Assembly: GCA_021782205.1 (NCBI GenBank)
Contig: JAJXVH010000004.1
Coordinates: forward strand, 1 to 64,000
Origin: a bacterium
Lineage (GTDB): Bacteria; Elusimicrobiota; Elusimicrobia; UBA1565; UBA9628
Reading direction: 5' to 3'
Length of the DNA: 64,000 nucleotides
The notes beneath the pieces were generated by a model. It was not told where the DNA came from. It ran no database searches and was given only the letters and a program-made list of their open reading frames with translations. Numbering within the stretch: position 1 is the stretch's first letter; each line of letters opens with the position of its first letter. Positions 1-64,000 of this stretch are shown here, in pieces. The position numbers and the translations under genes are program-made.

Positions 1-305
1 CCATCCCGTACGTGGAGTGCGCGTCCCACCGCTTCCACGTCCCCGTCTGGTCGCGCGTCTTCATCCGCGACCCGCGCACGTTCTCCGTCCTGGGCTTCGG
101 CCGTCCCGGCCTCCTGCATTTCGTCAGCCCCTACATCACCTCCGCGCCCGCCCACAGCGTCCTGATGGGCGACCTGGCCACGCTGTTTCCGGGCGGCGAC
201 TGCGCCTGCGGCGTCCAGACCCCTTTCTTCACCGTCTCCGGCCGCGCCGGCGTCAGCAAGAACAAGAGCTGCGCGGTCGCCGCGGCGGAACTGCTGGCGC
301 GCTGA
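1..305 (+). CDS. LuxE-type acyl-protein synthetase, C-terminal end (partial)
   Basis: The frame is open from the first bases of the window (reading IPYVEC) and ends at the TGA at 303-305, so this is the 3' end of a gene that begins upstream. The listed start at base 12 is only an internal GTG. The segment resembles the C-terminal part of LuxE/PF04443 acyl-protein synthetases, which activate fatty acids with ATP and hold them as acyl-enzyme. Family-like stretches are HRFHVPVWSRV, PGLLHFVSPY, PAHSVLMGDL, a CACG cysteine pair and GRAGVSKNKSCA near the end. Recognition is from memory of the family pattern. The N-terminal catalytic part and the neighbouring genes are outside the window, so the substrate cannot be judged. 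Confidence 0.6.
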   Translation, partial: IPYVECASHRFHVPVWSRVFIRDPRTFSVLGFGRPGLLHFVSPYITSAPAHSVLMGDLATLFPGGDCACGVQTPFFTVSGRAGVSKNKSCAVAAAELLAR

Positions 306-348
306 TTTTTTTGGTCGCGACGGCGGCGGCGTCTTGAGCGGCGTTGGG

Positions 349-702
349 TTAGAATCCGATCCTCTTTTTCGGAGAGAGGGGCGGTTCCATCAGTTTGCGT
401 ATCGCGCGCGGGCTGTGTAGTACGCTGGACAGCATCGCGACCCCTTCCTGCGTGAAGACAAGGGGTAATTTGCGTCGGCCGCCGCGGCCGATTTTTGATG
501 TCGCAATTTGCGATATCAAACGCTCGTTCTCCTCGGCGCTCAACTGAAACATGAAATCCGCCGGGAACCGCGACATATTGCGGCGAACTTGCTCATTCAG
601 GCGCATCGTCATGACGCCGTAGATCTCGGCCAGGTCCGAGTCCAGCATGACCCTGTGACCGCGCACGACATGAATCAGCACTTCGACTTTCGTGATCTCC
701 AT
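349..702 (-). CDS. ORF6N domain protein, short C-terminus
   Basis: About 117 residues from the ATG at 700-702. The ORF-track start at 753 adds 17 residues that precede the usual ORF6N beginning. The domain fills the protein: VIHVVRGHRVMLDSDLAEIYGV-like start, LNEQVRRNMSRFP, then LPLVFTQEGVAMLSSVL. ORF6N domains are DNA-binding modules of phage antirepressors and of many stand-alone chromosomal genes. Relatives usually continue after SxRAI with a NIxIMRAFVxLR helix and a longer tail. Here the reading changes to RKLMEPPLSPKKRIGF and stops, which looks like a C-terminal truncation or frame loss. No other phage gene is nearby. The gene may be an inactive remnant. Confidence 0.7.
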   Translation of the reverse strand: MEITKVEVLIHVVRGHRVMLDSDLAEIYGVMTMRLNEQVRRNMSRFPADFMFQLSAEENERLISQIATSKIGRGGRRKLPLVFTQEGVAMLSSVLHSPRAIRKLMEPPLSPKKRIGF

Positions 703-896
703 GCAGAGTATACGCGGCACCCCTTGAAAAAGTTCCGTCGTTCGTTTCACCACACCGCGGCATGTCGTGGTTCCGGAGCGCTCGTCATTTTGGTATTAAA
801 AGCCTGGATGCCAGTCGATGCGCGCGCATGCGGATCCAGACCAGCGAGACCATCTCGTTCGGACTGCCGCGAAGGAGATTGGCTTCCGTTCGTACA
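703..896. other. Intergenic region with no recognised gene
   Basis: Between the ORF6N gene and the ahcY terminator there are about 190 bases. The ORFs here (762..956 and the end of 508..903 on plus, the tail of 796..2226 on minus) have no recognisable family features and overlap real genes in other frames. A degraded coding remnant cannot be excluded. Confidence 0.4.
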
Positions 897-944
897 CCTT
901 TAAAATGCGGCGAGCCCTGGAGGAATCCAGGGCTCGCGCGTTTT
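897..944 (-). terminator. Rho-independent terminator after ahcY
   Basis: A 12-bp perfect stem, GCGAGCCCTGGA at 910-921 and TCCAGGGCTCGC at 926-937, with a four-base loop lies just past the ahcY stop. On the minus strand it is followed by CGCATTTTAAA. On the plus strand a TTTT follows at 941-944, so it could work in both directions. Confidence 0.8.
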
Positions 945-959
945 CAGATGAAGTAATCT

Positions 960-2285
<1,326 letters not shown>

Positions 2286-2414
2286 ATTCTTCTCCTGAGG
2301 TTCGGGCATAAGGCCCCTAAATGTGGAAAGTCTATTGTATCAAATGGTGCCGCAATACCGTCCCGTCTTACACCCCGCGCGCGGCGCACCCGACGGGCGC
2401 CCCGCTTCCGGGCC

Positions 2415-2442
2415 TTGCCGCCCCTCGAAAATCTGATAAACT
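2415..2442 (+). promoter_or_regulatory. Promoter of tRNA-Gln
   Basis: TTGCCG (2415-2420), a 16-base spacer and TAAACT (2437-2442) precede the tRNA. Transcription would begin a few bases before the mature 5' end at 2454. Confidence 0.55.
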
Positions 2443-2453
2443 ATCCCTAAGAT

Positions 2454-2527
2454 TGCGGGATGGTGAAACGGTATCACAGCAGACTCTGAATCTGCCTTTC
2501 TAGGTTCGAATCCTAGTCCCGCAGCCA
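2454..2527 (+). tRNA. tRNA-Gln (anticodon CTG)
   Basis: The acceptor stem TGCGGGA pairs with TCCCGCA (2517-2523). The anticodon stem GCAGA/TCTGC encloses the loop CTCTGAA with anticodon CTG at 2486-2488, which reads CAG. The T-arm contains GGTTCGAATCC. The discriminator is G and CCA is encoded at 2525-2527. Confidence 0.96.
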
Positions 2528-2542
2528 AATCTGACGCTCATC

Positions 2543-2610
2543 AAAACTGACTTTGTCGCCCGCCACCTGGGAGCCCAGGTCCGGCAGAGGCCGCAAGGTC
2601 AGTTTTATTT
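2543..2610 (+). terminator. Long compound hairpin after tRNA-Gln
   Basis: AAAACTGACTTT (2543-2554) pairs with AAGGTCAGTTTT (2595-2606) over 12 bp with one G-U pair. An internal hairpin ACCTGG/CCAGGT (2565-2580) sits in the loop, and TTTTATTTT overlaps and follows the outer right arm. It probably ends the tRNA transcript, but the nested stem is more complex than a normal terminator and could be a small structured RNA. Confidence 0.55.
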
Positions 2611-2722
2611 TAGACGCCTGCGTATCGTAGACGGTTCTCCCGTTTATCCCGCGCACAGAAGAACGGCTTACGGAACTAGGTGTCAGTTCATTCAAACGGC
2701 AAAGTGTCCAGTTGGGCGTCAG

Positions 2723-2753
2723 CCCACGGCCGGCTTGCGCGGCCGGCCGTGGG
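2723..2753. terminator. GC-rich 12-bp inverted repeat
   Basis: CCCACGGCCGGC (2723-2734) and GCCGGCCGTGGG (2742-2753) form a perfect stem with a 7-base loop. TTTGGCTT follows on the plus strand. It lies just downstream of the minus-strand KTSC-like gene, so it may act as a transcription barrier in both directions. The T-tract is weak. Confidence 0.5.
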
Positions 2754-2759
2754 TTTGGC

Positions 2760-3014
2760 TTATCGGACCTTGCGGAGGTAGCGTTCCTTCACGTGGGCGT
2801 CGATGAAGGTGCCCAGTCCCTTGCCGGCGAGCGCGAGAGACTTCATCTTGCGGATGTTGTCGGGGTCGGCGCTCTGGTTGGTGTAGCGATAAACCGTATG
2901 GTCGGTGAACCGGATCGTGATGCAGTCCTTCTTCAGCTCATACGCCGCGACCTTCGAATCCTTGCTCAGGTTTTGGTAGCGCTTGAATAATTTGAATCGC
3001 GTGGGTGTTTTCAT
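2760..3014 (-). CDS. KTSC-like small protein
   Basis: About 84 residues if started at the second ATG (MKTPTRFKLF), or 90 from the ATG at 3030-3032. Neither start has a convincing ribosome-binding site. The body reads YRYTNQSAD in the middle and GTFIDAHVKERY near the end. This recalls KTSC-type domains, where a strand-rich segment with a VYRY motif is followed by a helix and a basic end, although the KTSC signature itself is not visible. The protein is lysine- and arginine-rich, as in nucleic-acid-binding small proteins. It has no obvious operon partner, since the P-type ATPase ends 18-36 bases upstream in the same direction. Function is unknown. Confidence 0.6.
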   Translation of the reverse strand: MKTPTRFKLFKRYQNLSKDSKVAAYELKKDCITIRFTDHTVYRYTNQSADPDNIRKMKSLALAGKGLGTFIDAHVKERYLRKVR

Positions 3015-3049
3015 ATCGTCATTATGCGACATTGGGAGGGCTTTTAACG

Positions 3050-5482
3050 CTACGCCGCGGCGGAGGGGATCAGCCGCTTAATCAGGACGACCTTCAAGGC
3101 GTCGTTGACGATGAGGCAGGCGAACATCGCGTAGGCCAGGACCGCCAGAATCGTGTCCCCGGGTAACGGCCGCAGACCGGGAAGGCCCACGAACGTCAGC
3201 GCGGTTCCGGTGAGCGCGTCGGCCATCAGGCTGGCCAGAAGAGTCTTGCTGGGCATGGTCGACCAGAACCAGCGGCGTTCTCGAGCCGACACGATGGAAA
3301 AGACCGCGAAGTAGAGCAACGTCAGAAAGCTGAAGGTGTGGAGGGCGCTGTTGTCCGCCTTCAAGCCGAAGCGCGTCCAGCCTGTCCACAATAAAAAAAG
3401 CGCCTCCAGAACCATCGCGATGCCCAGGACGACGGACACCAGCACGAAGCCGCCGATGTCCCAGGTTTCCGGTTTTTGAGACGGCCGCACGTGATCAGTG
3501 GCCAAAGCGATTTTGGCGAAATCCGTCATGAATGTCAGCAGGAGCATGGCGAAGGCCGAGACCACGAACTTCCCGGTGATCACGAACGCGATGGCCACGA
3601 AGGCCGCCTTCAGTATCGTCCGGCTGATTTTGTTGATGATCCAGGTCAGGATGCGCTGATAGATGGCGCGACCCTGCTGGACGAGAGCCACGATGTTCGT
3701 CAGCCCCGGCTCGGTCAGAACGACGCTGGCCGCGCCTTTGGCCACGTCCGAGGCGGAGTTGACGGCGATGCCGACCTCGGCTTGGCGCAGCGCGGGAGCG
3801 TCGTTGACGCCGTCGCCCGTCATGCCGGTCACATGCCCGGCGGCTTGAAGACGCTGAACGACGATGTACTTGTCCTCGGGGTAAACCTCGGCGAAGCCGT
3901 CGGTGCCCGCCAGCACGTCGCCGGACGGCCCGTCGGCTTTCAGGTCCGCCACGCGCCGGAGGGTGTTGAGGCCTACGCCTCGGGCGATTTCGCCGGCCAC
4001 CGCCAGCGCGTCGCCGGTGAGCATCTTGACCGAAATGCCCAAAGCGCGAAGCTCCGCGATCAACTGCTTGGCGTCGGGACGCGGCGGGTCGTAGAGCGTG
4101 ACCAAGCCCAGCAGCACTGGCGCGCCGTTTTCCGGGCCGCGCGCCACGGCCAAAGTGCGATAGCCCTTGAGGGCCGATTCACTGACGCGCGCCTCCAACG
4201 CTTCCACCGCGGGGGCATTGAGGCCGCAGGTCTGGGCGACGGTGCGCACAGCACCCTTCATCACGCGCAGGCGTCGACCGTCCTGTTCCACAACGGCTTC
4301 CGTGCGCCGATTTTTCGCGTCGAAGGGCGAGAAGGAAACCGGCGTGAACGCGGCGGAGCCGGCGAAGGCATTTTGCGCCTTCGCGGCGGCCAAGAAGGCC
4401 ACGTCGATGGGGTCCTGGTTGGCTTCCTGCGACGCGAGCGCCCCGGCGGCCAGCACGTCGGCCGACGTCGCTTTCTCCAGCGGGATGATCCCGGTGACGG
4501 CCAGCTGATTCATCGTGATCGTGCCCGTCTTGTCCACGCAGAGCGTGTCCATGGTCGCGGCATCCTCGGCGGCGCTCAGGCGCGTGACCAGCACGCCGCG
4601 CTTGGCTAATTCCTTGGACCCCAACGCCGTGCTGACGGTGAACATGACGGGAAGCGCCACCGGCACGGCGCTCATCAACAGCACCAGCATGAGCGAGATC
4701 AGCTCAACGAGCGGCACCCCGCGCATGAGGGAGAGGACCACGACCACGCTCAGCAGCGCGCCCACGATGACGAAGAGCCAGCGAACCACCTTGGTCACCA
4801 CCGCCTCGATGTGCAGTTTTGGCAGGGCTTTTTGCACCAGCTCCGTGGTGCGCCCGAAATAGGTGGCCGCGCCCGTCAGCATCACGACCGCGTTGCCCTC
4901 GCCGCGCCGCACCACGGAGCCCGACGACAGCACGCCGTTGGCGGTCTTTTCGGCGTCCTTGGATTCGCCGGTGAGGGCCGATTGGTCGATGCTCAGGTCG
5001 CCGTTGAGGAGCTTGAGGTCCGCGGGGATGATGTCGCCCGGGCGCACCCGGACGATGTCGCCGGGCACCAGTTCGCGGGCGGCCAGGACCTGCCATTGCG
5101 CGTCGCGCAGGACGCGGGCGCTTACCTGCAGGCGCCGGCGCAGGGCTTCCACCACGCCGGCGGCGCGGTGTTCCTGCAGGAAGCTCAACACGGCGTTGAC
5201 GATCAAAAGGGCGCTGACGACCGTCAGATCGGAATATTTCCGCAGGACGAGCGACAGGATCATGATCAGTTCCAGCATCCACGCCGAAACGCCCCAAAAT
5301 TTCCCTAGGAATCGGAGGAGCGGGTGCTTCTTTTTGTCGGCGACCTCGTTGTAGCCGTGCATTTTGCGGCGCGCCTGCGCTTCCCCGTGGGTGAGTCCCG
5401 TCTTGGGGTCGACTCCCAGGGCGGCCAGCGCCGCGGGAGCGGAAACGGAGGCGATGTCGGGCGCCTTGGGCGCTTCGGGCAT
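3050..5482 (-). CDS. P3A-type plasma-membrane proton-translocating ATPase
   Basis: An 810-residue P-type ATPase. Visible in order: cation-ATPase N-terminal domain, TGES actuator loop (171-174), VPVALP in the fourth membrane helix (273-278), phosphorylation site DKTGT with Asp317, the hinge GDGVND (556-561), then the C-terminal membrane helices. The absence of a heavy-metal CPx motif and of long N-terminal metal domains, plus the segment FMTDFAKIALATD, match the PMA/AHA proton pumps. Asp653 aligns with the proton-acceptor Asp of the plant enzyme by my reading. It would export protons and build membrane potential. The gene is divergent from the NmrA-like gene and has no visible partner. A -10-like TAGGAT lies 5 bases before the ATG. 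Confidence 0.9.
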   Translation of the reverse strand: MPEAPKAPDIASVSAPAALAALGVDPKTGLTHGEAQARRKMHGYNEVADKKKHPLLRFLGKFWGVSAWMLELIMILSLVLRKYSDLTVVSALLIVNAVLSFLQEHRAAGVVEALRRRLQVSARVLRDAQWQVLAARELVPGDIVRVRPGDIIPADLKLLNGDLSIDQSALTGESKDAEKTANGVLSSGSVVRRGEGNAVVMLTGAATYFGRTTELVQKALPKLHIEAVVTKVVRWLFVIVGALLSVVVVLSLMRGVPLVELISLMLVLLMSAVPVALPVMFTVSTALGSKELAKRGVLVTRLSAAEDAATMDTLCVDKTGTITMNQLAVTGIIPLEKATSADVLAAGALASQEANQDPIDVAFLAAAKAQNAFAGSAAFTPVSFSPFDAKNRRTEAVVEQDGRRLRVMKGAVRTVAQTCGLNAPAVEALEARVSESALKGYRTLAVARGPENGAPVLLGLVTLYDPPRPDAKQLIAELRALGISVKMLTGDALAVAGEIARGVGLNTLRRVADLKADGPSGDVLAGTDGFAEVYPEDKYIVVQRLQAAGHVTGMTGDGVNDAPALRQAEVGIAVNSASDVAKGAASVVLTEPGLTNIVALVQQGRAIYQRILTWIINKISRTILKAAFVAIAFVITGKFVVSAFAMLLLTFMTDFAKIALATDHVRPSQKPETWDIGGFVLVSVVLGIAMVLEALFLLWTGWTRFGLKADNSALHTFSFLTLLYFAVFSIVSARERRWFWSTMPSKTLLASLMADALTGTALTFVGLPGLRPLPGDTILAVLAYAMFACLIVNDALKVVLIKRLIPSAAA

Positions 5483-5597
5483 GAGTCATCCTATGATATC
5501 GCCCGCGGCCGCCGCGTCACATTCTTGTACCGCCGATCCGGCGGATGCGCGGTGGGAACGAAAATCGCTACAATCGCGGTCGGCAAGGAGAAAACCC

Positions 5598-6470
5598 ATG
5601 TTCGTCATTTCCGGAGTCACGGGGCATGTCGGCTCGGTCGCGGCGCGGGAGCTGATCGCCCAGAAGAAAGCGGTGAAGGTGATCGTGCGCGACGCGGCCA
5701 AGGGCGCGGCGTGGGCGCAGCAAGGCGCGCAGACGGCCGTCGGTTCTTTGGATGACGCCGCCTTCTTGGGCGCGGCGCTGAAGGGCGCGGAGGGCTTCTT
5801 CGCTCTTCTGCCGCCGAATTTCACCGTCCCGGATCTTTACGCCGCTCAAGTCAAGACCGCGGACGCGATCGCGGCCGCGGTGAAGGCCGCGGGCGTGCCC
5901 CGCGTCGTGCTGCTGTCCTCCGTGGGCGCGGACCTGCCCTCGGGCACCGGGCCCATCAAGGGGCTGCACTACCTGGAAAACGCCCTGCGCGCGACGGGCA
6001 CCGTGCTGACGGCCATCCGCCCCGGCTACTTCCAAGAGAATCTGGCCAACTCCTTGGCGCCGGCGCGTCAGGCGGGAATCTTTCCCAACCTCATGGCCTC
6101 GGCGGATTATCCGGTGCCCATGATCGCGACCAAGGACATCGGCGAGCTGGCGGCGCAGTCCTTGCTGAACGCGCCGGCCAAGAGCCAGGTCGTGGACCTG
6201 CACGGGCCCGCCTACACCGTGCGCCAAGCGGCGCAAATGCTGGGCCGGGCGCTGGGCCGGGAGCTCAAGGTCGTGGACGTCCCCGCGGCCCAGCACGTGG
6301 ACGCGCTCATGAAGGCGGGCTTTTCCCGCAACATCGCCGAGTCATTCGCCGAGATGTACGGCGGATTTGCCCAGGGCCGCATCAAGCCGTGCGGCGACCT
6401 CTTGGTCCAAGGCAAGACCGAGCTGAGCGAAGTCATCGCGGGCCTGACCGGGACCGCGGCCCACGCGTGA
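5598..6470 (+). CDS. NmrA-like NAD(P)-binding atypical SDR protein
   Basis: A 290-residue protein beginning MFVISGVTGHVGSVAARELI, which carries the GxxGxxG dinucleotide-binding loop at residues 6-12. The ORF track begins upstream at 5364, but AAGGAG at 5585-5590 precedes the ATG at 5598 and the Rossmann fold starts there. Other family features are VVLLSSVGAD, then TAIRPGYFQENL and a C-terminal substrate domain. NmrA/azoreductase-like SDR proteins either reduce quinone-like or azo substrates or sense the NADP(H) ratio. The sequence does not tell which. The next gene starts with a GTG overlapping its stop, so the following two small genes may be co-transcribed. Confidence 0.85.
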   Translation: MFVISGVTGHVGSVAARELIAQKKAVKVIVRDAAKGAAWAQQGAQTAVGSLDDAAFLGAALKGAEGFFALLPPNFTVPDLYAAQVKTADAIAAAVKAAGVPRVVLLSSVGADLPSGTGPIKGLHYLENALRATGTVLTAIRPGYFQENLANSLAPARQAGIFPNLMASADYPVPMIATKDIGELAAQSLLNAPAKSQVVDLHGPAYTVRQAAQMLGRALGRELKVVDVPAAQHVDALMKAGFSRNIAESFAEMYGGFAQGRIKPCGDLLVQGKTELSEVIAGLTGTAAHA

Positions 6471-6775
6471 CTCGTCTTGTGACGTCCGCGGAGCGCCTGG
6501 AGCCTCGCCTGCGCGAGACCGCGCTCATCGTCTTGCGCCGACATTCCATCGGCGAAGACGACGTGCAATTGGAAGCCAACGAGCCGCACGAGCCGCCGTC
6601 CTGCCTGATTCTGGGCCACCGCGTGCGCGTGCAGGTCGACGACGGGTCGGTCGCGTTCCGCGTGCGCGCGGGCCGGTGGAGCGGGCGGCGCGCCGACTAT
6701 CCGACGGCGGGCGCGTTCGTGGCCGCCTTCGAGGAAGCCCTGGACGGCGCGCTGTCGGGCGCGGCGGGAGACTAA
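6467..6775 (+). CDS. Hypothetical protein, about 102 residues
   Basis: The start is probably the GTG at 6467, which overlaps the preceding TGA in the pattern GTGA. A second GTG at 6479 is possible. The ORF-track start at 6389 would run deep into the NmrA-like gene. The protein has no signal peptide or membrane segment. It contains a helix-rich N-terminus, a strand pair around GHRVRVQVDDGSVAFRVRA and an acidic helix at the C-terminus. I recognise no family. It stands one base before the YbjN-like gene, so the two are probably translated from one message. Confidence 0.6.
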   Translation: MTRLVTSAERLEPRLRETALIVLRRHSIGEDDVQLEANEPHEPPSCLILGHRVRVQVDDGSVAFRVRAGRWSGRRADYPTAGAFVAAFEEALDGALSGAAGD

Positions 6776-6776
6776 G

Positions 6777-7211
6777 ATGATCACCGCAGCCCAGATCGGA
6801 GCGTATCTCGAATCTCAAGGAATCAAGTTCCAGATCACCGTGCCTCCCGACAGCGAGGACCGCGATATTCACGTGCCCTACGAAACCGCCGCGGCCAAGC
6901 ATCATCTGGTCGTTCGCGCGATGGTCTCCGCCGGGATCGTTCAGTTCACGGTGCTCAAGGTCGGCGTCTTGAAAGCGGGCGCGGCCGAACGGCTGAGCGT
7001 CTACGCCGCTCTGGGCGAGTTGAACGGACTTCTGTTGGCTGGGGCGTTCGCGGTCAACAAGGAAGACGGTGAAGTCCGCTACGTCTACTCGCTTCCCGGC
7101 GCGCTGGTCACGGCCGATAATTTCCCGGCTGTTTACGAGGAGCTTTTGCCGCAGATACTCCAATCCTGCGATGAAGTGCACCAAGAACTCTTGACGGCGT
7201 CTCCATCTTAA
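6777..7211 (+). CDS. YbjN-like / type III chaperone-fold protein
   Basis: A 144-residue acidic cytosolic protein. It has an N-terminal helix (AAQIGAYLESQGIKF), an antiparallel strand region, the segment ALGELNGLLLAGAFAVNKEDGEVRYVYSLP, and a long C-terminal helix. That pattern resembles the YbjN/sensory-regulator fold, in which a short helix is followed by a beta-sheet and an NxxxxxGxF-type turn. These proteins act as dimeric chaperone-like factors of unclear role. The ATG follows the preceding stop by one base (TAAGATG). The S1-domain gene starts 13 bases downstream, so a common transcript is likely. Assignment is tentative. Confidence 0.6.
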   Translation: MITAAQIGAYLESQGIKFQITVPPDSEDRDIHVPYETAAAKHHLVVRAMVSAGIVQFTVLKVGVLKAGAAERLSVYAALGELNGLLLAGAFAVNKEDGEVRYVYSLPGALVTADNFPAVYEELLPQILQSCDEVHQELLTASPS

Positions 7212-7224
7212 GACTCCCCCGATC

Positions 7225-8394
7225 ATGGATCACGATAAAACCGACTCCGAAGACTTCTCCAAACTGCTCGACGACTCTCTTGAAGCGTCCGAAAAAACCG
7301 TCGCCGTGGGCGACCGTGTGCGCACGGAGATTTTAACGCTGGGGGCCGAAGACGCCATCGTGGCGCTGGGTCCCGGACGCGAGGGCGTGGTGGCCTCCGT
7401 GGAATTGGCCGGGCACAAGACGGGAGAGAGCGTGGATCTGTTCGTGACCTCGGTCCGGCCGTCGGAGACCCGCCTGTCGGTGCATCCCACAAATAAGAAC
7501 ATCGCTCAAGATTTGAAGGAAGCCTTCGAAAGCCGCCGTCCCGTGGAGGGCCGCGTCGTGGAGACGTGCAAGGGCGGCGTGCGCGTGAGCGTGCGCGGCC
7601 AGAGCGCGTTCTGTCCGATCAGCCAGTTGGACCTCAAGCGCGTGGAGACGGGCGCGGAGTTCGTGGGCAAGACTTTGGCGTTTCGCATCACGGAGTGGAG
7701 CGAGGAAGGCCGCGGCGCCGTGCTCTCTCGCCGCAAGCTTTTAGAAGAGGACCAGGCGCGCGCCGTCGTTGATTTCTTCGGGCGCAACCCGGAAGGCTCC
7801 GTGGTGGCGGGGACCGTGACGCGACTGGAGAAATTCGGCGCGTTCATCGAGCTTCTGCCCGGCGTGGAAGGCCTGGCGCATGTCTCCGAGCTGGCCTGGT
7901 CGCGCGTCGAGTCGCCGGCGGACCTGCTGCGCGTCGGCCAGTCCGTCGCCGTGAAGATCCTCAAGCGCGAGACCGTGGAGGGCCGCCTCAAGATCGCCCT
8001 GTCGCTGAAGCAGGCCGCGGAGAAGCCCGCGGCCGTTCCGGCGGTCGCCGCGGTCGATCCGTGGGCGAAATACGCCGCCGGCCAGGTCATCGAGGGCAAG
8101 GTCACGCGCCGCGAAGTCTACGGCCTGTTCGTGCAGTTGGAACCGGGCGTGGTGGGCCTGCTTCACCAGTCTCAGACCGTGGACGCGGCCGACTTCCGCT
8201 TGGAAAATCAAAAAGTCGGCGGCGTCCTCTCCGTGGAGATCGCCGAGGTTCGCCTCTCCGAACGCCGCATCTCCCTGCGCCTGCCGCGCGATCAGGACGC
8301 CGACGAGTGGCAGAACCGGCAAGAGGCGGAGGCCCCTTCGCTCGGTGTCCTCGGCGAGCGCCTGCGCGCGGCGCTGGAAAAAAAGAAACGTTAG
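7225..8394 (+). CDS. S1-domain RNA-binding protein (ribosomal protein S1-like)
   Basis: A 389-residue protein with four S1-type OB folds, roughly at residues 22-88, 98-170, 190-262 and 285-358. The third repeat is the most canonical, with GTVTRLEKFGAFIELLPGVE, AHVSELAW and a closing KIALSLK. The first two repeats are more diverged. Bacterial S1 proteins bind mRNA to help ribosomes initiate, and shorter homologues regulate RNA decay or translation. Canonical S1 has five or six repeats, so this may be the lineage's short S1 or a paralogue. There is no clear Shine-Dalgarno before the ATG. An S1-like factor matters here because many genes in the window lack a 5' leader. Confidence 0.85.
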   Translation: MDHDKTDSEDFSKLLDDSLEASEKTVAVGDRVRTEILTLGAEDAIVALGPGREGVVASVELAGHKTGESVDLFVTSVRPSETRLSVHPTNKNIAQDLKEAFESRRPVEGRVVETCKGGVRVSVRGQSAFCPISQLDLKRVETGAEFVGKTLAFRITEWSEEGRGAVLSRRKLLEEDQARAVVDFFGRNPEGSVVAGTVTRLEKFGAFIELLPGVEGLAHVSELAWSRVESPADLLRVGQSVAVKILKRETVEGRLKIALSLKQAAEKPAAVPAVAAVDPWAKYAAGQVIEGKVTRREVYGLFVQLEPGVVGLLHQSQTVDAADFRLENQKVGGVLSVEIAEVRLSERRISLRLPRDQDADEWQNRQEAEAPSLGVLGERLRAALEKKKR

Positions 8395-8428
8395 CCCGCT
8401 TCTTCATTTCCGTCCGATCCGGGCACCC

Positions 8429-8457
8429 TGGACAATCCGCGCGCGCCCTGATACACT
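8429..8457 (+). promoter_or_regulatory. Promoter directly abutting an ATG (leaderless type)
   Basis: TGGACA (8429-8434), a 17-base spacer and TACACT (8452-8457). The ATG begins 8 bases after the -10 ends, so the predicted first transcribed base coincides with the start codon. There is no Shine-Dalgarno sequence. Confidence 0.6.
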
Positions 8458-8464
8458 CCGTGGG

Positions 8465-9094
8465 ATGCTGGATGACTCCTCAGACGTCGTTGCACAGGAG
8501 CGCCAAAAGAAGACGCGCCTGCTGATTATTGGGGGTGTCGCGTCTTTGGTGTTGCCGCTCCTCGGAGCCGCTTATCTCTATTGGGCGAATTCCAAGCCTT
8601 CGCCCGGACTCAGCGGCCGCTCGGACGTCTTTGAGCGCCGCGAGGACGGCGGTCCGATCGTCCCGTCTCACACGGCCGCCAATGCCGCCGCCGTTCCCGC
8701 CGCCACCGGCGGCGGCCCGGCCGGAGCCAAACCGCCCTCGTCCCTGGATTTCATCAAGGCCGACCCCGATTTCCAAACCCGTCCCGCGGCTGCGTCCGCC
8801 AGCGTCGCGACAGCCGCGCCGAAAACGGCGGCCCCCGTCGCGCCCGCCGCGTCGAAGAGCGCCGCGGCGCCGCTGAAATCCGCCGCGGCGAAGAAGGCGT
8901 TCGTGATGCCGAAGCTTCAGCCGACCCGTGGTTTCTCGAATTTCGGCTCATCCGGCGGTGGCGCCGCCGCCGGGGGGGGCGCCGCCGGAAACGGCGGCGG
9001 CCAAGACGTGCAGCAGATGATGCAAAATCTGCCGCCCGGCGCGGCGAACAATCCCGACATCCAGAAGTACCTTCAGAACCAGCAGGGACACTGA
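8465..9094 (+). CDS. Hypothetical membrane-anchored, Ala/Pro/Gly-rich protein
   Basis: A 209-residue protein started at the ATG at 8465. The ORF-track start at 8345 lies within the S1-domain gene. After a short cytoplasmic N-terminus (MLDDSSDVVAQERQKKTR) comes one membrane helix (LLIIGGVASLVLPLLGAAYLYW), then a long low-complexity Ala/Pro/Lys and Gly-rich segment and a short end with QQMMQNLPPGAANNPDIQKYLQ. The topology is consistent with a bitopic protein with a disordered periplasmic arm. I recognise no family. It has its own promoter with no leader. It converges on the aldo/keto reductase genes. Confidence 0.65.
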   Translation: MLDDSSDVVAQERQKKTRLLIIGGVASLVLPLLGAAYLYWANSKPSPGLSGRSDVFERREDGGPIVPSHTAANAAAVPAATGGGPAGAKPPSSLDFIKADPDFQTRPAAASASVATAAPKTAAPVAPAASKSAAAPLKSAAAKKAFVMPKLQPTRGFSNFGSSGGGAAAGGGAAGNGGGQDVQQMMQNLPPGAANNPDIQKYLQNQQGH

Positions 9095-9129
9095 CCCGGC
9101 CTTTCAAAGGCCTGCGGCCATTGCGGGTC
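9093..9129. terminator. Probable terminator between convergent genes
   Basis: GACCCG (9093-9098) pairs with CGGGTC (9124-9129), and an inner GGCCTT/AAGGCC stem lies inside. TTCCTCT follows on the plus strand. The element sits exactly between the stops of two converging genes. The stem is interrupted and the T-tract short. Confidence 0.4.
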
Positions 9130-9135
9130 TTCCTC

Positions 9136-12223
<3,088 letters not shown>

Positions 12224-12291
12224 GGTCAGGGTCTCCTGTGTGATGGTCCTATCTTAACCCCGGAAGGCCGGCGGCGGGTAGACCAAACCTG

Positions 12292-12331
12292 CCGATTTAT
12301 TGCCTAATCCTCCAAATAAACGATAAATCGG
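12292..12331. promoter_or_regulatory. Inverted repeat, candidate operator of the AraC regulator
   Basis: CCGATTTAT (12292-12300) and ATAAATCGG (12323-12331) are perfect 9-base arms 22 bases apart, one in each half of the divergent intergenic region. The right arm abuts the -35 of the araC-type gene. The arms are AT-rich against a GC-rich background, as expected of a regulator site. Confidence 0.5.
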
Positions 12332-12360
12332 TTGCAGGCGGGGGCGCGGCCTGTTACGAT
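12332..12360 (+). promoter_or_regulatory. Leaderless-type promoter of the AraC regulator
   Basis: TTGCAG (12332-12337), a 17-base spacer and TACGAT (12355-12360). The ATG at 12367 follows after 6 bases, so transcription should begin at the start codon. No Shine-Dalgarno is present. Confidence 0.6.
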
Positions 12361-12366
12361 AGAGCC

Positions 12367-13305
12367 ATGAGAAGGCACGCGCGCGGAGATGAAGACCGGG
12401 ACTCGCCGCCTTCGGCCGCCCTCGACGCGCTCAAAAAGGGCATTGCCCGATGGGCCAAGAACGAGGGTCCCAACCCGACGGCCATCCCCGGCCTGACGGC
12501 CGTCCGCTATGACGCGCCGACCAAGCCGCGGCAGGCGATGTATGAGCCCTGCGTCTGCGTCAGCGCGCAGGGCGCCAAGCGGGTGCTCTTGGGCGGGGAG
12601 AGCTTCACCTACGCCCCGGGAAATTTCCTGATCAGCTCCGTGCATCTGCCCACGATCGTGCAGATCGCCCGGGCCAGCCGCGAGAAGCCGTTTCTGGGGT
12701 GCGTGCTCCGGCTCGATCCGCGGGAAATCTCGCAGCTGATGGTGGACGGCAGCCTGCCCCCGCCGCGCGCCCAGCGCGCGGACCGCGGCATGGCGTGCGG
12801 GACTTTGACGCCGCCGTTGCTCTCCGCGCTCCAGCGCCTGATCGATCTGCTCGCCGAGCCCAAGGACCTGCCCATACTCGCGCCGGTGCTCCGGCGGGAG
12901 ATCACGTACCGCCTTCTGGTCGGCGATCAAGGCGCGCGCCTGCGCCAGGTGGCGCTGGCGGGCAGCCGCGGCCACCAGATCTCCCAGGCCATCGAATGGC
13001 TGAACGCGCAATACGTCCAGCCGCTGCGCGTGGAGGACTTGGCCGAGCGCGTCCACATGAGCCCGTCGGCGTTCCATCACCACTTTCGCGCGCTGACGGC
13101 GATGAGCCCCCTGCAATACCAGAAATGGCTGCGATTGAGCGAGGCGCGGCGGCTGATGCTGGCCGAGGACCTGAACGCCGGAACCGCGGCGCTGCGGGTG
13201 GGCTACGAGAGCCCGTCGCAATTCAGCCGCGAGTACCGCCGCCAGTTCGAGAAGCCGCCGTTGGAGGACGTCGCGCAGCTGCGCCGGACGGCAGAGGCGG
13301 TCTGA
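12367..13305 (+). CDS. AraC-family regulator, YqhC-like
   Basis: A 312-residue regulator. Residues about 40-200 form an AraC_N-type cupin sensor domain (YEPCVCVSAQGAKRVLLGGESF, then YAPGNFLISSVHLP). Two helix-turn-helix motifs occupy residues about 205-305, with LAERVHMSPSAFHHHFRA and VGYESPSQFSREYRR. In E. coli, YqhC has this architecture and switches on the aldehyde reductase yqhD and the aldo/keto reductase dkgA. The divergent alcohol dehydrogenase and two aldo/keto reductases here form the same functional combination, so regulation of those genes is a strong inference. An inverted repeat lies in the shared intergenic region. Confidence 0.92.
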   Translation: MRRHARGDEDRDSPPSAALDALKKGIARWAKNEGPNPTAIPGLTAVRYDAPTKPRQAMYEPCVCVSAQGAKRVLLGGESFTYAPGNFLISSVHLPTIVQIARASREKPFLGCVLRLDPREISQLMVDGSLPPPRAQRADRGMACGTLTPPLLSALQRLIDLLAEPKDLPILAPVLRREITYRLLVGDQGARLRQVALAGSRGHQISQAIEWLNAQYVQPLRVEDLAERVHMSPSAFHHHFRALTAMSPLQYQKWLRLSEARRLMLAEDLNAGTAALRVGYESPSQFSREYRRQFEKPPLEDVAQLRRTAEAV

Positions 13306-13332
13306 CGTCGGAGTCGGCCCAGGAGAATCGGC

Positions 13333-13917
13333 ATGAGCGATAAAAAGAAGCCGCGCCTGCTGGCGTTCGCGGGCAGTTTGCGCCGAGGTTCGCTCAACAA
13401 GCGCGCCCTGCGCGCCGCCGTGCCGATGGCCCGCGCCGCCGGCGCCGAGGTCACGGAGATCGATCTGTCGGATTTCCGCCTGCCCGTCTACGACGGCGAT
13501 CTGGAGGAGGAGGAGGGCCTGCCCGAGAGCGCGCGCCGGCTCAAGGAGTTGATGAAGTCGCACGACGGCTTCCTGATCTGCACGCCCGAGTACAACGGCT
13601 CGATTCCCGGAATGCTGAAGAACGTCATCGACTGGGCCTCGCGCGCCGAAGAGGGCGAGGCGCCGCTGGCCTGCTTCACCGGCAAGACCGCGGGGCTGAT
13701 GAGCGCCTCGCCGGGAGCGCTGGGCGGCATCCGCTCCTTGGCCGCCGTGCGCGCCATACTGGAAAATTTAGGCGTCCTGGTGGCGCCCCGGCAGGTCGCC
13801 ATTTCCCAAGCGCACGCCGCGTTCGCCGAGGACGGGAGCTTCCTTGACGCCAAGCGCGCCGCCGCGGTGGCCGCCATGACCGCGGCGCTGGCGGAACTCA
13901 CCCGCCGCCTGCAATAG
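13333..13917 (+). CDS. NADPH-dependent FMN reductase family protein
   Basis: A 194-residue flavodoxin-like protein. The FMN-phosphate loop AGSLRRGSLNKRAL is at residues 12-25, and the ribityl/isoalloxazine segment TPEYNGSIPGMLKNVIDW lies near residue 90. Both are hallmarks of PF03358. Such enzymes transfer two electrons from NAD(P)H to flavins, quinones, azo dyes or chromate. AGGAGA precedes the ATG. It follows the AraC regulator by 27 bases in the same direction, so it may belong to the same stress-response unit. The substrate cannot be assigned. Confidence 0.92.
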   Translation: MSDKKKPRLLAFAGSLRRGSLNKRALRAAVPMARAAGAEVTEIDLSDFRLPVYDGDLEEEEGLPESARRLKELMKSHDGFLICTPEYNGSIPGMLKNVIDWASRAEEGEAPLACFTGKTAGLMSASPGALGGIRSLAAVRAILENLGVLVAPRQVAISQAHAAFAEDGSFLDAKRAAAVAAMTAALAELTRRLQ

Positions 13918-13968
13918 CCGTCGAGGAAGTTTCCGCGGACGCGCGCAAATTCGTAAAATGAGGCCGTC

Positions 13969-14508
13969 ATGAACTCCTTCATCGATATCCGCGCCGAGGC
14001 GGACATCCCCGAACGCTGGCGCGCCTCGCCGATCGGCGCGCTCCTGCGCTACCACGACCTGCGCGCTCCGCTACCCGGCCGGGCGGAGCGCCCGGAGCTT
14101 CTCATCGGCATGTGCATGGACAGCCGCAAGCACCTGCGCATCCCGGACAACTTCGCCTTCATCCTGCGCACCGGCGGCGCGAACCTGCGCCTCAGCGAGT
14201 TCCGCGTGTCCTACGCCATCGCCGTGGGCGGCGTGCGCGCCATCGCGCTGATGGGCCACACGAATTGCGGCATGTCGGGGCTGGCGGCGCGGCGCGGGCC
14301 GTTCGTCGACGGCTTGATCGACGTGGGCTGGACGCGCGCGGCGGCCGAGGAGCATTTCGACCGCCTCGCGCCCCAGCACGAGATCGGCCCCGAGGGCGAC
14401 TTCATTCGCGGCGAGGCGCGTCGCCTGCGCGCGCTCTACCCCAAGGTGGACGTGGCGCCCCTGCTCTACCGCATCGAGGACGACACGGTGGCGCTCCTGC
14501 GCGAGTGA
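13969..14508 (+). CDS. Beta-carbonic-anhydrase-like protein
   Basis: A 179-residue protein with the zinc-site pattern of beta-carbonic anhydrases. Cys and the Asp-Arg dyad are in GMCMDSRKHL (residues about 47-56), and His and Cys are in LMGHTNCGMSGL (about 94-105). The usual CxDSR and HxxC spacing is kept. Classical family members hydrate CO2 to bicarbonate, while short divergent members can hydrolyse other substrates. The region after the second motif is shortened compared with classical enzymes. GAGG lies about 6 bases before the ATG. It converges on the DCC/LMF fusion gene. Carbonic anhydrase activity is plausible but not certain. Confidence 0.8.
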   Translation: MNSFIDIRAEADIPERWRASPIGALLRYHDLRAPLPGRAERPELLIGMCMDSRKHLRIPDNFAFILRTGGANLRLSEFRVSYAIAVGGVRAIALMGHTNCGMSGLAARRGPFVDGLIDVGWTRAAAEEHFDRLAPQHEIGPEGDFIRGEARRLRALYPKVDVAPLLYRIEDDTVALLRE

Positions 14509-14520
14509 CCGGGCGCGCCG

Positions 14521-16326
14521 TCAGCGCGGCCGCGGCAGCGTGACGGCGGGGATCAGCAGGCCGGCGCGTTCGCGCGCCCACCAGGATCCGTCGGCGTGGT
14601 ATTCATTGGCCGTCGTAAAGCGCGTGCGCCAGACCGACACGCGCGCGTAGACGGGGCGGGCGCCGCCCAGCGGATTGGGGCCGAGCAGGCCTTCGACGGC
14701 GGGGCTTCCTTCCAAGAGCCGGGTCAGCAGTCCGTCCAGCCACGGGCTCGGCGCGCCGAGCGCCGCGAACCACATCTGCCAGTCCAGCCGCGGCATGTAC
14801 GGGGCGACGACGGGCGGAGCGCGGCGCGGGTCGCCGGGCTTCCATGGGAACGGCCACTCGCGCCAGTCATGGCCGTCGATCGAGACCTCCACGGACAGCT
14901 CGTCGCGCGTCTTCGTCATCACCGCGAACAGGCCGTAGGAGTTGATCGAACGCAGGGGCTCCATGACCGCGACCAGAGCGCCCGCGGCGCCGCGTACGTC
15001 CGCGCCGCAAACGCCGGCGAATTCCACGGCGCCGACCGAGCACCAGAGCGCCGCGAACGCGGTCAGCGCCAGGCGACGCCGTCTTGAAGGCGGCGGCGGG
15101 GAAGCGGTCGGGGCCAGGCGCGTCAGAGGAGAAAAGCCGTCGTCGAGAGCGGCGAGGCACAGCACGAGCGTCAGCAGGTTGAAAAAACCGTAGTTGCCGG
15201 TCGCCGCGATCAGGACCATGAGCGCCGCGATGAGCGCCGCGCCCAGCGCGCGAGGACGTCGCGGCAGAAGCAGAAGCCAGGGCGCCCCGAACTCCACGCC
15301 GAACATGCCCGCGCACGCGGCCTTCTGCGCGAGCAAAGGCAGGCGCGCGGCATACCACGCCGCGGGCGTGGGCAGGGGCTGGGTCCACCAATGGTAGGTC
15401 AGCGCGGTCAGGTCCCGCCACGCGGCGTCGCCGCTGTTCCATTTGGCCAGCGCGGACTCCAGCATCAGCTTGAACAGCAGCAGACGCATGAGGAGGAGCG
15501 CGCCGCGCGAGGCGCGCGACCCGCCGCGCGGCTTCAGCGACCACGGTGCCAAGAAGACGGCGATCAGACCCGCCTCTAATAAGAGCGCGTCCCACTGGAA
15601 GCTCATGAAATCCGTGCCCGCGGCGCATAAGGACAGATACAGCGCCCAGCACGCCAGCGCGCTGGGTCCCGCCCACAGGTCGAGGATCATTCCCAGCGAC
15701 GCGGCCGCGCCCGCCGCGCACAGCCCCACCAAAGCGGCGTCCGACGCGTTGAGCCAGAAGAGCGTAGGCAGAACCCAGAAGCGCAGCGCCCCCAGTTGTC
15801 CGCGCGCCGCGCGCAGCAGATCGGCGGCGGGCAGAAGTCCGTCGACGCCGATGAGGCCCCGCACCTGCACGCCCAAAGAGGCGAAGGCCAGCAGATAGCA
15901 CAGCCCCAGCCCCGCGAGCACGGCGCGGCGCGTCCCGTCGACGGGCGGCGGCAGAGGCGAGCCCCAGAGCAGGCGCGTCAGGCGTGAAAAAAACGGCCGC
16001 CGCGCGGCGACGAACGCATAGGCGCGCTCGCTGGCACGGCGGAAAATAGGAACGCGCTCGTAGAGCTCGGCCCACGCGCGGCGCGGGCCGCCCGCCGCGG
16101 CCAGCGCCGCGAACACCGCGTCGGCGCCGCGGCGCACGCGTCCGCCGGGTGCTACGAAATGCACGGCCTCGGTGAACGCCGCGGGCGGTATCTGCGGAAA
16201 CCTCGCGGCGGCGGATTGATACGGCTCGAAATCGACCGCGCCGCCGGTTTCGGCGCGCCAGCGCTCGATCCAGAGGCGGCAGAAACCGCAGTCGCCGTCG
16301 AAGATCAGCAGGGGCCGTTCGGCCAT
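14521..16326 (-). CDS. DCC thiol-redox domain fused to lipase-maturation-factor-like membrane domain
   Basis: A 601-residue two-part protein. Residues 1-120 form a DCC1/DUF393 domain with the thioredoxin-like DGDCGFCRLW motif (CxxC) and YQSAAARFPQIP. From about 135 onward there are multiple membrane helices with features of LMF1-type proteins: the region around SFQWDALLLEAGLIAVFL and LLLFKLMLESALAKWNSGD. The C-terminal region is soluble, with a W-rich motif DWQMWFAALG. LMF-like proteins assist folding of secreted lipases, and DCC domains are thought to handle disulfides. The fusion suggests a membrane oxidative-folding factor acting outside the cytoplasm. The ATG is preceded by TATAAT only 8 bases upstream. 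Confidence 0.88.
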   Translation of the reverse strand: MAERPLLIFDGDCGFCRLWIERWRAETGGAVDFEPYQSAAARFPQIPPAAFTEAVHFVAPGGRVRRGADAVFAALAAAGGPRRAWAELYERVPIFRRASERAYAFVAARRPFFSRLTRLLWGSPLPPPVDGTRRAVLAGLGLCYLLAFASLGVQVRGLIGVDGLLPAADLLRAARGQLGALRFWVLPTLFWLNASDAALVGLCAAGAAASLGMILDLWAGPSALACWALYLSLCAAGTDFMSFQWDALLLEAGLIAVFLAPWSLKPRGGSRASRGALLLMRLLLFKLMLESALAKWNSGDAAWRDLTALTYHWWTQPLPTPAAWYAARLPLLAQKAACAGMFGVEFGAPWLLLLPRRPRALGAALIAALMVLIAATGNYGFFNLLTLVLCLAALDDGFSPLTRLAPTASPPPPSRRRRLALTAFAALWCSVGAVEFAGVCGADVRGAAGALVAVMEPLRSINSYGLFAVMTKTRDELSVEVSIDGHDWREWPFPWKPGDPRRAPPVVAPYMPRLDWQMWFAALGAPSPWLDGLLTRLLEGSPAVEGLLGPNPLGGARPVYARVSVWRTRFTTANEYHADGSWWARERAGLLIPAVTLPRPR

Positions 16327-16334
16327 GCGTTCAT

Positions 16335-16342
16335 ATTATAAT
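16335..16342. promoter_or_regulatory. Overlapping divergent -10 elements
   Basis: The sequence ATTATAAT gives TATAAT on both strands: minus strand 16335-16340 and plus strand 16337-16342. One faces the DCC/LMF gene and the other the small membrane protein. Only one polymerase could occupy the site at a time. Clear -35 boxes are not seen. Confidence 0.45.
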
Positions 16343-16366
16343 CTTGCGGTCGCCGAGGGCGACGCT

Positions 16367-17116
16367 ATGATCATCGCGGACAAGACCTTGGCGTGGTTCG
16401 GAGTGGCGGGCACGCTGTGCGACGCCGTGGGCGGGCTGTATCTGACCTACGACCTGCTGGGCGGCAGTCGCGGCCCGCTGGGCCTCATCACGCGCGCGGC
16501 GACCTACGGACTGATCTTCGCGCTGGGCTACGGCTTGGCCTTCGGCCCCGCGTTCGGCGCGATTTCGGGCGTGTGCCTGGGCGGAATCCTCGCCTACGAG
16601 TTGTGGCGCGTCGCCCATCACCAGCGTGCGCACGGTTCCTCGCCGCTTTATCAGGCCGGCGCTTCGGGCGCGGCACGCGGCTTTGCCCTGGGCGTGGCCT
16701 CGATGCCGCGCTTCGGCTGGCGCTTCGGCGCGCTGTTCGGCGTCTTGAACGCGGCGTTCCTATCCGTCGCCCACCGCCTGAATTTCGCGGCGACGCGCGA
16801 CTATGCGCCCGCGCCGCACCTGCGCTTGAGCGCGCACGCGCGCAACGGCGCCCTGGCGCGCGCCGTCGAGATCGGCGCGGCGGGTGCGATCACCGGCTGG
16901 ATCGAGGAGCGCCACGTGCACGCCGCCGGCTTCGGGATGGCGATCGGGCTGGTGGTCGGCTTGATCGGGCTTGTCGTCGGCGTGGTCAGTCCCACGGTCG
17001 AGTGGTGGGTCGACAATCTGCCGGAGCGCGCGCTGGCGGCGCTCGGCTTCGCGCTGATCGCGCTGGGGTTGATCTTCCAGTCCGTCCAGTACGTGACCGT
17101 GATCCTCGCGCGCTGA
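16367..17116 (+). CDS. Polytopic membrane protein of unknown function
   Basis: About 249 residues from the ATG at 16367 (MIIADKTLAWFG). The ORF-track start at 16325 would overlap the divergent gene and its promoter. Five or six hydrophobic segments are visible: near residues 8-30 (LCDAVGGLYLTYDLL), 45-80, 105-140, 190-212 (FGMAIGLVVGLIGLVVGVV) and 225-249. Glycine zippers are frequent. A central HLRLSAHARNG and IEERHVHAAG stretch is hydrophilic. I recognise no family. It is transcribed away from the DCC/LMF gene and ends 6 bases from argH in a convergent arrangement, so it is a single-gene unit. Confidence 0.7.
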   Translation: MIIADKTLAWFGVAGTLCDAVGGLYLTYDLLGGSRGPLGLITRAATYGLIFALGYGLAFGPAFGAISGVCLGGILAYELWRVAHHQRAHGSSPLYQAGASGAARGFALGVASMPRFGWRFGALFGVLNAAFLSVAHRLNFAATRDYAPAPHLRLSAHARNGALARAVEIGAAGAITGWIEERHVHAAGFGMAIGLVVGLIGLVVGVVSPTVEWWVDNLPERALAALGFALIALGLIFQSVQYVTVILAR

Positions 17117-17122
17117 ACGCGG

Positions 17123-18463
17123 CTAAAGCAGAAGCGCGCGCCAGGCCGCTTCAAGCGCGCGGCGCCGTCCGCGGCCCCAGGAGTCCTCGCCGCGCGCGTC
17201 GGCGGCGAGTTCCTTCCAGCCGGGAGACGCGGGCGCGCCCGGATAATCCGGGAGCGTAACGTCCGTCACGGGACGCGGCGCGCCGACGCGCGCGCGGGCC
17301 CTCTCGGCGACGGCGCGGTAGGCGTCGCGAAAAGGCGTGCCCGCGCGGACCAGCGCGACGGCCTGGTGGGTGGCCAGCAGGTCCTCGGTGACGGCGGCGG
17401 CACAAGCGGCTTCATCCACGCGCAGGGACTGGGGCAGGCGCGCGGCGATGTCCAGCATCGCGGCCATGGCGTCCAGCGCGGAGACCAGCACGCCTTTCGT
17501 GAGCTGATAGTCGCGGTGGTAGCCCGAGGGCAGGGCGCCGACGGCGAGGACCTGCGAAAGCCAGCCGGGAAACAGCGCGGCGCGGGCGCGCGTCAGTTCG
17601 ACCACGTCCGGGTTCTTCTTCTGCGGCATGATGCTGGAGCCGGTGGTGAAGGAGTCGGACAGCTTCAGGAGGCCGAACTCGGCCGTGGTATAGAGCGACA
17701 AGTCCCAGGCCAGCACGCCCAGGTCGCGCGCCAGCAGGCACAGCGCGGAAAGACACGCGGCTTCCAAGCGCGGCCGCGAGGACTGCACGCGCAAGGTGTT
17801 GCGCTGGACGCGGGAGAACCCCAGCAGGCGCGCCACGTGCGCGCGCGGCAGAGGCAGCATGACGCCGTAGCCGGCGGCGGAACCCAGCGGGCAGGAGTCG
17901 GCCTCGTCGTAGGCGAAACGCAGGGCGCGCCGGCCGTCGAACAGAGCCTCGGCGTGAGAGGCGGCCCAGTGGCCGAGGGTGGTGGGCATCGCGCGCTGGA
18001 GGTGCGAGTAGCCGGGGATGACGACGTTTTGGCGGCGCGCGCCGAACGCGGCCCACGCGGCGGCGGCTTCCCCCGCGCGCGCGTGCAGGGCCAGCAGACG
18101 ATCCTTTATATGCAGCCTCAAATTGACTTGGACCTGATCGTTGCGGCTGCGGCCGGCGTGGATCTTCGCGCCGATCTCGCCCAGACGCCGGGTCAGGTGC
18201 TGTTCGACCGCGGTGTGGATGTCTTCCTGAGCGCGGGTGACGGCAAACGCGCCGGGCTTGTCGTGCAGGCGCGTCAGCTCCGCGCGCAGGGCGGCGTACT
18301 CCTTCTTGGTCAGCACGCCGATGGAGGTCAGTCCCGCGGCGTGCGCCAGGGAGCCGTAGACTTCGTAGCGCAGAAGACGTGAGTCCAATTCCGGGTCCGC
18401 GCCCACGGTGTAGGCCTCGACGGCGGCGTCCAGGTCGGCGCGCGTCTGCCAAAGTTTTTTCAT
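17123..18463 (-). CDS. argH: Argininosuccinate lyase
   Basis: A 446-residue ArgH, which splits argininosuccinate into arginine and fumarate, the last step of arginine synthesis. Visible are the family signature GSSIMPQKKNPDVVE (residues about 275-290), the SRNDQVQ and EDIHTAVE segments, and the IPGYSHLQRAMPTTL region. The catalytic Ser lies in the GSS loop. The C-terminus is slightly shorter than in E. coli. The start overlaps the stop of the M20 deacylase by 4 bases, so it is the last gene of the nine-gene arginine operon. No clear terminator is visible before the convergent gene. Confidence 0.96.
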   Translation of the reverse strand: MKKLWQTRADLDAAVEAYTVGADPELDSRLLRYEVYGSLAHAAGLTSIGVLTKKEYAALRAELTRLHDKPGAFAVTRAQEDIHTAVEQHLTRRLGEIGAKIHAGRSRNDQVQVNLRLHIKDRLLALHARAGEAAAAWAAFGARRQNVVIPGYSHLQRAMPTTLGHWAASHAEALFDGRRALRFAYDEADSCPLGSAAGYGVMLPLPRAHVARLLGFSRVQRNTLRVQSSRPRLEAACLSALCLLARDLGVLAWDLSLYTTAEFGLLKLSDSFTTGSSIMPQKKNPDVVELTRARAALFPGWLSQVLAVGALPSGYHRDYQLTKGVLVSALDAMAAMLDIAARLPQSLRVDEAACAAAVTEDLLATHQAVALVRAGTPFRDAYRAVAERARARVGAPRPVTDVTLPDYPGAPASPGWKELAADARGEDSWGRGRRRALEAAWRALLL

Positions 18464-19518
18464 CGTGCCGCCTTGGCGAAGTAGTCGCGGATCAGCCGCT
18501 CGTAGAAGGCCACGCCTGCCTCCAGCTCCGCGACCTCAATGAATTCGTCGGGCGTGTGCGAGCGTTTGGACTCGCCGGGTCCGACTTTCACGGTGGGGAT
18601 GCCCTTGAGAAAGACCCAGTCCGACAACGTGGGCGAACCGTAGGGCCGCGCCGCCGGGTTGGCCGACAGCGCGGCCTGCACGACGGCATGCGCGGGGTCC
18701 GTCTCCACCGAGCCCAGCCGCGAGGAGCGCACGCGCACCTGGCCTTCCACGGCGCGCGTCACCGCCGCGACGATCTCCTCGGGCGCGTAGTCGGGCGTGG
18801 TGCGGATGTCGACGACCAGCGTGCAACGGTCGGGGATCACGTTGTGGCGCGCGCCGCCGTTGATCTGGGTCACGTTCAGCGTGGGCGAGCCCAGCGCGGG
18901 GTGCGTCTTGTCAAAGCGCAGCTGCGACAAGACCAGCACGTCGCGCGCCGCGGCCTCGATGGCATTGAGCCCGCCGCCGTGGGCGGCGTGCGCGGAGCGT
19001 CCCGCGGCGGTGATCTCCAAAACGATCAGACCCTTCTGCGCGACCGCGGGCCGCAGACCCGTCGGCTCGCCGACCACGGCGGCGTCCGGGCGCGGCAGAA
19101 GCGGCAGGAGCTTTTCCAGGCCCTGGCCCAGGACCTCTTCCTCGCAGGAGGCGGCCAGCAGCACGCGGCCCTTCGGCGCGTCTTTCTCGAACGCGCGCGC
19201 GGCCCCCAGGATCATGGCGGTCAGGGGACCCTTCGCGTCGTTGGCGCCGCGGCCGTAGAGGCGGCCGTTCTCGATGGTCGCCGACAGCGGCGCCTTCGTC
19301 CAGTCCTCGCCGACGGGCACGGTGTCGGTATGGGAGTTGAGCAGCAGCAGCGGGCCCTCGCCGCCGTCCAGCAGGGCCGTCAGGTTGCGGCCGTGGCGCG
19401 ACGGCGCCAGGCCCAGTTGACGCAGCGCGTCCTCCAAGCGCGCGACCACCGCGTCCTCCTGTCCGCTGGGCGAGGGGATGCGGACCAGGTCCGAGAGCAG
19501 TTCGACGGCGGAGATCAT
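18460..19518 (-). CDS. M20 metallo-hydrolase, probable N-acylcitrulline deacylase
   Basis: A 352-residue M20 peptidase-type amidohydrolase. Dinuclear-zinc motifs are in order: His and Asp in NSHTDTVP, Asp in GRGANDAKG, the catalytic Glu and ligand in SCEEEVLG, and the C-terminal His in KRSHTPDEFI. The operon supplies an acylornithine carbamoyltransferase, so the likely substrate is N-acetyl- or N-succinylcitrulline and the product citrulline for ArgG. Acetylornithine deacetylase or LysK-type activity are alternatives. The C-terminal GSPTLSDW and GPGESKRSHT stretches recall the arginine-cluster M20 enzymes of Bacteroidota, from memory. It overlaps argB and argH by 4 bases on each side. Confidence 0.88.
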   Translation of the reverse strand: MISAVELLSDLVRIPSPSGQEDAVVARLEDALRQLGLAPSRHGRNLTALLDGGEGPLLLLNSHTDTVPVGEDWTKAPLSATIENGRLYGRGANDAKGPLTAMILGAARAFEKDAPKGRVLLAASCEEEVLGQGLEKLLPLLPRPDAAVVGEPTGLRPAVAQKGLIVLEITAAGRSAHAAHGGGLNAIEAAARDVLVLSQLRFDKTHPALGSPTLNVTQINGGARHNVIPDRCTLVVDIRTTPDYAPEEIVAAVTRAVEGQVRVRSSRLGSVETDPAHAVVQAALSANPAARPYGSPTLSDWVFLKGIPTVKVGPGESKRSHTPDEFIEVAELEAGVAFYERLIRDYFAKAAR

Positions 19519-20474
19519 GCGGCCGAGGAATTCAGCGTCGTCTCCGGCGTCGCGGCCAGCTCCGCGGCCTGGTAGGCCTGGCGCTCACGCTTCTCGACGA
19601 TCATCGTGCCGCTGCCCGCGTTCGTGAAGACCTCGCGCAGAAGCGCGCCGGCCTTCAGGCCGTTGATGATGTGCGTGCGCCGCACGCCGCCGCGCAGCGC
19701 GCGGATGCAGGCGTCGGCCTTGGGCAGCATGCCGCCCGTCAGCCGTCCCGCGGCCTTGAACGCCTCCACCTCCTCGACGTCGGTGTAGGACACGAGGCTG
19801 GTCGGATCGCCCACGTCCTGCAGGAGGCCCTCGGTGTCGGTGACGACGATGAGCTTCTCGGCCTTGAGGGCGCGCGCGACCGCCTCCGCGATGGAGTCGG
19901 CGTTGATGTTGAGGATCAGGCCCTCGGGGTCGCAACCCAGGCAGGAGATCACCGGCGTCATGCCCGCGTCGAGCAGGTTCAGCAGCATCTTCGGGTCCAC
20001 GGACTCGATGTCGCCGACGAAGCCGAAGTCGACCTCGACGGGCGCCTCGCCGGGGTTCTTCTCCATCGTCTTCTTGGGCCGCCGATGCGCGACGATCAGC
20101 CCGCCGTCCACGCCCGACACGCCGACGGCCGGCGTGTGGTGCGCGCGGAAGGAGGACAAAATGTCGATGTTCAAGGTGCCCGCGTAGGTCATCTTGGCGA
20201 CTTCCAGCATCTGCGCGTCGGTGATGCGGCGTCCGGCGACGAACTCCGGCTCCAGACCCAGCTTGCGCGCCAGTTCCGTGGCCTGGTGGCCGCCGCCGTG
20301 CACCAGCACCACGCGGATGCCCACCTGCTGGAGCAGGGACACGTCCTCGACCAGGGCGTCGAGCGTGTCGCGCCGTCCCACCACGCGCCCGCCGACCTTC
20401 ACGACGAAGGTCTTCCCTTTGTACATGCGGATGTAGGGAACGGCCTGCTTGAGCATGATGGGCGTGTCGGTCAT
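19515..20474 (-). CDS. argB: Acetylglutamate kinase
   Basis: A 319-residue amino-acid kinase that phosphorylates N-acetylglutamate. Motifs are VVKVGGRVV at the N-terminus, VLVHGGGHQATELARKLG, and the C-terminal GGMLPKADACIRALRGGV that contacts ATP. The start at 20474 is chosen because CAGGAGA lies before it and the ORF-track extension to 20693 runs inside the carbamoyltransferase gene. An extra segment near residues 131-150 (RRPKKTMEKNPGEAPVEVDFG) is typical of a minor group. Whether it is arginine-sensitive cannot be read from the sequence. It overlaps its neighbours by 4 bases on both sides. Confidence 0.95.
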   Translation of the reverse strand: MTDTPIMLKQAVPYIRMYKGKTFVVKVGGRVVGRRDTLDALVEDVSLLQQVGIRVVLVHGGGHQATELARKLGLEPEFVAGRRITDAQMLEVAKMTYAGTLNIDILSSFRAHHTPAVGVSGVDGGLIVAHRRPKKTMEKNPGEAPVEVDFGFVGDIESVDPKMLLNLLDAGMTPVISCLGCDPEGLILNINADSIAEAVARALKAEKLIVVTDTEGLLQDVGDPTSLVSYTDVEEVEAFKAAGRLTGGMLPKADACIRALRGGVRRTHIINGLKAGALLREVFTNAGSGTMIVEKRERQAYQAAELAATPETTLNSSAA

Positions 20475-21526
20475 CGGACGATTCTCCTGTGGGCGGCGGT
20501 TTTGGACGGCGCGGCGAGCAGATGCAGAAGGACGGCCTTGGCGGCGTGCAGGCGGTTCTCCGCCTGGTCGAGCACCGCCGACCACGGCCCGTCGAGCACC
20601 GCGTCGGCGACGACCAGGTTGCGGCGCACGGGCAGGCAGTGCATGAAAAGGGCGGAGTCCGTGCGCTTCATCTTGGCGGGCGTGACCATCCATTGCGCGC
20701 GGAAGCCCGCGTCGGAAGACGGCGGCGCGCCGTAATTCCGGAGGGAGCCCCAGGACTTGGCGTAGACCACGTGCTGGCCGTCGTAGGCGGCGGGCACGTC
20801 GGAGGTCACGGTCAGCGTCCCGCCTTGGCGCGCGCAGTTGTCGGCCGCGCGCTTCATGACTTCGGGGTCAAGGTCGTAGCCTTCCGGACGCGCGATGGTC
20901 ACGTTCATGCCGGCCATCGCGGCCATCTCCACGGCGGAGTTGGGCACGGCCATGGGCAGGGCTTTCACGTGCGGCGCCCAGGTCAGCAGGAAGTTCCTGC
21001 CTCGGGGCTTCATGCGTTCCTGGATGGTGACCAGGTCGGCGAGCGCCTGGCAGGGGTGCCCGGACGAGGACTCCAGGTTGATCACCGGCACGGTCGAGTA
21101 TTTGCGAAACGCCGTCAGCGCCGGCTCGGCCTTGTCCTCGTCCCAGCTCTTGCCGGCGGGAAAGGAGCGCAGGCCCAGCGCCGCGCAGAAGCGGCCCAGC
21201 ACGGGCACGGCTTCCTTGAGGTGCTCCGCCGCGGCGCCGTCCATGACCGTGCCTTCCACGGACTCCATGCCCCACGTCCCGCCGCCTCCTGTCCCGAGGC
21301 TCAGCGTGATCGGGTGGCCTCCCAGCGACGCGGCCGCGACCTCGCAGGACACCTGCGTGCGCAGGGACGGGTTCATGAAGCAGAACGCCAGGCTCTTGCC
21401 CGCCAGCGGCGCGCCCTTCGGAGATTTCTTTTTTAACGCGCGAGCGGCGTCCGCCAGCGCGAGGAATTCCGCGGGAGAAAAGTCCTTGAGGTGAGTGAAG
21501 TGGCGAAGGGTTTTCATCGGACTCAT
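20471..21526 (-). CDS. N-acylornithine carbamoyltransferase
   Basis: A 351-residue transcarbamylase that would carbamoylate acetyl- or succinylornithine. Carbamoyl-phosphate motifs are FMNPSLRTQVS (the STRT-type loop) and SGHPCQALADL. FMHCLPVRRN lies near the C-terminus. Features separating it from ordinary OTCases are GTVMDGAAAEHLKEAVPVLG and TWAPHVKALPMAVPNS, which match the acetyl/succinyl-ornithine enzymes of Xanthomonas and Bacteroides. At the position where, by my alignment from memory, AOTCase has Glu and SOTCase has Pro, this protein has Ala, so the acyl group is unresolved. The start at 21526 directly follows the argD stop (TGAATG). A second ATG 9 bases later is possible. Confidence 0.88.
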   Translation of the reverse strand: MSPMKTLRHFTHLKDFSPAEFLALADAARALKKKSPKGAPLAGKSLAFCFMNPSLRTQVSCEVAAASLGGHPITLSLGTGGGGTWGMESVEGTVMDGAAAEHLKEAVPVLGRFCAALGLRSFPAGKSWDEDKAEPALTAFRKYSTVPVINLESSSGHPCQALADLVTIQERMKPRGRNFLLTWAPHVKALPMAVPNSAVEMAAMAGMNVTIARPEGYDLDPEVMKRAADNCARQGGTLTVTSDVPAAYDGQHVVYAKSWGSLRNYGAPPSSDAGFRAQWMVTPAKMKRTDSALFMHCLPVRRNLVVADAVLDGPWSAVLDQAENRLHAAKAVLLHLLAAPSKTAAHRRIVR

Positions 21527-22705
21527 TCACCGCGCCGCGGCCGCTTCCTCGGCGAAGATGTCCGCCAGCGCGCTCCTCAGCGCTCCGATCTCGGCGGGGC
21601 CGACGGTCAGCGGCGGCAGGAGGCGGATCACGTTCGGGTCGTCGGCGCCGCCCACGAGTATCCGGCGCTCGAGCAGCTTCCGGCGCGCGTCCTTGGACGG
21701 GCGGTCGAGCGCCAGCCCGAGCAGAAGGCCTTTGCCGCGGATCTCCCGGATCTGCGGGAAGTCGAAAGTCTTTCGGATCAAGGCTTCCATCGCGGCGGCG
21801 TTCTCCCAGAGCTTGCGCGCGGAGATCGCGTTCACCGTCGCCGTGATCGCGGCGCAGGCCAGCGGCCCGCCGCCGAAGGTCGAGCCGAGTTCGCCGGGGC
21901 GCACCTTCTTCGCCGTTTCCGGGACGGCCATCACCGCGCCGGCCGGGACCCCCGACGCGAGGGCCTTGGCGAACGTCTGCAGGTGCGGCCGCGCGCCGAA
22001 CGCGTGGCGCGCGGAGCGCGCGCCGACGCGGCCCAGGCCGGTCTGCACCTCGTCGAAAATCAGCAGCGCGCCGGCTTTGACGCAGAGCGCCTCAAGCCCC
22101 TGGAGATACGCCGGCGTCGCCGTGGTCGCGCCCTGCACGCTTTGGATGGGCTCCAGCAGGAACGCGGCCGCGCCGTCCAGGGCCCGCGCGGCGGCGTCGA
22201 GGTCCCCGAAGGGTACGTGGACGATGTCCGCGCCCAGGCCGGACAGGCCTTTGCGATACTTGTAGCCCGTCGCGGCGATGGCGGCGGCGGTGCGGCCGTG
22301 GAAGCCGCCTTCGGCCGCCACCACCCTCGCGCGGCCGGTGACGGAGCGCGCGATGCGCAGCGCGTTCTCGTTGGCCTCGGCGCCGGAGTTGCAGAAGAAG
22401 ACCTGGGAGCCGGCTTCGCCGCAGAACTCCACCAGGGCCTGCGCGGCCTCGGCGCGCGCGCGCAGGTAGACCAGGTTCGAGTAGAACAGCAGTTCGCGCG
22501 ACTGCCGGGCGATGGCGTCGGCGACTTCCCGCGGCGAGTGGCCCAGGGCCGCCACCGCGTGGCCGCCGTACAGGTCGAGATACTTGTTTCCCGCGTCGTC
22601 CCAGACCCAGCAGCCTTCGCCGCGCGTCAGCACGAACGGAAACTTCTCATACGTGGGCAGGACGTAGGCGTCCTCCCGGGCCTTCCAGTCGAGCGCGGCG
22701 CTCAC
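21527..22705 (-). CDS. argD: Acetylornithine aminotransferase
   Basis: A 392-residue class-III PLP aminotransferase making N-acyl-ornithine from the semialdehyde and glutamate. Visible are VFFCNSGAEANENALRIAR near residue 110, the PLP-Asp region LLIFDEVQTGLGRVG, the Schiff-base Lys segment TFAKALASGVPAGAVMA, and a C-terminal RLLPPLTV. Length and order are typical of ArgD. The start shares an ATGA overlap with argC, and the stop abuts the start of the carbamoyltransferase. It may also act on succinylated or diaminopimelate-type substrates, as ArgD enzymes often do. Confidence 0.94.
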   Translation of the reverse strand: MSAALDWKAREDAYVLPTYEKFPFVLTRGEGCWVWDDAGNKYLDLYGGHAVAALGHSPREVADAIARQSRELLFYSNLVYLRARAEAAQALVEFCGEAGSQVFFCNSGAEANENALRIARSVTGRARVVAAEGGFHGRTAAAIAATGYKYRKGLSGLGADIVHVPFGDLDAAARALDGAAAFLLEPIQSVQGATTATPAYLQGLEALCVKAGALLIFDEVQTGLGRVGARSARHAFGARPHLQTFAKALASGVPAGAVMAVPETAKKVRPGELGSTFGGGPLACAAITATVNAISARKLWENAAAMEALIRKTFDFPQIREIRGKGLLLGLALDRPSKDARRKLLERRILVGGADDPNVIRLLPPLTVGPAEIGALRSALADIFAEEAAAAR

Positions 22706-23736
22706 GGGTAATGTCCCGCGAAAGCCAGGCCCTCGGCCTCGTCCCAGCCCATCATCACGTTGAGGTTCTGCACCGCCTGTCCCGACGCGCCCTTGACCAG
22801 GTTGTCGATGGCCGAGATCACGCCGATGCGCCCGTCCCGCACCGCGACGAACACGTCGCAGTGGTTGCTGCCGTTGACCGCGTTCAGCGACGGCGGTTCC
22901 GGGACCAGCCGCACGAAGGAGCTTCCCTCATAGGCGTCCCGGTAGAGACCCAGGACTTTCTTCTCGGTCCAGCCCTTCGGCAATTCCAGCTGCGCGACCG
23001 CGTAGATCCCGCGCGCGAACGGTCCGGAGATGGGGATCAGCGACAGCTTCAGCGCCGACTTGCCGCCGCCCAGCCGGTCGAGGATCTGCTCGACCTCGGG
23101 CACGTGCTGGTGGACGAAGGGCTTGTAGGCGCGCAGGTTGGCGTGGCGCGTGGGGTGATGCGTGATCGTCGACGGCGACGCGCCGGAGCCGGAGGAACCG
23201 GTCACCGCGGTCACGGAGACGACGCCGTGCGCGCCGCCCTGGGCCAGCGGCCCCAGCGCCAGCGCGGTGGCGGTCGCAAAACAGCCGGGATTGGCGACCC
23301 AGCGCGCCTTTTCGATCTCGGCGCGGTTGAGCTCCACCAGGCCGTAGGCGAACTTCGCCAGGAGCGCCGGGGCTTTGTGCTCGCGCGTGTACCAGCGCGG
23401 GTAGAGAGCCGCGTCCTTGAGGCGGAAGTCGCCGGAGAGGTCGATGAGGCGCAGGCGCGGGCCGGTCTCGGCCAGGATGGCGGGCACGTTGGCCATCGCG
23501 TCGCCGTGGCCGCCGGCCAGGAACACGCAGTCGAGCTTGGCGTACTCCAGCTTGCGCGTGAACGCCAGGTTCGTGCGGCCGCGCAGGTTGGGGTGCGCCA
23601 TGAACACCGGCTGGCCGGGATACGTCGAGGAAGTCGCGGCCGCGATCTCCACTTTCGGGTGGCCGAGCAGGAGGCGGATGAGCTCCCCGCCGGTGAAGCC
23701 CGCGCCGCCCTCGATGCCGACTCGAATCTTCTTCAT
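22702..23736 (-). CDS. argC: N-acetyl-gamma-glutamyl-phosphate reductase
   Basis: A 344-residue ArgC, which reduces N-acylglutamyl phosphate to the semialdehyde with NADPH. The Rossmann loop GIEGGAGFTGGELIRLL is at the N-terminus, the catalytic Cys is in NPGCFATATALAL, and the conserved ITHHPTRHANLRAYKP and HQHVPEV segments follow. The ORF track extends to 24300 but the ATG at 23736 begins the Rossmann fold and overlaps the upstream stop as ATGA. It is a type-1 ArgC by length. It sits between the unknown P-loop gene and argD, all translationally coupled. Confidence 0.95.
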   Translation of the reverse strand: MKKIRVGIEGGAGFTGGELIRLLLGHPKVEIAAATSSTYPGQPVFMAHPNLRGRTNLAFTRKLEYAKLDCVFLAGGHGDAMANVPAILAETGPRLRLIDLSGDFRLKDAALYPRWYTREHKAPALLAKFAYGLVELNRAEIEKARWVANPGCFATATALALGPLAQGGAHGVVSVTAVTGSSGSGASPSTITHHPTRHANLRAYKPFVHQHVPEVEQILDRLGGGKSALKLSLIPISGPFARGIYAVAQLELPKGWTEKKVLGLYRDAYEGSSFVRLVPEPPSLNAVNGSNHCDVFVAVRDGRIGVISAIDNLVKGASGQAVQNLNVMMGWDEAEGLAFAGHYP

Positions 23737-24785
23737 GCGGCCTTCCCCGCGAACAGCTTGGCTTCCACGAACGCGCCCAGGCGGTCGTAGTCGATGCGCG
23801 CGTTGATCGCGCTCACGCCCATCTGGCGCTCGATGAACTCCGAGCCCACGGCGTTGTCGGTCGCCGGGCCGGTGATGACGTCCACGCGGCGCTTGAAGCG
23901 GTTCTTGAACAGCTCGACGGCGCCCCAGGCCGCGACGGGATCGTTGGCCGCCAGCACGTGCACCGTGCCGGCGTCCATCAGCTGGGCGTCGTGCAGAATC
24001 TCCTGCACGCCGTATTCGCCCAGGATGCCGTCGCCCAGTTCCACGACCAGCGCGTCGGGTTCCTGCTTGTTGAGCGCGTTGATCAGGCCCTTGGCGACGG
24101 GCACCGACACCGCGCCCGAGGTCGAGACCACGCCGGCGTCGTTGAAGGACAGGCTTGAGACGGCGCCGCGGTCGACCATGCTCAGCGTGTCGCGCAGCAG
24201 CGACACGCCGGTGAGCTTCGCGCCGCACACGCGCCGTCCCTTGCGCGCCAGGTAGCGGATGATCTCCCCGCAGGCCAAGGTCTTGCCCGCGTTCATGCAC
24301 GTGCCCGCGACGTAGACGATGGGCGCGGAGGGCTCAAGCTTTTCGGCCCACGGCACCGCGCCGGTCATGATGGTGGCGGGCACGCCCACGCGCTCGCCCA
24401 GGTGCGGAAAGTGCAGGACCTGGCCCAGCACCTCGGCCTGCAGGGGCTTGCCCAGCTCGATGTTGACCGAGGTGCACTTGCCGATCACGCCGCCCAGGTT
24501 CAGCACGTCCAGGCGGTCGCCCACCTTGACGCTCTCGGGCACCACGCCCGCGTAGCCGCGCAGCGCGCGGCGCGTGCCCAGCACGGCGGCGATCACGTCG
24601 CCGTCGTTGAGGCCGATCATGCGCCCGTGCACGTCCTCGACTTGGTTGTAGACGGTTTTGGTGCCGTGGATGCGCACCGCCAGGACCATGCCCTCGCGGG
24701 CCTGGATCTGGTCGTCGAGCAGCACCTCGCGCGGCACGCGCGCGTTGCGCGTGACCGAGGCGATCTTGTCCAGCGTCACTTTCAT
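23733..24785 (-). CDS. P-loop protein of unknown function inside the arginine operon
   Basis: A 350-residue protein from the ATG at 24785, which overlaps the argG stop as ATGA. Residues 1-155 form a beta-rich, possibly substrate- or lid-type domain (AVRIHGTKTVYNQVEDVHGR, LNLGGVIGKCTSV). A Walker-A-like loop AGTCMNAGKT is at 160-169, followed by EIIRYLARKGRRV, then VVELGDGILGEYGV (247-260) where a Walker-B/acid motif would be expected. I recognise no family. The layout, an N-terminal domain followed by a P-loop domain, recalls DUF1611/DgcN-type acyltransferases, but similarity was not tested. The operon lacks N-acetylglutamate synthase, so a role in making or sensing N-acylglutamate is a guess from position. 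Confidence 0.88.
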   Translation of the reverse strand: MKVTLDKIASVTRNARVPREVLLDDQIQAREGMVLAVRIHGTKTVYNQVEDVHGRMIGLNDGDVIAAVLGTRRALRGYAGVVPESVKVGDRLDVLNLGGVIGKCTSVNIELGKPLQAEVLGQVLHFPHLGERVGVPATIMTGAVPWAEKLEPSAPIVYVAGTCMNAGKTLACGEIIRYLARKGRRVCGAKLTGVSLLRDTLSMVDRGAVSSLSFNDAGVVSTSGAVSVPVAKGLINALNKQEPDALVVELGDGILGEYGVQEILHDAQLMDAGTVHVLAANDPVAAWGAVELFKNRFKRRVDVITGPATDNAVGSEFIERQMGVSAINARIDYDRLGAFVEAKLFAGKAA

Positions 24786-25978
24786 GCGGCGCTCCGCGCG
24801 CGGGCGGCCAAGGTCATGGGCAGGGCGTGGAGCTTGGCAAATCCCGCGGCCTCGGCTCCGGTCCACAGGCGGGTCGTCTCGCCGTAGGTCGCGGCCCCGG
24901 CCACCATGCTGAAGGGGCTCTGGACGCCGGTGACGTCGAAGCGGCCCGGGCGCAGGCGCAGGCGCGCCTGCCCGGTGACGGCGGACTGGCTGGAGGCGAT
25001 CAGCGCCTCGATGTCGCGCATCACGGGGTCGAAGTAGAGCCCCTCGTGGAGCATCTGGCCGTAGAATTCGCCCAGCTGGTTCTTCCAGAAAACCTGCCAG
25101 CGCGTCAGCACCAGCTTTTCCAGCTCCTGGTGCGCGGCGATCAGCATCAGCGGCGCGGGGGCTTCGAAGGCGATGCGGCCCTTGATGCCCAGGATCGTGT
25201 CGCCCAGATGCACGCCGCGGCCCAGCGCGTAGGTCCGGCCCAGCGCGTGCAGGGCCTGGACCAAGGCGACGCCGTCCAAGGTGCGGCCGTCGATAGAGCG
25301 CGGCACGCCGCGCTCGAAGCCGACGACCACGTCGCGGCCGGAGTCCGGGGCGGTCTGGCTGGCCGCGGGGAAGGCCGTGTCCGGAATCTCCGCCCACGGG
25401 TCGTGCGTGGCGCCGCCGCCGACGGTGGTGCCCCACAGTCCCGCGTTCACGGAGTAGGACACGGTCTTGGCCGGGACGTCCACGCCGAACTTCGCCAGAT
25501 AGTCGGTCTCCTGACGGCGCGACCAGCCCAGATCTCGCACCGGCGTGTGAATCTTCACGCCGGGAAGCAAAACCTGGAACACCGCGTCGAAGCGCACCTG
25601 ATCGTTGCCCGCACCCGTGGAGCCGTGGGCCACGCCCTCGGCGCCGACCTCGCGCGCGACGCGCGCGACGACCTCGGCCTGGAGCACGCGTTCGGCGGAG
25701 ACGGACAGCGGGTAGGCGCGGCCGCGCAGGACGTTGCCCTGGATCAGCGGGACGGCGAAGCGGGAGAATATCTCGGCGCGGCCGTCGACGGCGCGGTGTT
25801 CGACGGCGCCCAGCGAGAGCGCGCGCGCTTCGATAGCCTTCAGTTCCTCGCCGCTGAAGCCCCCGGCGTCCACGGTGACGGTCAGCACGTCGGCGTTGAG
25901 CTCCTTCTGCAGCCACAGCGCGCAGAACGTGGTGTCCAATCCTCCGCTGAAGGCGAGCACGATCACGGGCTTTTTCAT
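24782..25978 (-). CDS. argG: Argininosuccinate synthase
   Basis: A 398-residue ArgG, which joins citrulline and aspartate using ATP. The PP-loop VLAFSGGLDTTFCALWL is at the N-terminus, and AHGSTGAGNDQVRFDAV binds the citrulline and aspartate side. SYSVNAGLWGTTVGGG follows in the middle. The N-terminal KKPVIVLAFSGG leaves little doubt about the start at 25978, which overlaps argR by 4 bases. It is the first biosynthetic gene of the operon although it acts near the end of the pathway. Confidence 0.96.
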   Translation of the reverse strand: MKKPVIVLAFSGGLDTTFCALWLQKELNADVLTVTVDAGGFSGEELKAIEARALSLGAVEHRAVDGRAEIFSRFAVPLIQGNVLRGRAYPLSVSAERVLQAEVVARVAREVGAEGVAHGSTGAGNDQVRFDAVFQVLLPGVKIHTPVRDLGWSRRQETDYLAKFGVDVPAKTVSYSVNAGLWGTTVGGGATHDPWAEIPDTAFPAASQTAPDSGRDVVVGFERGVPRSIDGRTLDGVALVQALHALGRTYALGRGVHLGDTILGIKGRIAFEAPAPLMLIAAHQELEKLVLTRWQVFWKNQLGEFYGQMLHEGLYFDPVMRDIEALIASSQSAVTGQARLRLRPGRFDVTGVQSPFSMVAGAATYGETTRLWTGAEAAGFAKLHALPMTLAARARSAA

Positions 25979-26442
25979 GACGCTTGGGCCATCCTTGTTT
26001 CCAGGAATTCGACGAGCTTCTTCTGCGCGGCGCCGGACTGGGACGCGACGAACACCGTGTCGTCGCCGGCCAAGGTGCCGGCCAGGCCGGGCAAGGCCAG
26101 GCCGTCGAGCACCAGGCCCACGCGCGGCGCGGTCCCCGCGTCGCAGCGCACGACCGTCAGGTTCGGCCCCGCCGACGAGACCGTGCGCACGAAGGTGCGC
26201 AGGGGCATCTCGGGGTCGTGCGCGCCGGCGTCGGCCGGCGCGGGCTTGTAGGCGCCGCCCGCCTTGACCAGCCCCAGCTCGGCGATGTCGCGCGAGACGG
26301 AGACCTGCGTGGCCTCGATGCCGCGCTTCTTCAGCGCCCGCACCAGGTCGTTCTGCGTGGCGACGGCCTCTTGCGAGACGGCCTCCAGGATGGCGGCCTG
26401 GCGCGCGGACTTTGCGGTGCCATGTGTATATTTATTCATCAC
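25975..26442 (-). CDS. argR: Arginine repressor
   Basis: A 155-residue ArgR. The N-terminal winged helix reads RQAAILEAVSQEAVATQNDLVRAL and ATQVSVSRDIAELGLVK. The C-terminal arginine-binding and hexamerisation domain contains PNLTVVRCDAGTAPRVGLVLDGL and LAGDDTVFVA (GTxxGDDT-type loop). It senses arginine and blocks its own operon. Two adjacent starts are possible, GTG at 26442 and ATG at 26439; the GTG best fits the promoter spacing. The first codons (ATGAATAAATATACA) form one arm of the operator palindrome. The stop overlaps argG. Confidence 0.95.
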   Translation of the reverse strand: MMNKYTHGTAKSARQAAILEAVSQEAVATQNDLVRALKKRGIEATQVSVSRDIAELGLVKAGGAYKPAPADAGAHDPEMPLRTFVRTVSSAGPNLTVVRCDAGTAPRVGLVLDGLALPGLAGTLAGDDTVFVASQSGAAQKKLVEFLETRMAQAS

Positions 26443-26458
26443 GATGAATAAATATACA
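26425..26458. promoter_or_regulatory. Perfect palindromic ARG-box pair over the argR start
   Basis: TGTATATTTATTCATC (26425-26440) and GATGAATAAATATACA (26443-26458) are perfect 16-base inverted copies separated by two bases. Each arm resembles an ARG-box half (TGAAT plus an AT-rich core). The site covers the -10 and the first argR codons, so bound ArgR would block polymerase and the start of transcription. Confidence 0.8.
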
Positions 26459-26479
26459 AAACGGCGTCGGCCGCGTCAA
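26451..26479 (-). promoter_or_regulatory. Promoter of the arginine operon
   Basis: On the minus strand TTGACG (26474-26479), a 17-base spacer and TATATT (26451-26456). The -35 overlaps the last codons of the SWIM gene. The GTG at 26442 follows the -10 after 8 bases, so the mRNA would be leaderless or carry only a few leader bases. Confidence 0.7.
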
Positions 26480-27255
26480 GCGCGGACGCGGATCAGCAGC
26501 TCCAGCGCGGCCAGCGAGGCGGTCTTGTGGACGCCTTCCAGCGCGTCGAGCAGGCTGTCCTCGCCGCGCCAAAAAGGGAAATCTCCCAATTGCTTGAGCA
26601 GGGGCGCGTCGACCGGCGGCGGCCGCAGGTCCATCTTCGCGCCGCGCGGCACGTCCGTGCGTCCCCAAAAAGCGGCTGGGTCCGCCGAAACGGGAGCCGC
26701 CGCCTTGCGTCGCGGCCGGCCCGCGGGCAGGCCGGACAACAGCCGGTCCAGCGTCAGCCCGCGCAATTTCAGGAGCAGAGAGGGGTCCCGGTCGAACTCC
26801 TCGGCCAGCAGGTAGCACACGGCCGCGACGTGCTTGCACGGCGCGGCGCGATCCGGGCAGGTGCAGGAACTGCGCAGGTCGGACAGTCGGCGGGGAAACA
26901 GCGCGGTCCCGGATTGGCGAAACAGATCCTCGATCTCGGGAGGCATTTCTCCTGCCAGCAGTTTGGCCGCGTACAACGCGCGGCGGGAGAGGTTTTTCAT
27001 CAGCGCGGCCTGCTCGCGGCGTCCGTAGGCCGCCAGGCGGAGGGTCACTTGATAAGGCCGGTCGCGCGCGCCCTGCACGCGGGCGGTCACCCGGCCCTTC
27101 TCCACGCGGATGTCGAGCACCTGCCCGGCGCGGGCGTAGGCGCGCCCGCGGCCCAAGCGGTTGCCGTCGAAGCTCTCCAGCACCGAGATCCAGCGCCGTC
27201 CCCACCAACTTCGGCCGAAGGCGCCGCGCGCGGTGCGAGCCTTGATGCCGCTCAT
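26476..27255 (-). CDS. SWIM zinc-finger protein
   Basis: A 259-residue protein. The SWIM motif CTCPDRAAPCKHVAAVCYLL (CxC...CxH) lies at residues about 132-151, and FGRSWWGRRWISVLES, common at the start of YwqB-like proteins, is at the N-terminus. The start at 27255 is chosen because it overlaps the helicase stop as ATGA. The ORF-track extension to 27777 lies inside the helicase gene. SWIM domains bind DNA or protein and the SNF2/SWIM pair (as in B. subtilis ywqA/ywqB) is a recurrent partnership of unknown detailed role. The C-terminal LLIRVRA stop overlaps the arg operon -35. Confidence 0.9.
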   Translation of the reverse strand: MSGIKARTARGAFGRSWWGRRWISVLESFDGNRLGRGRAYARAGQVLDIRVEKGRVTARVQGARDRPYQVTLRLAAYGRREQAALMKNLSRRALYAAKLLAGEMPPEIEDLFRQSGTALFPRRLSDLRSSCTCPDRAAPCKHVAAVCYLLAEEFDRDPSLLLKLRGLTLDRLLSGLPAGRPRRKAAAPVSADPAAFWGRTDVPRGAKMDLRPPPVDAPLLKQLGDFPFWRGEDSLLDALEGVHKTASLAALELLIRVRA

Positions 27256-30200
27256 TCTTCCTCCACGGCCTCGGCGCTGAGCGCGAAGACCTGGCGCAGT
27301 TCCGCGTTGGACAGCTCCGTCAGCCAGCCTTCGCCGGAGCCCACGACGCGCGCCGCGACGTCTTTCTTGCGCTCGATCATCGCGTCGATCTTTTCTTCCA
27401 GCGTTCCGGCGCACAGGAACTTGTGCACCTGCACGTCCTTGGACTGGCCGATGCGAAACGCGCGGTCCGTGGCCTGGTCCTCGGTGGCCGGGTTCCACCA
27501 GCGGTCGTAGTGGAAGACGTGGTTGGCGCGCGTGAGATTGAGCCCGGTGCCGCCCGCCTTCAGCGACAGCACGAAGACGGCGGGCCCCTCGCCCGCGGCC
27601 TGGAAGCGTTCGATCATCCGGTCGCGCTGGGACTGGGGCACGCCGCCGTGCAGGAAGAGCACCTCGCGGCCGAACGCGTCCTCCAGGCGGCGCTTGAGGA
27701 TGCGGCCCATTTCGGTGTATTGCGTGAAGACCAGCGCGCGCTCGCCGGACTCCAGGACTTCCTCCAGCATCTCGCACAGGCGCGCGAGCTTTCCGGAGCG
27801 GCCCTCCAGCTTTGAATCGTCGCCCAAAAAATTAACCGGGTGATTGCAGATCTGCTTGAGCTTGGTCAGCGCGGCCAGGATCAGGCCGCGGCGGCGGATG
27901 CCGTCGGCGCCGTCCACGGCGTCCTGCGCCTGCTGCCCGACGGTCGCGTACAGGGACGCCTGCTCCTTGGTCAGGCTGCAGAACACCTTCATCTCCTGCT
28001 TGTTGGGCAGGTCGCCGATGACGGTCTTGTCGGTTTTGTGGCGGCGCAGGATGAAGGGTTTGGTGAGGCGCGTCAGCCGTTCGGCGGCCGAGACGTCGCC
28101 GCCTAGCTGAATGGGAATGAAGTAGCGTTCGCGGAAATCCGACTGGCTGCCCAGCAGGCCGGGATTGAGGAACTCCATGATGGACCACAGCTCTCCGACG
28201 TGGTTCTCGATCGGGGTGCCGGTCAGCGCGATGCGGTAGTCCGCCTGGAGCGAGCGCGCGGCGCGCGCCTGCAAGGTCTGCGGGTTCTTGATGTTCTGCG
28301 CCTCATCGAGCACCACGCCGCTCCAGCGGATCTCGCGCAGGATCGAGAAGTCGCGCGCCAGCAGGGCGTAGCTGGTCACCACGACGGCGTGCTTGGCGGC
28401 GGCCTCCTTGAAGTCGGCGGCCTTGCTGCGGTCCAGCCCGTGATGGACCAGCAGGGACAGGTCCGGCGTGAAGCGGCGCGCCTCCTGCCGCCAATTAGAA
28501 ACCACGGACAGCGGGCAGACCAATAGAACGGGGCGGTCCACGCCGGCCTCGCGATCGTTCTGGATCAGGGCCAGAGCCTGGACGGTTTTGCCCAGGCCCA
28601 TGTCGTCGGCCAGGCAGGCGCCCAGCCCGTATTGGCGCAGGAAGGCCAGCCAGGAGAAGCCGCGCACCTGATAGGGACGCAGTTCTCCGGAGAAATTCTT
28701 CGGCGCGGGAAGATCGGCGTATTGTGTCTTGCCCTGCAGGCGGTCCAGAAAATCGCCGAGCGGCCCCTCCGCCTCCACTCCGTCGATTTCCAAGCCGCCG
28801 GTCGCGGGGCCGGCGCCCAAGGACATCATGACGACGTCGCGCAACGTCGCGCGGCCGCGGCTTTTCCAGAACTCCAGCGCGGCGCGGATGTCCTCGCCGC
28901 CGGCTTCCACCCAGCGGCCGCGCAGGTTCACCAACGGCTCCCTTAGCGCTGCCAGCGCCTCAAGCTCCTCTTGAGAGAGGTCCTGATCGCCCAGCGCGAC
29001 CTTCCAATCCAACCGGACGGCGTCGTCCAGAGACAGGCCCGCGGCACCTTGCATGCGCAGCACGGAGGCCTTCGCCCGCGCGTGAAGCCGGAGCTTGCCG
29101 CCGGAGCGCGTCCACCAAGCGGGCAGGAGGACGCCGAAGCCGGCCTCCTCCAGCGCGGCGGCGCGCAAAGTCAGGAACTCGTGGGCTTCGCGGACGCTCA
29201 AAGCGAAGCCGTCCGGCGCGGGCTGACGCAGGCTTTTTTCGATGTCGGGGCAGATGCCCGCGGCCTGGCCCAAGGCCGAGAGCAGGTACTCGCGCGGCTG
29301 GAAGCCCTCGCGGCGCAGGGCCTGCGGCGCGCGCGCGCCGGCCCAGGCGGCCGCGGCGGGCAGGAGTGCGGCGTGATCGTCGGCGGCCTGCAGAAGGTAG
29401 CTGACGCGCCATGGGCCGCGCGCGCGCGGAGGTTCTTCCAGGCGGAAGCAGAGCCGGAACGGAGAGGCGTCGCGCAAGGCCAGCGGCCTCTGCCAGCGCT
29501 CGATCTGCGCGGCCAGCTCCCGCAGGTCCTCTTCGGCGCCGATCAGCGGGCGATTGTCCGCGGTCTTCAGCGCGCGCAGCCATTGGTCGTGAAGGCCCGG
29601 GGCGCGCCATGCGGCGGAGGACTTCGGGGCCGCGGCTCGCGTGATCCGGTCCGACGCTTCCTGAATGAAGCCGGAGAGCAGTTCTTCCGGCGAAGTCTCC
29701 GGGAGGCGCTGGGCGGCGACGTCGCTGAGTGCGCGGGCCGCGCCGGGCATGGCGGCGGCCAGTTCGCGAAAAACGCGCGCGTCGCCTCCCGCGTAGACCG
29801 GCTTCCAGACCGCGCGGTGGCGCGCGCCCTCCGGAACCAGTCCCGGCAGGAGCCGCTGGCGGACGGTCAAGGAGGCCGCGAACTCGAACGCGGACGCCCA
29901 AAAAGACAGGTCGCGGCCGATCAGCACGCCGTCGGCGGGCGCGCGTTTTCCGGCGCAGGACGCCAGCAGTTCGATCGCCTCTTCGGGCTGGAGCAGGACG
30001 GCGTTCACCGACCAGGGCGCGAGCGTGAAGGACGCGCCGGGAGGCGGCGCCGCGCCGATCAAGGCGTCGGACGCGGCGGGACGCCCGTCCGCCGTGGGCA
30101 GCCACGCCGCGAGTCTCTGGAACTGCGCGGGGCGGCTGCGCAGGCGCACCGCGCCGCCGCCCTGGCGCGCGTAAACGTCCCGGGTCACGGCGACGGGCAG

Positions 30201-30356
30201 GCCCGCGGCGCTCAGCGCCGCGGCCAGAGCCTCTGGCGCGGCGCCGAAGGGCAGGGGCGGCGGCCCTCCGGGCGGGCCGCCGCGCGGAGCGGGCGTAGGC
30301 GCTTCGCCCCAGGCGAACAGGCGGCCGCCAAGCAGTCCGGCGTGGAGTGCGATCAT
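27252..30356 (-). CDS. SNF2-family helicase (YwqA/HepA-like)
   Basis: A 1034-residue SF2 translocase. Residues 1-520 form the SNF2-associated N-terminal region. The ATPase lobes follow with LADDMGLGKTVQAL (Walker A, about residue 585), VVLDEAQNIKN (DEAQ box), LTGTPIENHVGELWSI, and the C-terminal lobe SLKAGGTGLNLTRANHV and DQATDRAFRIGQSKDVQVHKF. Such proteins move along double-stranded DNA to displace bound proteins, for example stalled RNA polymerase. The stop overlaps the SWIM gene, so the two products are likely partners. The N-terminal region is weakly conserved and its start at 30356 is the first ATG of the frame. Confidence 0.93.
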   Translation of the reverse strand: MIALHAGLLGGRLFAWGEAPTPAPRGGPPGGPPPLPFGAAPEALAAALSAAGLPVAVTRDVYARQGGGAVRLRSRPAQFQRLAAWLPTADGRPAASDALIGAAPPPGASFTLAPWSVNAVLLQPEEAIELLASCAGKRAPADGVLIGRDLSFWASAFEFAASLTVRQRLLPGLVPEGARHRAVWKPVYAGGDARVFRELAAAMPGAARALSDVAAQRLPETSPEELLSGFIQEASDRITRAAAPKSSAAWRAPGLHDQWLRALKTADNRPLIGAEEDLRELAAQIERWQRPLALRDASPFRLCFRLEEPPRARGPWRVSYLLQAADDHAALLPAAAAWAGARAPQALRREGFQPREYLLSALGQAAGICPDIEKSLRQPAPDGFALSVREAHEFLTLRAAALEEAGFGVLLPAWWTRSGGKLRLHARAKASVLRMQGAAGLSLDDAVRLDWKVALGDQDLSQEELEALAALREPLVNLRGRWVEAGGEDIRAALEFWKSRGRATLRDVVMMSLGAGPATGGLEIDGVEAEGPLGDFLDRLQGKTQYADLPAPKNFSGELRPYQVRGFSWLAFLRQYGLGACLADDMGLGKTVQALALIQNDREAGVDRPVLLVCPLSVVSNWRQEARRFTPDLSLLVHHGLDRSKAADFKEAAAKHAVVVTSYALLARDFSILREIRWSGVVLDEAQNIKNPQTLQARAARSLQADYRIALTGTPIENHVGELWSIMEFLNPGLLGSQSDFRERYFIPIQLGGDVSAAERLTRLTKPFILRRHKTDKTVIGDLPNKQEMKVFCSLTKEQASLYATVGQQAQDAVDGADGIRRRGLILAALTKLKQICNHPVNFLGDDSKLEGRSGKLARLCEMLEEVLESGERALVFTQYTEMGRILKRRLEDAFGREVLFLHGGVPQSQRDRMIERFQAAGEGPAVFVLSLKAGGTGLNLTRANHVFHYDRWWNPATEDQATDRAFRIGQSKDVQVHKFLCAGTLEEKIDAMIERKKDVAARVVGSGEGWLTELSNAELRQVFALSAEAVEEE

Positions 30357-30415
30357 GGGCTCAATTTTCCGCGCAACGGACTATTGTCTCATAATCCGCG
30401 GCGTCCCGGGGAGGT

Positions 30416-30988
30416 TCAGCCGGGGCGCAGCGCCGCGTCCAGCGCGTCGGCGGCGACGACGTCCGCCTGGGCGGCGAAGATTTTTTCGGTGAGCACGCGG
30501 TGGACCTCGGGGTCGGCGTCGTAGCAGGCGTCCTTGACCACCACGCAGCGGAAGTCCAGGTCGCTGGCCGCGCGCAGGGTCGACAGGACGATGCCGCTGG
30601 TCGCGATGCCGAACAGGACCAGGTTCTCGACGCCCTGCGCGCGCAGGATCATGTGCAGGGAGTTGCCGGCAAAGGCGCTGACGCGGTGCTTGTAGACGAC
30701 GGTCTCTCCGGGGCGAATCAGTTCCGCGTGAAACTTCGCCGAATCGGAGCCCTTAAGAAAGACGCCGCGCTCTTTGAGCATGGAGAAGCGCGGGTGGCGG
30801 GGGCTGATCTCCGGATAACCCGGCTCGAAGCCCAGCCCCACGTGGAGGACGCGGGCGCCCGCCCGGCGGGCGGCATCGAAGGCGCGGGCCGCGGCGGGGA
30901 CGCACGCGGCCGCGCCGGGCACGAAGCCGAAGATGCCTTCCTGAAGATCCAAGCCGAGCACGGCGGTTTTGCGGGGGTCGAGGTTCAT
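30416..30988 (-). CDS. Isochorismatase-family hydrolase without the usual cysteine
   Basis: A 190-residue isochorismatase-fold protein. The N-terminal Asp lies in AVLGLDLQEG and the Lys in VVYKHRVSAF. The nucleophile loop reads FGIATSGIVLSTLRAA where classical members have a Cys (for example TxxCV). Here the position is Ile, so cysteine-based amide hydrolysis is not expected. This GxATSGxVLST variant is known in many uncharacterised family members. AGGAGA precedes the ATG. It is divergent from marR with an AT-rich operator between, so MarR probably controls it and the substrate may be the signal that MarR senses. Confidence 0.85.
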   Translation of the reverse strand: MNLDPRKTAVLGLDLQEGIFGFVPGAAACVPAAARAFDAARRAGARVLHVGLGFEPGYPEISPRHPRFSMLKERGVFLKGSDSAKFHAELIRPGETVVYKHRVSAFAGNSLHMILRAQGVENLVLFGIATSGIVLSTLRAASDLDFRCVVVKDACYDADPEVHRVLTEKIFAAQADVVAADALDAALRPG

Positions 30989-31021
30989 GTTCGTTCTCCT
31001 GGGCGCGGCGTCGCGCCTTGA

Positions 31022-31050
31022 TTTATATATATAATATTATATATTATATT
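31022..31050 (+). promoter_or_regulatory. marR promoter with palindrome in the spacer
   Basis: TTTATA (31022-31027), a 17-base spacer and TATATT (31045-31050). The perfect 18-base palindrome ATATATAATATTATATAT (31027-31044) fills the spacer. The ATG at 31056 lies 5 bases after the -10. A MarR dimer bound here would exclude polymerase, and the site also faces the divergent hydrolase gene. Confidence 0.55.
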
Positions 31051-31055
31051 ATGAT

Positions 31056-31505
31056 ATGAAAAAGACGCCGTCTCTGGCGCGGGAGCTGGTGGATCTGGCC
31101 TTCCTCTTGACCAAGACCATCAAGGCGGAGTTCCGCGCCGATGCCGGTCCGGGCGTGCCCACGTTGACGCAGTTCCGCATGCTCCATTTCGTGCGCGGCG
31201 GCGGCGGGCGCGTGGGGCGGCTGGCCGCGGAGTTCGGCATCAGCCAGCCCGCCGCGTCCTTGATGGTCGAGGCGATGGCCCGGGAGGGGCTGCTCAAGCG
31301 CGTCCCGCATCCCGCCGACCGCCGTCAAATCGAGCTGAGGCTGACGGCCAAGGCGGCCGCGCGCATCGACGCCATCCGCGCGCGCGCCTTCGCGAAGATC
31401 GACGCGCGCCTGGGCCGCCTGTCCGCCGCGGACCGGCGCGCGCTGGCGGGGCGCATTCAGGAAGTCTCCCGTCTGCTCCGCGGGCCGGACGGAGGCGCGG
31501 CGTGA
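31056..31505 (+). CDS. MarR-family transcriptional regulator
   Basis: A 149-residue winged-helix regulator. The helix-turn-helix and wing read GRLAAEFGISQPAASLMVEAM and AREGLLKRVPHPADRRQIELRL. The DRR wing tip is typical of the family. Alpha-helical ends form the dimer. It is followed by an MFS exporter whose GTG overlaps its TGA. The divergent gene is an isochorismatase-like hydrolase. This layout is typical of a regulator that represses its own efflux pump until an aromatic ligand binds. Confidence 0.93.
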   Translation: MKKTPSLARELVDLAFLLTKTIKAEFRADAGPGVPTLTQFRMLHFVRGGGGRVGRLAAEFGISQPAASLMVEAMAREGLLKRVPHPADRRQIELRLTAKAAARIDAIRARAFAKIDARLGRLSAADRRALAGRIQEVSRLLRGPDGGAA

Positions 31506-32827
31506 GCGCGCCGTCGCCCGGCGCCGGGGGCGGCAACTGGGCCTTCATGGTCCGGGCCCTGCGCTACCGCAACTACCGTCTTTTCTTCGGCGGCCAGATC
31601 GTCTCCTTGGTGGGCAACTGGATGACGATGACGGCGACCAGCTGGCTGGTCTATCGGCTGACGGGCTCGGCGCGGATGCTGGGGCTGGTGGGCTTCGCCG
31701 GGCAGCTGCCCTCGGTCCTGCTGATGCCGCTGGCGGGCATACTGGTGGACCGCGTCGACCAGCACCGCCTGCTGATGACCACGCAGACGATCTCCATGCT
31801 CCAGTCCTTCGCGCTGGCCGCGCTGACCTTCTCCGGCCGCATGACGATCCCGGCCCTGCTGGCGCTCAACGTCCTGCAGGGCCTGATCAACGCCTTCGAC
31901 ATGCCTTGCCGCCAGGCTTTCGTGATCTCGCTGATCGAGAACCGCGAGGACCTGAGCAACGCCGTCGCGCTGAACTCCTCGATGTTCAACCTGGCCCGCT
32001 TGATCGGTCCGGCGGTGGCCGGCGTGGTCATCGCCGCCCGCGGCGAGGCCTGGTGCTTCACGGCCGACGGCCTGAGCTTTTTGGCGGTCCTGCTGGCGCT
32101 GGCCGCCATGACGGTGGCTCCCCGCGCGCCGCGTCCGGTCCGCGCGGCGGGCGCGCGCGCTGAATTCAAGGAAGGCTGGCGCTACATCGTGGGGTCCGCG
32201 CCCATCCGCACGATCATGACCTTGCTGGCCGCCGTGAGCCTGCTGGCCGTGCCCTACGCGGTGCTCATCCCGATCTTCGCCGGCCGCATCCTGGGCGGCG
32301 GGCCGCACATGCTGGGCCTTTTGATGACCGCGTCCGGCGCCGGGGCTTTGCTCGCGGCGCTGTGGCTGGCGACCTTGCGCTCGGTCGCGACGCTCGGCCG
32401 CGCCATCCTGGCCGCGACCGTGGGCTTCGGCGCGTCGCTGGCGGCGTTCGGCTTCTGCCGGGTCGCGTGGCTGTCCTGCGTGTTCCTGCTGACCGCCGGC
32501 TTCGGCTTCATGCTTCTGCTGGCCGCCAGCAACACCATCATCCAGACCATCGTGGACCCCGACAAGCGCGGCCGCGTGATGAGCTTCCTGATGATCGCCA
32601 TCCTGGGCACCGCGCCGTTCGGCAGCCTGGCCGTCGGCGCGCTGGCCGACCGCCTGGGCGCGCCGCGCACCGTGATCCTGGAAGGCGTCTGCTGCCTGCT
32701 CATCGCCGCCTGGTTTTCGCGCAAGCTCGACGAATTCCACGCGGCCGTGCGCCCGATCTACGCCCGCATGGGCCTGCTGCCCGAGACCGCGGGCGATGCC
32801 GCGGCGTCTCTCGGCGCGTCCGCGTAA
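31502..32827 (+). CDS. MFS transporter (EntS/MFS_3-like exporter)
   Basis: A 441-residue major-facilitator protein with about 12 membrane helices. YRNYRLFFGGQIVSLVGNWM at the N-terminus and the loop GILVDRVDQHRLLM (the conserved MFS motif A form) point to the enterobactin-exporter-like subgroup. A second motif-A copy reads VGALADRLGAPRT. The start GTG at 31502 overlaps the marR stop, so translation is coupled. It would export a small hydrophobic or aromatic compound using the proton gradient. The substrate is unknown. Confidence 0.92.
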   Translation: MSAPSPGAGGGNWAFMVRALRYRNYRLFFGGQIVSLVGNWMTMTATSWLVYRLTGSARMLGLVGFAGQLPSVLLMPLAGILVDRVDQHRLLMTTQTISMLQSFALAALTFSGRMTIPALLALNVLQGLINAFDMPCRQAFVISLIENREDLSNAVALNSSMFNLARLIGPAVAGVVIAARGEAWCFTADGLSFLAVLLALAAMTVAPRAPRPVRAAGARAEFKEGWRYIVGSAPIRTIMTLLAAVSLLAVPYAVLIPIFAGRILGGGPHMLGLLMTASGAGALLAALWLATLRSVATLGRAILAATVGFGASLAAFGFCRVAWLSCVFLLTAGFGFMLLLAASNTIIQTIVDPDKRGRVMSFLMIAILGTAPFGSLAVGALADRLGAPRTVILEGVCCLLIAAWFSRKLDEFHAAVRPIYARMGLLPETAGDAAASLGASA

Positions 32828-32838
32828 AGTAGGACTTT

Positions 32839-32860
32839 AGACCTATTTTGTCGTAGGTCT
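32839..32860 (+). repeat. Short inverted repeat after the MFS gene
   Basis: AGACCTA (32839-32845) and TAGGTCT (32854-32860) can pair, and AAGACCTATA recurs at 32886. The element lies between the MFS stop and the protease start. It may be a weak terminator or a regulator site. Evidence is limited to the repeats. Confidence 0.35.
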
Positions 32861-32934
32861 TATTCCCCATGCGGCGTGGGTCTGCAAGACCTATAGTCGT
32901 TGGGCCCCACGACCCTTAAGACATTGGAGACATC

Positions 32935-33894
32935 ATGATCGACAGCAAGAACGCCGCCCCCCGCCGCGAAATCCTCTGGTCTGCCGCCGCGGCGATGCTG
33001 GCGCTCGGCGCGTTCACCCCGGCCTCCGCGCAAAAGCTCAACATCATCGGCGGCAATCCCGCCCAGGCGGGCGACGCGATCGCCAGCTCCACGGTTTTGA
33101 TCGTCGGCGAACTGGCGCCCGCCACCGCGGGCGGCCAGCCCCAGCAGTATATCTGCACCGGTTCCTTGCTGGCCGACGACACGGTGGTCACCGCCGCCCA
33201 CTGCGTGGCCGAGGACATCAACAGCCCCGTGAACGCGGCGAACATGCGGCTGGTCTTCGGATTGGCGGTGACCCCGACGACCACCACCTTGCCGCCTCTG
33301 CGCACGCCCACGGGCTACCTCTACGCGCCGGGCTGGCAGGGCGCCGCCAACGGCGCCGAGTCCGGCTCCGACACGCACGACATCGCCATCCTCCACTTCG
33401 ACGGCGGACTGCCCGCGGGCTACGCCCCGGCGACTTTGCTTCCGTCCTCCGATCCCATCACGCCGGGCATGAGCGTCACTCTGGCCGGCTACGGCGTGGA
33501 CAACGGCGTCAAGGACACCGGCGCGGGCACCCTGCGCATCGTCAATAACGTGCCCGTCGAGCAGATGCTCGGGCAGACCGAGGTCGTCATGGATCAGACC
33601 GGCGGCGTGGGCTCCTGCTCCGGGGATTCCGGCGGCCCGGCCTTCCTGAAAGTGAACGGACAGGAACTGCTCTGGGGCGTGACCAGCCGCGGCGACCAGA
33701 CCTGCGCCCAGGTCGGCATCTACACGATGATCTCCGCCTACACGGACTTCATCAGCCGCGCCGAGCAGTCCTTGCGTAGCCAGAGCGGCTCTCTCCAGTT
33801 CGCCAGCGCGAAGTCGTCCGGCCTAGAGAGCCAGCGCCTGGCGGCTTCGCGGGCCCTGAGCGCTGCTCCGAAAACGGCCGCGTTCGCAGAATAA
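32935..33894 (+). CDS. Secreted trypsin-like serine protease
   Basis: A 319-residue S1-family protease. A signal peptide (LWSAAAAMLALGAFTPASA) ends near residue 32, and IIGG follows soon after, as in chymotrypsin-fold zymogens. The catalytic triad is visible: His in VVTAAHCV, Asp in SDTHDIAIL and Ser in GSCSGDSGGPAFL. Paired cysteines flank the His and Ser sites, so at least one disulfide is expected outside the cytoplasm. The Ala/Ser-rich C-terminal 50 residues follow the fold. A strong terminator lies 20 bases downstream, so the gene is probably transcribed alone. Confidence 0.93.
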   Translation: MIDSKNAAPRREILWSAAAAMLALGAFTPASAQKLNIIGGNPAQAGDAIASSTVLIVGELAPATAGGQPQQYICTGSLLADDTVVTAAHCVAEDINSPVNAANMRLVFGLAVTPTTTTLPPLRTPTGYLYAPGWQGAANGAESGSDTHDIAILHFDGGLPAGYAPATLLPSSDPITPGMSVTLAGYGVDNGVKDTGAGTLRIVNNVPVEQMLGQTEVVMDQTGGVGSCSGDSGGPAFLKVNGQELLWGVTSRGDQTCAQVGIYTMISAYTDFISRAEQSLRSQSGSLQFASAKSSGLESQRLAASRALSAAPKTAAFAE

Positions 33895-33912
33895 TTCAAG
33901 AGAATTCTAATA

Positions 33913-33948
33913 GCGCGGGACGGCGAAAGCCGTCCCGCGCGCGCTTTT
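33913..33948 (+). terminator. Rho-independent terminator after the protease
   Basis: GCGCGGGACGGC (33913-33924), GAAA tetraloop and GCCGTCCCGCGC (33929-33940) form a perfect 12-bp stem. GCGC and TTTT follow at 33941-33948. Confidence 0.85.
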
Positions 33949-33967
33949 CTGGAAGGTCGGCGCCTTC

Positions 33968-33996
33968 TTGACAACCGCCGCCGCAGGGCTCATACT
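33968..33996 (+). promoter_or_regulatory. Leaderless-type promoter with consensus -35
   Basis: TTGACA (33968-33973), a 17-base spacer and CATACT (33991-33996). The GTG at 34002 begins 6 bases after the -10 ends. No ribosome-binding site or other start codon exists between this promoter and the upstream in-frame stop at 33969, so the promoter also decides the start. Confidence 0.7.
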
Positions 33997-34001
33997 GCAT
34001 T

Positions 34002-34505
34002 GTGGCGGAATTAAAAATCACTTTCGACACCGGTTATTTGGACGTAGGCACGAATTCGCCGCTGGCGGCGGGCGTCAAGATGGCGGTGATGGGCGGCAAT
34101 GTCGGCATCGGTACGACCGCTCCGGCCGTCACTCTGGATGTGAAGGGCTCGCTCCTGCTGGAAAACGTCGGCAATTCGGTGGGCGGTCGCTGCGCTCCGG
34201 AAGGAAGCCTCAGCTACGACTACGCGGCGCATGCGTCCATTTACTGCGCCCAATCCGGCATCTGGTCCGCGTATGGGCAGACTTCCGGACTGCTGGGCGG
34301 CGACTGCACGACGCCGGGCTCCCCGCATTATCCGGCCACGTCCTGTTGTCCGAATCAAACCGGACCGTTCGCGGCCTCCGGAGGCAGCGGTGGGACGTAT
34401 GTGTACATCTGCTCCTGCGCCGCGGGTTGGACGCTGGTGCGTCACACGGATCCGAACCCGGGTTCCGTGACTTATACGTCCTCCGTCTTATGCCTCAAAA
34501 ACTGA
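34002..34505 (+). CDS. Small cysteine-rich protein with a NVGIGTTAP motif
   Basis: A 167-residue protein from a GTG. Residues 30-50 contain NVGIGTTAPAVTLDVKGSLLL, a motif that in many surface and tail-fibre proteins marks the start of a C-terminal domain. The rest is cysteine-rich (at least eight Cys, for example CCPNQTG and CSCAAGW) and Gly/Ser/Thr-rich. No signal peptide is visible even though the cysteines suggest an extracytoplasmic place. The gene may be a stand-alone copy of a fibre or pseudopilin-like C-terminal domain. The in-frame stop upstream shows it is not an intact longer gene. Function is unknown. Confidence 0.65.
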   Translation: MAELKITFDTGYLDVGTNSPLAAGVKMAVMGGNVGIGTTAPAVTLDVKGSLLLENVGNSVGGRCAPEGSLSYDYAAHASIYCAQSGIWSAYGQTSGLLGGDCTTPGSPHYPATSCCPNQTGPFAASGGSGGTYVYICSCAAGWTLVRHTDPNPGSVTYTSSVLCLKN

Positions 34506-34559
34506 CGCGCCGCCGCCTCTCGTGGGCGCGGAGGCTCTATCGTTGCTTAAATTAACTTT

Positions 34560-35210
34560 ATGAAAGTCCTGCACCGCGCCGTTCCTTGGCTTCTCGTTAT
34601 CCTGGCGGCCGCCTGCGCTTCCTGGCGCTGGAGCGGCTACGCGCCCGCAGGGACCCCTCCGCTCAACGCGCGGAACCCGGAGCGCTCGCGACCGGCCCCG
34701 ATCCTCGACAATCGCACGGAGGAGTCTGCGGCCGTCATCCTCTCGACTTCTCCGCGCGCGGACACGCTCCGCGTCGTCGTGCCTCCGACGCCGCGGGAGC
34801 GTTTTCGCACCGCCCTCTTCTTCAGCGACATGGGACCGGACACGGTGGACGTATCCGGATATTCGGCCCAGCAGCGCTACAATTACCAGATCTACGCACG
34901 CGTCTGCTCGCGCTGCCACACGCTCGCGCGTTCTATCAACATGCCGGTGGTCGGTCGCGGTTGGTGGGATTTTTATCTCCTGGGCATGCGCGTGCGCAGC
35001 CGCCGTCTGGGGCAGCCGCTCTCCAAGACAGAGACCAAGGCGGTGCTCGACTTCCTGGAGTACGATTCGAACGTGCGCAAGGTCGAGCACGAGCGCGAGT
35101 TCGACCGCCAGACCGAAGTGCTCAAGGCCCGTTTCGACGCCTCCGTCGAGGAGCGCGTGCGCGCCATGCATAAGGCGAACCCGCGCCCCTTGGCTCCACC
35201 CCCGCCCTGA
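34560..35210 (+). CDS. Cytochrome c lipoprotein (single haem)
   Basis: A 216-residue protein with a lipoprotein signal (LLVILAAACAS, lipobox AAC near residue 20). A single haem-attachment motif CSRCH lies at residues about 119-123, and Met in NMPVVG further on could be the sixth ligand. The region RSINMPVVGRGWWDFYLLG recalls reaction-centre or photosystem-associated cytochrome c proteins, but this is tentative. It would sit on the outer face of a membrane and pass electrons. The C-terminal part is charged and probably helical. A -10-like TAAATT lies 6 bases before the ATG. No oxidase or electron-transfer partner is adjacent. Confidence 0.75.
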   Translation: MKVLHRAVPWLLVILAAACASWRWSGYAPAGTPPLNARNPERSRPAPILDNRTEESAAVILSTSPRADTLRVVVPPTPRERFRTALFFSDMGPDTVDVSGYSAQQRYNYQIYARVCSRCHTLARSINMPVVGRGWWDFYLLGMRVRSRRLGQPLSKTETKAVLDFLEYDSNVRKVEHEREFDRQTEVLKARFDASVEERVRAMHKANPRPLAPPPP

Positions 35211-35252
35211 GACGACTCGGCGGGCAGTTGAGGCCCGCATCGGTTCGGCTTC

Positions 35253-35281
35253 TTGCCAAAGATGGCCGTGGCCGCTAGAAT
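35253..35281 (+). promoter_or_regulatory. Promoter of the second alcohol dehydrogenase
   Basis: TTGCCA (35253-35258), a 17-base spacer and TAGAAT (35276-35281). About 35 bases of leader with GGAGG precede the ATG at 35324, an ordinary leadered arrangement. Confidence 0.6.
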
Positions 35282-35323
35282 GGGCGGACGGCGAGTCGCC
35301 GCGATTCGACGGACGGAGGGTTC

Positions 35324-36337
35324 ATGGCCAAGATGAAATCGGTTCAGGTCGCGAAGGCGGGCGGAGCGTTCGAAATCGCGGCGCGCGACGTTCCGGAGCC
35401 CGGCACCGGAGAAGTCCGCGTCAAGGTCGAGGCCTGCGGGCTTTGCCACGGAGACTCGCTTGTTAAGGACGGCCACTGGCCGGGTATTCAATACCCGCGA
35501 ACACTCGGGCACGAAATCGCGGGCACGGTCGACGCGATCGGCGCGGGACCGACCATCTGGAAGAAAGCCCAGCGCGTCGGCCTGGGCTGGGCGGGGGGGC
35601 ATTGCGGCCTCTGCGCGGCTTGCCGGCGCGGAGCTTTTATGGCGTGCCGGGACGCACGGATCACCGGCATCCATTTCGACGGAGGCTACGGAGAATACGT
35701 GATCGCCGCCGGCGTGGCGCTGGCGGCGCTGCCGGATGAGATTTCTTTTGCCGAGGCGGCACCCATCCTTTGCGCGGGCGTCACCACCTTCAACGCCCTG
35801 CGCCACACGTCCGCGCGGGCCGGGGACCTGGTGGCCGTGCAGGGCATCGGCGGACTGGGGCACATGGGCGTCCAGTTCGCCCGCAAAATGGGCTTTAAAA
35901 CCGTGGCGATTTCGAGAGGTGCGGACAAGGAGGCTTTGGCCCGGGAGCTGGGAGCCCACGTCTACCTGGACGATTCAAAAGGAACGGCGGCGGCGGAACT
36001 GCAGAAAATGGGCGGCGCCCGGGTCATCCTGGCCACCGCGCCGCACAGCCCGTCGATTTCCGCGTTGGTCGACGGACTGGGCCTGGACGGGGAATTGATG
36101 GTCGTTAGCGGCGCGCCGACGCCCATGCAGGTCAGCCCGCTTCAATTGATCCCAGGACGGCGCACGATCCGCGGTTGGGCGTCGGGTACGGCGGCCGATA
36201 GCGAGGACGCGCTGAACTTCTGCGCGCTGACGGGCATCCGCCCGCGGGTGGAGGCTTTCCCGCGCGAGCAGGCCGCGCGCGCCTACGAGCGCATGATGTC
36301 CAACAATGCGAGATTCCGCGCCGTACTCGTTGGGTAA
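35324..36337 (+). CDS. Zinc-dependent alcohol dehydrogenase (AdhP-like)
   Basis: A 337-residue MDR dehydrogenase. Catalytic zinc Cys is in EACGLCHGDS and His in TLGHEIAG. The structural-zinc loop CGLCAACRRGAFMAC has all four cysteines, unlike the paralogue at 11-12 kb. The NAD loop GIGGLGHMGVQFARKMG follows, then a C-terminal VRFG-like end (RFRAVLVG). The enzyme probably interconverts a primary alcohol and an aldehyde. It is transcribed from its own promoter. No regulator is adjacent. Confidence 0.93.
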   Translation: MAKMKSVQVAKAGGAFEIAARDVPEPGTGEVRVKVEACGLCHGDSLVKDGHWPGIQYPRTLGHEIAGTVDAIGAGPTIWKKAQRVGLGWAGGHCGLCAACRRGAFMACRDARITGIHFDGGYGEYVIAAGVALAALPDEISFAEAAPILCAGVTTFNALRHTSARAGDLVAVQGIGGLGHMGVQFARKMGFKTVAISRGADKEALARELGAHVYLDDSKGTAAAELQKMGGARVILATAPHSPSISALVDGLGLDGELMVVSGAPTPMQVSPLQLIPGRRTIRGWASGTAADSEDALNFCALTGIRPRVEAFPREQAARAYERMMSNNARFRAVLVG

Positions 36338-36373
36338 TTTTTTAGTCCGGCGGCTTGGAGGACGGGGCGCGCG

Positions 36374-36660
36374 TTAATTTGGAGCGGACTGGGCCAGCGC
36401 GAGAAGTTCGCTCACCGACCTCTGGTCGTAGGCGTGCTTTCCGTAACGGCAGGCGACGACGTCGCCGCGGACGGATATTAGGAAGTCCGCGGGAGCCGGC
36501 CAGGGCTCCCCGGACGATCGCGGGCCAGGCCCGGGGATCGAGTAGCGCCCGCAGGGAGTATTCGACGCCGAGGCGGCGATAGAGCTTTTTTCTGGATCGC
36601 CGACGACGTCGAGTGGTTCCCGGATCAGGGATCGCGACGGGCGCGCCGTGTATATCGAAC
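36374..36660 (-). pseudogene. Broken AhpC/TSA peroxiredoxin-like gene
   Basis: On the minus strand three frame segments line up with one peroxiredoxin-like (PRX-like2) protein. EPLDVVGDPEK is in one frame, ALYRRLGVEYSLRALLDPRAW in the next, then PADFLISVRGDVVACRYGKHAYDQRSVSELL back in the first. The first switch falls in a run of six A near 36585-36590 and the second about 75-100 bases on. The N-terminal part with the CxxC-type redox site is missing upstream. The ORF track shows only a 123-residue hybrid reading frame. It is most likely a decayed gene. A sequencing error would have to occur twice. Confidence 0.6.
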
Positions 36661-36733
36661 AGCTGTTATAGGCTCCGGGAAAAGCAAAAAGCCGCTCTCT
36701 CGACTGAGAAGCGGCTCTTACTAGGACGAAAGC

Positions 36734-36811
36734 TGGCGGGGCCAACGGGATTCGAACCCGTGATCTCCGCCTTGACAGGGCGGCGTGTTAGGCCAGCTAC
36801 ACCATGACCCC
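36734..36811 (-). tRNA. tRNA-Asp (anticodon GTC)
   Basis: Read on the minus strand, GGGGTCA pairs with TGGCCCC as acceptor stem. The anticodon stem CCGCC/GGCGG encloses CTGTCAA with anticodon GTC. The T-loop is GGGTTCGAATCCC. The discriminator is G and CCA is encoded (plus-strand TGG at 36734-36736). Confidence 0.96.
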
Positions 36812-36867
36812 AGCGGCGTCAGTATATCACATTCGCCGCGACTCGCCAAACGGCGCGCGTCCGGCGT

Positions 36868-36906
36868 AAAAAAGAACCCCCGTCGCCGCGGGAGCGGCGA
36901 CGGGGG
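36868..36906 (-). terminator. Strong terminator of the cold-shock gene
   Basis: A 13-bp stem, CCCCCGTCGCCGC paired with GCGGCGACGGGGG around a 4-base loop (plus-strand 36877-36906), is followed on the minus strand by TTCTTTTTT. Confidence 0.92.
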
Positions 36907-36928
36907 CGCTTCAGTTGTTCGTGAGCTG

Positions 36929-37132
36929 TTAAAGCTTGCGAACGTTCGAGGCCCGCGGTCCCTTGTCGGACTGCTGCACGTCGAACTCGACGGCCTGGTT
37001 CTCCGCCAGGGTCTTGAAGCCTTCGCCCATGATCGACGTATGATGGACGAACAGGTCCTTGGAGCCGTCGTCCGGCGTGATGAACCCGAAGCCCTTCTGG
37101 TCGTTGAACCACTTCACTTTGCCCGTAGCCAT
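36929..37132 (-). CDS. Cold-shock protein, CspA family
   Basis: A 67-residue single OB-fold RNA chaperone that melts structures in mRNA. RNP1 is GFGFITP, in [19 protein letters not shown], and RNP2 is DLFVHHTS. The start is the ATG at 37132 (MATGKVKWF). The ORF-track start at 37243 adds 37 residues that do not belong to the fold and would cover the leader hairpin. AGAGGA lies upstream. The gene has its own promoter with TATAAT near 37211-37216, a leader of about 70 bases and a strong terminator. A leader of this length with a hairpin is typical of cold-shock mRNAs. Confidence 0.96.
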
Positions 37133-37184
37133 GTCGTTGTAAGTCCTCTTTTGGTGCGTCTTGCTCACGTACGTCTGTGTAGCG

Positions 37185-37216
37185 GGAGGCGTTCCCGCCT
37201 CCGTGGCACTATTATA
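37185..37216 (-). promoter_or_regulatory. csp promoter -10 and leader hairpin
   Basis: On the minus strand TATAAT (37211-37216) is followed by a 7-bp hairpin GGAGGCG/CGCCTCC with a GGAA loop (37185-37202), just after the predicted start of transcription. The hairpin sits at the very 5' end of the mRNA, as in stabilised or thermosensitive cold-shock leaders. Confidence 0.55.
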
Positions 37217-37267
37217 GCACGCGCGGCGCGGCACGCGTGCCAAAAATGGCCGGCGCGGCCCGGGCCG

Positions 37268-38002
37268 TCAGGCGGAGGGCCGCGCCCAGGCCTCGGCGGC
37301 GGCCAGCTTCTCGGGCGTGCCGATGTCGTGCCAGGCGTGGGGGGCGGAGAGCCGGCCGCGGATGTCGGCTCCCGCGGCGGCCAGGCGCAGGTAGGTCTTC
37401 GTGATGGAGAACGCCCCGGATTCGGAGATGAGGTCCAGGAACGGGGGGGAGATCACGTGGACGCCCTCGAACGGCAGGCGCCGCGCGCCGGTGACCGCGC
37501 CTTTGGCCCAGGTCGTCCGCCCGGAAGAGCGATCCTCGTGGCCGACCAGGCGGTCCTTGGCGTCGAACAGGTAGGCGCGGGAGCTGTCGCGCTCGCCCAC
37601 GGCGAGGGTGGCCAGGGCGCCGCTCTCCAGGTGGGCGGCGTAGAGCGCGCGCAGGTCCAGGTCGGTCAGGATGTCGGCGTTGTGGACGAAGAAGGGCTGC
37701 CGCCCGCGCAGGAGCAGAGACGCCTTCTTGAGGCCGCCGCCGGTGTCCAGCAGGGCGTCGTCCTCGCGCGAGACCGCGATGGGCACGCCGCGCCGCCGCG
37801 ACAGGTCGGCGCAGAACTCGGCCACGCGCGCGGCGAAATGGTGCGCGTTGACCACGAAGGAGTCCGCGCCGGCGTCCTGCAGGCGGACCAGCACGCGTTC
37901 GAGCATGGGCACGCCCGCCACGGCGATCAGGGCCTTCGGCGTGGCGGCGGTCAGCGGCCCCAGGCGCGAGCCCACGCCGGCGGCCAGGATCAAGGCTTTC
38001 AT
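37268..38002 (-). CDS. Nucleotidyltransferase, MurU-like
   Basis: A 244-residue sugar-phosphate nucleotidyltransferase. The N-terminal signature is LILAAGVGSRLGPLTAATPKAL (GxGxRxxPxTxxxPK), then a DTGGGLKKA region and the metal Asp in FVHNADILTDLD. The ORF-track start far upstream is inside the kinase gene. The chosen ATG at 38002 overlaps the kinase stop as ATGA. The paired upstream gene looks like an AmgK-type kinase, and AmgK plus MurU convert N-acetylmuramate to UDP-MurNAc in peptidoglycan recycling. That pairing is the main reason for this assignment. A mannose- or glucose-1-phosphate substrate remains possible. Confidence 0.85.
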   Translation of the reverse strand: MKALILAAGVGSRLGPLTAATPKALIAVAGVPMLERVLVRLQDAGADSFVVNAHHFAARVAEFCADLSRRRGVPIAVSREDDALLDTGGGLKKASLLLRGRQPFFVHNADILTDLDLRALYAAHLESGALATLAVGERDSSRAYLFDAKDRLVGHEDRSSGRTTWAKGAVTGARRLPFEGVHVISPPFLDLISESGAFSITKTYLRLAAAGADIRGRLSAPHAWHDIGTPEKLAAAEAWARPSA

Positions 38003-39423
38003 TTTTCGGGCCAGCTCTTTTTTTCGCGGTGCGCGACGCTCACGGACACGCCCTGGTCGCGCAGGTGCTTGGCCAGGCGCTCCGCGCAGTACACGGAGCG
38101 GTGCTGGCCGCCGGTGCAGCCGAAGGCGACGAGCAGATGCGTGAAGTTGCGCCGCCCATAGTCCGCGACGGCCTGGTCGATCAGCGCGAAGGCCGAGCGC
38201 GTCCAGCGCTCCACGCTCTCTTCCCGGGAAAGGAAGGCGATGACGTCGGCGTCCAGGCCCGAGGAGCGCTTGAATTGGACGTGGCGTCCCGGGTTGGGCA
38301 GGCAGCGGCAGTCGAAGACGTAGCCGCCGCCGTGGCCCTTGTCGTCGCGCGGCATGCCGTGCTTGTAGGAAAAGCTCTGGATCTGCACCGTCAGCGTCAG
38401 CTTCGCCGCGCCGAACTGGCGCAGTTCCGAGGAGCCGATCAGGCGCTTGAAGACGGCCATGAGCTCCGGCGCTTCGACGGGTAGGTTGGACGTCAGCAGG
38501 AGGTGCTCGATGTTGCGGATGGCGTAGGGGATGCTTTGCAGAAACAGCGGTTTTTTTTCGTGGAAGCCGCGCAGGCCGTAGGCGCCCATGGCCTGCATGA
38601 TGCGGATCAGCGCGAAGCCAGGGAAATACTTCTTGAACTCGGCCTTGTCGACCGCGGCGTGCTTCGAGGCCTCCGCGATGTAGAAATCCAGAAGCTCGTC
38701 GCGCAGTTCGAAGGGGACGTCCGCCTTGGCGTCGTAGAGCAGGGAGGCGATGTCGTATTGCAGCGCGCCGCGCCGTCCGCCCTGATAGTCGATGAAGTAC
38801 GGCCGCCCGTCCTTGAGCATCACGTTGCGCGATTGAAAGTCGCGGCACAGGAAGTAATCGCGGTCGGCGGCCAGCAGGTAATCGGCGAACACGGAGAAGT
38901 CCTGCTCCAGGCGCTCCTCGTGGAAGACGACGCGGCCGAGCGTCAGGAAGTAATACTTGAAGTAGTTGAGGTCCCACAGCATCGACTGGCGGTCGAAACT
39001 GCGGCGCGGGTAGCACCAGCGCTCGTCGATGCCGCGGCCCGCGACGATCTGGATTTTCGGCAACCAAGTGACGACGTCCCGGTAGGCCGCGACCACGTCC
39101 GGCGGAAAGCCCGCGGCCGTGCGCCGGCGTCCCAGGAATTGGAACAACGTCGTGTCGCCCAGGTCCTCCTCCAGGTAGGCGGTCCCGGACGCGTCCTCGG
39201 CGTAGATCTCGGGCACGGGGATGCCTTCGCGGCGGAAGTGCTTGGAGAACTCGATGAACGCGCGATTTTCCTTTATATCGTCGTTGAGCACGCCGATCGC
39301 GACCGCGTCGCCGCCGCTGAGGCGGTAGATGCGGCGGTTGGAGCCTTCCGCGCGCACGGGTGCGGAGCTATCGGGGGTGCGGCCGAAGCGCGCGCGAAAC
39401 AGGGCCTGCAGCGGATCGGGCAT
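37999..39423 (-). CDS. AmgK-like sugar kinase fused to RapZ C-terminal domain
   Basis: A 474-residue two-domain protein. Residues 1-330 form an aminoglycoside-phosphotransferase-like kinase with the Brenner motif FLCRDFQSRNVML (HxDxxxxN-type, with R in place of H) and FIDYQGGRRGALQYD (the DxG-type metal loop). Residues about 345-474 match the RapZ C-terminal domain: KHGMPRD, then FDCRCLPNPG and VAFGCTGGQHRSVYCAERLA. The latter contains the glycine-rich phosphate-binding loop. RapZ-C binds glucosamine-6-phosphate in E. coli. The kinase may phosphorylate N-acetylmuramate or GlcNAc, and the RapZ part may sense an amino-sugar phosphate. The promoter is leaderless. Confidence 0.88.
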   Translation of the reverse strand: MPDPLQALFRARFGRTPDSSAPVRAEGSNRRIYRLSGGDAVAIGVLNDDIKENRAFIEFSKHFRREGIPVPEIYAEDASGTAYLEEDLGDTTLFQFLGRRRTAAGFPPDVVAAYRDVVTWLPKIQIVAGRGIDERWCYPRRSFDRQSMLWDLNYFKYYFLTLGRVVFHEERLEQDFSVFADYLLAADRDYFLCRDFQSRNVMLKDGRPYFIDYQGGRRGALQYDIASLLYDAKADVPFELRDELLDFYIAEASKHAAVDKAEFKKYFPGFALIRIMQAMGAYGLRGFHEKKPLFLQSIPYAIRNIEHLLLTSNLPVEAPELMAVFKRLIGSSELRQFGAAKLTLTVQIQSFSYKHGMPRDDKGHGGGYVFDCRCLPNPGRHVQFKRSSGLDADVIAFLSREESVERWTRSAFALIDQAVADYGRRNFTHLLVAFGCTGGQHRSVYCAERLAKHLRDQGVSVSVAHREKKSWPEK

Positions 39424-39429
39424 GAGACG

Positions 39430-39458
39430 ATATTAGCTAATCGGAGCGTTCTCGTCAG
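39430..39458 (-). promoter_or_regulatory. Leaderless-type promoter of the kinase gene
   Basis: On the minus strand CTGACG (39453-39458), a 17-base spacer and TAATAT (39430-39435). The ATG at 39423 follows after 6 bases, and there is no Shine-Dalgarno. Confidence 0.6.
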
Positions 39459-40726
39459 GCCGCCACGGCCGGAACCGTCGCGGCCGACGCGGCCGCCAGA
39501 GGCAGACGCAGCGTGAAGCGCGCGCCGCCGCCGGGCCGGTTCTCGGCCTCCAAATCCCCGCCCAGGCGGCGCGCGGCCTCGCGCGACAAATTCAGCCCCA
39601 GCCCGGTGCCGCCCGTCGTGGAGAAAGGCTGGAAGAGCCGCCCCAGCACCGCCAGCGGGATGCCGGGGCCGTCGTCCTCCACGGTCAGAGCCGCCAGAGA
39701 CCGGCCGTTTTGTTCCTCGCGCCGAACGCGGACATGGATGTTGCCCCCGTCCGTCATCGCCTTGGCCGCGTTGCCGAACAGATTGAGCAGGATGCGTTCC
39801 AGGTCCTGGGACGGCGCATCCGCGCAGAGATTTTCGGACGGCTCGCGCACGACCTCCACGTGGCGCGAGCGCAGGATCGGCTCGGCCAGCGAGGTCGCCG
39901 CCTCGATGACCGTCGCCAGTTGCTTCGGCGCGGCCGTCTCGCTGGCTTTCGACAGCAGCCCGGCGCAGAGGTCCGAGCAGAACGCGGCGGCCGACTCGAT
40001 GCGTCCCAGATCCTTGGCCAGCGCCGGGTCGTCGACGCCTCGATCCAGGTGCAGGCGCGCGTAGGAGCGCACGACCATCAAAGGCGTGGCCAGGTCGTGC
40101 GCCGCGCGGGCCCAGACGGCGGAGATCGAATGCAGGCCGCGCTCGCGTTCCCAGGCCGCGGCCGTCGCGCGCGAGGTTTCCTCCAGGCTCTCGATCTCCA
40201 GGCGCTGCAGGCGCACGCGATCCTCGGCCTCGCGCTCCGCGCGCGACAGCAGCCACAGCCCGCCGGCCGCGCAGGCGAGTATGCCTGTCTTCAGGGCCAG
40301 TTCGAAGGTGACGCCGGCGTTCCAGTGATCGAAGCGGGACACATACAGCGCCGCGTTGGACGCGCAGGCGCCGACGGCGGTCCAGGCCAAGGCGCGGCTG
40401 TCCAGCAGAATCGCCGCGGTGAATAGAGGCATCAGGTAGAGCACCCACAGCGTGGACTCGCTGCCGCCCGACCATTCCTGCACCGCCGCGATCGCGCCGA
40501 AACCGGCCAGCAAGGTCAGCGCGTGCAGCCAGGCCTGGCGCGGCGCCAGGCGTATCGACAGGCTGGCGGAGAGGCTTGACGCCAGCAGGGCGGCGAACGG
40601 ATACAGCGCCTGCGGCAGCACCAGATGGGGGTCGTCCTTGGCCAGGAACGCCAGACCGCACATCACGATCCACAGCGCGGCCTCGAAGCGTGCGGCGCGG
40701 TCGCGGCGATCCTGGTTTTCCATCAT
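39455..40726 (-). CDS. Membrane sensor histidine kinase
   Basis: A 423-residue kinase. The first 170 residues hold five or six membrane helices (for example LYPFAALLASSLSASLSI and LALKTGILACAAGGLWLL). A coiled coil around RLQRLEIESLEETSRATAAAW leads to the HisKA region SAVWARAAHDLATPLMVVRSY, where His is the phospho-acceptor. The HATPase domain has NLFGNAAKAM (N box), VEDDGPGIP (G1) and TTGGTGLGLNLS (G2). No extracellular ligand domain is seen, so the membrane part may itself sense. No response regulator is adjacent, so it is an orphan. Confidence 0.92.
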   Translation of the reverse strand: MMENQDRRDRAARFEAALWIVMCGLAFLAKDDPHLVLPQALYPFAALLASSLSASLSIRLAPRQAWLHALTLLAGFGAIAAVQEWSGGSESTLWVLYLMPLFTAAILLDSRALAWTAVGACASNAALYVSRFDHWNAGVTFELALKTGILACAAGGLWLLSRAEREAEDRVRLQRLEIESLEETSRATAAAWERERGLHSISAVWARAAHDLATPLMVVRSYARLHLDRGVDDPALAKDLGRIESAAAFCSDLCAGLLSKASETAAPKQLATVIEAATSLAEPILRSRHVEVVREPSENLCADAPSQDLERILLNLFGNAAKAMTDGGNIHVRVRREEQNGRSLAALTVEDDGPGIPLAVLGRLFQPFSTTGGTGLGLNLSREAARRLGGDLEAENRPGGGARFTLRLPLAAASAATVPAVAA

Positions 40727-40834
40727 CGCGGTTCTCCCGGGCGGCCTCGCCCTGCGGTCAGTGTGCGCGCGCTCGCCGAAGCGTCGCCTAGCCGGCGCTG
40801 AAGAGGCGCTGAAGCGCTCGCTTGCGCGTCGCGG

Positions 40835-40906
40835 ATGTCCTATGATGAAGCGCCTGCCGGGGGGAGGCGCGAGGAGATCGTGATGAAAGACGAGGTCGCG
40901 GCGTGA
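40835..40906 (+). CDS. Possible short leader peptide before tauE
   Basis: A 23-residue open frame, MSYDEAPAGGRREEIVMKDEVAA, ends at TGA 40904-40906, overlapping the GTG of the TauE gene as GTGA. An internal ATG at 40883 has GAGGAG upstream. The overlap could couple translation. Nothing else supports it as a functional peptide. Confidence 0.25.
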   Translation: MSYDEAPAGGRREEIVMKDEVAA

Positions 40907-41667
40907 GCGGCGGGCACGGCTACATCGAGGCCCTGCTCGGGGTAGGGACCTTGGTGGGGTTCCTCTCCGGGCTTTTGGGCAAGGGCGGCAGCGCCGTCAC
41001 CACGCCCATCCTGCAGGTTTTTCTCCACGTGCCGGACTACCTGGCGCTCGCCTCGCCCCTGCCCAGCGCGCTGCCGACCTTGCTGGCCGCGGCGTGGGCC
41101 TACCGCGGCCGCGGGCTGGTCGACGAGCGCGTGGTGAAATCGTGCGCGCTGTGGGGATTTCCGGCCACGATCGCCGGCTCCTTTTTGAGCGCGCGCGTCA
41201 GCGGCCCGGCGCTGATGGTGATGAGCGCCCTGCTGATCGCGGGCCTGGGCGTCTCCTTGGTCTTCGAGGGCGAGCCGCCGCAGGGAGGCGGCCCGCCGCC
41301 CACGGCTTGGAAGGTCGCCGCGATCGCGATTTTCGTCGGCGGCCTCTCCGGCCTGCTCGCCAATTCCGGCGGCGTGCTGTTCGGTCCGTTGTTCATCAGC
41401 GTCCTGCGCCTGCCCACGAAGACGGCGATCGCCTGCTCGATGATCGTCGCGGCGATTCTGGCCGTGCCCGGCCTGGCCGTGCACGTCTACTTGGGCCACG
41501 TGGACTGGACCATCGTCGTCGCGCTGTCGGTCGCGGCGATTCCTTCTTCCTATCTGGGCGCGCGGCTGGCCCTGCGCCTGCGCGACAAGACCTTGCTGCG
41601 CGTCTACGGCGCCCTGCTGTCGCTGTTCGGTCTCTATGACGTCTGGTTCAGCCTGCGCGGCCATTGA
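40903..41667 (+). CDS. TauE/SafE-family anion permease
   Basis: A 254-residue protein with about eight membrane helices and a TauE/SafE internal repeat. The N-terminal GVGTLVGFLSGLLGKGGSAV and the second GGLSGLLANSGGVLFGP are the two Gly-rich repeats of the family. It probably moves sulfite, sulfonate or a related organic anion. The start GTG at 40903 overlaps the stop of a possible leader ORF. It is divergent from the orphan histidine kinase. Confidence 0.9.
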   Translation: MSGGHGYIEALLGVGTLVGFLSGLLGKGGSAVTTPILQVFLHVPDYLALASPLPSALPTLLAAAWAYRGRGLVDERVVKSCALWGFPATIAGSFLSARVSGPALMVMSALLIAGLGVSLVFEGEPPQGGGPPPTAWKVAAIAIFVGGLSGLLANSGGVLFGPLFISVLRLPTKTAIACSMIVAAILAVPGLAVHVYLGHVDWTIVVALSVAAIPSSYLGARLALRLRDKTLLRVYGALLSLFGLYDVWFSLRGH

Positions 41668-41692
41668 GCCGCGTCTTCGCGTTGTATACAAT
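41664..41692 (+). promoter_or_regulatory. Promoter of the M13 peptidase
   Basis: TTGAGC (41664-41669), a 17-base spacer and TACAAT (41687-41692). The predicted start of transcription is near 41699, leaving a short leader with GGAG before the ATG at 41709. Confidence 0.5.
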
Positions 41693-41708
41693 GCGTTCGG
41701 AGAAAAAA

Positions 41709-43739
41709 ATGACCACCGCCCTTCTGCTGGCCCTCGCTCTTCCCGCTTTCGCCGCCGATGCTCCCGCCCCCGCGCCCGCCGCGGCCGCGGCCGTGTCCTC
41801 CTTCGACCCGTCGGCGCTGGACCGCACCGCGTCGCCGTGCACGGACTTCTATCAATTCGCCTGCGGCGGCTGGGTCAAGGCGCACCCGATCCCGCCCGAC
41901 CAGTCGCGCTGGGGCCGCTTCAACGAGCTGGCCGAGCGCAACCGGCTGGTTCTGCGCGGGATTCTTGAGAAGGCCGCCGCCGGTCCGAAAACCGATCCCG
42001 TCGACCGCCGCCTGGGCGACTTGTGGGGGGCGTGCATGGACGCCGACGCGGTCGAGGCGAAGGGAACCGATCCGATCAAGGACGAGCTGGCCGCCGTCGA
42101 CGCGCTGAAGACGTCCTCCGAACTTCCCGCGCTCCTGGCGCGCCTGCACGCGGAGGGCGTGTCCGCGGGCTTCTCCTTCGACTCCGACCAGGACTACAAG
42201 GACTCGACGAAGGTGATCGCCGAGTTCGACCAGGGCGGCCTGGGCCTGCCCGACCGCGACTACTATCTGAAGACGGACGCGAAGTCCGCGCGCCTGCGCC
42301 GCCTCTATGAATGGCACGTCGCCAAGGTCTTCGGCCTGCTCGGCGACGACCTGCCGACCGCGGCCGCGGAGGCCGAGACCGTGATGCGCGTGGAGACCGC
42401 GCTGGCGCAGGTCTCCCAGGACCGCGTGACGCGGCGCGACCCCGACAACGTCTACCACCGCGAGGCGTTGACCGAGTTCGAGTCCCTGGCGCCGGGTTTC
42501 GACTGGGGTGCCTACGTCGCCGACGCGCACGCGCCGGAATCTCCTTGGATCAACGTGGTGTCCACGGGCTTCGCGGCCGGCTTCGCGTCCTTGGCGTCGA
42601 CCACGCCGATCGCCGACTGGAAGACCTACTTGCGCTGGCACGTGGCCGCGGCCGCGTCGCCGTGGCTGTCGAAGGCGTTCGTCGACGAGGCCTTCGACTT
42701 CGGCGGGCGCACGCTCACCGGGGCCAAGGAGCTCAAGCCGCGCTGGAAGCGCTGCGAGGAGCTGGCCGATGGACTCATCGGCCACGACCTGGGCCGGCGC
42801 TACGTGGAGCTGACCTTCGGCGCCGACGGCCGGGCGCGGACCACCCAGCTCATCGACGCGCTGGACGCCTCGCTCTCCCAGGACTTGAAGACGCGCGACT
42901 GGATGAAGGCCAAGACGCGGAAGCTGGCGCAGGAGAAGCTGGCCGCGATCGCGCGCAAGATCGGCGGGCCGGACCAGTGGCGCGACTATCAGGGCGTCGT
43001 GATCTCAAGCGCCGACCTGCTGGGCTCCGTGCGCAGCGCCCAGGCCTACGAAGTGCGCCGCCGTCTCGACAAGATCGGCAAGCCGGTGGACCGCTCGGAA
43101 TGGGACATGACCCCGCCCACGGTCAACGCGTACTACAATCCCCAGCTCAACGAGATCGTCTTCCCCGCCGGCATCCTCCAGCCGCCGTTCTTCGACCGCG
43201 CCGGCGACCAGGCCTTCAACCTGGGCGCCATCGGGGTGGTCATCGGCCACGAGATGACGCACGGCTTCGACGACCAGGGCCGCAAGTTCGACGCGAAAGG
43301 CAACCTGTCCGACTGGTGGACGCCCGAGGACGCCCGGAAGTTCGAGGAAAAATCCCAGTGCCTCGTCGATCAATACGGAAGCTACGAGGCCGTGCCCGGC
43401 GTCAAGCTCAACGGCAAGCTGACCTTGGGAGAGAACACCGCCGACAACGGCGGCGTGCGCCTGGCCACGATGGCCTTGGACGCGCTGAAGAAGGCCAAGG
43501 CCGTGGGCGGGCTGGTCGACGGATTTACGCCGGAGCAGCGGCTCTACCTGGGCTTCGCCCAGGTCTGGTGCTCCAACCAGACCGAGGAGAGCGCGCGTCT
43601 GCTCGCGCAGGTGGACCCGCACTCCGCGCCGCGCTGGCGCGTGATCGGCCCCCTGTCCAACACGCCCGAGTTCGCCAAGGCGTTCTCCTGCAAGCCCGGC
43701 GACGCGATGGTCCCGGCCAAGACCTGCCGGGTCTGGTAG
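41709..43739 (+). CDS. M13 (neprilysin-type) zinc endopeptidase
   Basis: A 676-residue secreted or periplasmic metallopeptidase. A signal peptide, MTTALLLALALPAFAADA, follows the ATG at 41709, which has GGAG upstream. The ORF-track start at 41664 begins before the promoter. The M13 N-terminal domain starts with CTDFYQFACGGW. The zinc site is HEMTH in VIGHEMTHGFDDQGR near residue 515, with the third ligand Glu in the downstream ENTADNGG motif. A VNAYYNPQLNEIVFPAG-like segment is also typical, and the C-terminus ends CRVW. Such enzymes cut short peptides outside the cytoplasm. Confidence 0.95.
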   Translation: MTTALLLALALPAFAADAPAPAPAAAAAVSSFDPSALDRTASPCTDFYQFACGGWVKAHPIPPDQSRWGRFNELAERNRLVLRGILEKAAAGPKTDPVDRRLGDLWGACMDADAVEAKGTDPIKDELAAVDALKTSSELPALLARLHAEGVSAGFSFDSDQDYKDSTKVIAEFDQGGLGLPDRDYYLKTDAKSARLRRLYEWHVAKVFGLLGDDLPTAAAEAETVMRVETALAQVSQDRVTRRDPDNVYHREALTEFESLAPGFDWGAYVADAHAPESPWINVVSTGFAAGFASLASTTPIADWKTYLRWHVAAAASPWLSKAFVDEAFDFGGRTLTGAKELKPRWKRCEELADGLIGHDLGRRYVELTFGADGRARTTQLIDALDASLSQDLKTRDWMKAKTRKLAQEKLAAIARKIGGPDQWRDYQGVVISSADLLGSVRSAQAYEVRRRLDKIGKPVDRSEWDMTPPTVNAYYNPQLNEIVFPAGILQPPFFDRAGDQAFNLGAIGVVIGHEMTHGFDDQGRKFDAKGNLSDWWTPEDARKFEEKSQCLVDQYGSYEAVPGVKLNGKLTLGENTADNGGVRLATMALDALKKAKAVGGLVDGFTPEQRLYLGFAQVWCSNQTEESARLLAQVDPHSAPRWRVIGPLSNTPEFAKAFSCKPGDAMVPAKTCRVW

Positions 43740-43767
43740 CGCCGCCGCGCGTTCGTTTTTTGTTGCG

Positions 43768-43796
43768 TTGAACGTGCGGCGGGCTCGGGCTATCCT
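43768..43796 (+). promoter_or_regulatory. Leaderless-type promoter
   Basis: TTGAAC (43768-43773), a 17-base spacer and TATCCT (43791-43796). The ATG at 43803 begins after 6 bases. No Shine-Dalgarno is present. Confidence 0.6.
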
Positions 43797-43802
43797 GAGG
43801 CC

Positions 43803-44216
43803 ATGAACGCTTTGGCCCGCCTGCTGGGACTGCCCGCCGCCCGGTCCGCGCCGCCGGTCGATGCGAAGCCGGCGGCCGTCGCCGTCGCGCCGCAGGCTCC
43901 GCGCGAGATGCGCGAAGAAGAAGGGCGCGTTCAGTTTCGCGGCCTGCTGTGGCGTCCGGTGGTGACGGTCGACGACACGGCGCTGCTGGTGGTGGCCGCG
44001 CGCGCGGGTCTGCCGCACTGCGCGCGTTGCGAGAAGCCCCTGTCGCTGGCGGCGGGCGGCCAGGAACGCTGGGTCTGTCCCGCCTGCGGGGAGTCGCACT
44101 CCGGCGTGGAGACGGACTTCTTCGCCGCCGAGTCGGTGGCCGCCGCCCGCGTGCGCGAGTTCCTGTCCGGGCATCCCGGCTTTCGGCCCGCGCCGGGCCT
44201 GCCCGCGGCGGCCTAA
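43803..44216 (+). CDS. Zinc-ribbon protein of unknown function
   Basis: A 137-residue cytosolic protein. A Pro/Ala-rich N-terminus is followed by a strand-rich segment VQFRGLLWRPVVTVDDTALLVVA and a four-Cys zinc ribbon: CARCEKPLSL (CxxC) and VCPACGES (CxxC) about 22 residues apart. The C-terminus ends GHPGFRPAPGL. No family is recognised. The ribbon suggests nucleic-acid or protein binding. It lies 63 bases after the M13 gene with its own leaderless promoter. Confidence 0.7.
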   Translation: MNALARLLGLPAARSAPPVDAKPAAVAVAPQAPREMREEEGRVQFRGLLWRPVVTVDDTALLVVAARAGLPHCARCEKPLSLAAGGQERWVCPACGESHSGVETDFFAAESVAAARVREFLSGHPGFRPAPGLPAAA

Positions 44217-44292
44217 AGCCGGCCGCGCGGCGTCATATCCCCGTGACTTCGGCGTCGCGCGCGCGCCATGGCCCGCCCCGCGCCATCGCGGC

Positions 44293-44298
44293 TATACT
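44293..44298 (+). promoter_or_regulatory. -10 element next to a GTG start
   Basis: TATACT (44293-44298) ends 6 bases before the GTG at 44305. No convincing -35 is found at 16-18 bases. Placement is the same as in other leaderless-type starts here. Confidence 0.45.
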
Positions 44299-44304
44299 GA
44301 CGCC

Positions 44305-45108
44305 GTGGCCCATCGCGAGCACGACTGCGACGACGGCGAGCCCCGGCGCTGGCGCGCGATCTGGATTTCGGACATTCATCTGGGCACGCGCGACTGCAAG
44401 ACCGCGTTCCTGTTGGAATTCCTGAAAGAGAACGAGTCCGACGTCCTGTACCTCGTCGGCGACGTGATCGACGGCTGGCGCCTGAAGACCTCCTGGCACT
44501 ACTGGGACCAAAGCCACAACGACGTGGTGCAGAAAATCCTGCGCAAGGCGCGCAAAGGCGCGCGCGTGATCCTGGTGCCGGGCAACCATGACGAGGCGTT
44601 CCGGGATTTCGGCGGCATGCATTTCGGCGGCGTCGAGGTCGCGCTGGAAGCCGTGCACGCGACCGCCGACGGGCGGCGCTTTCTTGTGGTGCACGGCGAC
44701 CAATTCGACGGGATCGTGCGCCACGCCAAGGCCCTCGCCGTGCTGGGGACCTGGGCTTACGACCTGGCCCTGCGCGTCAATCATTGGTTCAACGCCGCGC
44801 GGAGGCTGTTCGGCCTGCCGTATTGGTCGTTGTCGGCCTACCTGAAGCACAAGGTCAAGAACGCGGTGGCGTTCATCGCGAAGTTCGAGGAGGAGATGAT
44901 CGCGGAGACGCGTCGTCGCGGCCTGGACGGCGTGATCTGCGGCCACATCCATCACGCGGAAATCCGCGACGCGGGCGGGGTGCTCTACTGCAACGACGGC
45001 GACTGGGTGGAAAGCTGCACGGCTTTGGTGGAGGATTTCGACGGGTCGCTGAAGCTTCTGCGCTGGGCCGAGGAGCGCCGACGGCCGCGCGCGGCGGCCG
45101 CCGCGTGA
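44305..45108 (+). CDS. LpxH-like UDP-2,3-diacylglucosamine diphosphatase
   Basis: A 267-residue calcineurin-like phosphoesterase. The metal motifs are in the right order: IWISDIHLGTRD, LVGDVIDGW, VPGNHDEAF, VVHGDQFDG and CGHIHHAEI. Pattern and length fit the LpxH/YbbF group that removes UMP from UDP-2,3-diacylglucosamine in lipid A synthesis at the membrane face. This would show that the cell makes lipid A. Other phospho-diester substrates are possible. The GTG start is read from a -10 6 bases upstream. The next gene starts with a GTG overlapping its TGA. Confidence 0.9.
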   Translation: MAHREHDCDDGEPRRWRAIWISDIHLGTRDCKTAFLLEFLKENESDVLYLVGDVIDGWRLKTSWHYWDQSHNDVVQKILRKARKGARVILVPGNHDEAFRDFGGMHFGGVEVALEAVHATADGRRFLVVHGDQFDGIVRHAKALAVLGTWAYDLALRVNHWFNAARRLFGLPYWSLSAYLKHKVKNAVAFIAKFEEEMIAETRRRGLDGVICGHIHHAEIRDAGGVLYCNDGDWVESCTALVEDFDGSLKLLRWAEERRRPRAAAAA

Positions 45109-46346
45109 GCGTCGCGGCGCGGCCGCGCCCGAGAATACTGATCCTGCACGCCTCCGTCGGCGCGGGCCACACGCGCGCGGCGCGGGCTGTGGCGGACGCG
45201 CTGGCGTCGCGCGCGCCCCAGGCGCAAGTCCAAGTCGTCGACGCGCTGGAATTGGCGCGCCCGCTATTCCGGCGCGTGTACGGCGAGGGCTACTTGGGCC
45301 TGGTCGAGCACGCCCCGGCGCTGTTCGGCTTGCTTTACGAACGGACCGACCGGCCTTGCGGCCGCGCCGCGTTGGGCGACCGCCTGCGCCGGGCCGTGCA
45401 GAATTGGGGCGCGCCGCGCCTCGTCGAATTTTTAGAGAAGGGTCGTTGGGACGCGGTGGTGCACACGCATTTTCTGGCGCCGGAGCTGTGCGCCGCGTCG
45501 GCGCGCGCGGGGCGCTTGAGCGCTCCCCAACTCACCGTCGTCACCGACTACGACGCGCACCGGATCTGGGCGGGCAATTCGCGCGCGCGCTACTGCGTGG
45601 CCGGCGCCGCGGCGGCCGCGTCCCTGCGCGCGCATGGCGTCGCCGCGGATGCCATCGCGGTGACGGGCATACCGGTGGACCCCGCCTTCGCGCGGCCGTC
45701 GGATCAGGAGACGGCGCGGCGGGAGTTCGGCCTGTCCGGCGCGCGTCCCGTCGTGGTGTTGTCGGCGGGCGGCCACGGCGTGGGTCCGTTGGAGGAGTTC
45801 TACCGCGCCCTGCTGGCGTGCTCGACGCCGTCGCGGATCGTGGCCGTCTGCGGCCGCAACGAGGACGCGCGCCGCCGCCTGACGGCGATCGCCCCGCCGC
45901 CGCGTCATCGCGCGCTCGTGCTGGGCTACACCGACCAGATGCGGACCTTGATGGCCGCCGCCGACCTGCTGGTCACCAAGCCCGGCGGCCTCACCGTCTC
46001 GGAGGCGCTGGCCGTCGGCCTGCCCATGGCGCTGATCCGCCCCATCCCGGGCCAGGAAGAACGCAACGCCGATTTTCTTCTGAAGGGCGGCGCGGCCGTC
46101 CGCGCGGGTTCTCCGGCCGCGCTGACCGGCGTGGTGGACGGAACGCTCTCCTGCGCGGACCGTCTCGCCGAACTGGGCCGGCGCGCGCTCAGCCTCGGTC
46201 GCCCGCGCGCCTCCTTCGACGTCGCGGAGCGGGTTTTGAGATTGGCCGTAAACGACGGCGAACGGCCGCGAGCGTTGACAAGTCGGGACAGGGGGGCTAT
46301 AGTTAGCGCTGGAGGAACACCCCATGGCCCTGATCGACCGCGTTAA
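45105..46346 (+). CDS. GT28-like glycosyltransferase (MGDG synthase type)
   Basis: A 413-residue glycosyltransferase, from the GTG at 45105 overlapping the phosphoesterase stop. The ORF-track start at 44784 is upstream inside that gene. ILILHASVGAGHTRAARAVADAL is the GHxRAA-type opening of MGDG synthase/UgtP-like enzymes. The C-terminal nucleotide-sugar domain has TKPGGLTVSEALAVGLPMAL. These enzymes put a sugar on diacylglycerol or a related lipid at the cytosolic membrane face. The gene ends 23 bases beyond the SPFH start codon, so the last codons overlap the promoter and start of the next gene. The exact donor is unknown. Confidence 0.88.
   Translation: MSVAARPRPRILILHASVGAGHTRAARAVADALASRAPQAQVQVVDALELARPLFRRVYGEGYLGLVEHAPALFGLLYERTDRPCGRAALGDRLRRAVQNWGAPRLVEFLEKGRWDAVVHTHFLAPELCAASARAGRLSAPQLTVVTDYDAHRIWAGNSRARYCVAGAAAAASLRAHGVAADAIAVTGIPVDPAFARPSDQETARREFGLSGARPVVVLSAGGHGVGPLEEFYRALLACSTPSRIVAVCGRNEDARRRLTAIAPPPRHRALVLGYTDQMRTLMAAADLLVTKPGGLTVSEALAVGLPMALIRPIPGQEERNADFLLKGGAAVRAGSPAALTGVVDGTLSCADRLAELGRRALSLGRPRASFDVAERVLRLAVNDGERPRALTSRDRGAIVSAGGTPHGPDRPR
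46275..46303 (+). promoter_or_regulatory. Strong promoter of the SPFH gene
   Basis: TTGACA (46275-46280), a 17-base spacer and TATAGT (46298-46303) lie within the end of the glycosyltransferase gene. GGAGG (46311-46315) precedes the ATG at 46324, so this message has a normal, short leader. Confidence 0.75.
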
Positions 46347-47304
46347 ATACGACGGACCCGCCGACGTGCTGGTCTGGCGCTTCCCGCAGGACAACCTGAG
46401 CTGGGGCACGCAGGTCATTGTCAATCAGGCTCAAGAGGCGATCTTCTTCAAGGGCGGCCAGGCGCTCGACACCTTGGGACCCGGCACGCACCTGCTGCGC
46501 ACGGCCAACGTCCCGTTCCTGCGTCGGCTGATCGCGGCACCCTTCGGCGGCGAGACGCCGTTCACCGCCGAGATCTACTACGTCAACAAGGCCGTGGACA
46601 TGGACGTGAAGTGGGGCACGAACAACCCCATCCCGGTCATGGACCCGAAGTTCAACGTGTTCCTGCCCGTGCGCGCGTTCGGCCAGTTCGCCATCCAGGT
46701 GGCGGACTCGCGCGCCTTCGTGACGCAATTGTCGGCCACCAGCCCGCAGTTCACCGTCGATCAGCTCTCGAACTATTTCCGCGGCGTCCTGCTGACGAAG
46801 GCCAAGGACTACATCGCCGAGACGATCATAAAGGAAAAAATCAACGTCCTGGAGATCGCCGCGCATCTGGAGGCCATGTCCGGGGCTCTGCAGACCAAGC
46901 TGACCGACGACTTCGCCAAGTTCGGCGTCAAGCTGGTCAACTTCTACCTGAACTCCGTCGACGTGCCGGAAGACGACGACACCGTGGTGCGCCTTAAAAA
47001 AGCGCTGGCCGACCGCGCGGAGCTGGACATCCTGGGCGACAAATACCAGCAGAAGCGCACGCTCGACGTCATGGAGAAGGCCGCGGGCAACTCCGGCGGC
47101 GGAGCGGGCGCCGGCATGGGCGCGGGGCTGGGCCTGGGCGCGGGGCTGGGCATGGGCCAGATGATGGCGGGCGCGATGGGCGGGGCGATGCCGGGCGCTG
47201 CCGGCGCCGCGGCCGCCGCGGGGGCGAAGTTCTGCGCGTCGTGCGGCAAGCCTTTGGCGCCCGGCGGCAAGTTCTGCGCCGAGTGCGGCGCGAAAGTTGG
47301 CTGA
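46324..47304 (+). CDS. SPFH-domain protein with C-terminal zinc ribbon (YdjI-like)
   Basis: A 326-residue protein. Residues about 30-240 are an SPFH/band-7 domain with VIVNQAQEAIFFKGGQALDTLGPGTHLL near the N-terminus and FGVKLVNFYLNSVDVP later. A Gly/Ala/Met-rich linker (residues about 258-300) ends in a zinc ribbon, CASCGKPLAPGGKFCAECG. This layout is known in the YdjI/virion-core-like group, which forms membrane-associated oligomers. The function is often linked to envelope stress, but nothing here proves that. The stop overlaps the TTG start of the methyltransferase. Confidence 0.9.
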   Translation: MALIDRVKYDGPADVLVWRFPQDNLSWGTQVIVNQAQEAIFFKGGQALDTLGPGTHLLRTANVPFLRRLIAAPFGGETPFTAEIYYVNKAVDMDVKWGTNNPIPVMDPKFNVFLPVRAFGQFAIQVADSRAFVTQLSATSPQFTVDQLSNYFRGVLLTKAKDYIAETIIKEKINVLEIAAHLEAMSGALQTKLTDDFAKFGVKLVNFYLNSVDVPEDDDTVVRLKKALADRAELDILGDKYQQKRTLDVMEKAAGNSGGGAGAGMGAGLGLGAGLGMGQMMAGAMGGAMPGAAGAAAAAGAKFCASCGKPLAPGGKFCAECGAKVG

Positions 47305-48250
47305 CGTCTGCCCGGCGTGCCGGCGCGGCGCGCCGGTGTTCGCCTGCCGCGCGCTGCTGTACGCGGGCCGGGAGCGCGACGCGGCCGAATGCGGCGCCTG
47401 CGGGGCGGCCTTCTATTGGCCGGTGCCGCCGCTGGAGGAGATCGCGCGTTGCTATCCGCCCGCCTACTACGGCGGCTTCTTCAAGCAATACTGGAAGGAC
47501 TACTACAAAGGCCGCGCGCTGGCCGACCGCCTGACGCGCTGGCGCGAGAGCGGGGATTTCCTGGACGTCGGCTGCGCGCTGGGCACCATGCTGGCGGGCC
47601 TGCGCGATCACTCGCGCTGGACTGCGCGCGGCATGGAATTTTCCGCGGACGCGGCGGCGCTGGGGCGGGAGCTCAACGGCGCGGAGATCGTCAGCGCGCC
47701 GTTGTCGGCCGCGCCCTTTGCCGACGCCGCGTTCGACTACGTCCATATCAACAACGTGCTCGAGCACGAATTCGACCCGCGCGCGGCGCTCACGGCGTCG
47801 GCGCGCCTGCTGCGTCCCGGCGGCCGCCTGGAGCTGATCGTGCCCAACGGGCCCGTCGATTTTCTGCCCAACAAGACGCTGTTCCGGCGCTGGGGGCGCG
47901 CCGTGCCCACGCGACACGGCGGCCATCTGTTCTTCTTCTCGCGCCGTTCGCTGGAGACGATGCTGGAAGACGCCGGCTTTCGCGTGCTGTCGATCCGGTC
48001 CTTCCACCTGAAGCTCGGCGCCAAGGCGCGCGGCCTTCTGCCGCGCGCGTATAAGAATTTCAAGAAGCCCTTGCCGCCCGTCGACGCGGCGGTCAAGCCT
48101 CCGGCGTTCACGCTGGAGCAGGGGCGCGCCCTCATTCCGCCCGCGCCGAGCTGGCCGCTGTACCGGCTGTCGAACGCGTGGCGGCGTCTGTGGCGATTCT
48201 CCGGCAGCGACTTCGGCTACGACTTCGAGGTCATGGCCGAGCGCCGTTGA
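47297..48250 (+). CDS. SAM-dependent methyltransferase with N-terminal zinc finger
   Basis: A 317-residue protein. The N-terminus has CPACRRGAPV and CGACGAAFYW (four Cys, rubredoxin-like knuckle), followed by a YWPVPPxEEIxRCYP-type segment. The class-I Rossmann motif FLDVGCALGTMLAGL is the SAM site and DYVHINNVLEHEFDP marks the C-terminal half. Proteins with this zinc-plus-methyltransferase layout are often in sugar-modification gene sets. The start is a TTG at 47297, 8 bases overlapping the SPFH stop. The gene ends 6 bases from the convergent AsmA-like gene. Confidence 0.85.
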   Translation: MADVCPACRRGAPVFACRALLYAGRERDAAECGACGAAFYWPVPPLEEIARCYPPAYYGGFFKQYWKDYYKGRALADRLTRWRESGDFLDVGCALGTMLAGLRDHSRWTARGMEFSADAAALGRELNGAEIVSAPLSAAPFADAAFDYVHINNVLEHEFDPRAALTASARLLRPGGRLELIVPNGPVDFLPNKTLFRRWGRAVPTRHGGHLFFFSRRSLETMLEDAGFRVLSIRSFHLKLGAKARGLLPRAYKNFKKPLPPVDAAVKPPAFTLEQGRALIPPAPSWPLYRLSNAWRRLWRFSGSDFGYDFEVMAERR

Positions 48251-48256
48251 CGCGGT

Positions 48257-48994
48257 TTATTTCCGGGGCTTGTCGAGCAGTCCGCCCAGGGCCGACATGA
48301 TCGTGCTGCGGGCCTGATCCAGGACCTTGCCGCCGGCATTTTGCGCCGCGCCGCGCGCGGACGCCTCCACGGCGCGCAGGGCTTGGGCCGCGACCTCGGC
48401 CGGCGAGCGGCGCGGGCCGCCCAGGTTCGTCAGATGGACGTCCGGCAGCGCGACGCTGAGCTTCCGCCCTCCGAGCGCGGCCGCGGCCAGACCCACCTTG
48501 CCGCCGGTCACGGAGAAATCTTCGATGAGAAGCGACTTGCTCGGCTTGGCCGGCGCGGCCGAGGGCTTGGCTTCGGCGGACGCGCCGCCGGCCTCGGCGG
48601 CGGCATGCTCGGCATTGTCGCGCAGGCGCGTCAGGTTCGAGCCGTCGGGGCCGATCTCCCAGGTCAGCTCCGGCGCCGCGACCGCGACGCGCTCGACGAC
48701 GATGGTGTCGGTGAGCAGCGAGGAGAGCCTGACGGCGATGTCGACGGACCCCACGCGCACGGCGCTGGCGCTCTTGAAGCCCTCGGGGTTGCCGATCACC
48801 AGTCCTTCCAAGGTCCCGCGCCCCGACAGCGGCGAGAGCGTGACGCGCGCCAGCGTGACCGGCGCGCCCAGCACGCGCGGCCCCGCGGCCTCCACGGCGG
48901 CCGTGATGATGCGCCCCAGATTGACGGACACGACGACGGCCGCGACCGCCAGCAAGACCACTCCCGCCGCCGCCGCCCAGATCAGCTTCTTCAT
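48257..48994 (-). CDS. Short AsmA-like membrane-anchored protein
   Basis: A 245-residue protein. One N-terminal membrane helix (LIWAAAAGVVLLAVAAVVVSV) is followed by the AsmA/DUF748-type repeat GRIITAAVEAAGPRVLGAPVTLARVTLSPLSGRGTLEGLVIGNPEG. The C-terminal region has an IxDFSVTGGKVGLAA strand set and a helix with ARSTIMSALGGLLDKP. Full AsmA proteins are far longer and bridge the periplasm for phospholipid transport. This one contains only the N-terminal unit. GAGGAGG precedes the ATG. It converges on the methyltransferase. Confidence 0.82.
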   Translation of the reverse strand: MKKLIWAAAAGVVLLAVAAVVVSVNLGRIITAAVEAAGPRVLGAPVTLARVTLSPLSGRGTLEGLVIGNPEGFKSASAVRVGSVDIAVRLSSLLTDTIVVERVAVAAPELTWEIGPDGSNLTRLRDNAEHAAAEAGGASAEAKPSAAPAKPSKSLLIEDFSVTGGKVGLAAAALGGRKLSVALPDVHLTNLGGPRRSPAEVAAQALRAVEASARGAAQNAGGKVLDQARSTIMSALGGLLDKPRK

Positions 48995-49075
48995 CGCGAG
49001 GTCCTCCTCTGAAAACGCCCTAGCGCTACTGTATCAAAACGCGATCAAATGCGCCGCGCGGACGCGCCCGCGCTC

Positions 49076-49104
49076 TTGCCTTCGCGCCGCCGGGGAGCTA
49101 CAGT
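49076..49104 (+). promoter_or_regulatory. Leaderless-type promoter of glgC
   Basis: TTGCCT (49076-49081), a 17-base spacer and TACAGT (49099-49104). The GTG at 49111 begins after 6 bases. No Shine-Dalgarno is present. Confidence 0.6.
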
Positions 49105-49110
49105 AGACGT

Positions 49111-50352
49111 GTGAAGATCGAGGGCGCCCGCGCCGAACGCCGCAAGCGCGTATTGGCGTTCGTGCTGGCGGGCGGCAAGGGCCAGCGGCTTGAGCCTCTG
49201 ACCACGTACACGCCCAAGCCCGCGGTCACCTTCGGCGGCATCTACCGCATCATCGACTTCACGCTCAGCAACTGCCTGAACTCCGACATCCACAACATCT
49301 ACGCGCTGGTGCAGTATAAATCCGCGGACCTGATCCGGCACCTGCGCGACGGCTGGCAGAATTACTTCTCCACCGGCCGCGGCGAATATCTGGAGGTGAT
49401 CCCGCCCCAGTACGCGGCCACCGACCAATCCTACGCCGGCACCGCGGACGCGATCTATCAGAATCTCTATCTGCTGGAGCAGGAGAATCCGGACCACGTC
49501 GCGATCCTGGCCGGCGACCACATCTACAAGATGGACTACCGCAAGATGATCGCCTGCCACCGCGACCACGACGCGGACCTGACGGTCGGTTCGGTCGAGG
49601 TGCCGCTCAAGGACGGAACCGAGTTCGGCATCATCCAGTCCGACGCGACGGGCCGGGTGCTGGGTTTCCAGGAGAAACCCAAGGACCCGCCTCCGATCCC
49701 GGGCAACCCGGCGTGTTGCTACGCCTCCATGGGCATCTATGTCTTCAAGCCCGCGGCGCTGTCCGAGGCGCTGAGGACCGACGCGGCCGACGCGTCCAGC
49801 AGCCACGACTTCGGCAAGGACATCATCGCGCGCATGGTCGCCACGCGGCGCGTGTTCACCTACAGCTTCGTCGACGAGAACGGAAAAACCGCCAAGTATT
49901 GGCGCGACGCCGGCACGCTCGACGCCTACTACTCCGCGAACATGGACCTGATCGGCGTCGACCCGATCTTGAACCTCTACGACGAGGACTGGCCCATCCG
50001 CGCGGCCGCGGTGCAGGCCCCGCCGCCGAAGACCGTGTTCCGCGCCGAGGGCCGGACCGGCAGCGCGGTCGACTCCATGCTGTCTCCGGGCTGCATCGTC
50101 AGCGGCGGCACGGTCATCCATTCCATCCTGTCGCCGCACGCCTGCGTGCACAGCTGGGCGCACGTGGAGGACTCGATCCTCTTCGAGCGCGTGGACGTGG
50201 GCCGCCGGGCGCGCGTGCGCCGCGCCATCATCGCCGAGGGCGTGAAGATCCCGCCCGACGCCGTGATCGGCTACGACGAGGTCCAGGACCGCGCGCGCTT
50301 CCTGATCACCGAAGGCGGCGTCGTCGTCGTGTCCAAGGACGCGCGCATCTAG
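49111..50352 (+). CDS. glgC: Glucose-1-phosphate adenylyltransferase
   Basis: A 413-residue GlgC, which makes ADP-glucose for glycogen. The N-terminal nucleotide loop is VLAGGKGQRLEPLTTYTPKPAV, followed by GGIYRIIDFTLSN. The AGDHIYKMDY region carries the catalytic Asp, and the glucose-1-phosphate site is EKP in LGFQEKPKDP. The C-terminal left-handed beta-helix repeats (for example VHSWAHVEDSILFERVDVGRR) complete the fold. It is transcribed alone from a leaderless promoter, with no other glycogen genes nearby. Confidence 0.95.
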   Translation: MKIEGARAERRKRVLAFVLAGGKGQRLEPLTTYTPKPAVTFGGIYRIIDFTLSNCLNSDIHNIYALVQYKSADLIRHLRDGWQNYFSTGRGEYLEVIPPQYAATDQSYAGTADAIYQNLYLLEQENPDHVAILAGDHIYKMDYRKMIACHRDHDADLTVGSVEVPLKDGTEFGIIQSDATGRVLGFQEKPKDPPPIPGNPACCYASMGIYVFKPAALSEALRTDAADASSSHDFGKDIIARMVATRRVFTYSFVDENGKTAKYWRDAGTLDAYYSANMDLIGVDPILNLYDEDWPIRAAAVQAPPPKTVFRAEGRTGSAVDSMLSPGCIVSGGTVIHSILSPHACVHSWAHVEDSILFERVDVGRRARVRRAIIAEGVKIPPDAVIGYDEVQDRARFLITEGGVVVVSKDARI

Positions 50353-50573
50353 CGCGCGCTCGCGCGATTTTAGGTCTCGTTGAAAAACAACTGATTCATC
50401 TTGTCTTGCGTCCTTTCGGATGAATCGTGTGGTTCCAGTCGCCATGGAGTCGTTCGCGCACGATATTCAGACCGGACATCCGCGCGTCCGGGATAACGAC
50501 CGGGCCGACACCCTGGATGCTCCAGCCGCCTTGGCCGCCCCGCCGGGATGTGTCAGTTGTTGTTTAACAGTTC
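50353..50573. other. Intergenic region with small inverted repeats
   Basis: This 221-base stretch between convergent genes has no supported gene. It holds GATTCATC (50393-50400) with GATGAATC (50419-50426), a GTTGAAAAACAAC stem-loop near 50379, and a related AACAACAACTG stretch on the other strand near 50560. No long stem with a T-tract is seen. Confidence 0.4.
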
Positions 50574-52949
50574 CTAATCGGCGCGGCCGACTGCCTCGTG
50601 CACTCGCCGGCAGAGTTCGACCATTGTAAACGGCTTGACCAGAAGTCCGGCGTCCGCGTTGTCCGTGCCGGATGCGTGCCCGGAGATAAGCACAGTGCGG
50701 ACCGTCGGGCGGCTGCGGCGCAGTTGCGCGGCGAAGGCGCGGCCGTCCATGCCCGGCAGGGCGATGTCGCACAGCACCGCGTGGATTTCCGCGCGGTGCG
50801 CGGCTTCCACCGCGCAAGCCTCTTCGGCGTCGTGGCAGGCCAGCGCCGTGTAGCCTTGGGCTTTCAGAACGCGCTCGATCATGCGCCGCAAGTCGTCGTC
50901 GTACTCGACGATCAAGACGGTCTCGCCGGCGCCCCGGAGAGGGGCCGCGGAACCGGCCTGAGCCGAGCGTGTGGGCGAGGGCGCGGCGGCCAGCGGGAGA
51001 TAGAGCCGGAAGGTCGTGCCGCGTCCCGGCGCGCTATCGACGCCGATATGCCCGCCCGCGCCGTCCGCGACCGTCCTCACGATGGCCAGCCCCAGCCCGG
51101 TGCCATGACCCGCCGGCTTCGTCGTGAAAAACGGCTCGAACAAACGCGCCTTCACTTCCGGGCTCATCCCGCTGCCCGTGTCAACGACGCTCAGGCGCGC
51201 GTACAGACCCGGGACGCCGCCTCCCTCGGACTGCGTAGAATCAATCGTGCCGTCGGCGACGTCGACGCGGATGGTCAGCGTCCCGCCGTCGGGCATGGCG
51301 TCGCGCGCGTTGACGGCCAGGTTGAGCAGCGCTTGATCGAGCGCGGTCGGGTCGATGAGCGCCCAGACCGGCGTCGCCGACGTGTCCAAGCGTAGGGCTA
51401 TGTTCGCGTTCAGGACGCGGCGCAGGAGTTTTTGAACGGCGGCAACCGCCGCGTTGAGATCCAACAACTCGGCTTTTCCCGGGCCCTTGCGTCCGAACGA
51501 CAGCAGTTGGCGCGTCAAATCCGCCGCCCGCGCGCAGGCCCGCAGTATTTCCCGGGCGTCCTGGGACGTCTGCGATTCGGGATGGGCCGAGGCGATGAAC
51601 TCGCCGTAGCCTGCGATGGCCGTCAGCAGGTTGTTGATGTCGTGCGCCACGCCGCCGGCCAGAAGGCCCAGGGGCTCCATCTTCTGCGCTTGGAGGAACT
51701 GATCGGCGAGCCGACGCTCGCGGCTGACGTCGCGCTTTACGGCGATGTAGTGGACCGTTCTTCCGCCGCGGCGGACCGGAGCGATGGCGGCTTCTTCTTG
51801 GAACAGCGTGCCGTCCTTGCGTTTGTTGACGAACTGCCCGCGCCAGACGTCGCCGCGCGTCAGCGTCGCCCAAAGCTCCTCGTAGAAGCCGCGGCTCTGT
51901 CGTCCGCTTTTTAGGAAGGATGGATTTCCCCCCAAAACCTCGGCGCGTTCGTAGCCGGTCGCGCGCGTGAAGGCGGGGTTCACGTATTCGATTCGCCCCG
52001 CGGCGTCGGTGATGATCACGGCCTCGCTCAACTGCTCCACCGCGCGCAGGAGCAGGGCGCGGCGGCGGCTCAGTCCGTGGCGCGCGCGCGCGGCCTCTCC
52101 ACGCAGCAGACGCACGAGCACCAGGCCCGACAGCAGACCCAGCGCCGAAAAGCCGAAAACAAACAGCGCCTCGCGCCGGCGAACGGGGCCCAAAGCCCCT
52201 CCGCTGTCCAGTTTCGCGGTCACCACCCAGTTGCTGTCTGGCACGCTTTCGGCGAAAGCCAGGACGGGCGCGCCGCGGTAGTCGACGCCGGACAGCAACC
52301 CACGCTCTCCGCGCAGGGCGCGCGCGCCGACCAGCCCCGGCGTCAGCATCGAAACATGCCGGCGCGGCGGCGTTTCGAGCCGGTCGTTCCAAAACGCGAT
52401 TTCGTCGCCGTCGCGGCGGAGCAGGGACGTGTAAAGTCCGTCGGACGTTTTTTTCGGCGCCGGGTACTCACCGGCGAGCGCGGCGACGGGAGTTTGCGCG
52501 CGCAGGCTGGCGTGGGGGCCGAACGCGGGCGCGGGCACTTCCAGGCTCCACGCGCCAGGCACGGGCTTGGGCTGTCGCGGAACGGAGAGGACTATTTTCC
52601 CGGACGCGACCAGGCGTACCGATAAAAAGCCCCGGTGGTTCATCAGCACGGCGATCGTGCGCGCGGCGCGGCTACGGGCGGAGGCGTCGCCGGCGAGGGC
52701 GCGGCGGCAGTCGTTCATGAACGACTCGTCTCCGGCCAGGAAATTCAAGGCGGACAAGTCCTCGCGGGTCGCCGCGACGACGGCGCGCGTCCGCGCGTCG
52801 GCGGCTGCTTGAAGCCGCGCCACCTGCGCGCGCTCGATTTCGCGGGACTGCGCGCTCGCGGACAGCCAGCCCAGCGCTCCGGCGACGGCGACGGAGCCGA
52901 GGATGGTCGCGTAGACGGGCGCGTTCTTCATGGCCGCTTTGCCCAACAT
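50574..52949 (-). CDS. Hybrid sensor histidine kinase with PAS and receiver domains
   Basis: A 791-residue membrane kinase. One N-terminal helix (VYATILGSVAVAGALGWLSASA) leads to an extracytoplasmic sensor of about 240 residues, then a second helix (LFVFGFSALGLLSGLVLV). A PAS domain (ITDAAGRIEYVNPAFTRATGYE) follows. The HisKA region reads GLLAGGVAHDINNLLTAIAGY, with HATPase motifs NLAVNARDAM, DTGSGMSP and GTGLGLAIV. A receiver domain ends the protein with phospho-acceptor Asp in AVLCDIALPGMDG and the Lys loop LLVKPF. Output is by phosphorelay to an unknown partner. The start at 52949 may instead be the ATG at 52931. Confidence 0.93.
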   Translation of the reverse strand: MLGKAAMKNAPVYATILGSVAVAGALGWLSASAQSREIERAQVARLQAAADARTRAVVAATREDLSALNFLAGDESFMNDCRRALAGDASARSRAARTIAVLMNHRGFLSVRLVASGKIVLSVPRQPKPVPGAWSLEVPAPAFGPHASLRAQTPVAALAGEYPAPKKTSDGLYTSLLRRDGDEIAFWNDRLETPPRRHVSMLTPGLVGARALRGERGLLSGVDYRGAPVLAFAESVPDSNWVVTAKLDSGGALGPVRRREALFVFGFSALGLLSGLVLVRLLRGEAARARHGLSRRRALLLRAVEQLSEAVIITDAAGRIEYVNPAFTRATGYERAEVLGGNPSFLKSGRQSRGFYEELWATLTRGDVWRGQFVNKRKDGTLFQEEAAIAPVRRGGRTVHYIAVKRDVSRERRLADQFLQAQKMEPLGLLAGGVAHDINNLLTAIAGYGEFIASAHPESQTSQDAREILRACARAADLTRQLLSFGRKGPGKAELLDLNAAVAAVQKLLRRVLNANIALRLDTSATPVWALIDPTALDQALLNLAVNARDAMPDGGTLTIRVDVADGTIDSTQSEGGGVPGLYARLSVVDTGSGMSPEVKARLFEPFFTTKPAGHGTGLGLAIVRTVADGAGGHIGVDSAPGRGTTFRLYLPLAAAPSPTRSAQAGSAAPLRGAGETVLIVEYDDDLRRMIERVLKAQGYTALACHDAEEACAVEAAHRAEIHAVLCDIALPGMDGRAFAAQLRRSRPTVRTVLISGHASGTDNADAGLLVKPFTMVELCRRVHEAVGRAD

Positions 52950-52998
52950 ATGTGTTCTTTAGCAACGATGAGGCCAGGAAGGGCGGTGCCGCGGCGCG

Positions 52999-53715
52999 CT
53001 ACAGCGAGGCGCGCAGGCGGCCGGCGTCGAGGAGGCGCTCGCCGCCGCAGTCGGGGCATTTCTCGGGGCGCGTCACGTAGGGCTGTTTGCACGTCGCGCA
53101 CAGGAAGCGCACCGAGGGTTCGAGCGCCGCGGCGACCTCGGGCACGGTCAGCAGCGCGCCGCACTCGCAGCGGCCGCCGTCGGCGGTCTCGCCGCAGCGC
53201 GGGCAGGGTCCCGGCGCGTGGCGCGCGGAAAACCACACGGCGCACTCGGAACAGCGCGCCTGGCCGGCGTCCGCGGCGCCGCCGCAGACGGGGCAGGCGC
53301 GGCCCGGCGCGGTATGAACCGGCCGGGGATCGGCCGCGGCGGTCGGCTCGGGGCCGTCGTCGCGCAGAACGCGCCGGCAGGCGTCCGCGACCGCCTGCTC
53401 CATGGGAATGCCGGCGCGGAGCTTGGCGATGATCGCCGTGCTCAGCGCGCGAACGACGGGGTTGTCCTCGCCCGCGTCGTCTTCGTCCGTCGCGGCGACC
53501 AGTTCCAGGCCGCAGGACAGGCAGACGCCGCCGTGGTCGCCGCGATCCTCGACTTTCCCGCCGCAGGCGGGGCAGGCGTCCAAGGCCGACGCGTCCGGCC
53601 CGTCTTCTTCGGACGCGGCGGCGGCCGGCGGCGAGAGATGTTGGCCGCACTGGTCGCAGTAGGCGGCATCCTCGGCGTTTTCGCGGCGGCAGGCGGGGCA
53701 GGTCTTTTCGCTCAC
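52999..53715 (-). CDS. Five-zinc-ribbon protein
   Basis: A 238-residue protein with five Cys4 modules: CPACRRENAEDAAYCDQCG, CPACGGKVEDRG...CLSCG, CPVCGGAADAGQARCSECA, CPRCGETADGGRCECG and CATCKQPYVTRPEKCPDCG. The linker between modules two and three is helical and charged (about residues 88-118). The GTG start at 53715 follows a -10 TATCCT by 6 bases. Arrays of zinc ribbons like this usually bind nucleic acid or act as scaffolds. No catalytic domain is present. It is divergent from the GDT1-like gene. Confidence 0.8.
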   Translation of the reverse strand: MSEKTCPACRRENAEDAAYCDQCGQHLSPPAAAASEEDGPDASALDACPACGGKVEDRGDHGGVCLSCGLELVAATDEDDAGEDNPVVRALSTAIIAKLRAGIPMEQAVADACRRVLRDDGPEPTAAADPRPVHTAPGRACPVCGGAADAGQARCSECAVWFSARHAPGPCPRCGETADGGRCECGALLTVPEVAAALEPSVRFLCATCKQPYVTRPEKCPDCGGERLLDAGRLRASL

Positions 53716-53721
53716 GGCGCA

Positions 53722-53743
53722 AGGATAGCAAGAGTGATAGAAT
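53722..53743. promoter_or_regulatory. Divergent -10 pair with starts close on both sides
   Basis: TATCCT on the minus strand (53722-53727) lies 6 bases before the GTG of the zinc-ribbon gene, and TAGAAT on the plus strand (53738-53743) lies 7 bases before the ATG at 53751. Both fit the leaderless spacing. No convincing -35 is found for either. Confidence 0.45.
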
Positions 53744-53750
53744 GCGCGCC

Positions 53751-54344
53751 ATGCCGACCTCCGGCGCGTTTACCTGGGATCCCCGCCTGTTCGTCCTGAC
53801 GTTCGCGGCGATCTTCGTCGCGGAACTCCCCGACAAGACCGCGCTGGCCACGATGATGCTGGCCTCGCGCCGCCGGCCGTCGGCGGTCTTCGCGGGGGCC
53901 GCGGCGGCTTTCGCGGTGCAGAGCGCGATCGCGGTGGTTTTCGGGGGGGCGTTGTCGCGCCTGCCGCCACGACTGGTGCGCTCCGGAGCCGGCATTCTTT
54001 TCTTCGTCTTCGCCGCGGTGATGTGGCGGCGCAGTCCCGAATCGGAAGGCGCCGCGCCTTCCGCCGACCATCGTCATTTCTGGAAAACGGCCGTGGCGGC
54101 CTTTATGGTGATCTTCGCGGCGGAGTGGGGGGACCTGACGCAATTGGCGACCGCCGCGCTGGCGGCGCACTCGCGGCGGCCTTTGACGATTTTTCTGGCT
54201 GCGACGGCGGCCTTGTGGGCGGTGGCGGCGTTGGGGGCGGCTTTGGGTCTCCGCCTGGGCCGCGCGTTTAATCCGCGCCGTCTGGAAATCGCCGCGGCGG
54301 TCGTCTTCGCCGGGCTGGGAGCGTATTTGCTCCTGGCGGCGTGA
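53751..54344 (+). CDS. GDT1/TMEM165 (UPF0016) family divalent-cation transporter
   Basis: A 197-residue membrane protein with six predicted helices. The two family motifs are FVAELPDKTALATM near the N-terminus and FAAEWGDLTQLATA in the second half, an internal inverted repeat with an ExxDKT-type ion site. Relatives move manganese or calcium against protons. The ATG at 53751 fits the -10 placement better than the ATG at 53742, which overlaps the -10. It is divergent from the zinc-ribbon gene and followed closely by the Sel1 gene. Confidence 0.9.
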   Translation: MPTSGAFTWDPRLFVLTFAAIFVAELPDKTALATMMLASRRRPSAVFAGAAAAFAVQSAIAVVFGGALSRLPPRLVRSGAGILFFVFAAVMWRRSPESEGAAPSADHRHFWKTAVAAFMVIFAAEWGDLTQLATAALAAHSRRPLTIFLAATAALWAVAALGAALGLRLGRAFNPRRLEIAAAVVFAGLGAYLLLAA

Positions 54345-54374
54345 AGCGGCTCGACTTCGCGCCGGGAAGCATCG

Positions 54375-54380
54375 TAGAAT
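54375..54380 (+). promoter_or_regulatory. -10 element before the Sel1 gene
   Basis: TAGAAT (54375-54380) ends 5 bases before the ATG at 54386. A weak TCGACT stands 18 bases upstream of it. Confidence 0.4.
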
Positions 54381-54385
54381 GGCTC

Positions 54386-55330
54386 ATGACCGCTCGAACC
54401 CCGGCGCTGATCTTGTGTCTGACGGCGCTCGCTTCCGCCGCCGCTGCCGTTCCCCGTCCGGACTTGCTGGCCGCCGCGAAGAAAGCTCACGACGAAAACC
54501 GCGAGCCGGATGAGGTCCGCCTGGTTAAGGAAGCGGTCGCCGCCGGCGATCCGCGCGCCGAGTTCTGGCTGGGCATCCTGTATGAGCGCGGCCACGGCGT
54601 GCCGCAGGATCAGAAGGAAGCCCTGAGCTGGTTCTTCCGCGCCGCCAACGCCGGGGACGCGATGGCCGAAGGCCGGCTGGGCTTCCTGTTCTACACGGGC
54701 CGCGGCGTGCCCCAGGACTACGAGCGCTCTTTCTCCTGGTATACGAAGTCCGTCACGGGCAAGAACGTCTCAAAGAATCGCCTGGCCGCGTCTTGGTGCA
54801 ATTTGGGCAACCTCTACTTCTGGGGCCGCGGTACGCCGAAGAATCCGGCCAAGGCGCGGGACTGCTACAGCCGCGCCGCGGACCTGGGCAGCGCGTTCGC
54901 GCAGAACAATCTGGGCTACTTCCTCGAGCACGGCATCGGAGGCGCGCGCGACTACGCGCAGGCGGTGGCGTGGTATCGAAAGGCCGCGGAGCAGGGACTG
55001 GCGTCCGCGCAGAGCAACGTCGGCGTGATGGTCGACGAGGGGCGCGGCACCGCGTCCGACGCTCTGGCCGCGGCGGGCTGGTATCGCAAGGCCGCGCGTC
55101 AAGGAAGCGCTCAGGCGCAATACCACTTGGGCCGCGCTTACGAACTGGGCCGCGGCGTGGGCAAGGATCTGGTGCAGGCCTACGCGTGGTACTCTGTGGC
55201 GGGAGCGCGCGGCGGCAAGGCGGCCAAGGACAGCCAGGACAGCCTGGCGCGGCTGAAAACCGTGCTGACGTCCGACCAACTCGCCCGCGCCGAGGCCGTC
55301 GCCGCGCAGGAAGGCAAGAATCATGATTAG
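54386..55330 (+). CDS. Secreted Sel1-repeat protein
   Basis: A 314-residue protein from the ATG at 54386. A signal peptide, PALILCLTALASAAAA, starts it. The body consists of about seven Sel1-like repeats with the pattern AxxxLGxxYxxGxGVxxDxxxAxxWYxKAA, for example FWLGILYERGHGVPQDQKE and YHLGRAYELGRGVGKDLVQ. Such alpha-helical solenoids bind partners in the periplasm. The ORF-track start at 54341 precedes the -10. The stop overlaps the start of the CsgG-like lipoprotein, so the two are probably partners. Confidence 0.9.
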   Translation: MTARTPALILCLTALASAAAAVPRPDLLAAAKKAHDENREPDEVRLVKEAVAAGDPRAEFWLGILYERGHGVPQDQKEALSWFFRAANAGDAMAEGRLGFLFYTGRGVPQDYERSFSWYTKSVTGKNVSKNRLAASWCNLGNLYFWGRGTPKNPAKARDCYSRAADLGSAFAQNNLGYFLEHGIGGARDYAQAVAWYRKAAEQGLASAQSNVGVMVDEGRGTASDALAAAGWYRKAARQGSAQAQYHLGRAYELGRGVGKDLVQAYAWYSVAGARGGKAAKDSQDSLARLKTVLTSDQLARAEAVAAQEGKNHD

Positions 55331-56024
55331 GCGCGCGTTCACCGTTTGCGCCGTGGCCGCGGCCGCCGCGCTGTGCGGCTGCGCCACGCCGGCCGTGGTC
55401 CTGGTCAGCGCGGACTACTCCGCGAGCAGGATCAAGAAGGTGGCGATGGCGCCGTTCCGGGATTTCCCCGGCTCGGCCGGTTCCGGAGAGATCGCCGCCG
55501 ACGTCTTCGAGGAATACCTGTTGATGCCCGGCTATCAGCTGGTCGAACGCCGCCAGGTCGACGCGCTTCTCAAGGAGCACGGCTTCGAGTTGTCGGGCAA
55601 CGTCGACCCGAACCAGATCAAGCAGTTGGGCCACATGCTGGGAGTCGACGCGCTGGTCCTGGGCTCCGTGTCGGATTTCCAGGGTGCCAGCGAGCAGACG
55701 GTGATGGTCGACGTGCCGCAGGAGACCATGCCCCCTCTGTACGGAGGCATGGTCGGCGAATACGGCGGCGCATACGGGCAGGGCTATGCGGCCAGCGTCG
55801 GCTACGGCTACGGAATGCCGACGGAGACCTCCATCCCGGAGACGGAGTTCGTGCCCGCGCACGTGGCCTTCACGGCCAAGCTGGTGGACGTGGAATCCGC
55901 CGAGGTGCTGTGGACCGTCTCCACGGGCAGCGACGGCAACGATCCGGGCTCCGCCTTGCAGGCGGCTTCCTCCAAGGCGATGAGCTCTTTGGTCGAACAG
56001 CTGCGCCGACTGCCGCCGCACTGA
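55323..56024 (+). CDS. CsgG/FlgO-like lipoprotein
   Basis: A 233-residue lipoprotein with the lipobox AALCGC near residue 19. The fold has VAMAPFRDF, LMPGYQLVERRQVDALLKEHG, and LGVDALVLGSVSDFQ, all in the pattern of CsgG-type periplasmic proteins that assemble at the outer membrane. The C-terminus has AFTAKLVDVESAEVLWTVS. A Gly/Tyr-rich insert (about residues 140-165, GGMVGEYGGAYGQGY) is unusual. CsgG forms secretion pores, but a short protein of this kind may only act as a periplasmic adaptor. The gene overlaps the Sel1 gene and precedes tnaA by 12 bases. Confidence 0.85.
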   Translation: MIRRAFTVCAVAAAAALCGCATPAVVLVSADYSASRIKKVAMAPFRDFPGSAGSGEIAADVFEEYLLMPGYQLVERRQVDALLKEHGFELSGNVDPNQIKQLGHMLGVDALVLGSVSDFQGASEQTVMVDVPQETMPPLYGGMVGEYGGAYGQGYAASVGYGYGMPTETSIPETEFVPAHVAFTAKLVDVESAEVLWTVSTGSDGNDPGSALQAASSKAMSSLVEQLRRLPPH

Positions 56025-56036
56025 TCCGGGACCGTC

Positions 56037-57434
56037 ATGAGCGAGCGCGCGTGGAAGACGATCATCGAGCCGTTCAAGGCCAAGGTCGTGGAGCCTTTGG
56101 CCTTCACGACGCGTGCGGAGCGCGAGGCCGTCCTGAGCGAGGCGGGCTGGAACCTGTTCAAGGTCCCCGCCGACAAGGTGCTCATCGACCTGCTCACCGA
56201 CTCGGGCACCTCGGCGATGTCGGCCGAGCAGTGGTCGGCGATGATGCGCGGCGACGAGTCCTACGCGGGCGCGCGCAGCTTCTTCACGCTGGAAGCCGAG
56301 GTGCGCGGCCTGACCGGCCTCAAGCACGTCCTGCCCATGCACCAGGGCCGCGCGGCCGAACGCGTGCTGTTCAAGGCGACCGGCGGTCCCGGCAAGGTCT
56401 TCCTCTCTAATTCGCATTTCGACACCACGCGCGCCAACATCGAGGCGACGGGCGCCGAGGCGCTGGACCTTCCCGTGCCCGGCGCGCTGGACTTCGGCCG
56501 GCCGGCGCCGTTCAAGGGCGACGTGGACCTGGCCGCACTCGACGCCAAGATCGCGGAGCTGGGCGCCCCGCGCGTGGCGATGATCATCATGACCTTGACC
56601 AACAACTCCCTGGGCGGCCAGCCGGTGTCGTTGGCCAACCTGCGCGCCGCTCGCGAGATTTCGAAGCGGCATAAAGTCCCGCTTTTCCTTGACGTCGCGC
56701 GCTTCGCGGAGAACTCCTGGCTGGTCAAGCTGCGCGAGCCGGGCCAGGCGGACCGTACGCCGGCGCAGATCGCGCGCGAGGCGTTTTCTTATTGCGACGG
56801 CTGCTGGATGAGCTCCAAGAAGGACGCCTTCGTCAACATCGGCGGATTTCTGGCGCTCAACGACGACGCTCTGGCCAAATCCTGCCGCGACGAAATGATC
56901 CTGGGCGAGGGCTTTCCGACCTACGGCGGGCTGGCGGGCCGTGACTTGGAAGCGCTTGCCGTGGGCTTGCGCGAGGCGCTTGACGAGCACTACCTGCGCT
57001 ACCGCATCCGCTCCGTGGAATACCTGGGCGACGGCCTGCGTGGAGCGGGCGTGCCCATCGTGGAGCCGCCCGGCGGCCACGCCATCTACATCGACGCCCG
57101 CCGCCTCCTGCCGCACATCCCGCCGCAGGGCTATCCCGCGCAGGCGCTGGCCTGCGAGCTGTATCTGACCGCGGGCGTGCGCTCGGTGGAGATCGGCACC
57201 TTGATGTTCGGCCGCCGCGGCCCGTCCGGCGAGGTCCTGCCCGCCAGCATGGAGCTGGTGCGCCTGGCCGTCCCGCGCCGCGCCTACACGCAAAGCCACG
57301 TGGACTTCCTGATCGAGGTCATGGCCGACGTCGCCGCCCGCGCCCGGGACATCAAGCCTCTGCGCCTGGTCGAGGCGCCCGCGCGCCTGGGCCACTTCAC
57401 CGCCCGTTTGGAGCCGGCCGTCGCCAGCCTATAA
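56037..57434 (+). CDS. tnaA: Tryptophanase
   Basis: A 465-residue beta-eliminating lyase of the tryptophanase/tyrosine phenol-lyase family, using PLP to split tryptophan into indole, pyruvate and ammonia. Landmarks are LLTDSGTSAMS, MHQGRAAERVLF, the PLP-contact DVARFAENSW, Lys in SSKKDAFVNIGG, GGLAGRDLEALAVGL and GVRSVEIGTLMFGR. Tyrosine phenol-lyases have MERG where this reads VEIG, so tryptophanase is favoured. No TnaC-type leader or tryptophan transporter is visible. The gene is 12 bases after the CsgG-like lipoprotein, an unusual partner for this enzyme. Family membership is firm, and substrate choice moderately so. Confidence 0.85.
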   Translation: MSERAWKTIIEPFKAKVVEPLAFTTRAEREAVLSEAGWNLFKVPADKVLIDLLTDSGTSAMSAEQWSAMMRGDESYAGARSFFTLEAEVRGLTGLKHVLPMHQGRAAERVLFKATGGPGKVFLSNSHFDTTRANIEATGAEALDLPVPGALDFGRPAPFKGDVDLAALDAKIAELGAPRVAMIIMTLTNNSLGGQPVSLANLRAAREISKRHKVPLFLDVARFAENSWLVKLREPGQADRTPAQIAREAFSYCDGCWMSSKKDAFVNIGGFLALNDDALAKSCRDEMILGEGFPTYGGLAGRDLEALAVGLREALDEHYLRYRIRSVEYLGDGLRGAGVPIVEPPGGHAIYIDARRLLPHIPPQGYPAQALACELYLTAGVRSVEIGTLMFGRRGPSGEVLPASMELVRLAVPRRAYTQSHVDFLIEVMADVAARARDIKPLRLVEAPARLGHFTARLEPAVASL

Positions 57435-57450
57435 AAGCAAGTGCGTAGTC

Positions 57451-57479
57451 TTGCACGGAAGCCAAATAGGGGCTAAGCT
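57451..57479 (+). promoter_or_regulatory. Promoter of the envelope-protein gene
   Basis: TTGCAC (57451-57456), a 17-base spacer and TAAGCT (57474-57479). Transcription would begin near 57486, about 48 bases before the ATG at 57534, which has GGAGG upstream. Confidence 0.55.
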
Positions 57480-57533
57480 TGATCCATTGCAACGACCTCG
57501 GCGCCGTAGCGTCGAGGCTGTGGAGGACAAGCG

Positions 57534-58409
57534 ATGTTTGAATCGAAATCGGGTTTCGTTTTTCTTGGCGCATGGACGCTTTTTGTTCTGTTCTCGGCGA
57601 CGGTCGACGCGCGGGCTCAGGCGGATGATAAGCCGTCGCGACTTAATCCCGCGATCCTGTCCGTCGACAACAGCGTGAGCCTGTCCTACGTGGGCTCCAG
57701 CGTCTACTACATCGAGCCCGACAACGGCCAGATCGGCAGCGGCTTCAATGATTCCGAGAAGGGCAATATCAAAGGTGGCCGCGGGGCGTTCTCGTATATG
57801 GGCTCGCACGGGGAGTTCGTGCAGGCGCAATACACGGGCCAGGAGGGCAAGCTCAACTACGACGGTTTTCTCATCGGCGGGCCGCCCTACGTACCGCTCA
57901 ACTCCACGTCTCGCTCGACGGTCCAGGAATTCGACGCCAAGGCCGGGGTGGGGTTTGCCGTCGCCCGCTCCTGGGTGTTCACACCGTACGTGACCGCGGG
58001 ACGGCGCTACTGGGTGCGCGAGCTGGGGCTGGGCACGTCCGGCGGCTACAACGAGTCGTACTCCTTCGGCTACCTGGGTTTCGGGAACTTGATCCAATAT
58101 TCTCCGCAGAAGCGCCTGGTCTTGTCCTTGGATCTGTCGGCGGCGAAGATGATGGACGCCAACATTAACGTGCCCTCCGCGGGGCTGAACCATACCGTGC
58201 TGGGCCCGGGCCCGGTGATTCGCGCCGGAGTGGAAGCGGACTACCGTTTGTGGCGCTGGCTGCATGGCTTCGTCGGCCTGGACTACACATACTTCAATTT
58301 CTGGCAGAGCGCCACGCAGGCGTCCGGCTACCTGGAGCCGGTCAGCCGTACGGAGCTGTACTCCGCGTCGGCGGGTTTGCGCGTCTCCTTCAAGAACCTC
58401 CTGCCCTGA
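57534..58409 (+). CDS. Outer-membrane-type beta-barrel protein
   Basis: A 291-residue protein with a signal peptide (FFLGAWTLFVLFSATVDARAQA-type; cleavage near residue 28). The mature part alternates aromatic and polar residues as in barrel strands, for example VSLSYVGSSVYYIEP, LVLSLDLSAAKMM and YRLWRWLHGFVGLDYTYF. It ends with SAGLRVSFKNLL, a C-terminal strand typical of outer-membrane insertion. No family is recognised. The promoter has an ordinary leader. It precedes a polytopic membrane protein. Confidence 0.75.
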   Translation: MFESKSGFVFLGAWTLFVLFSATVDARAQADDKPSRLNPAILSVDNSVSLSYVGSSVYYIEPDNGQIGSGFNDSEKGNIKGGRGAFSYMGSHGEFVQAQYTGQEGKLNYDGFLIGGPPYVPLNSTSRSTVQEFDAKAGVGFAVARSWVFTPYVTAGRRYWVRELGLGTSGGYNESYSFGYLGFGNLIQYSPQKRLVLSLDLSAAKMMDANINVPSAGLNHTVLGPGPVIRAGVEADYRLWRWLHGFVGLDYTYFNFWQSATQASGYLEPVSRTELYSASAGLRVSFKNLLP

Positions 58410-58430
58410 AACAGGCATAATTTCGGCCGT

Positions 58431-60299
58431 ATGATGACCAACCGCGCGCGGTCGATTCTGCCCGCAGCACTGGCCGCGGCGGTGTTCCTTGTTTTCGCGG
58501 CGCGTCCGCTGGCGGTTTCGTTCCTGCGCGCGCGCGCCGCGCGCTCGGACCCGGCGGGCTGGGCGCGCGGGCCCATGTCGGGACGCGGCGCGGTGCTCCT
58601 GCCGGAGCTGTTCGGCACGCGCCTGCACGACGAGGCGCTCTACGCCGCGCGCGCGCGACAGGTCCTGCTTCACGGCCGGCCGATCAGTCCCTATGGTCCG
58701 GCGCGGGCGGACGACGGCTCCTGGCTGGACGACGCCTTGGAGATGTATCTGACGGCGGGCGCCATCGCGCTGGCGGGCGGCGACGTCGACCGCGCCTGGG
58801 ATATTCTTGCGCCCGTTCTGGCCGCGGCGTGGTTTCTGGCGATTTTCCTGCTGCTGAAGCGCTGGACGGGCCGCGACGACGCGGCCGCGCCGCTGGCGCT
58901 GGCGGCGGCGCTTCTGCCGGACGCGTCGGTGTGGCTGTTGGACGTCAACCTGCACGCGGGGGTGCTTTGGACGCGCTGGCGCGACGTGTTCTTCGGCTCG
59001 GGTGCCGCGATCGGGCCGATTTTTCACCGCCTGCCCTCGCCGCTGCTGTCCTATTTTCTGCTCGCGGGCCTGCTGGCGGGCGCGTGGCGTTTGGCCGTTG
59101 AGGACGAGTCGCGCCCGGTCGCGGCGGCGGCGCTGGGCGCGGGCTTCGGTCTGCTCACTCTCGTGCATCCTTACGAGTGGAGCTTCGGCCTGGCCGCGCT
59201 GGCGGCCTTTGCCGCGGCGGCGTTCGTCCCGGGCTGGTGCGGGCGCGGCGCGCGGCGCAATCTGCTGGTGGCCGTCGGCGCGGCGCTGGCGGTTTCGGCG
59301 GCGTACGCGGCGCTGATCGCGGCGAGCATCCCCGCGGACCTGCGCCGCGGAAGCCTTGCGGTCATCGGCGTTCAGGCGACGCGGCGCTTCAACCGCGCCG
59401 CGCTGATCCATCCCCTGGTCGCGGCCCTGGCCGCGGCGCTGGCTTTGTGCGAGCCCTCGCCGCGCCGTCGCGCCGCGTACGTCCTGCTGGCCTGCGCCCA
59501 GTTGGCCGCCTTCGCGGCGCGCGAAGCGCAGGTGGTCTTCGGCTTCGCCGTCCAGCCGTTTCACTATATACCTCTGGCCGGCGCGGCCGGGGGCGTCCTG
59601 CTTCTGCTGGCGGCGGCCGACGCGCTGGCGCGCGCGCCGTTCTGGGGCCGGAAGGCGGCGGCCGCCGCGGGCGCGCTCCTGCTCGCGCTGGCTCTGGGAG
59701 AGCAGCTGCGCCAGGCGCGGGCGTGCTACCGCCTGCTGGGCCTGCCGCCAGGTTTGGAGGCGGGGCTGGCCTGGCTGGACGCGCACGCGCCGGCGGACTC
59801 CTTGGTGCTGACGCCGTCCATGGAGGCGGACCTGGCGGTCTCCCTGCGCACGCGCGCGCGCGGCTGGGTGCCGACGGCGTTTCCACCCTTGGCGTCGAGC
59901 TTCACGGAGGAAGGCTACTGCCGGATCGTCGGCCGCATGATCGGCGCGCTTGATCTGGACGCGGATCGTTTCTTGTCCGAGCGCTTTCTCATCCCCGCCG
60001 CGCGCGACGCGCGCGAGGCGCGGCTGGTCGAGGACGAGCGCCGCGGCGTGCTTGATCCCGCCGCGTGGGAATCCGTGGAATGGTTTCATCCCCTGCGCTT
60101 CGACGATCCCGGCCCGGGCTGGGTCCTGGAGGACCGCGCGCGCATCAAGGCTTTCGCCGCGTCCGCACCGCCGGTGCCGCGCCCCTTCTACGCCTGGATC
60201 GACGCCCGCGACCGCGTCTACCTGCGCCGGCCTTTGGCGGAATTGGGCGGACAGGCGGTCTACCGCGCGGCGGATGTGGAGATAGACTTATTTCGCTGA
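58431..60299 (+). CDS. Large polytopic membrane protein
   Basis: A 622-residue protein from the first of two consecutive ATGs at 58431. There are about ten membrane helices, for example LPAALAAAVFLVFAARPLAV, WDILAPVLAAAWFLAIFLLL and AGGVLLLLAAADALA. The first periplasmic loop has DxALYAARARQVLL-like residues and HDEALY, which recalls the DxD/E motifs of lipid-sugar (GT39/GT83-like) glycosyltransferases but does not prove it. The C-terminal 130 residues are soluble and end with LGGQAVYRAADVEIDLF. Function is unknown. topA begins 7 bases downstream. Confidence 0.7.
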   Translation: MMTNRARSILPAALAAAVFLVFAARPLAVSFLRARAARSDPAGWARGPMSGRGAVLLPELFGTRLHDEALYAARARQVLLHGRPISPYGPARADDGSWLDDALEMYLTAGAIALAGGDVDRAWDILAPVLAAAWFLAIFLLLKRWTGRDDAAAPLALAAALLPDASVWLLDVNLHAGVLWTRWRDVFFGSGAAIGPIFHRLPSPLLSYFLLAGLLAGAWRLAVEDESRPVAAAALGAGFGLLTLVHPYEWSFGLAALAAFAAAAFVPGWCGRGARRNLLVAVGAALAVSAAYAALIAASIPADLRRGSLAVIGVQATRRFNRAALIHPLVAALAAALALCEPSPRRRAAYVLLACAQLAAFAAREAQVVFGFAVQPFHYIPLAGAAGGVLLLLAAADALARAPFWGRKAAAAAGALLLALALGEQLRQARACYRLLGLPPGLEAGLAWLDAHAPADSLVLTPSMEADLAVSLRTRARGWVPTAFPPLASSFTEEGYCRIVGRMIGALDLDADRFLSERFLIPAARDAREARLVEDERRGVLDPAAWESVEWFHPLRFDDPGPGWVLEDRARIKAFAASAPPVPRPFYAWIDARDRVYLRRPLAELGGQAVYRAADVEIDLFR

Positions 60300-60306
60300 G
60301 AACGTC

Positions 60307-62091
60307 ATGAAGCTGGTCATCGTCGAGTCGCCCAACAAGGTCGGCAAGATCAAGGGATTTCTGGGTCCCGACCACCGCGTGGCCGCGTCGTTCGGCCACG
60401 TGCGCGACCTGCCGTCGACCGGGGATCTAGCGGTGAAATTCGAGGGCGGCAAGATCATTCCCGCCTACGTGCCCATCGAGCGCTCGGCGCGGCACATCAA
60501 GGAATTGCGCGAGCTGGCCCAGAAGGCCGACGAGGTCCTGCTGGCCACCGATCCGGACCGCGAGGGGGAGGCGATCGCCTGGCACGTCAGCCGCCTGCTG
60601 GGCGAGCGCAAATACTCCCGCGTGGTGTTCCGCTCCATCACCAAAGCCGAGGTGCAGAAGGCGATGGCGAGCGCGCGCCCGCTTGACCAGAATCTGGTCG
60701 ACGCCCAACAGGCGCGGCGCGTCCTGGACCGCGTGGTGGGCTGGGTGGTCAGTCCGACCTTGCGCCAGGTCTCCAAGGACGCGCGTTCCGCGGGCCGCGT
60801 GCAGTCGGTGGCCGTGCGGCTGGTGGCCGAGCGCGAGAAGGAGATCGGCAAGCACAGCGTCGTGGACTATTTCATTCTCTCCGCGAAGCTGGAAAAGCAC
60901 GGCGCGCCGCCTCCGTTTTCAGCGAAGCTGATCACCTGGAAAAATCATCCGCTGGGCCAGCGCCTGCGCGACCCCGCCTTGGCGGAGAAGACCGTCGCTT
61001 GGGCAAAGACCGTGCCGTGGCAGGTCCTGTCCTGCGACCGGCGCGACTCCGCGCGCCACGCGCCGCCGCCGTTCACCACCGCGACGGTCCAGCAGGCGGC
61101 GTCCGTGAAATTGGGGCTCAATCCCGACGCGACGATGAAGCTCCTGCAAAGCCTCTTTGAAGACGGGCGGATCACCTATCACCGCACGGACTCCGTGGCG
61201 CTCTCCCCCGAGGCGCTGGCCGACGCGCGCCAAGTCATCCAGAAGGAATTCCCGCCGGAATACCTTCCCAAGGCGCCCGTCATCCACGCCACCAAGTCCG
61301 CCAACGCCCAGGAAGCGCACGAGGCCATCCGTCCCACGCATCCGCAATCCGGCGCCGACGCGCTGAGCGGCGAGGGCGGCCGGCTGTATCGCCTGATCTG
61401 GCAGCGCTTCATCTCCTGCCAGATGGCGGCGGGCCGCGACCAGATCACCACCATCGACGTGGCCTGCGCGCCGGGGGCGTGGAAGGACGAAAAGGAAGGA
61501 CCGGTGCCCATGGGGATCTTCCAGGCCAAAGGCAAGGTCGTGCTGTTCGACGGCTGGCGCCGTCTGGCGGGCGGCGACGCCACCGAGGAAGCCAGAAAAA
61601 AGAGCGACAAGGACGCCGAGGGCGACGACGATGCGGACGCCGAATTGCCGCTGCTTGAGCCGGGAGACGCGCTGACCTTGCTGGACATCGCCGCGCTCAA
61701 GCGCGCCACCAAGCCGCCGCCGCGCTACACCCAGGCGTCCTTGATCAAGAAGCTGGAGGCCGAGGGCATCGGGCGGCCGTCCACGTATGCCGCGATCATG
61801 CGCGTCATTCTAGAGCGCGGCTACGTCAAGGAGGACAAGCGCAAGCTTGCCGCCACCGCGCTGGGCCTGTCCGCCGTCGATTTCCTGATCCGGCACTACT
61901 CCGGCAACTTCATCGATCTGGACTACACCGCCCGCCTGGAGAGCGACCTGGACAGGATCGCGCGCGGCGAGGCATCGTGGGAAAAAATCGTCACGGACGC
62001 GAGCTTCGCCGTCATTCAATTGGCCCGCGGCGCGGGGCTGTGGTACGATCCGCTGGCGCCGCGTCCGCCGCGGCCGGCGAAGCCGGGTTAA
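60307..62091 (+). CDS. topA: DNA topoisomerase I without C-terminal zinc fingers
   Basis: A 594-residue type IA topoisomerase that relaxes negative supercoils by cutting one strand. The TOPRIM domain is at the N-terminus (LVIVESPNKVGKIKGFL, then ATDPDREGEAIAWH). The active-site Tyr lies in GRITYHRTDSVAL near residue 295. EAHEAIRPTHP and the C-terminal LIKKLEAEGIGRPSTYAAIM motif are present. E. coli TopA continues with zinc ribbons, which are absent here. The protein ends after ARGAGLWYDPLAPRPPR. The sequence after the Tyr reads HRTDS where E. coli has MRTDS. The stop overlaps the convergent PorV-like stop. Confidence 0.93.
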   Translation: MKLVIVESPNKVGKIKGFLGPDHRVAASFGHVRDLPSTGDLAVKFEGGKIIPAYVPIERSARHIKELRELAQKADEVLLATDPDREGEAIAWHVSRLLGERKYSRVVFRSITKAEVQKAMASARPLDQNLVDAQQARRVLDRVVGWVVSPTLRQVSKDARSAGRVQSVAVRLVAEREKEIGKHSVVDYFILSAKLEKHGAPPPFSAKLITWKNHPLGQRLRDPALAEKTVAWAKTVPWQVLSCDRRDSARHAPPPFTTATVQQAASVKLGLNPDATMKLLQSLFEDGRITYHRTDSVALSPEALADARQVIQKEFPPEYLPKAPVIHATKSANAQEAHEAIRPTHPQSGADALSGEGGRLYRLIWQRFISCQMAAGRDQITTIDVACAPGAWKDEKEGPVPMGIFQAKGKVVLFDGWRRLAGGDATEEARKKSDKDAEGDDDADAELPLLEPGDALTLLDIAALKRATKPPPRYTQASLIKKLEAEGIGRPSTYAAIMRVILERGYVKEDKRKLAATALGLSAVDFLIRHYSGNFIDLDYTARLESDLDRIARGEASWEKIVTDASFAVIQLARGAGLWYDPLAPRPPRPAKPG

Positions 62092-63050
62092 AAGGAGTAA
62101 GTCAGCGACAGGTAGTTCGACATGCCCAGCACGCCCAGCGGGGCGAAGGCGTAGTCGAAGCCGATGCTGCTGAATTTCGCGCCCAGGCCCAGGCTGAGGC
62201 CGTCGAAGGAGCCCGCCTGGCCGATGGAGCGCGAGTTGAAGCCCGCGCGCATGGCGAACGTGCCGCCGTCGAAATCCACGCGGTATTCGGTGCCCAGCGC
62301 GGCGTAGGGCTGATTATTGACGGGCTCGTTGACGTCCAAGGCCAGCAGCCAGGAGTCGGTCAAGTCGACGGCCGTGCCCAAGCGCAGGTTCTGCGGCAGA
62401 GGGTCGGAGGCGGCCTGGAACTTGAGCTGGCCGCCCAGGTTCTGCGCGCCGTAGGACAGGCGCACGTCGCGGTCGAAGAGCTGGAACGGCGCGCTGACGA
62501 AGCCCAGGTCGAGGGCGAACGTGTCGGCGGTTTTCGTGATGGTGGACTGGACGTATTTGACGCTGGCGCCGAAGCTGGCGCCGTCGAAGATGCCCAGGTC
62601 CTCGTTGTGCACCATGTAGCCGTAGCCGAAGGTGGCGGCCAGGTCGTTGGGGTGGAAGGTGCTGCCGGTGGACGCGCCGGTGGCGTCGGTCTGGTCGATG
62701 CCGGGCTGGGTCAGGTATTGGATGGCTCCGCCCACGCCGCCCCACTTGCCGATGGACTGGCCGTAGCCTAGATACTCGTAGTTGATGCCCGCGGGCAAGG
62801 TCTCGGCCATGAAGGAGGCGGAGCGGCCGTGGACGCGCGCCAAGCCCGCGGGGTTCCAGTAGATCGAGTCGGCGTCGTCGACGACCGCGCCGTAGGCGCC
62901 GCCCATGCCCTCGGCGCGCGCTCCCGCGCCCAGCTCCAGGAATTGCGCGCCCGTGGTGCCCACGTCGAGCGTCTGGAAGCCCGCGCGGGCGGGTGCGACC
63001 GCCAGCAGCAGGGCCGCCGCGGCGGCCGTCAGGGACTTCGCGCGCCTCAT
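62088..63050 (-). CDS. PorV/PorQ-type outer-membrane barrel protein
   Basis: A 320-residue protein with a signal peptide (LTAAAAALLLAVAPARAGF). The start of the mature part, GTTGAQFLELGAGARAEGMGGAYGAVVDDADSIYWNPAGLA, is the PorV/FadL-like hallmark. Strands continue to NYLSLTYSF at the very end, with aromatic C-terminal Phe. PorV shuttles type IX secretion cargo in Bacteroidota; in other diderms such proteins are of unclear role. The upstream gene encodes a surface protein with a FlgD-like C-terminus, 4 bases apart, so barrel and cargo may work together. Confidence 0.88.
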   Translation of the reverse strand: MRRAKSLTAAAAALLLAVAPARAGFQTLDVGTTGAQFLELGAGARAEGMGGAYGAVVDDADSIYWNPAGLARVHGRSASFMAETLPAGINYEYLGYGQSIGKWGGVGGAIQYLTQPGIDQTDATGASTGSTFHPNDLAATFGYGYMVHNEDLGIFDGASFGASVKYVQSTITKTADTFALDLGFVSAPFQLFDRDVRLSYGAQNLGGQLKFQAASDPLPQNLRLGTAVDLTDSWLLALDVNEPVNNQPYAALGTEYRVDFDGGTFAMRAGFNSRSIGQAGSFDGLSLGLGAKFSSIGFDYAFAPLGVLGMSNYLSLTYSF

Positions 63051-63054
63051 CGGT

Positions 63055-64000
63055 TCATCGCTCGACGGCCACGCGCATGAGTTTCTTGATGCCGGCGCCC
63101 TGGATCACGGCCAGGTAGACGCCGCTGGCCACGTAGCTGCCCGCGGCGTTGCGTCCGTCCCAGCCCGCGTTGCCGGAACCGTCGGCGGCGATGTCGGCGA
63201 CCTTCTCGCCGATGTAGGTGAAGATGCGCACGCGCGTGCCCGGCGGCAGGTTGCGGAAAGTCATCAGTTGGCCGGGATTGACGACGGGACGCAGGGGGTT
63301 GGGTCCCACGGTGATGCCGGAGATGCCCGCCGGCGGTGCCGCGCCGAAGACCTGGTAATAGCCCAAGGTCTGCGCGACGACGACCAAGGTGTTGTTGGGC
63401 CCGCGCGAGGACGCCAGCGGCGTCCAGCCGTGCGCGGGATCATCGTAGTCGATCGTCAGGGAGGCGGGATCGACGCTGCCGATCTGCGCGGGCAGATAGG
63501 ACGCCGACACGGTCAGCGAGGCGGTGGGGTAGACGACCGCGCCGTTGGCGGGGTTGACCGCGGTGACCTGGAACAAGATCGGTTGGCCGCCGCTGCCGGG
63601 AATGGACACGGCGTCGGCGGGCATGCCGGGCGGCGGGGTGATCTGAGACTCGACGGCGGAGGAGACGAGGATGTTCACGTTCGATGAGAACGTTCCCGAG
63701 GCGAAGCTTACGCCGATCACCGACGCGGGCAGGACGAAGGTCAGCGCGCCCTGGGCTTCGGCGGGCACGGTGACGATGCTGATAGGAAACGAGGTCGAGG
63801 GGACGACGTTGTAGAGGGTCTTGTCGAAGTCCGAGAGGATTCCGGCGGCGTTGACCGCCTGGACCGTGAAGTAGAGGGTCGCGCCGCCGGAGAGGTTCGG
63901 CAGTATTGCCGTCGTCGCCTGCGTGGAGACGGTGATCGTGGAGGTCAGATGGGTCCACCACTCGATGTTGTAGGTCGTGCCCGGCGGATTGTTGTTGGCG
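63055..64000 (-). CDS. Surface protein with FN3 and FlgD-like C-terminal domain (partial)
   Basis: The frame is open to the end of the window, so the N-terminus lies outside. The ORF-track start at 63768 is an internal GTG. The first visible part, ATTAILPNLSGGATLYFTVQAVNAAG, is fibronectin type III-like. A linker of beta domains follows. The last 85 residues have VGPNPLRPVVNPGQLMTFRNLPPGTRVRIFTYIGEKV and GVYLAVIQGAGIKKLMRVAV, the pattern of FlgD-type Ig-like or type IX sorting domains. The protein is probably exported and anchored. It is followed by the PorV-like gene. Confidence 0.85.
   Translation of the reverse strand, partial: ANNNPPGTTYNIEWWTHLTSTITVSTQATTAILPNLSGGATLYFTVQAVNAAGILSDFDKTLYNVVPSTSFPISIVTVPAEAQGALTFVLPASVIGVSFASGTFSSNVNILVSSAVESQITPPPGMPADAVSIPGSGGQPILFQVTAVNPANGAVVYPTASLTVSASYLPAQIGSVDPASLTIDYDDPAHGWTPLASSRGPNNTLVVVAQTLGYYQVFGAAPPAGISGITVGPNPLRPVVNPGQLMTFRNLPPGTRVRIFTYIGEKVADIAADGSGNAGWDGRNAAGSYVASGVYLAVIQGAGIKKLMRVAVER

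Follow-up and report, generated by a model that had tools for sequence, protein, structure and literature searches.

According to Zheng et al. (2011; PMC3160421), a TA-like signal lying some 12 bp upstream marks leaderless bacterial genes and degenerates to TAnnnT in high-GC genomes. They make up an average of 19% of genes in Actinobacteria, 39% in Deinococcus-Thermus and 13% in Acidobacteria, with other groups contributing as well. For Deinococcus-Thermus, Zhong et al. (2025; PMC12340547) described an ORF-adjacent TANNNT, for which a -35 is optional, as the promoter of leaderless mRNAs at about a third of genes. More generally, surveys put the share of bacterial species with at least some leaderless transcription at about a fifth (PMC9581028). 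Elusimicrobiota are neither named in the text of Zheng et al. (2011) nor found in the main text of PMC12340547, and a partial literature search yielded no report of leaderless genes for this phylum.

The window analysed here is a stretch of 64,000 nucleotides from an Elusimicrobiota MAG (3.09 Mb, 95.6% complete, 67-68% GC) whose host is uncultured. Our data make it very probable that initiation without a leader is common among the genes of this lineage, with the mRNA 5' ends deduced from the DNA.

Start-adjacent promoters in the window

The original prediction listed eight genes with a -10 only 5-8 bases before the start codon and a -35 about 17 bases further upstream. As far as the location of the hexamers is concerned, all eight pairs were found at the named places, with a gap of 17 bp in every case and the distance to the named start between 5 and 8 bases. 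Four are leaderless-type promoters on the plus strand: 8429-8467 (TGGACA 8429-8434, TACACT 8452-8457, 7 nt to ATG 8465), 12332-12369 in front of an AraC-family regulator (TTGCAG 12332-12337, TACGAT 12355-12360, 6 nt to ATG 12367), the AT-rich 31022-31058 of a MarR-family gene (TTTATA 31022-31027, TATATT 31045-31050, 5 nt to ATG 31056) and 33968-34004 (TTGACA 33968-33973, CATACT 33991-33996, 5 nt to GTG 34002). Three predicted leaderless promoters precede an APH-RapZ_C fusion gene (39421-39458, minus; CTGACG 39453-39458, TAATAT 39430-39435, 6 nt to ATG 39423), the gene starting at 43803 (43768-43805, plus; TTGAAC 43768-43773, TATCCT 43791-43796, 6 nt to the ATG) and a GlmU-like nucleotidyltransferase (49076-49113, plus; TTGCCT 49076-49081, TACAGT 49099-49104, 6 nt to GTG 49111). 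The eighth belongs to argR and is discussed below. Two qualifications apply to the motifs themselves: CATACT at 34002 departs from TANNNT at its first position, and TTTATA, TTGAAC and CTGACG are correctly positioned but weak matches to a -35, which is weak genome-wide too.

Besides, seven genes had been assigned a -10 only, and all of these sites are present with spacers of 5-8. They comprise a cation-transporting P-type ATPase gene (5480-5493, minus; TAGGAT 5488-5493, 5 nt to ATG 5482, or alternatively TATCAT at spacer 10), a lipase maturation factor-like gene (16324-16340, minus; TAATAT at spacer 6 or TATAAT at spacer 8, ATG 16326), the gene at 34560 (34548-34562, plus; TAAATT 34548-34553, 6 nt to the ATG), a metallophosphoesterase-like gene (44293-44307, plus; TATACT 44293-44298, 6 nt to GTG 44305) and the gene at 54386 (54375-54388, plus; TAGAAT 54375-54380, 5 nt to the ATG). 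The remaining two form a divergent pair within 53713-53753, with starts 35 bp apart: TATCCT (53722-53727) at spacer 6 from GTG 53715 on the minus strand and TAGAAT (53738-53743) at spacer 7 from ATG 53751 on the plus strand. Taken singly, the sites at 5482 (minus), 34002 and 31056 are weak or ambiguous.

The listed genes carry no useful Shine-Dalgarno (SD) sequence. Only two crude core matches were found: at 49111, a GGAG located further upstream than the -10, and at 5482 (minus), an AGGA contained in the -10 itself. As had been claimed, the neighbouring genes at 46324 and 35324 do possess one, with GGAGG at 8 and 4 bases, respectively; the former serves as a contrast gene with leader (46275-46326, plus), in which TTGACA and TATAGT are separated by 17 bp and GGAGG stands 8 nt before ATG 46324. 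This leader layout is the same in the loci L001/L200 and L002.

Several side observations concern the genes of this region. A short ribosomal protein S1-like protein of 389 aa, under every NCBIfam S1 cut-off, is encoded at 7225-8394 (plus). The gene at 37999-39423 (minus) fuses an APH-like phosphotransferase domain to a RapZ C-terminal domain and is found in almost every genome of the family, most of which also have a second RapZ_C relative elsewhere. Divergent gene pairs in which the start codons are separated by only 25-35 bp, and either gene has a -10 of its own but no predicted leader, were seen at 53713-53753, in L114 (5466-5501) and on contig C120 of the same genome (59563-59588), where the hexamers ATTATA and TATCAT overlap as a bidirectional element.

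Genome-wide distribution and nature of the element

Positional statistics were drawn from 717 kb of the genome, i.e. the window plus 653 kb more. Genes and starts were called with our own coding-potential model, which does not use upstream signals. A gene was regarded as transcript-leading if divergent or at least 25 bases away from the upstream gene, and equal-width control windows placed further upstream provided the background for TANNNT. Within the window, 12 of 33 leading genes have TANNNT at a spacing of 5-8, with 1.3 expected; over the 717 kb, it is found in 81 of 300 (9.4 expected, control maximum 15, binomial p ~1e-50), which corresponds, net of background, to ~24% of the leading genes and to ~13% of the full gene sample. 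The signal peaks exactly at spacer 6 (52 genes vs 2.5 per position), followed by a shoulder at spacers 7-9. The genome-wide count proposed along with the original prediction therefore turned out strongly positive, and for leading genes only: among operon-internal genes, 5 of 269 carry the hexamer at this spacing (Fisher p 2e-19 against the 81 of 300). The 81 genes start with ATG (65) or GTG (16), never with TTG, and an SD core precedes just 7 of them compared to 72 of the 219 other leading genes (p 1e-5). Overall, an SD core is present in 26% of the transcript-leading genes, about as often as the leaderless-type signal, and in 45% of the internal ones. Hence, a signal at about 12 bp, a lack of SD sequences and the restriction to genes heading a transcript, by which Zheng et al. 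(2011) recognise leaderless genes in silico, are all found here.

A whole-genome pattern scan, which is independent of gene calls, gave a comparable picture. TTGAC-N18-TANNNT-N6-RTG occurs 26 times in the genome; if the spacer is set to 16 bases, the count falls to 5, and the reversed pattern is absent. Over 16 genomes of the same family, the pattern was counted 297 times at spacer 6 and 51 times at spacer 16. Conversely, if leading-gene promoters are selected for TTGA and a proper -10, 14 of 27 sit 5-9 bases from the start codon.

Regarding the motif, only TANNNT was imposed by the search, but the hexamers prefer TA[AT]A[AC]T. Two positions ahead of the hexamer, a G is present in 60%, with a T directly in front of it in 49%; this pair corresponds to an extended -10 TG. 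Upstream, TTGACA-like hexamers (at least 4 of 6 matches) peak at a gap of 17-18 bp. A TATAAT-like -10 with a TTGACA-like -35 within 16-18 bp is the composition of a sigma-70-type promoter, and we infer the sigma factor and the true 5' ends from this motif and its position. GC-rich genomes often have AT-rich stretches around their start codons, and TANNNT could on these grounds be a translation-related AT-rich patch that keeps the initiation region unstructured and has no promoter function. The sharp preference for one spacing and the companion extended -10 and -35 elements speak against such a patch, and its near-absence in operon-internal genes largely refutes it, so that we give this explanation hardly any credence.

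Instead, it is highly probable that these are ordinary sigma-70-type promoters, positioned in such a way that the mRNA would start at or near the start codon and be translated without a leader. Transcription from sigma-70 promoters starts 7-8 bases after the -10, and with spacer 6 the start point would therefore coincide with the first nucleotide of the start codon. Most of the promoters would carry an extended -10 (TGnTAwamT), accompanied by a weak -35 at a distance of 17-18 bp. The resulting mRNA would begin with AUG or GUG, or a few nucleotides before it, and ribosomes carrying initiator tRNA would bind the 5'-terminal start codon directly, while the remaining genes and downstream cistrons would initiate by SD sequences. 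Individual genes may give rise to longer transcripts from upstream promoters as well.

Conservation in relatives and the arginine operon

In orthologs with 53-88% identity, the -10 and its spacing are retained within otherwise diverged surroundings. Among pairs at 50-90% identity, the signal is kept in 16 of 19 leaderless-type orthologs, with the 19 pairs representing 6 genes only and 13 of them a single gene. Orthologs of other genes show the signal in 1 of 12 cases, and the 8 chance TANNNTs taken as positional controls are all lost. The APH-RapZ_C gene (39423, minus) illustrates this pattern: same-genus orthologs (78-96% identity) retain the -10 and its spacing, those at 78-82% identity having TAAGAT or TAATAT with the start ~6 bases on; several have a TGGACG/TTGCCG-like -35 at 17-18 bp, the remaining upstream DNA has diverged and some starts have moved a few codons along with the -10. 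For the GlmU-like gene at 49111, whose closest named genomes are Elusimicrobia bacterium MAG 13 (92%), SKS1.bin53 (88%) and Elusimicrobia UBA9639 (76% identity), the spacer is 6 in L001, L002 (88%) and L003 (76%), with the ATG of L002 and L003 placed differently. The relatives compared also retain the -10 of 43803, 44305, 53715 (minus), 53751 and 54386. In MAG 13, both the promoter of 43803 (86% identity) and the -10 of 44305 are conserved; L002 keeps both -10s of the divergent pair 53715/53751 at 53-61% identity, and its ortholog of 54386 is likewise preceded by TAGAAT. At 16326 (minus), the ortholog in L215 has TATAAT at spacer 6. For the AraC-family regulator (12367-13305, plus), there is no close ortholog among 37 other genomes of the family; the gene is probably acquired, yet it possesses a leaderless-type promoter.

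The argR/arg-operon promoter (26423-26479, minus; TTGACG 26474-26479, TATATT 26451-26456) required a correction. Its hexamers are as originally described, but GTG 26442, which had been taken as the start codon at a spacer of 8, is not conserved and is replaced by GCT, GTA, TCA and other triplets in relatives. In contrast, the ATG at 26437-26439, the -35 and two ARG-box-like 18-mers are conserved in nine genomes (L191-L199), with TTGACG being nearly invariant. Since the conserved ATG 26439 lies at spacer 11 from the -10, the argR mRNA probably has a leader of about 4 nt, which is short rather than absent. The two ARG-box-like 18-mers (minus) are located 2 bp apart, at 26443-26460 over the -10 and at 26423-26440 over the start codon and codons 2-5. 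The second candidate operator thereby doubles as the coding sequence for MNKYT. Downstream of argR follow argG, the gene 23733-24785, argC, an argD-type transaminase, N-acetylornithine carbamoyltransferase, argB, an argE-type deacylase and argH; as these arg genes lie behind it, the promoter probably serves and autoregulates the entire arginine operon. In this operon (17123-26439, minus), N-acetylornithine carbamoyltransferase replaces ornithine carbamoyltransferase, alongside the argE-type deacylase, while gene 23733-24785 has no match among NCBIfam models.

The shift from 26442 to 26439 is a reminder that start calling is imperfect, and the -10s might be real with translation beginning further downstream, behind normal short leaders. 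The peak is bound to the called starts, and in most orthologs the alignment sets in at residues 1-5 counted from there, which makes a general misplacement of starts very unlikely. A milder variant is that part of the set makes leaders of 2-5 nt. The shoulder at spacers 7-9, the spacer of 11 at argR and the APH-RapZ_C orthologs of genus g3, in which TACAAT is found 9-10 bases before the start, are in line with such short leaders, but the main peak lies exactly at 6; we regard this variant as possible, albeit with a rather low probability.

Spread across lineages and relation to known systems

The signal is also seen in relatives. In same-genus samples, the share of leading genes that carry it is 25% for G188 and 37% for a pool of eight genomes, over a background of ~4%, leaving 21-33% net; other genera of the family reach 16-22%. 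L001-L003 together provide 16 leading genes, too few for a separate profile. A class-mate from family f3 (G036) shows a smaller but clear peak exactly at 6 (19 vs 3.5). As a positive control, a Deinococcus deserti plasmid gave 13% vs 3%, below published chromosome-wide values. No excess was detected in loci of Planctomycetota, Deltaproteobacteria, Omnitrophota, Spirochaetes and Gamma/Betaproteobacteria or in a 50-kb stretch of E. coli, and the loci of Acidobacteria were too few for a verdict. For the scan of 199 genomes of the phylum, the reversed-pattern control of a first version was replaced by a spacer-16 control, since any promoter excess inflates the ratio against the former. The spacer-6/spacer-16 ratios were 5.8 (own family), 3.6 (f4), 1.6 (f3 as well as those f10 genomes that were tallied) and less than 1 (f17). 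G032 had no peak in the gene-based test although its pattern ratio was 19:1, and the single-genome profiles of the distant relatives G011, G053 and G066 come from samples that are too small or too AT-rich; therefore, claims beyond the own family are tentative. Within these limits, the signal appears to vary by family, being strong in the own and some others and weak or absent elsewhere. Due to this variation, close relatives could be used to follow how leaderless initiation was gained and lost.

On balance, we favour the view that initiation without a leader, or nearly so, is used throughout this Elusimicrobiota family; for leading genes it would be as frequent as SD-led initiation, and it would have arisen or been kept independently of Actinobacteriota and Deinococcota. 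It would also shape regulation, as suggested by the argR operators across the -10 and first codons and by leader-free divergent genes sharing 25-35 bp. A phylum with very few cultured members would thus join the groups in which leaderless translation is a major route. This is a sequence-based prediction that can be tested with metatranscriptomes, and it has a practical side, as gene finders relying on SD sequences only would misplace starts in these MAGs.

In comparison with known systems, the first T of TANNNT at the spacer-6 peak lies 12 bp before the start, just as in the signal of Zheng et al. (2011). The ORF-adjacent -10 of Deinococcus-Thermus (PMC12340547) has been verified experimentally, whereas ours is deduced; it serves ~30% of ORFs there, compared to ~13% of all genes and 24% net of leading genes here (21-33% net within the genus). 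The GeneMarkS-2-predicted leaderless species cited in PMC9581028 likewise have genomes with mixed SD and leaderless use. Elusimicrobia and Endomicrobia have been placed in the class with a normal anti-SD (PMC10783764), which agrees with such a mixed use in our genome. Taken together, the evidence, which reaches as far as the promoter, points to a new phylum, apparently unreported in this respect, for an architecture already known as a minority form from Actinobacteria and Deinococcus-Thermus.
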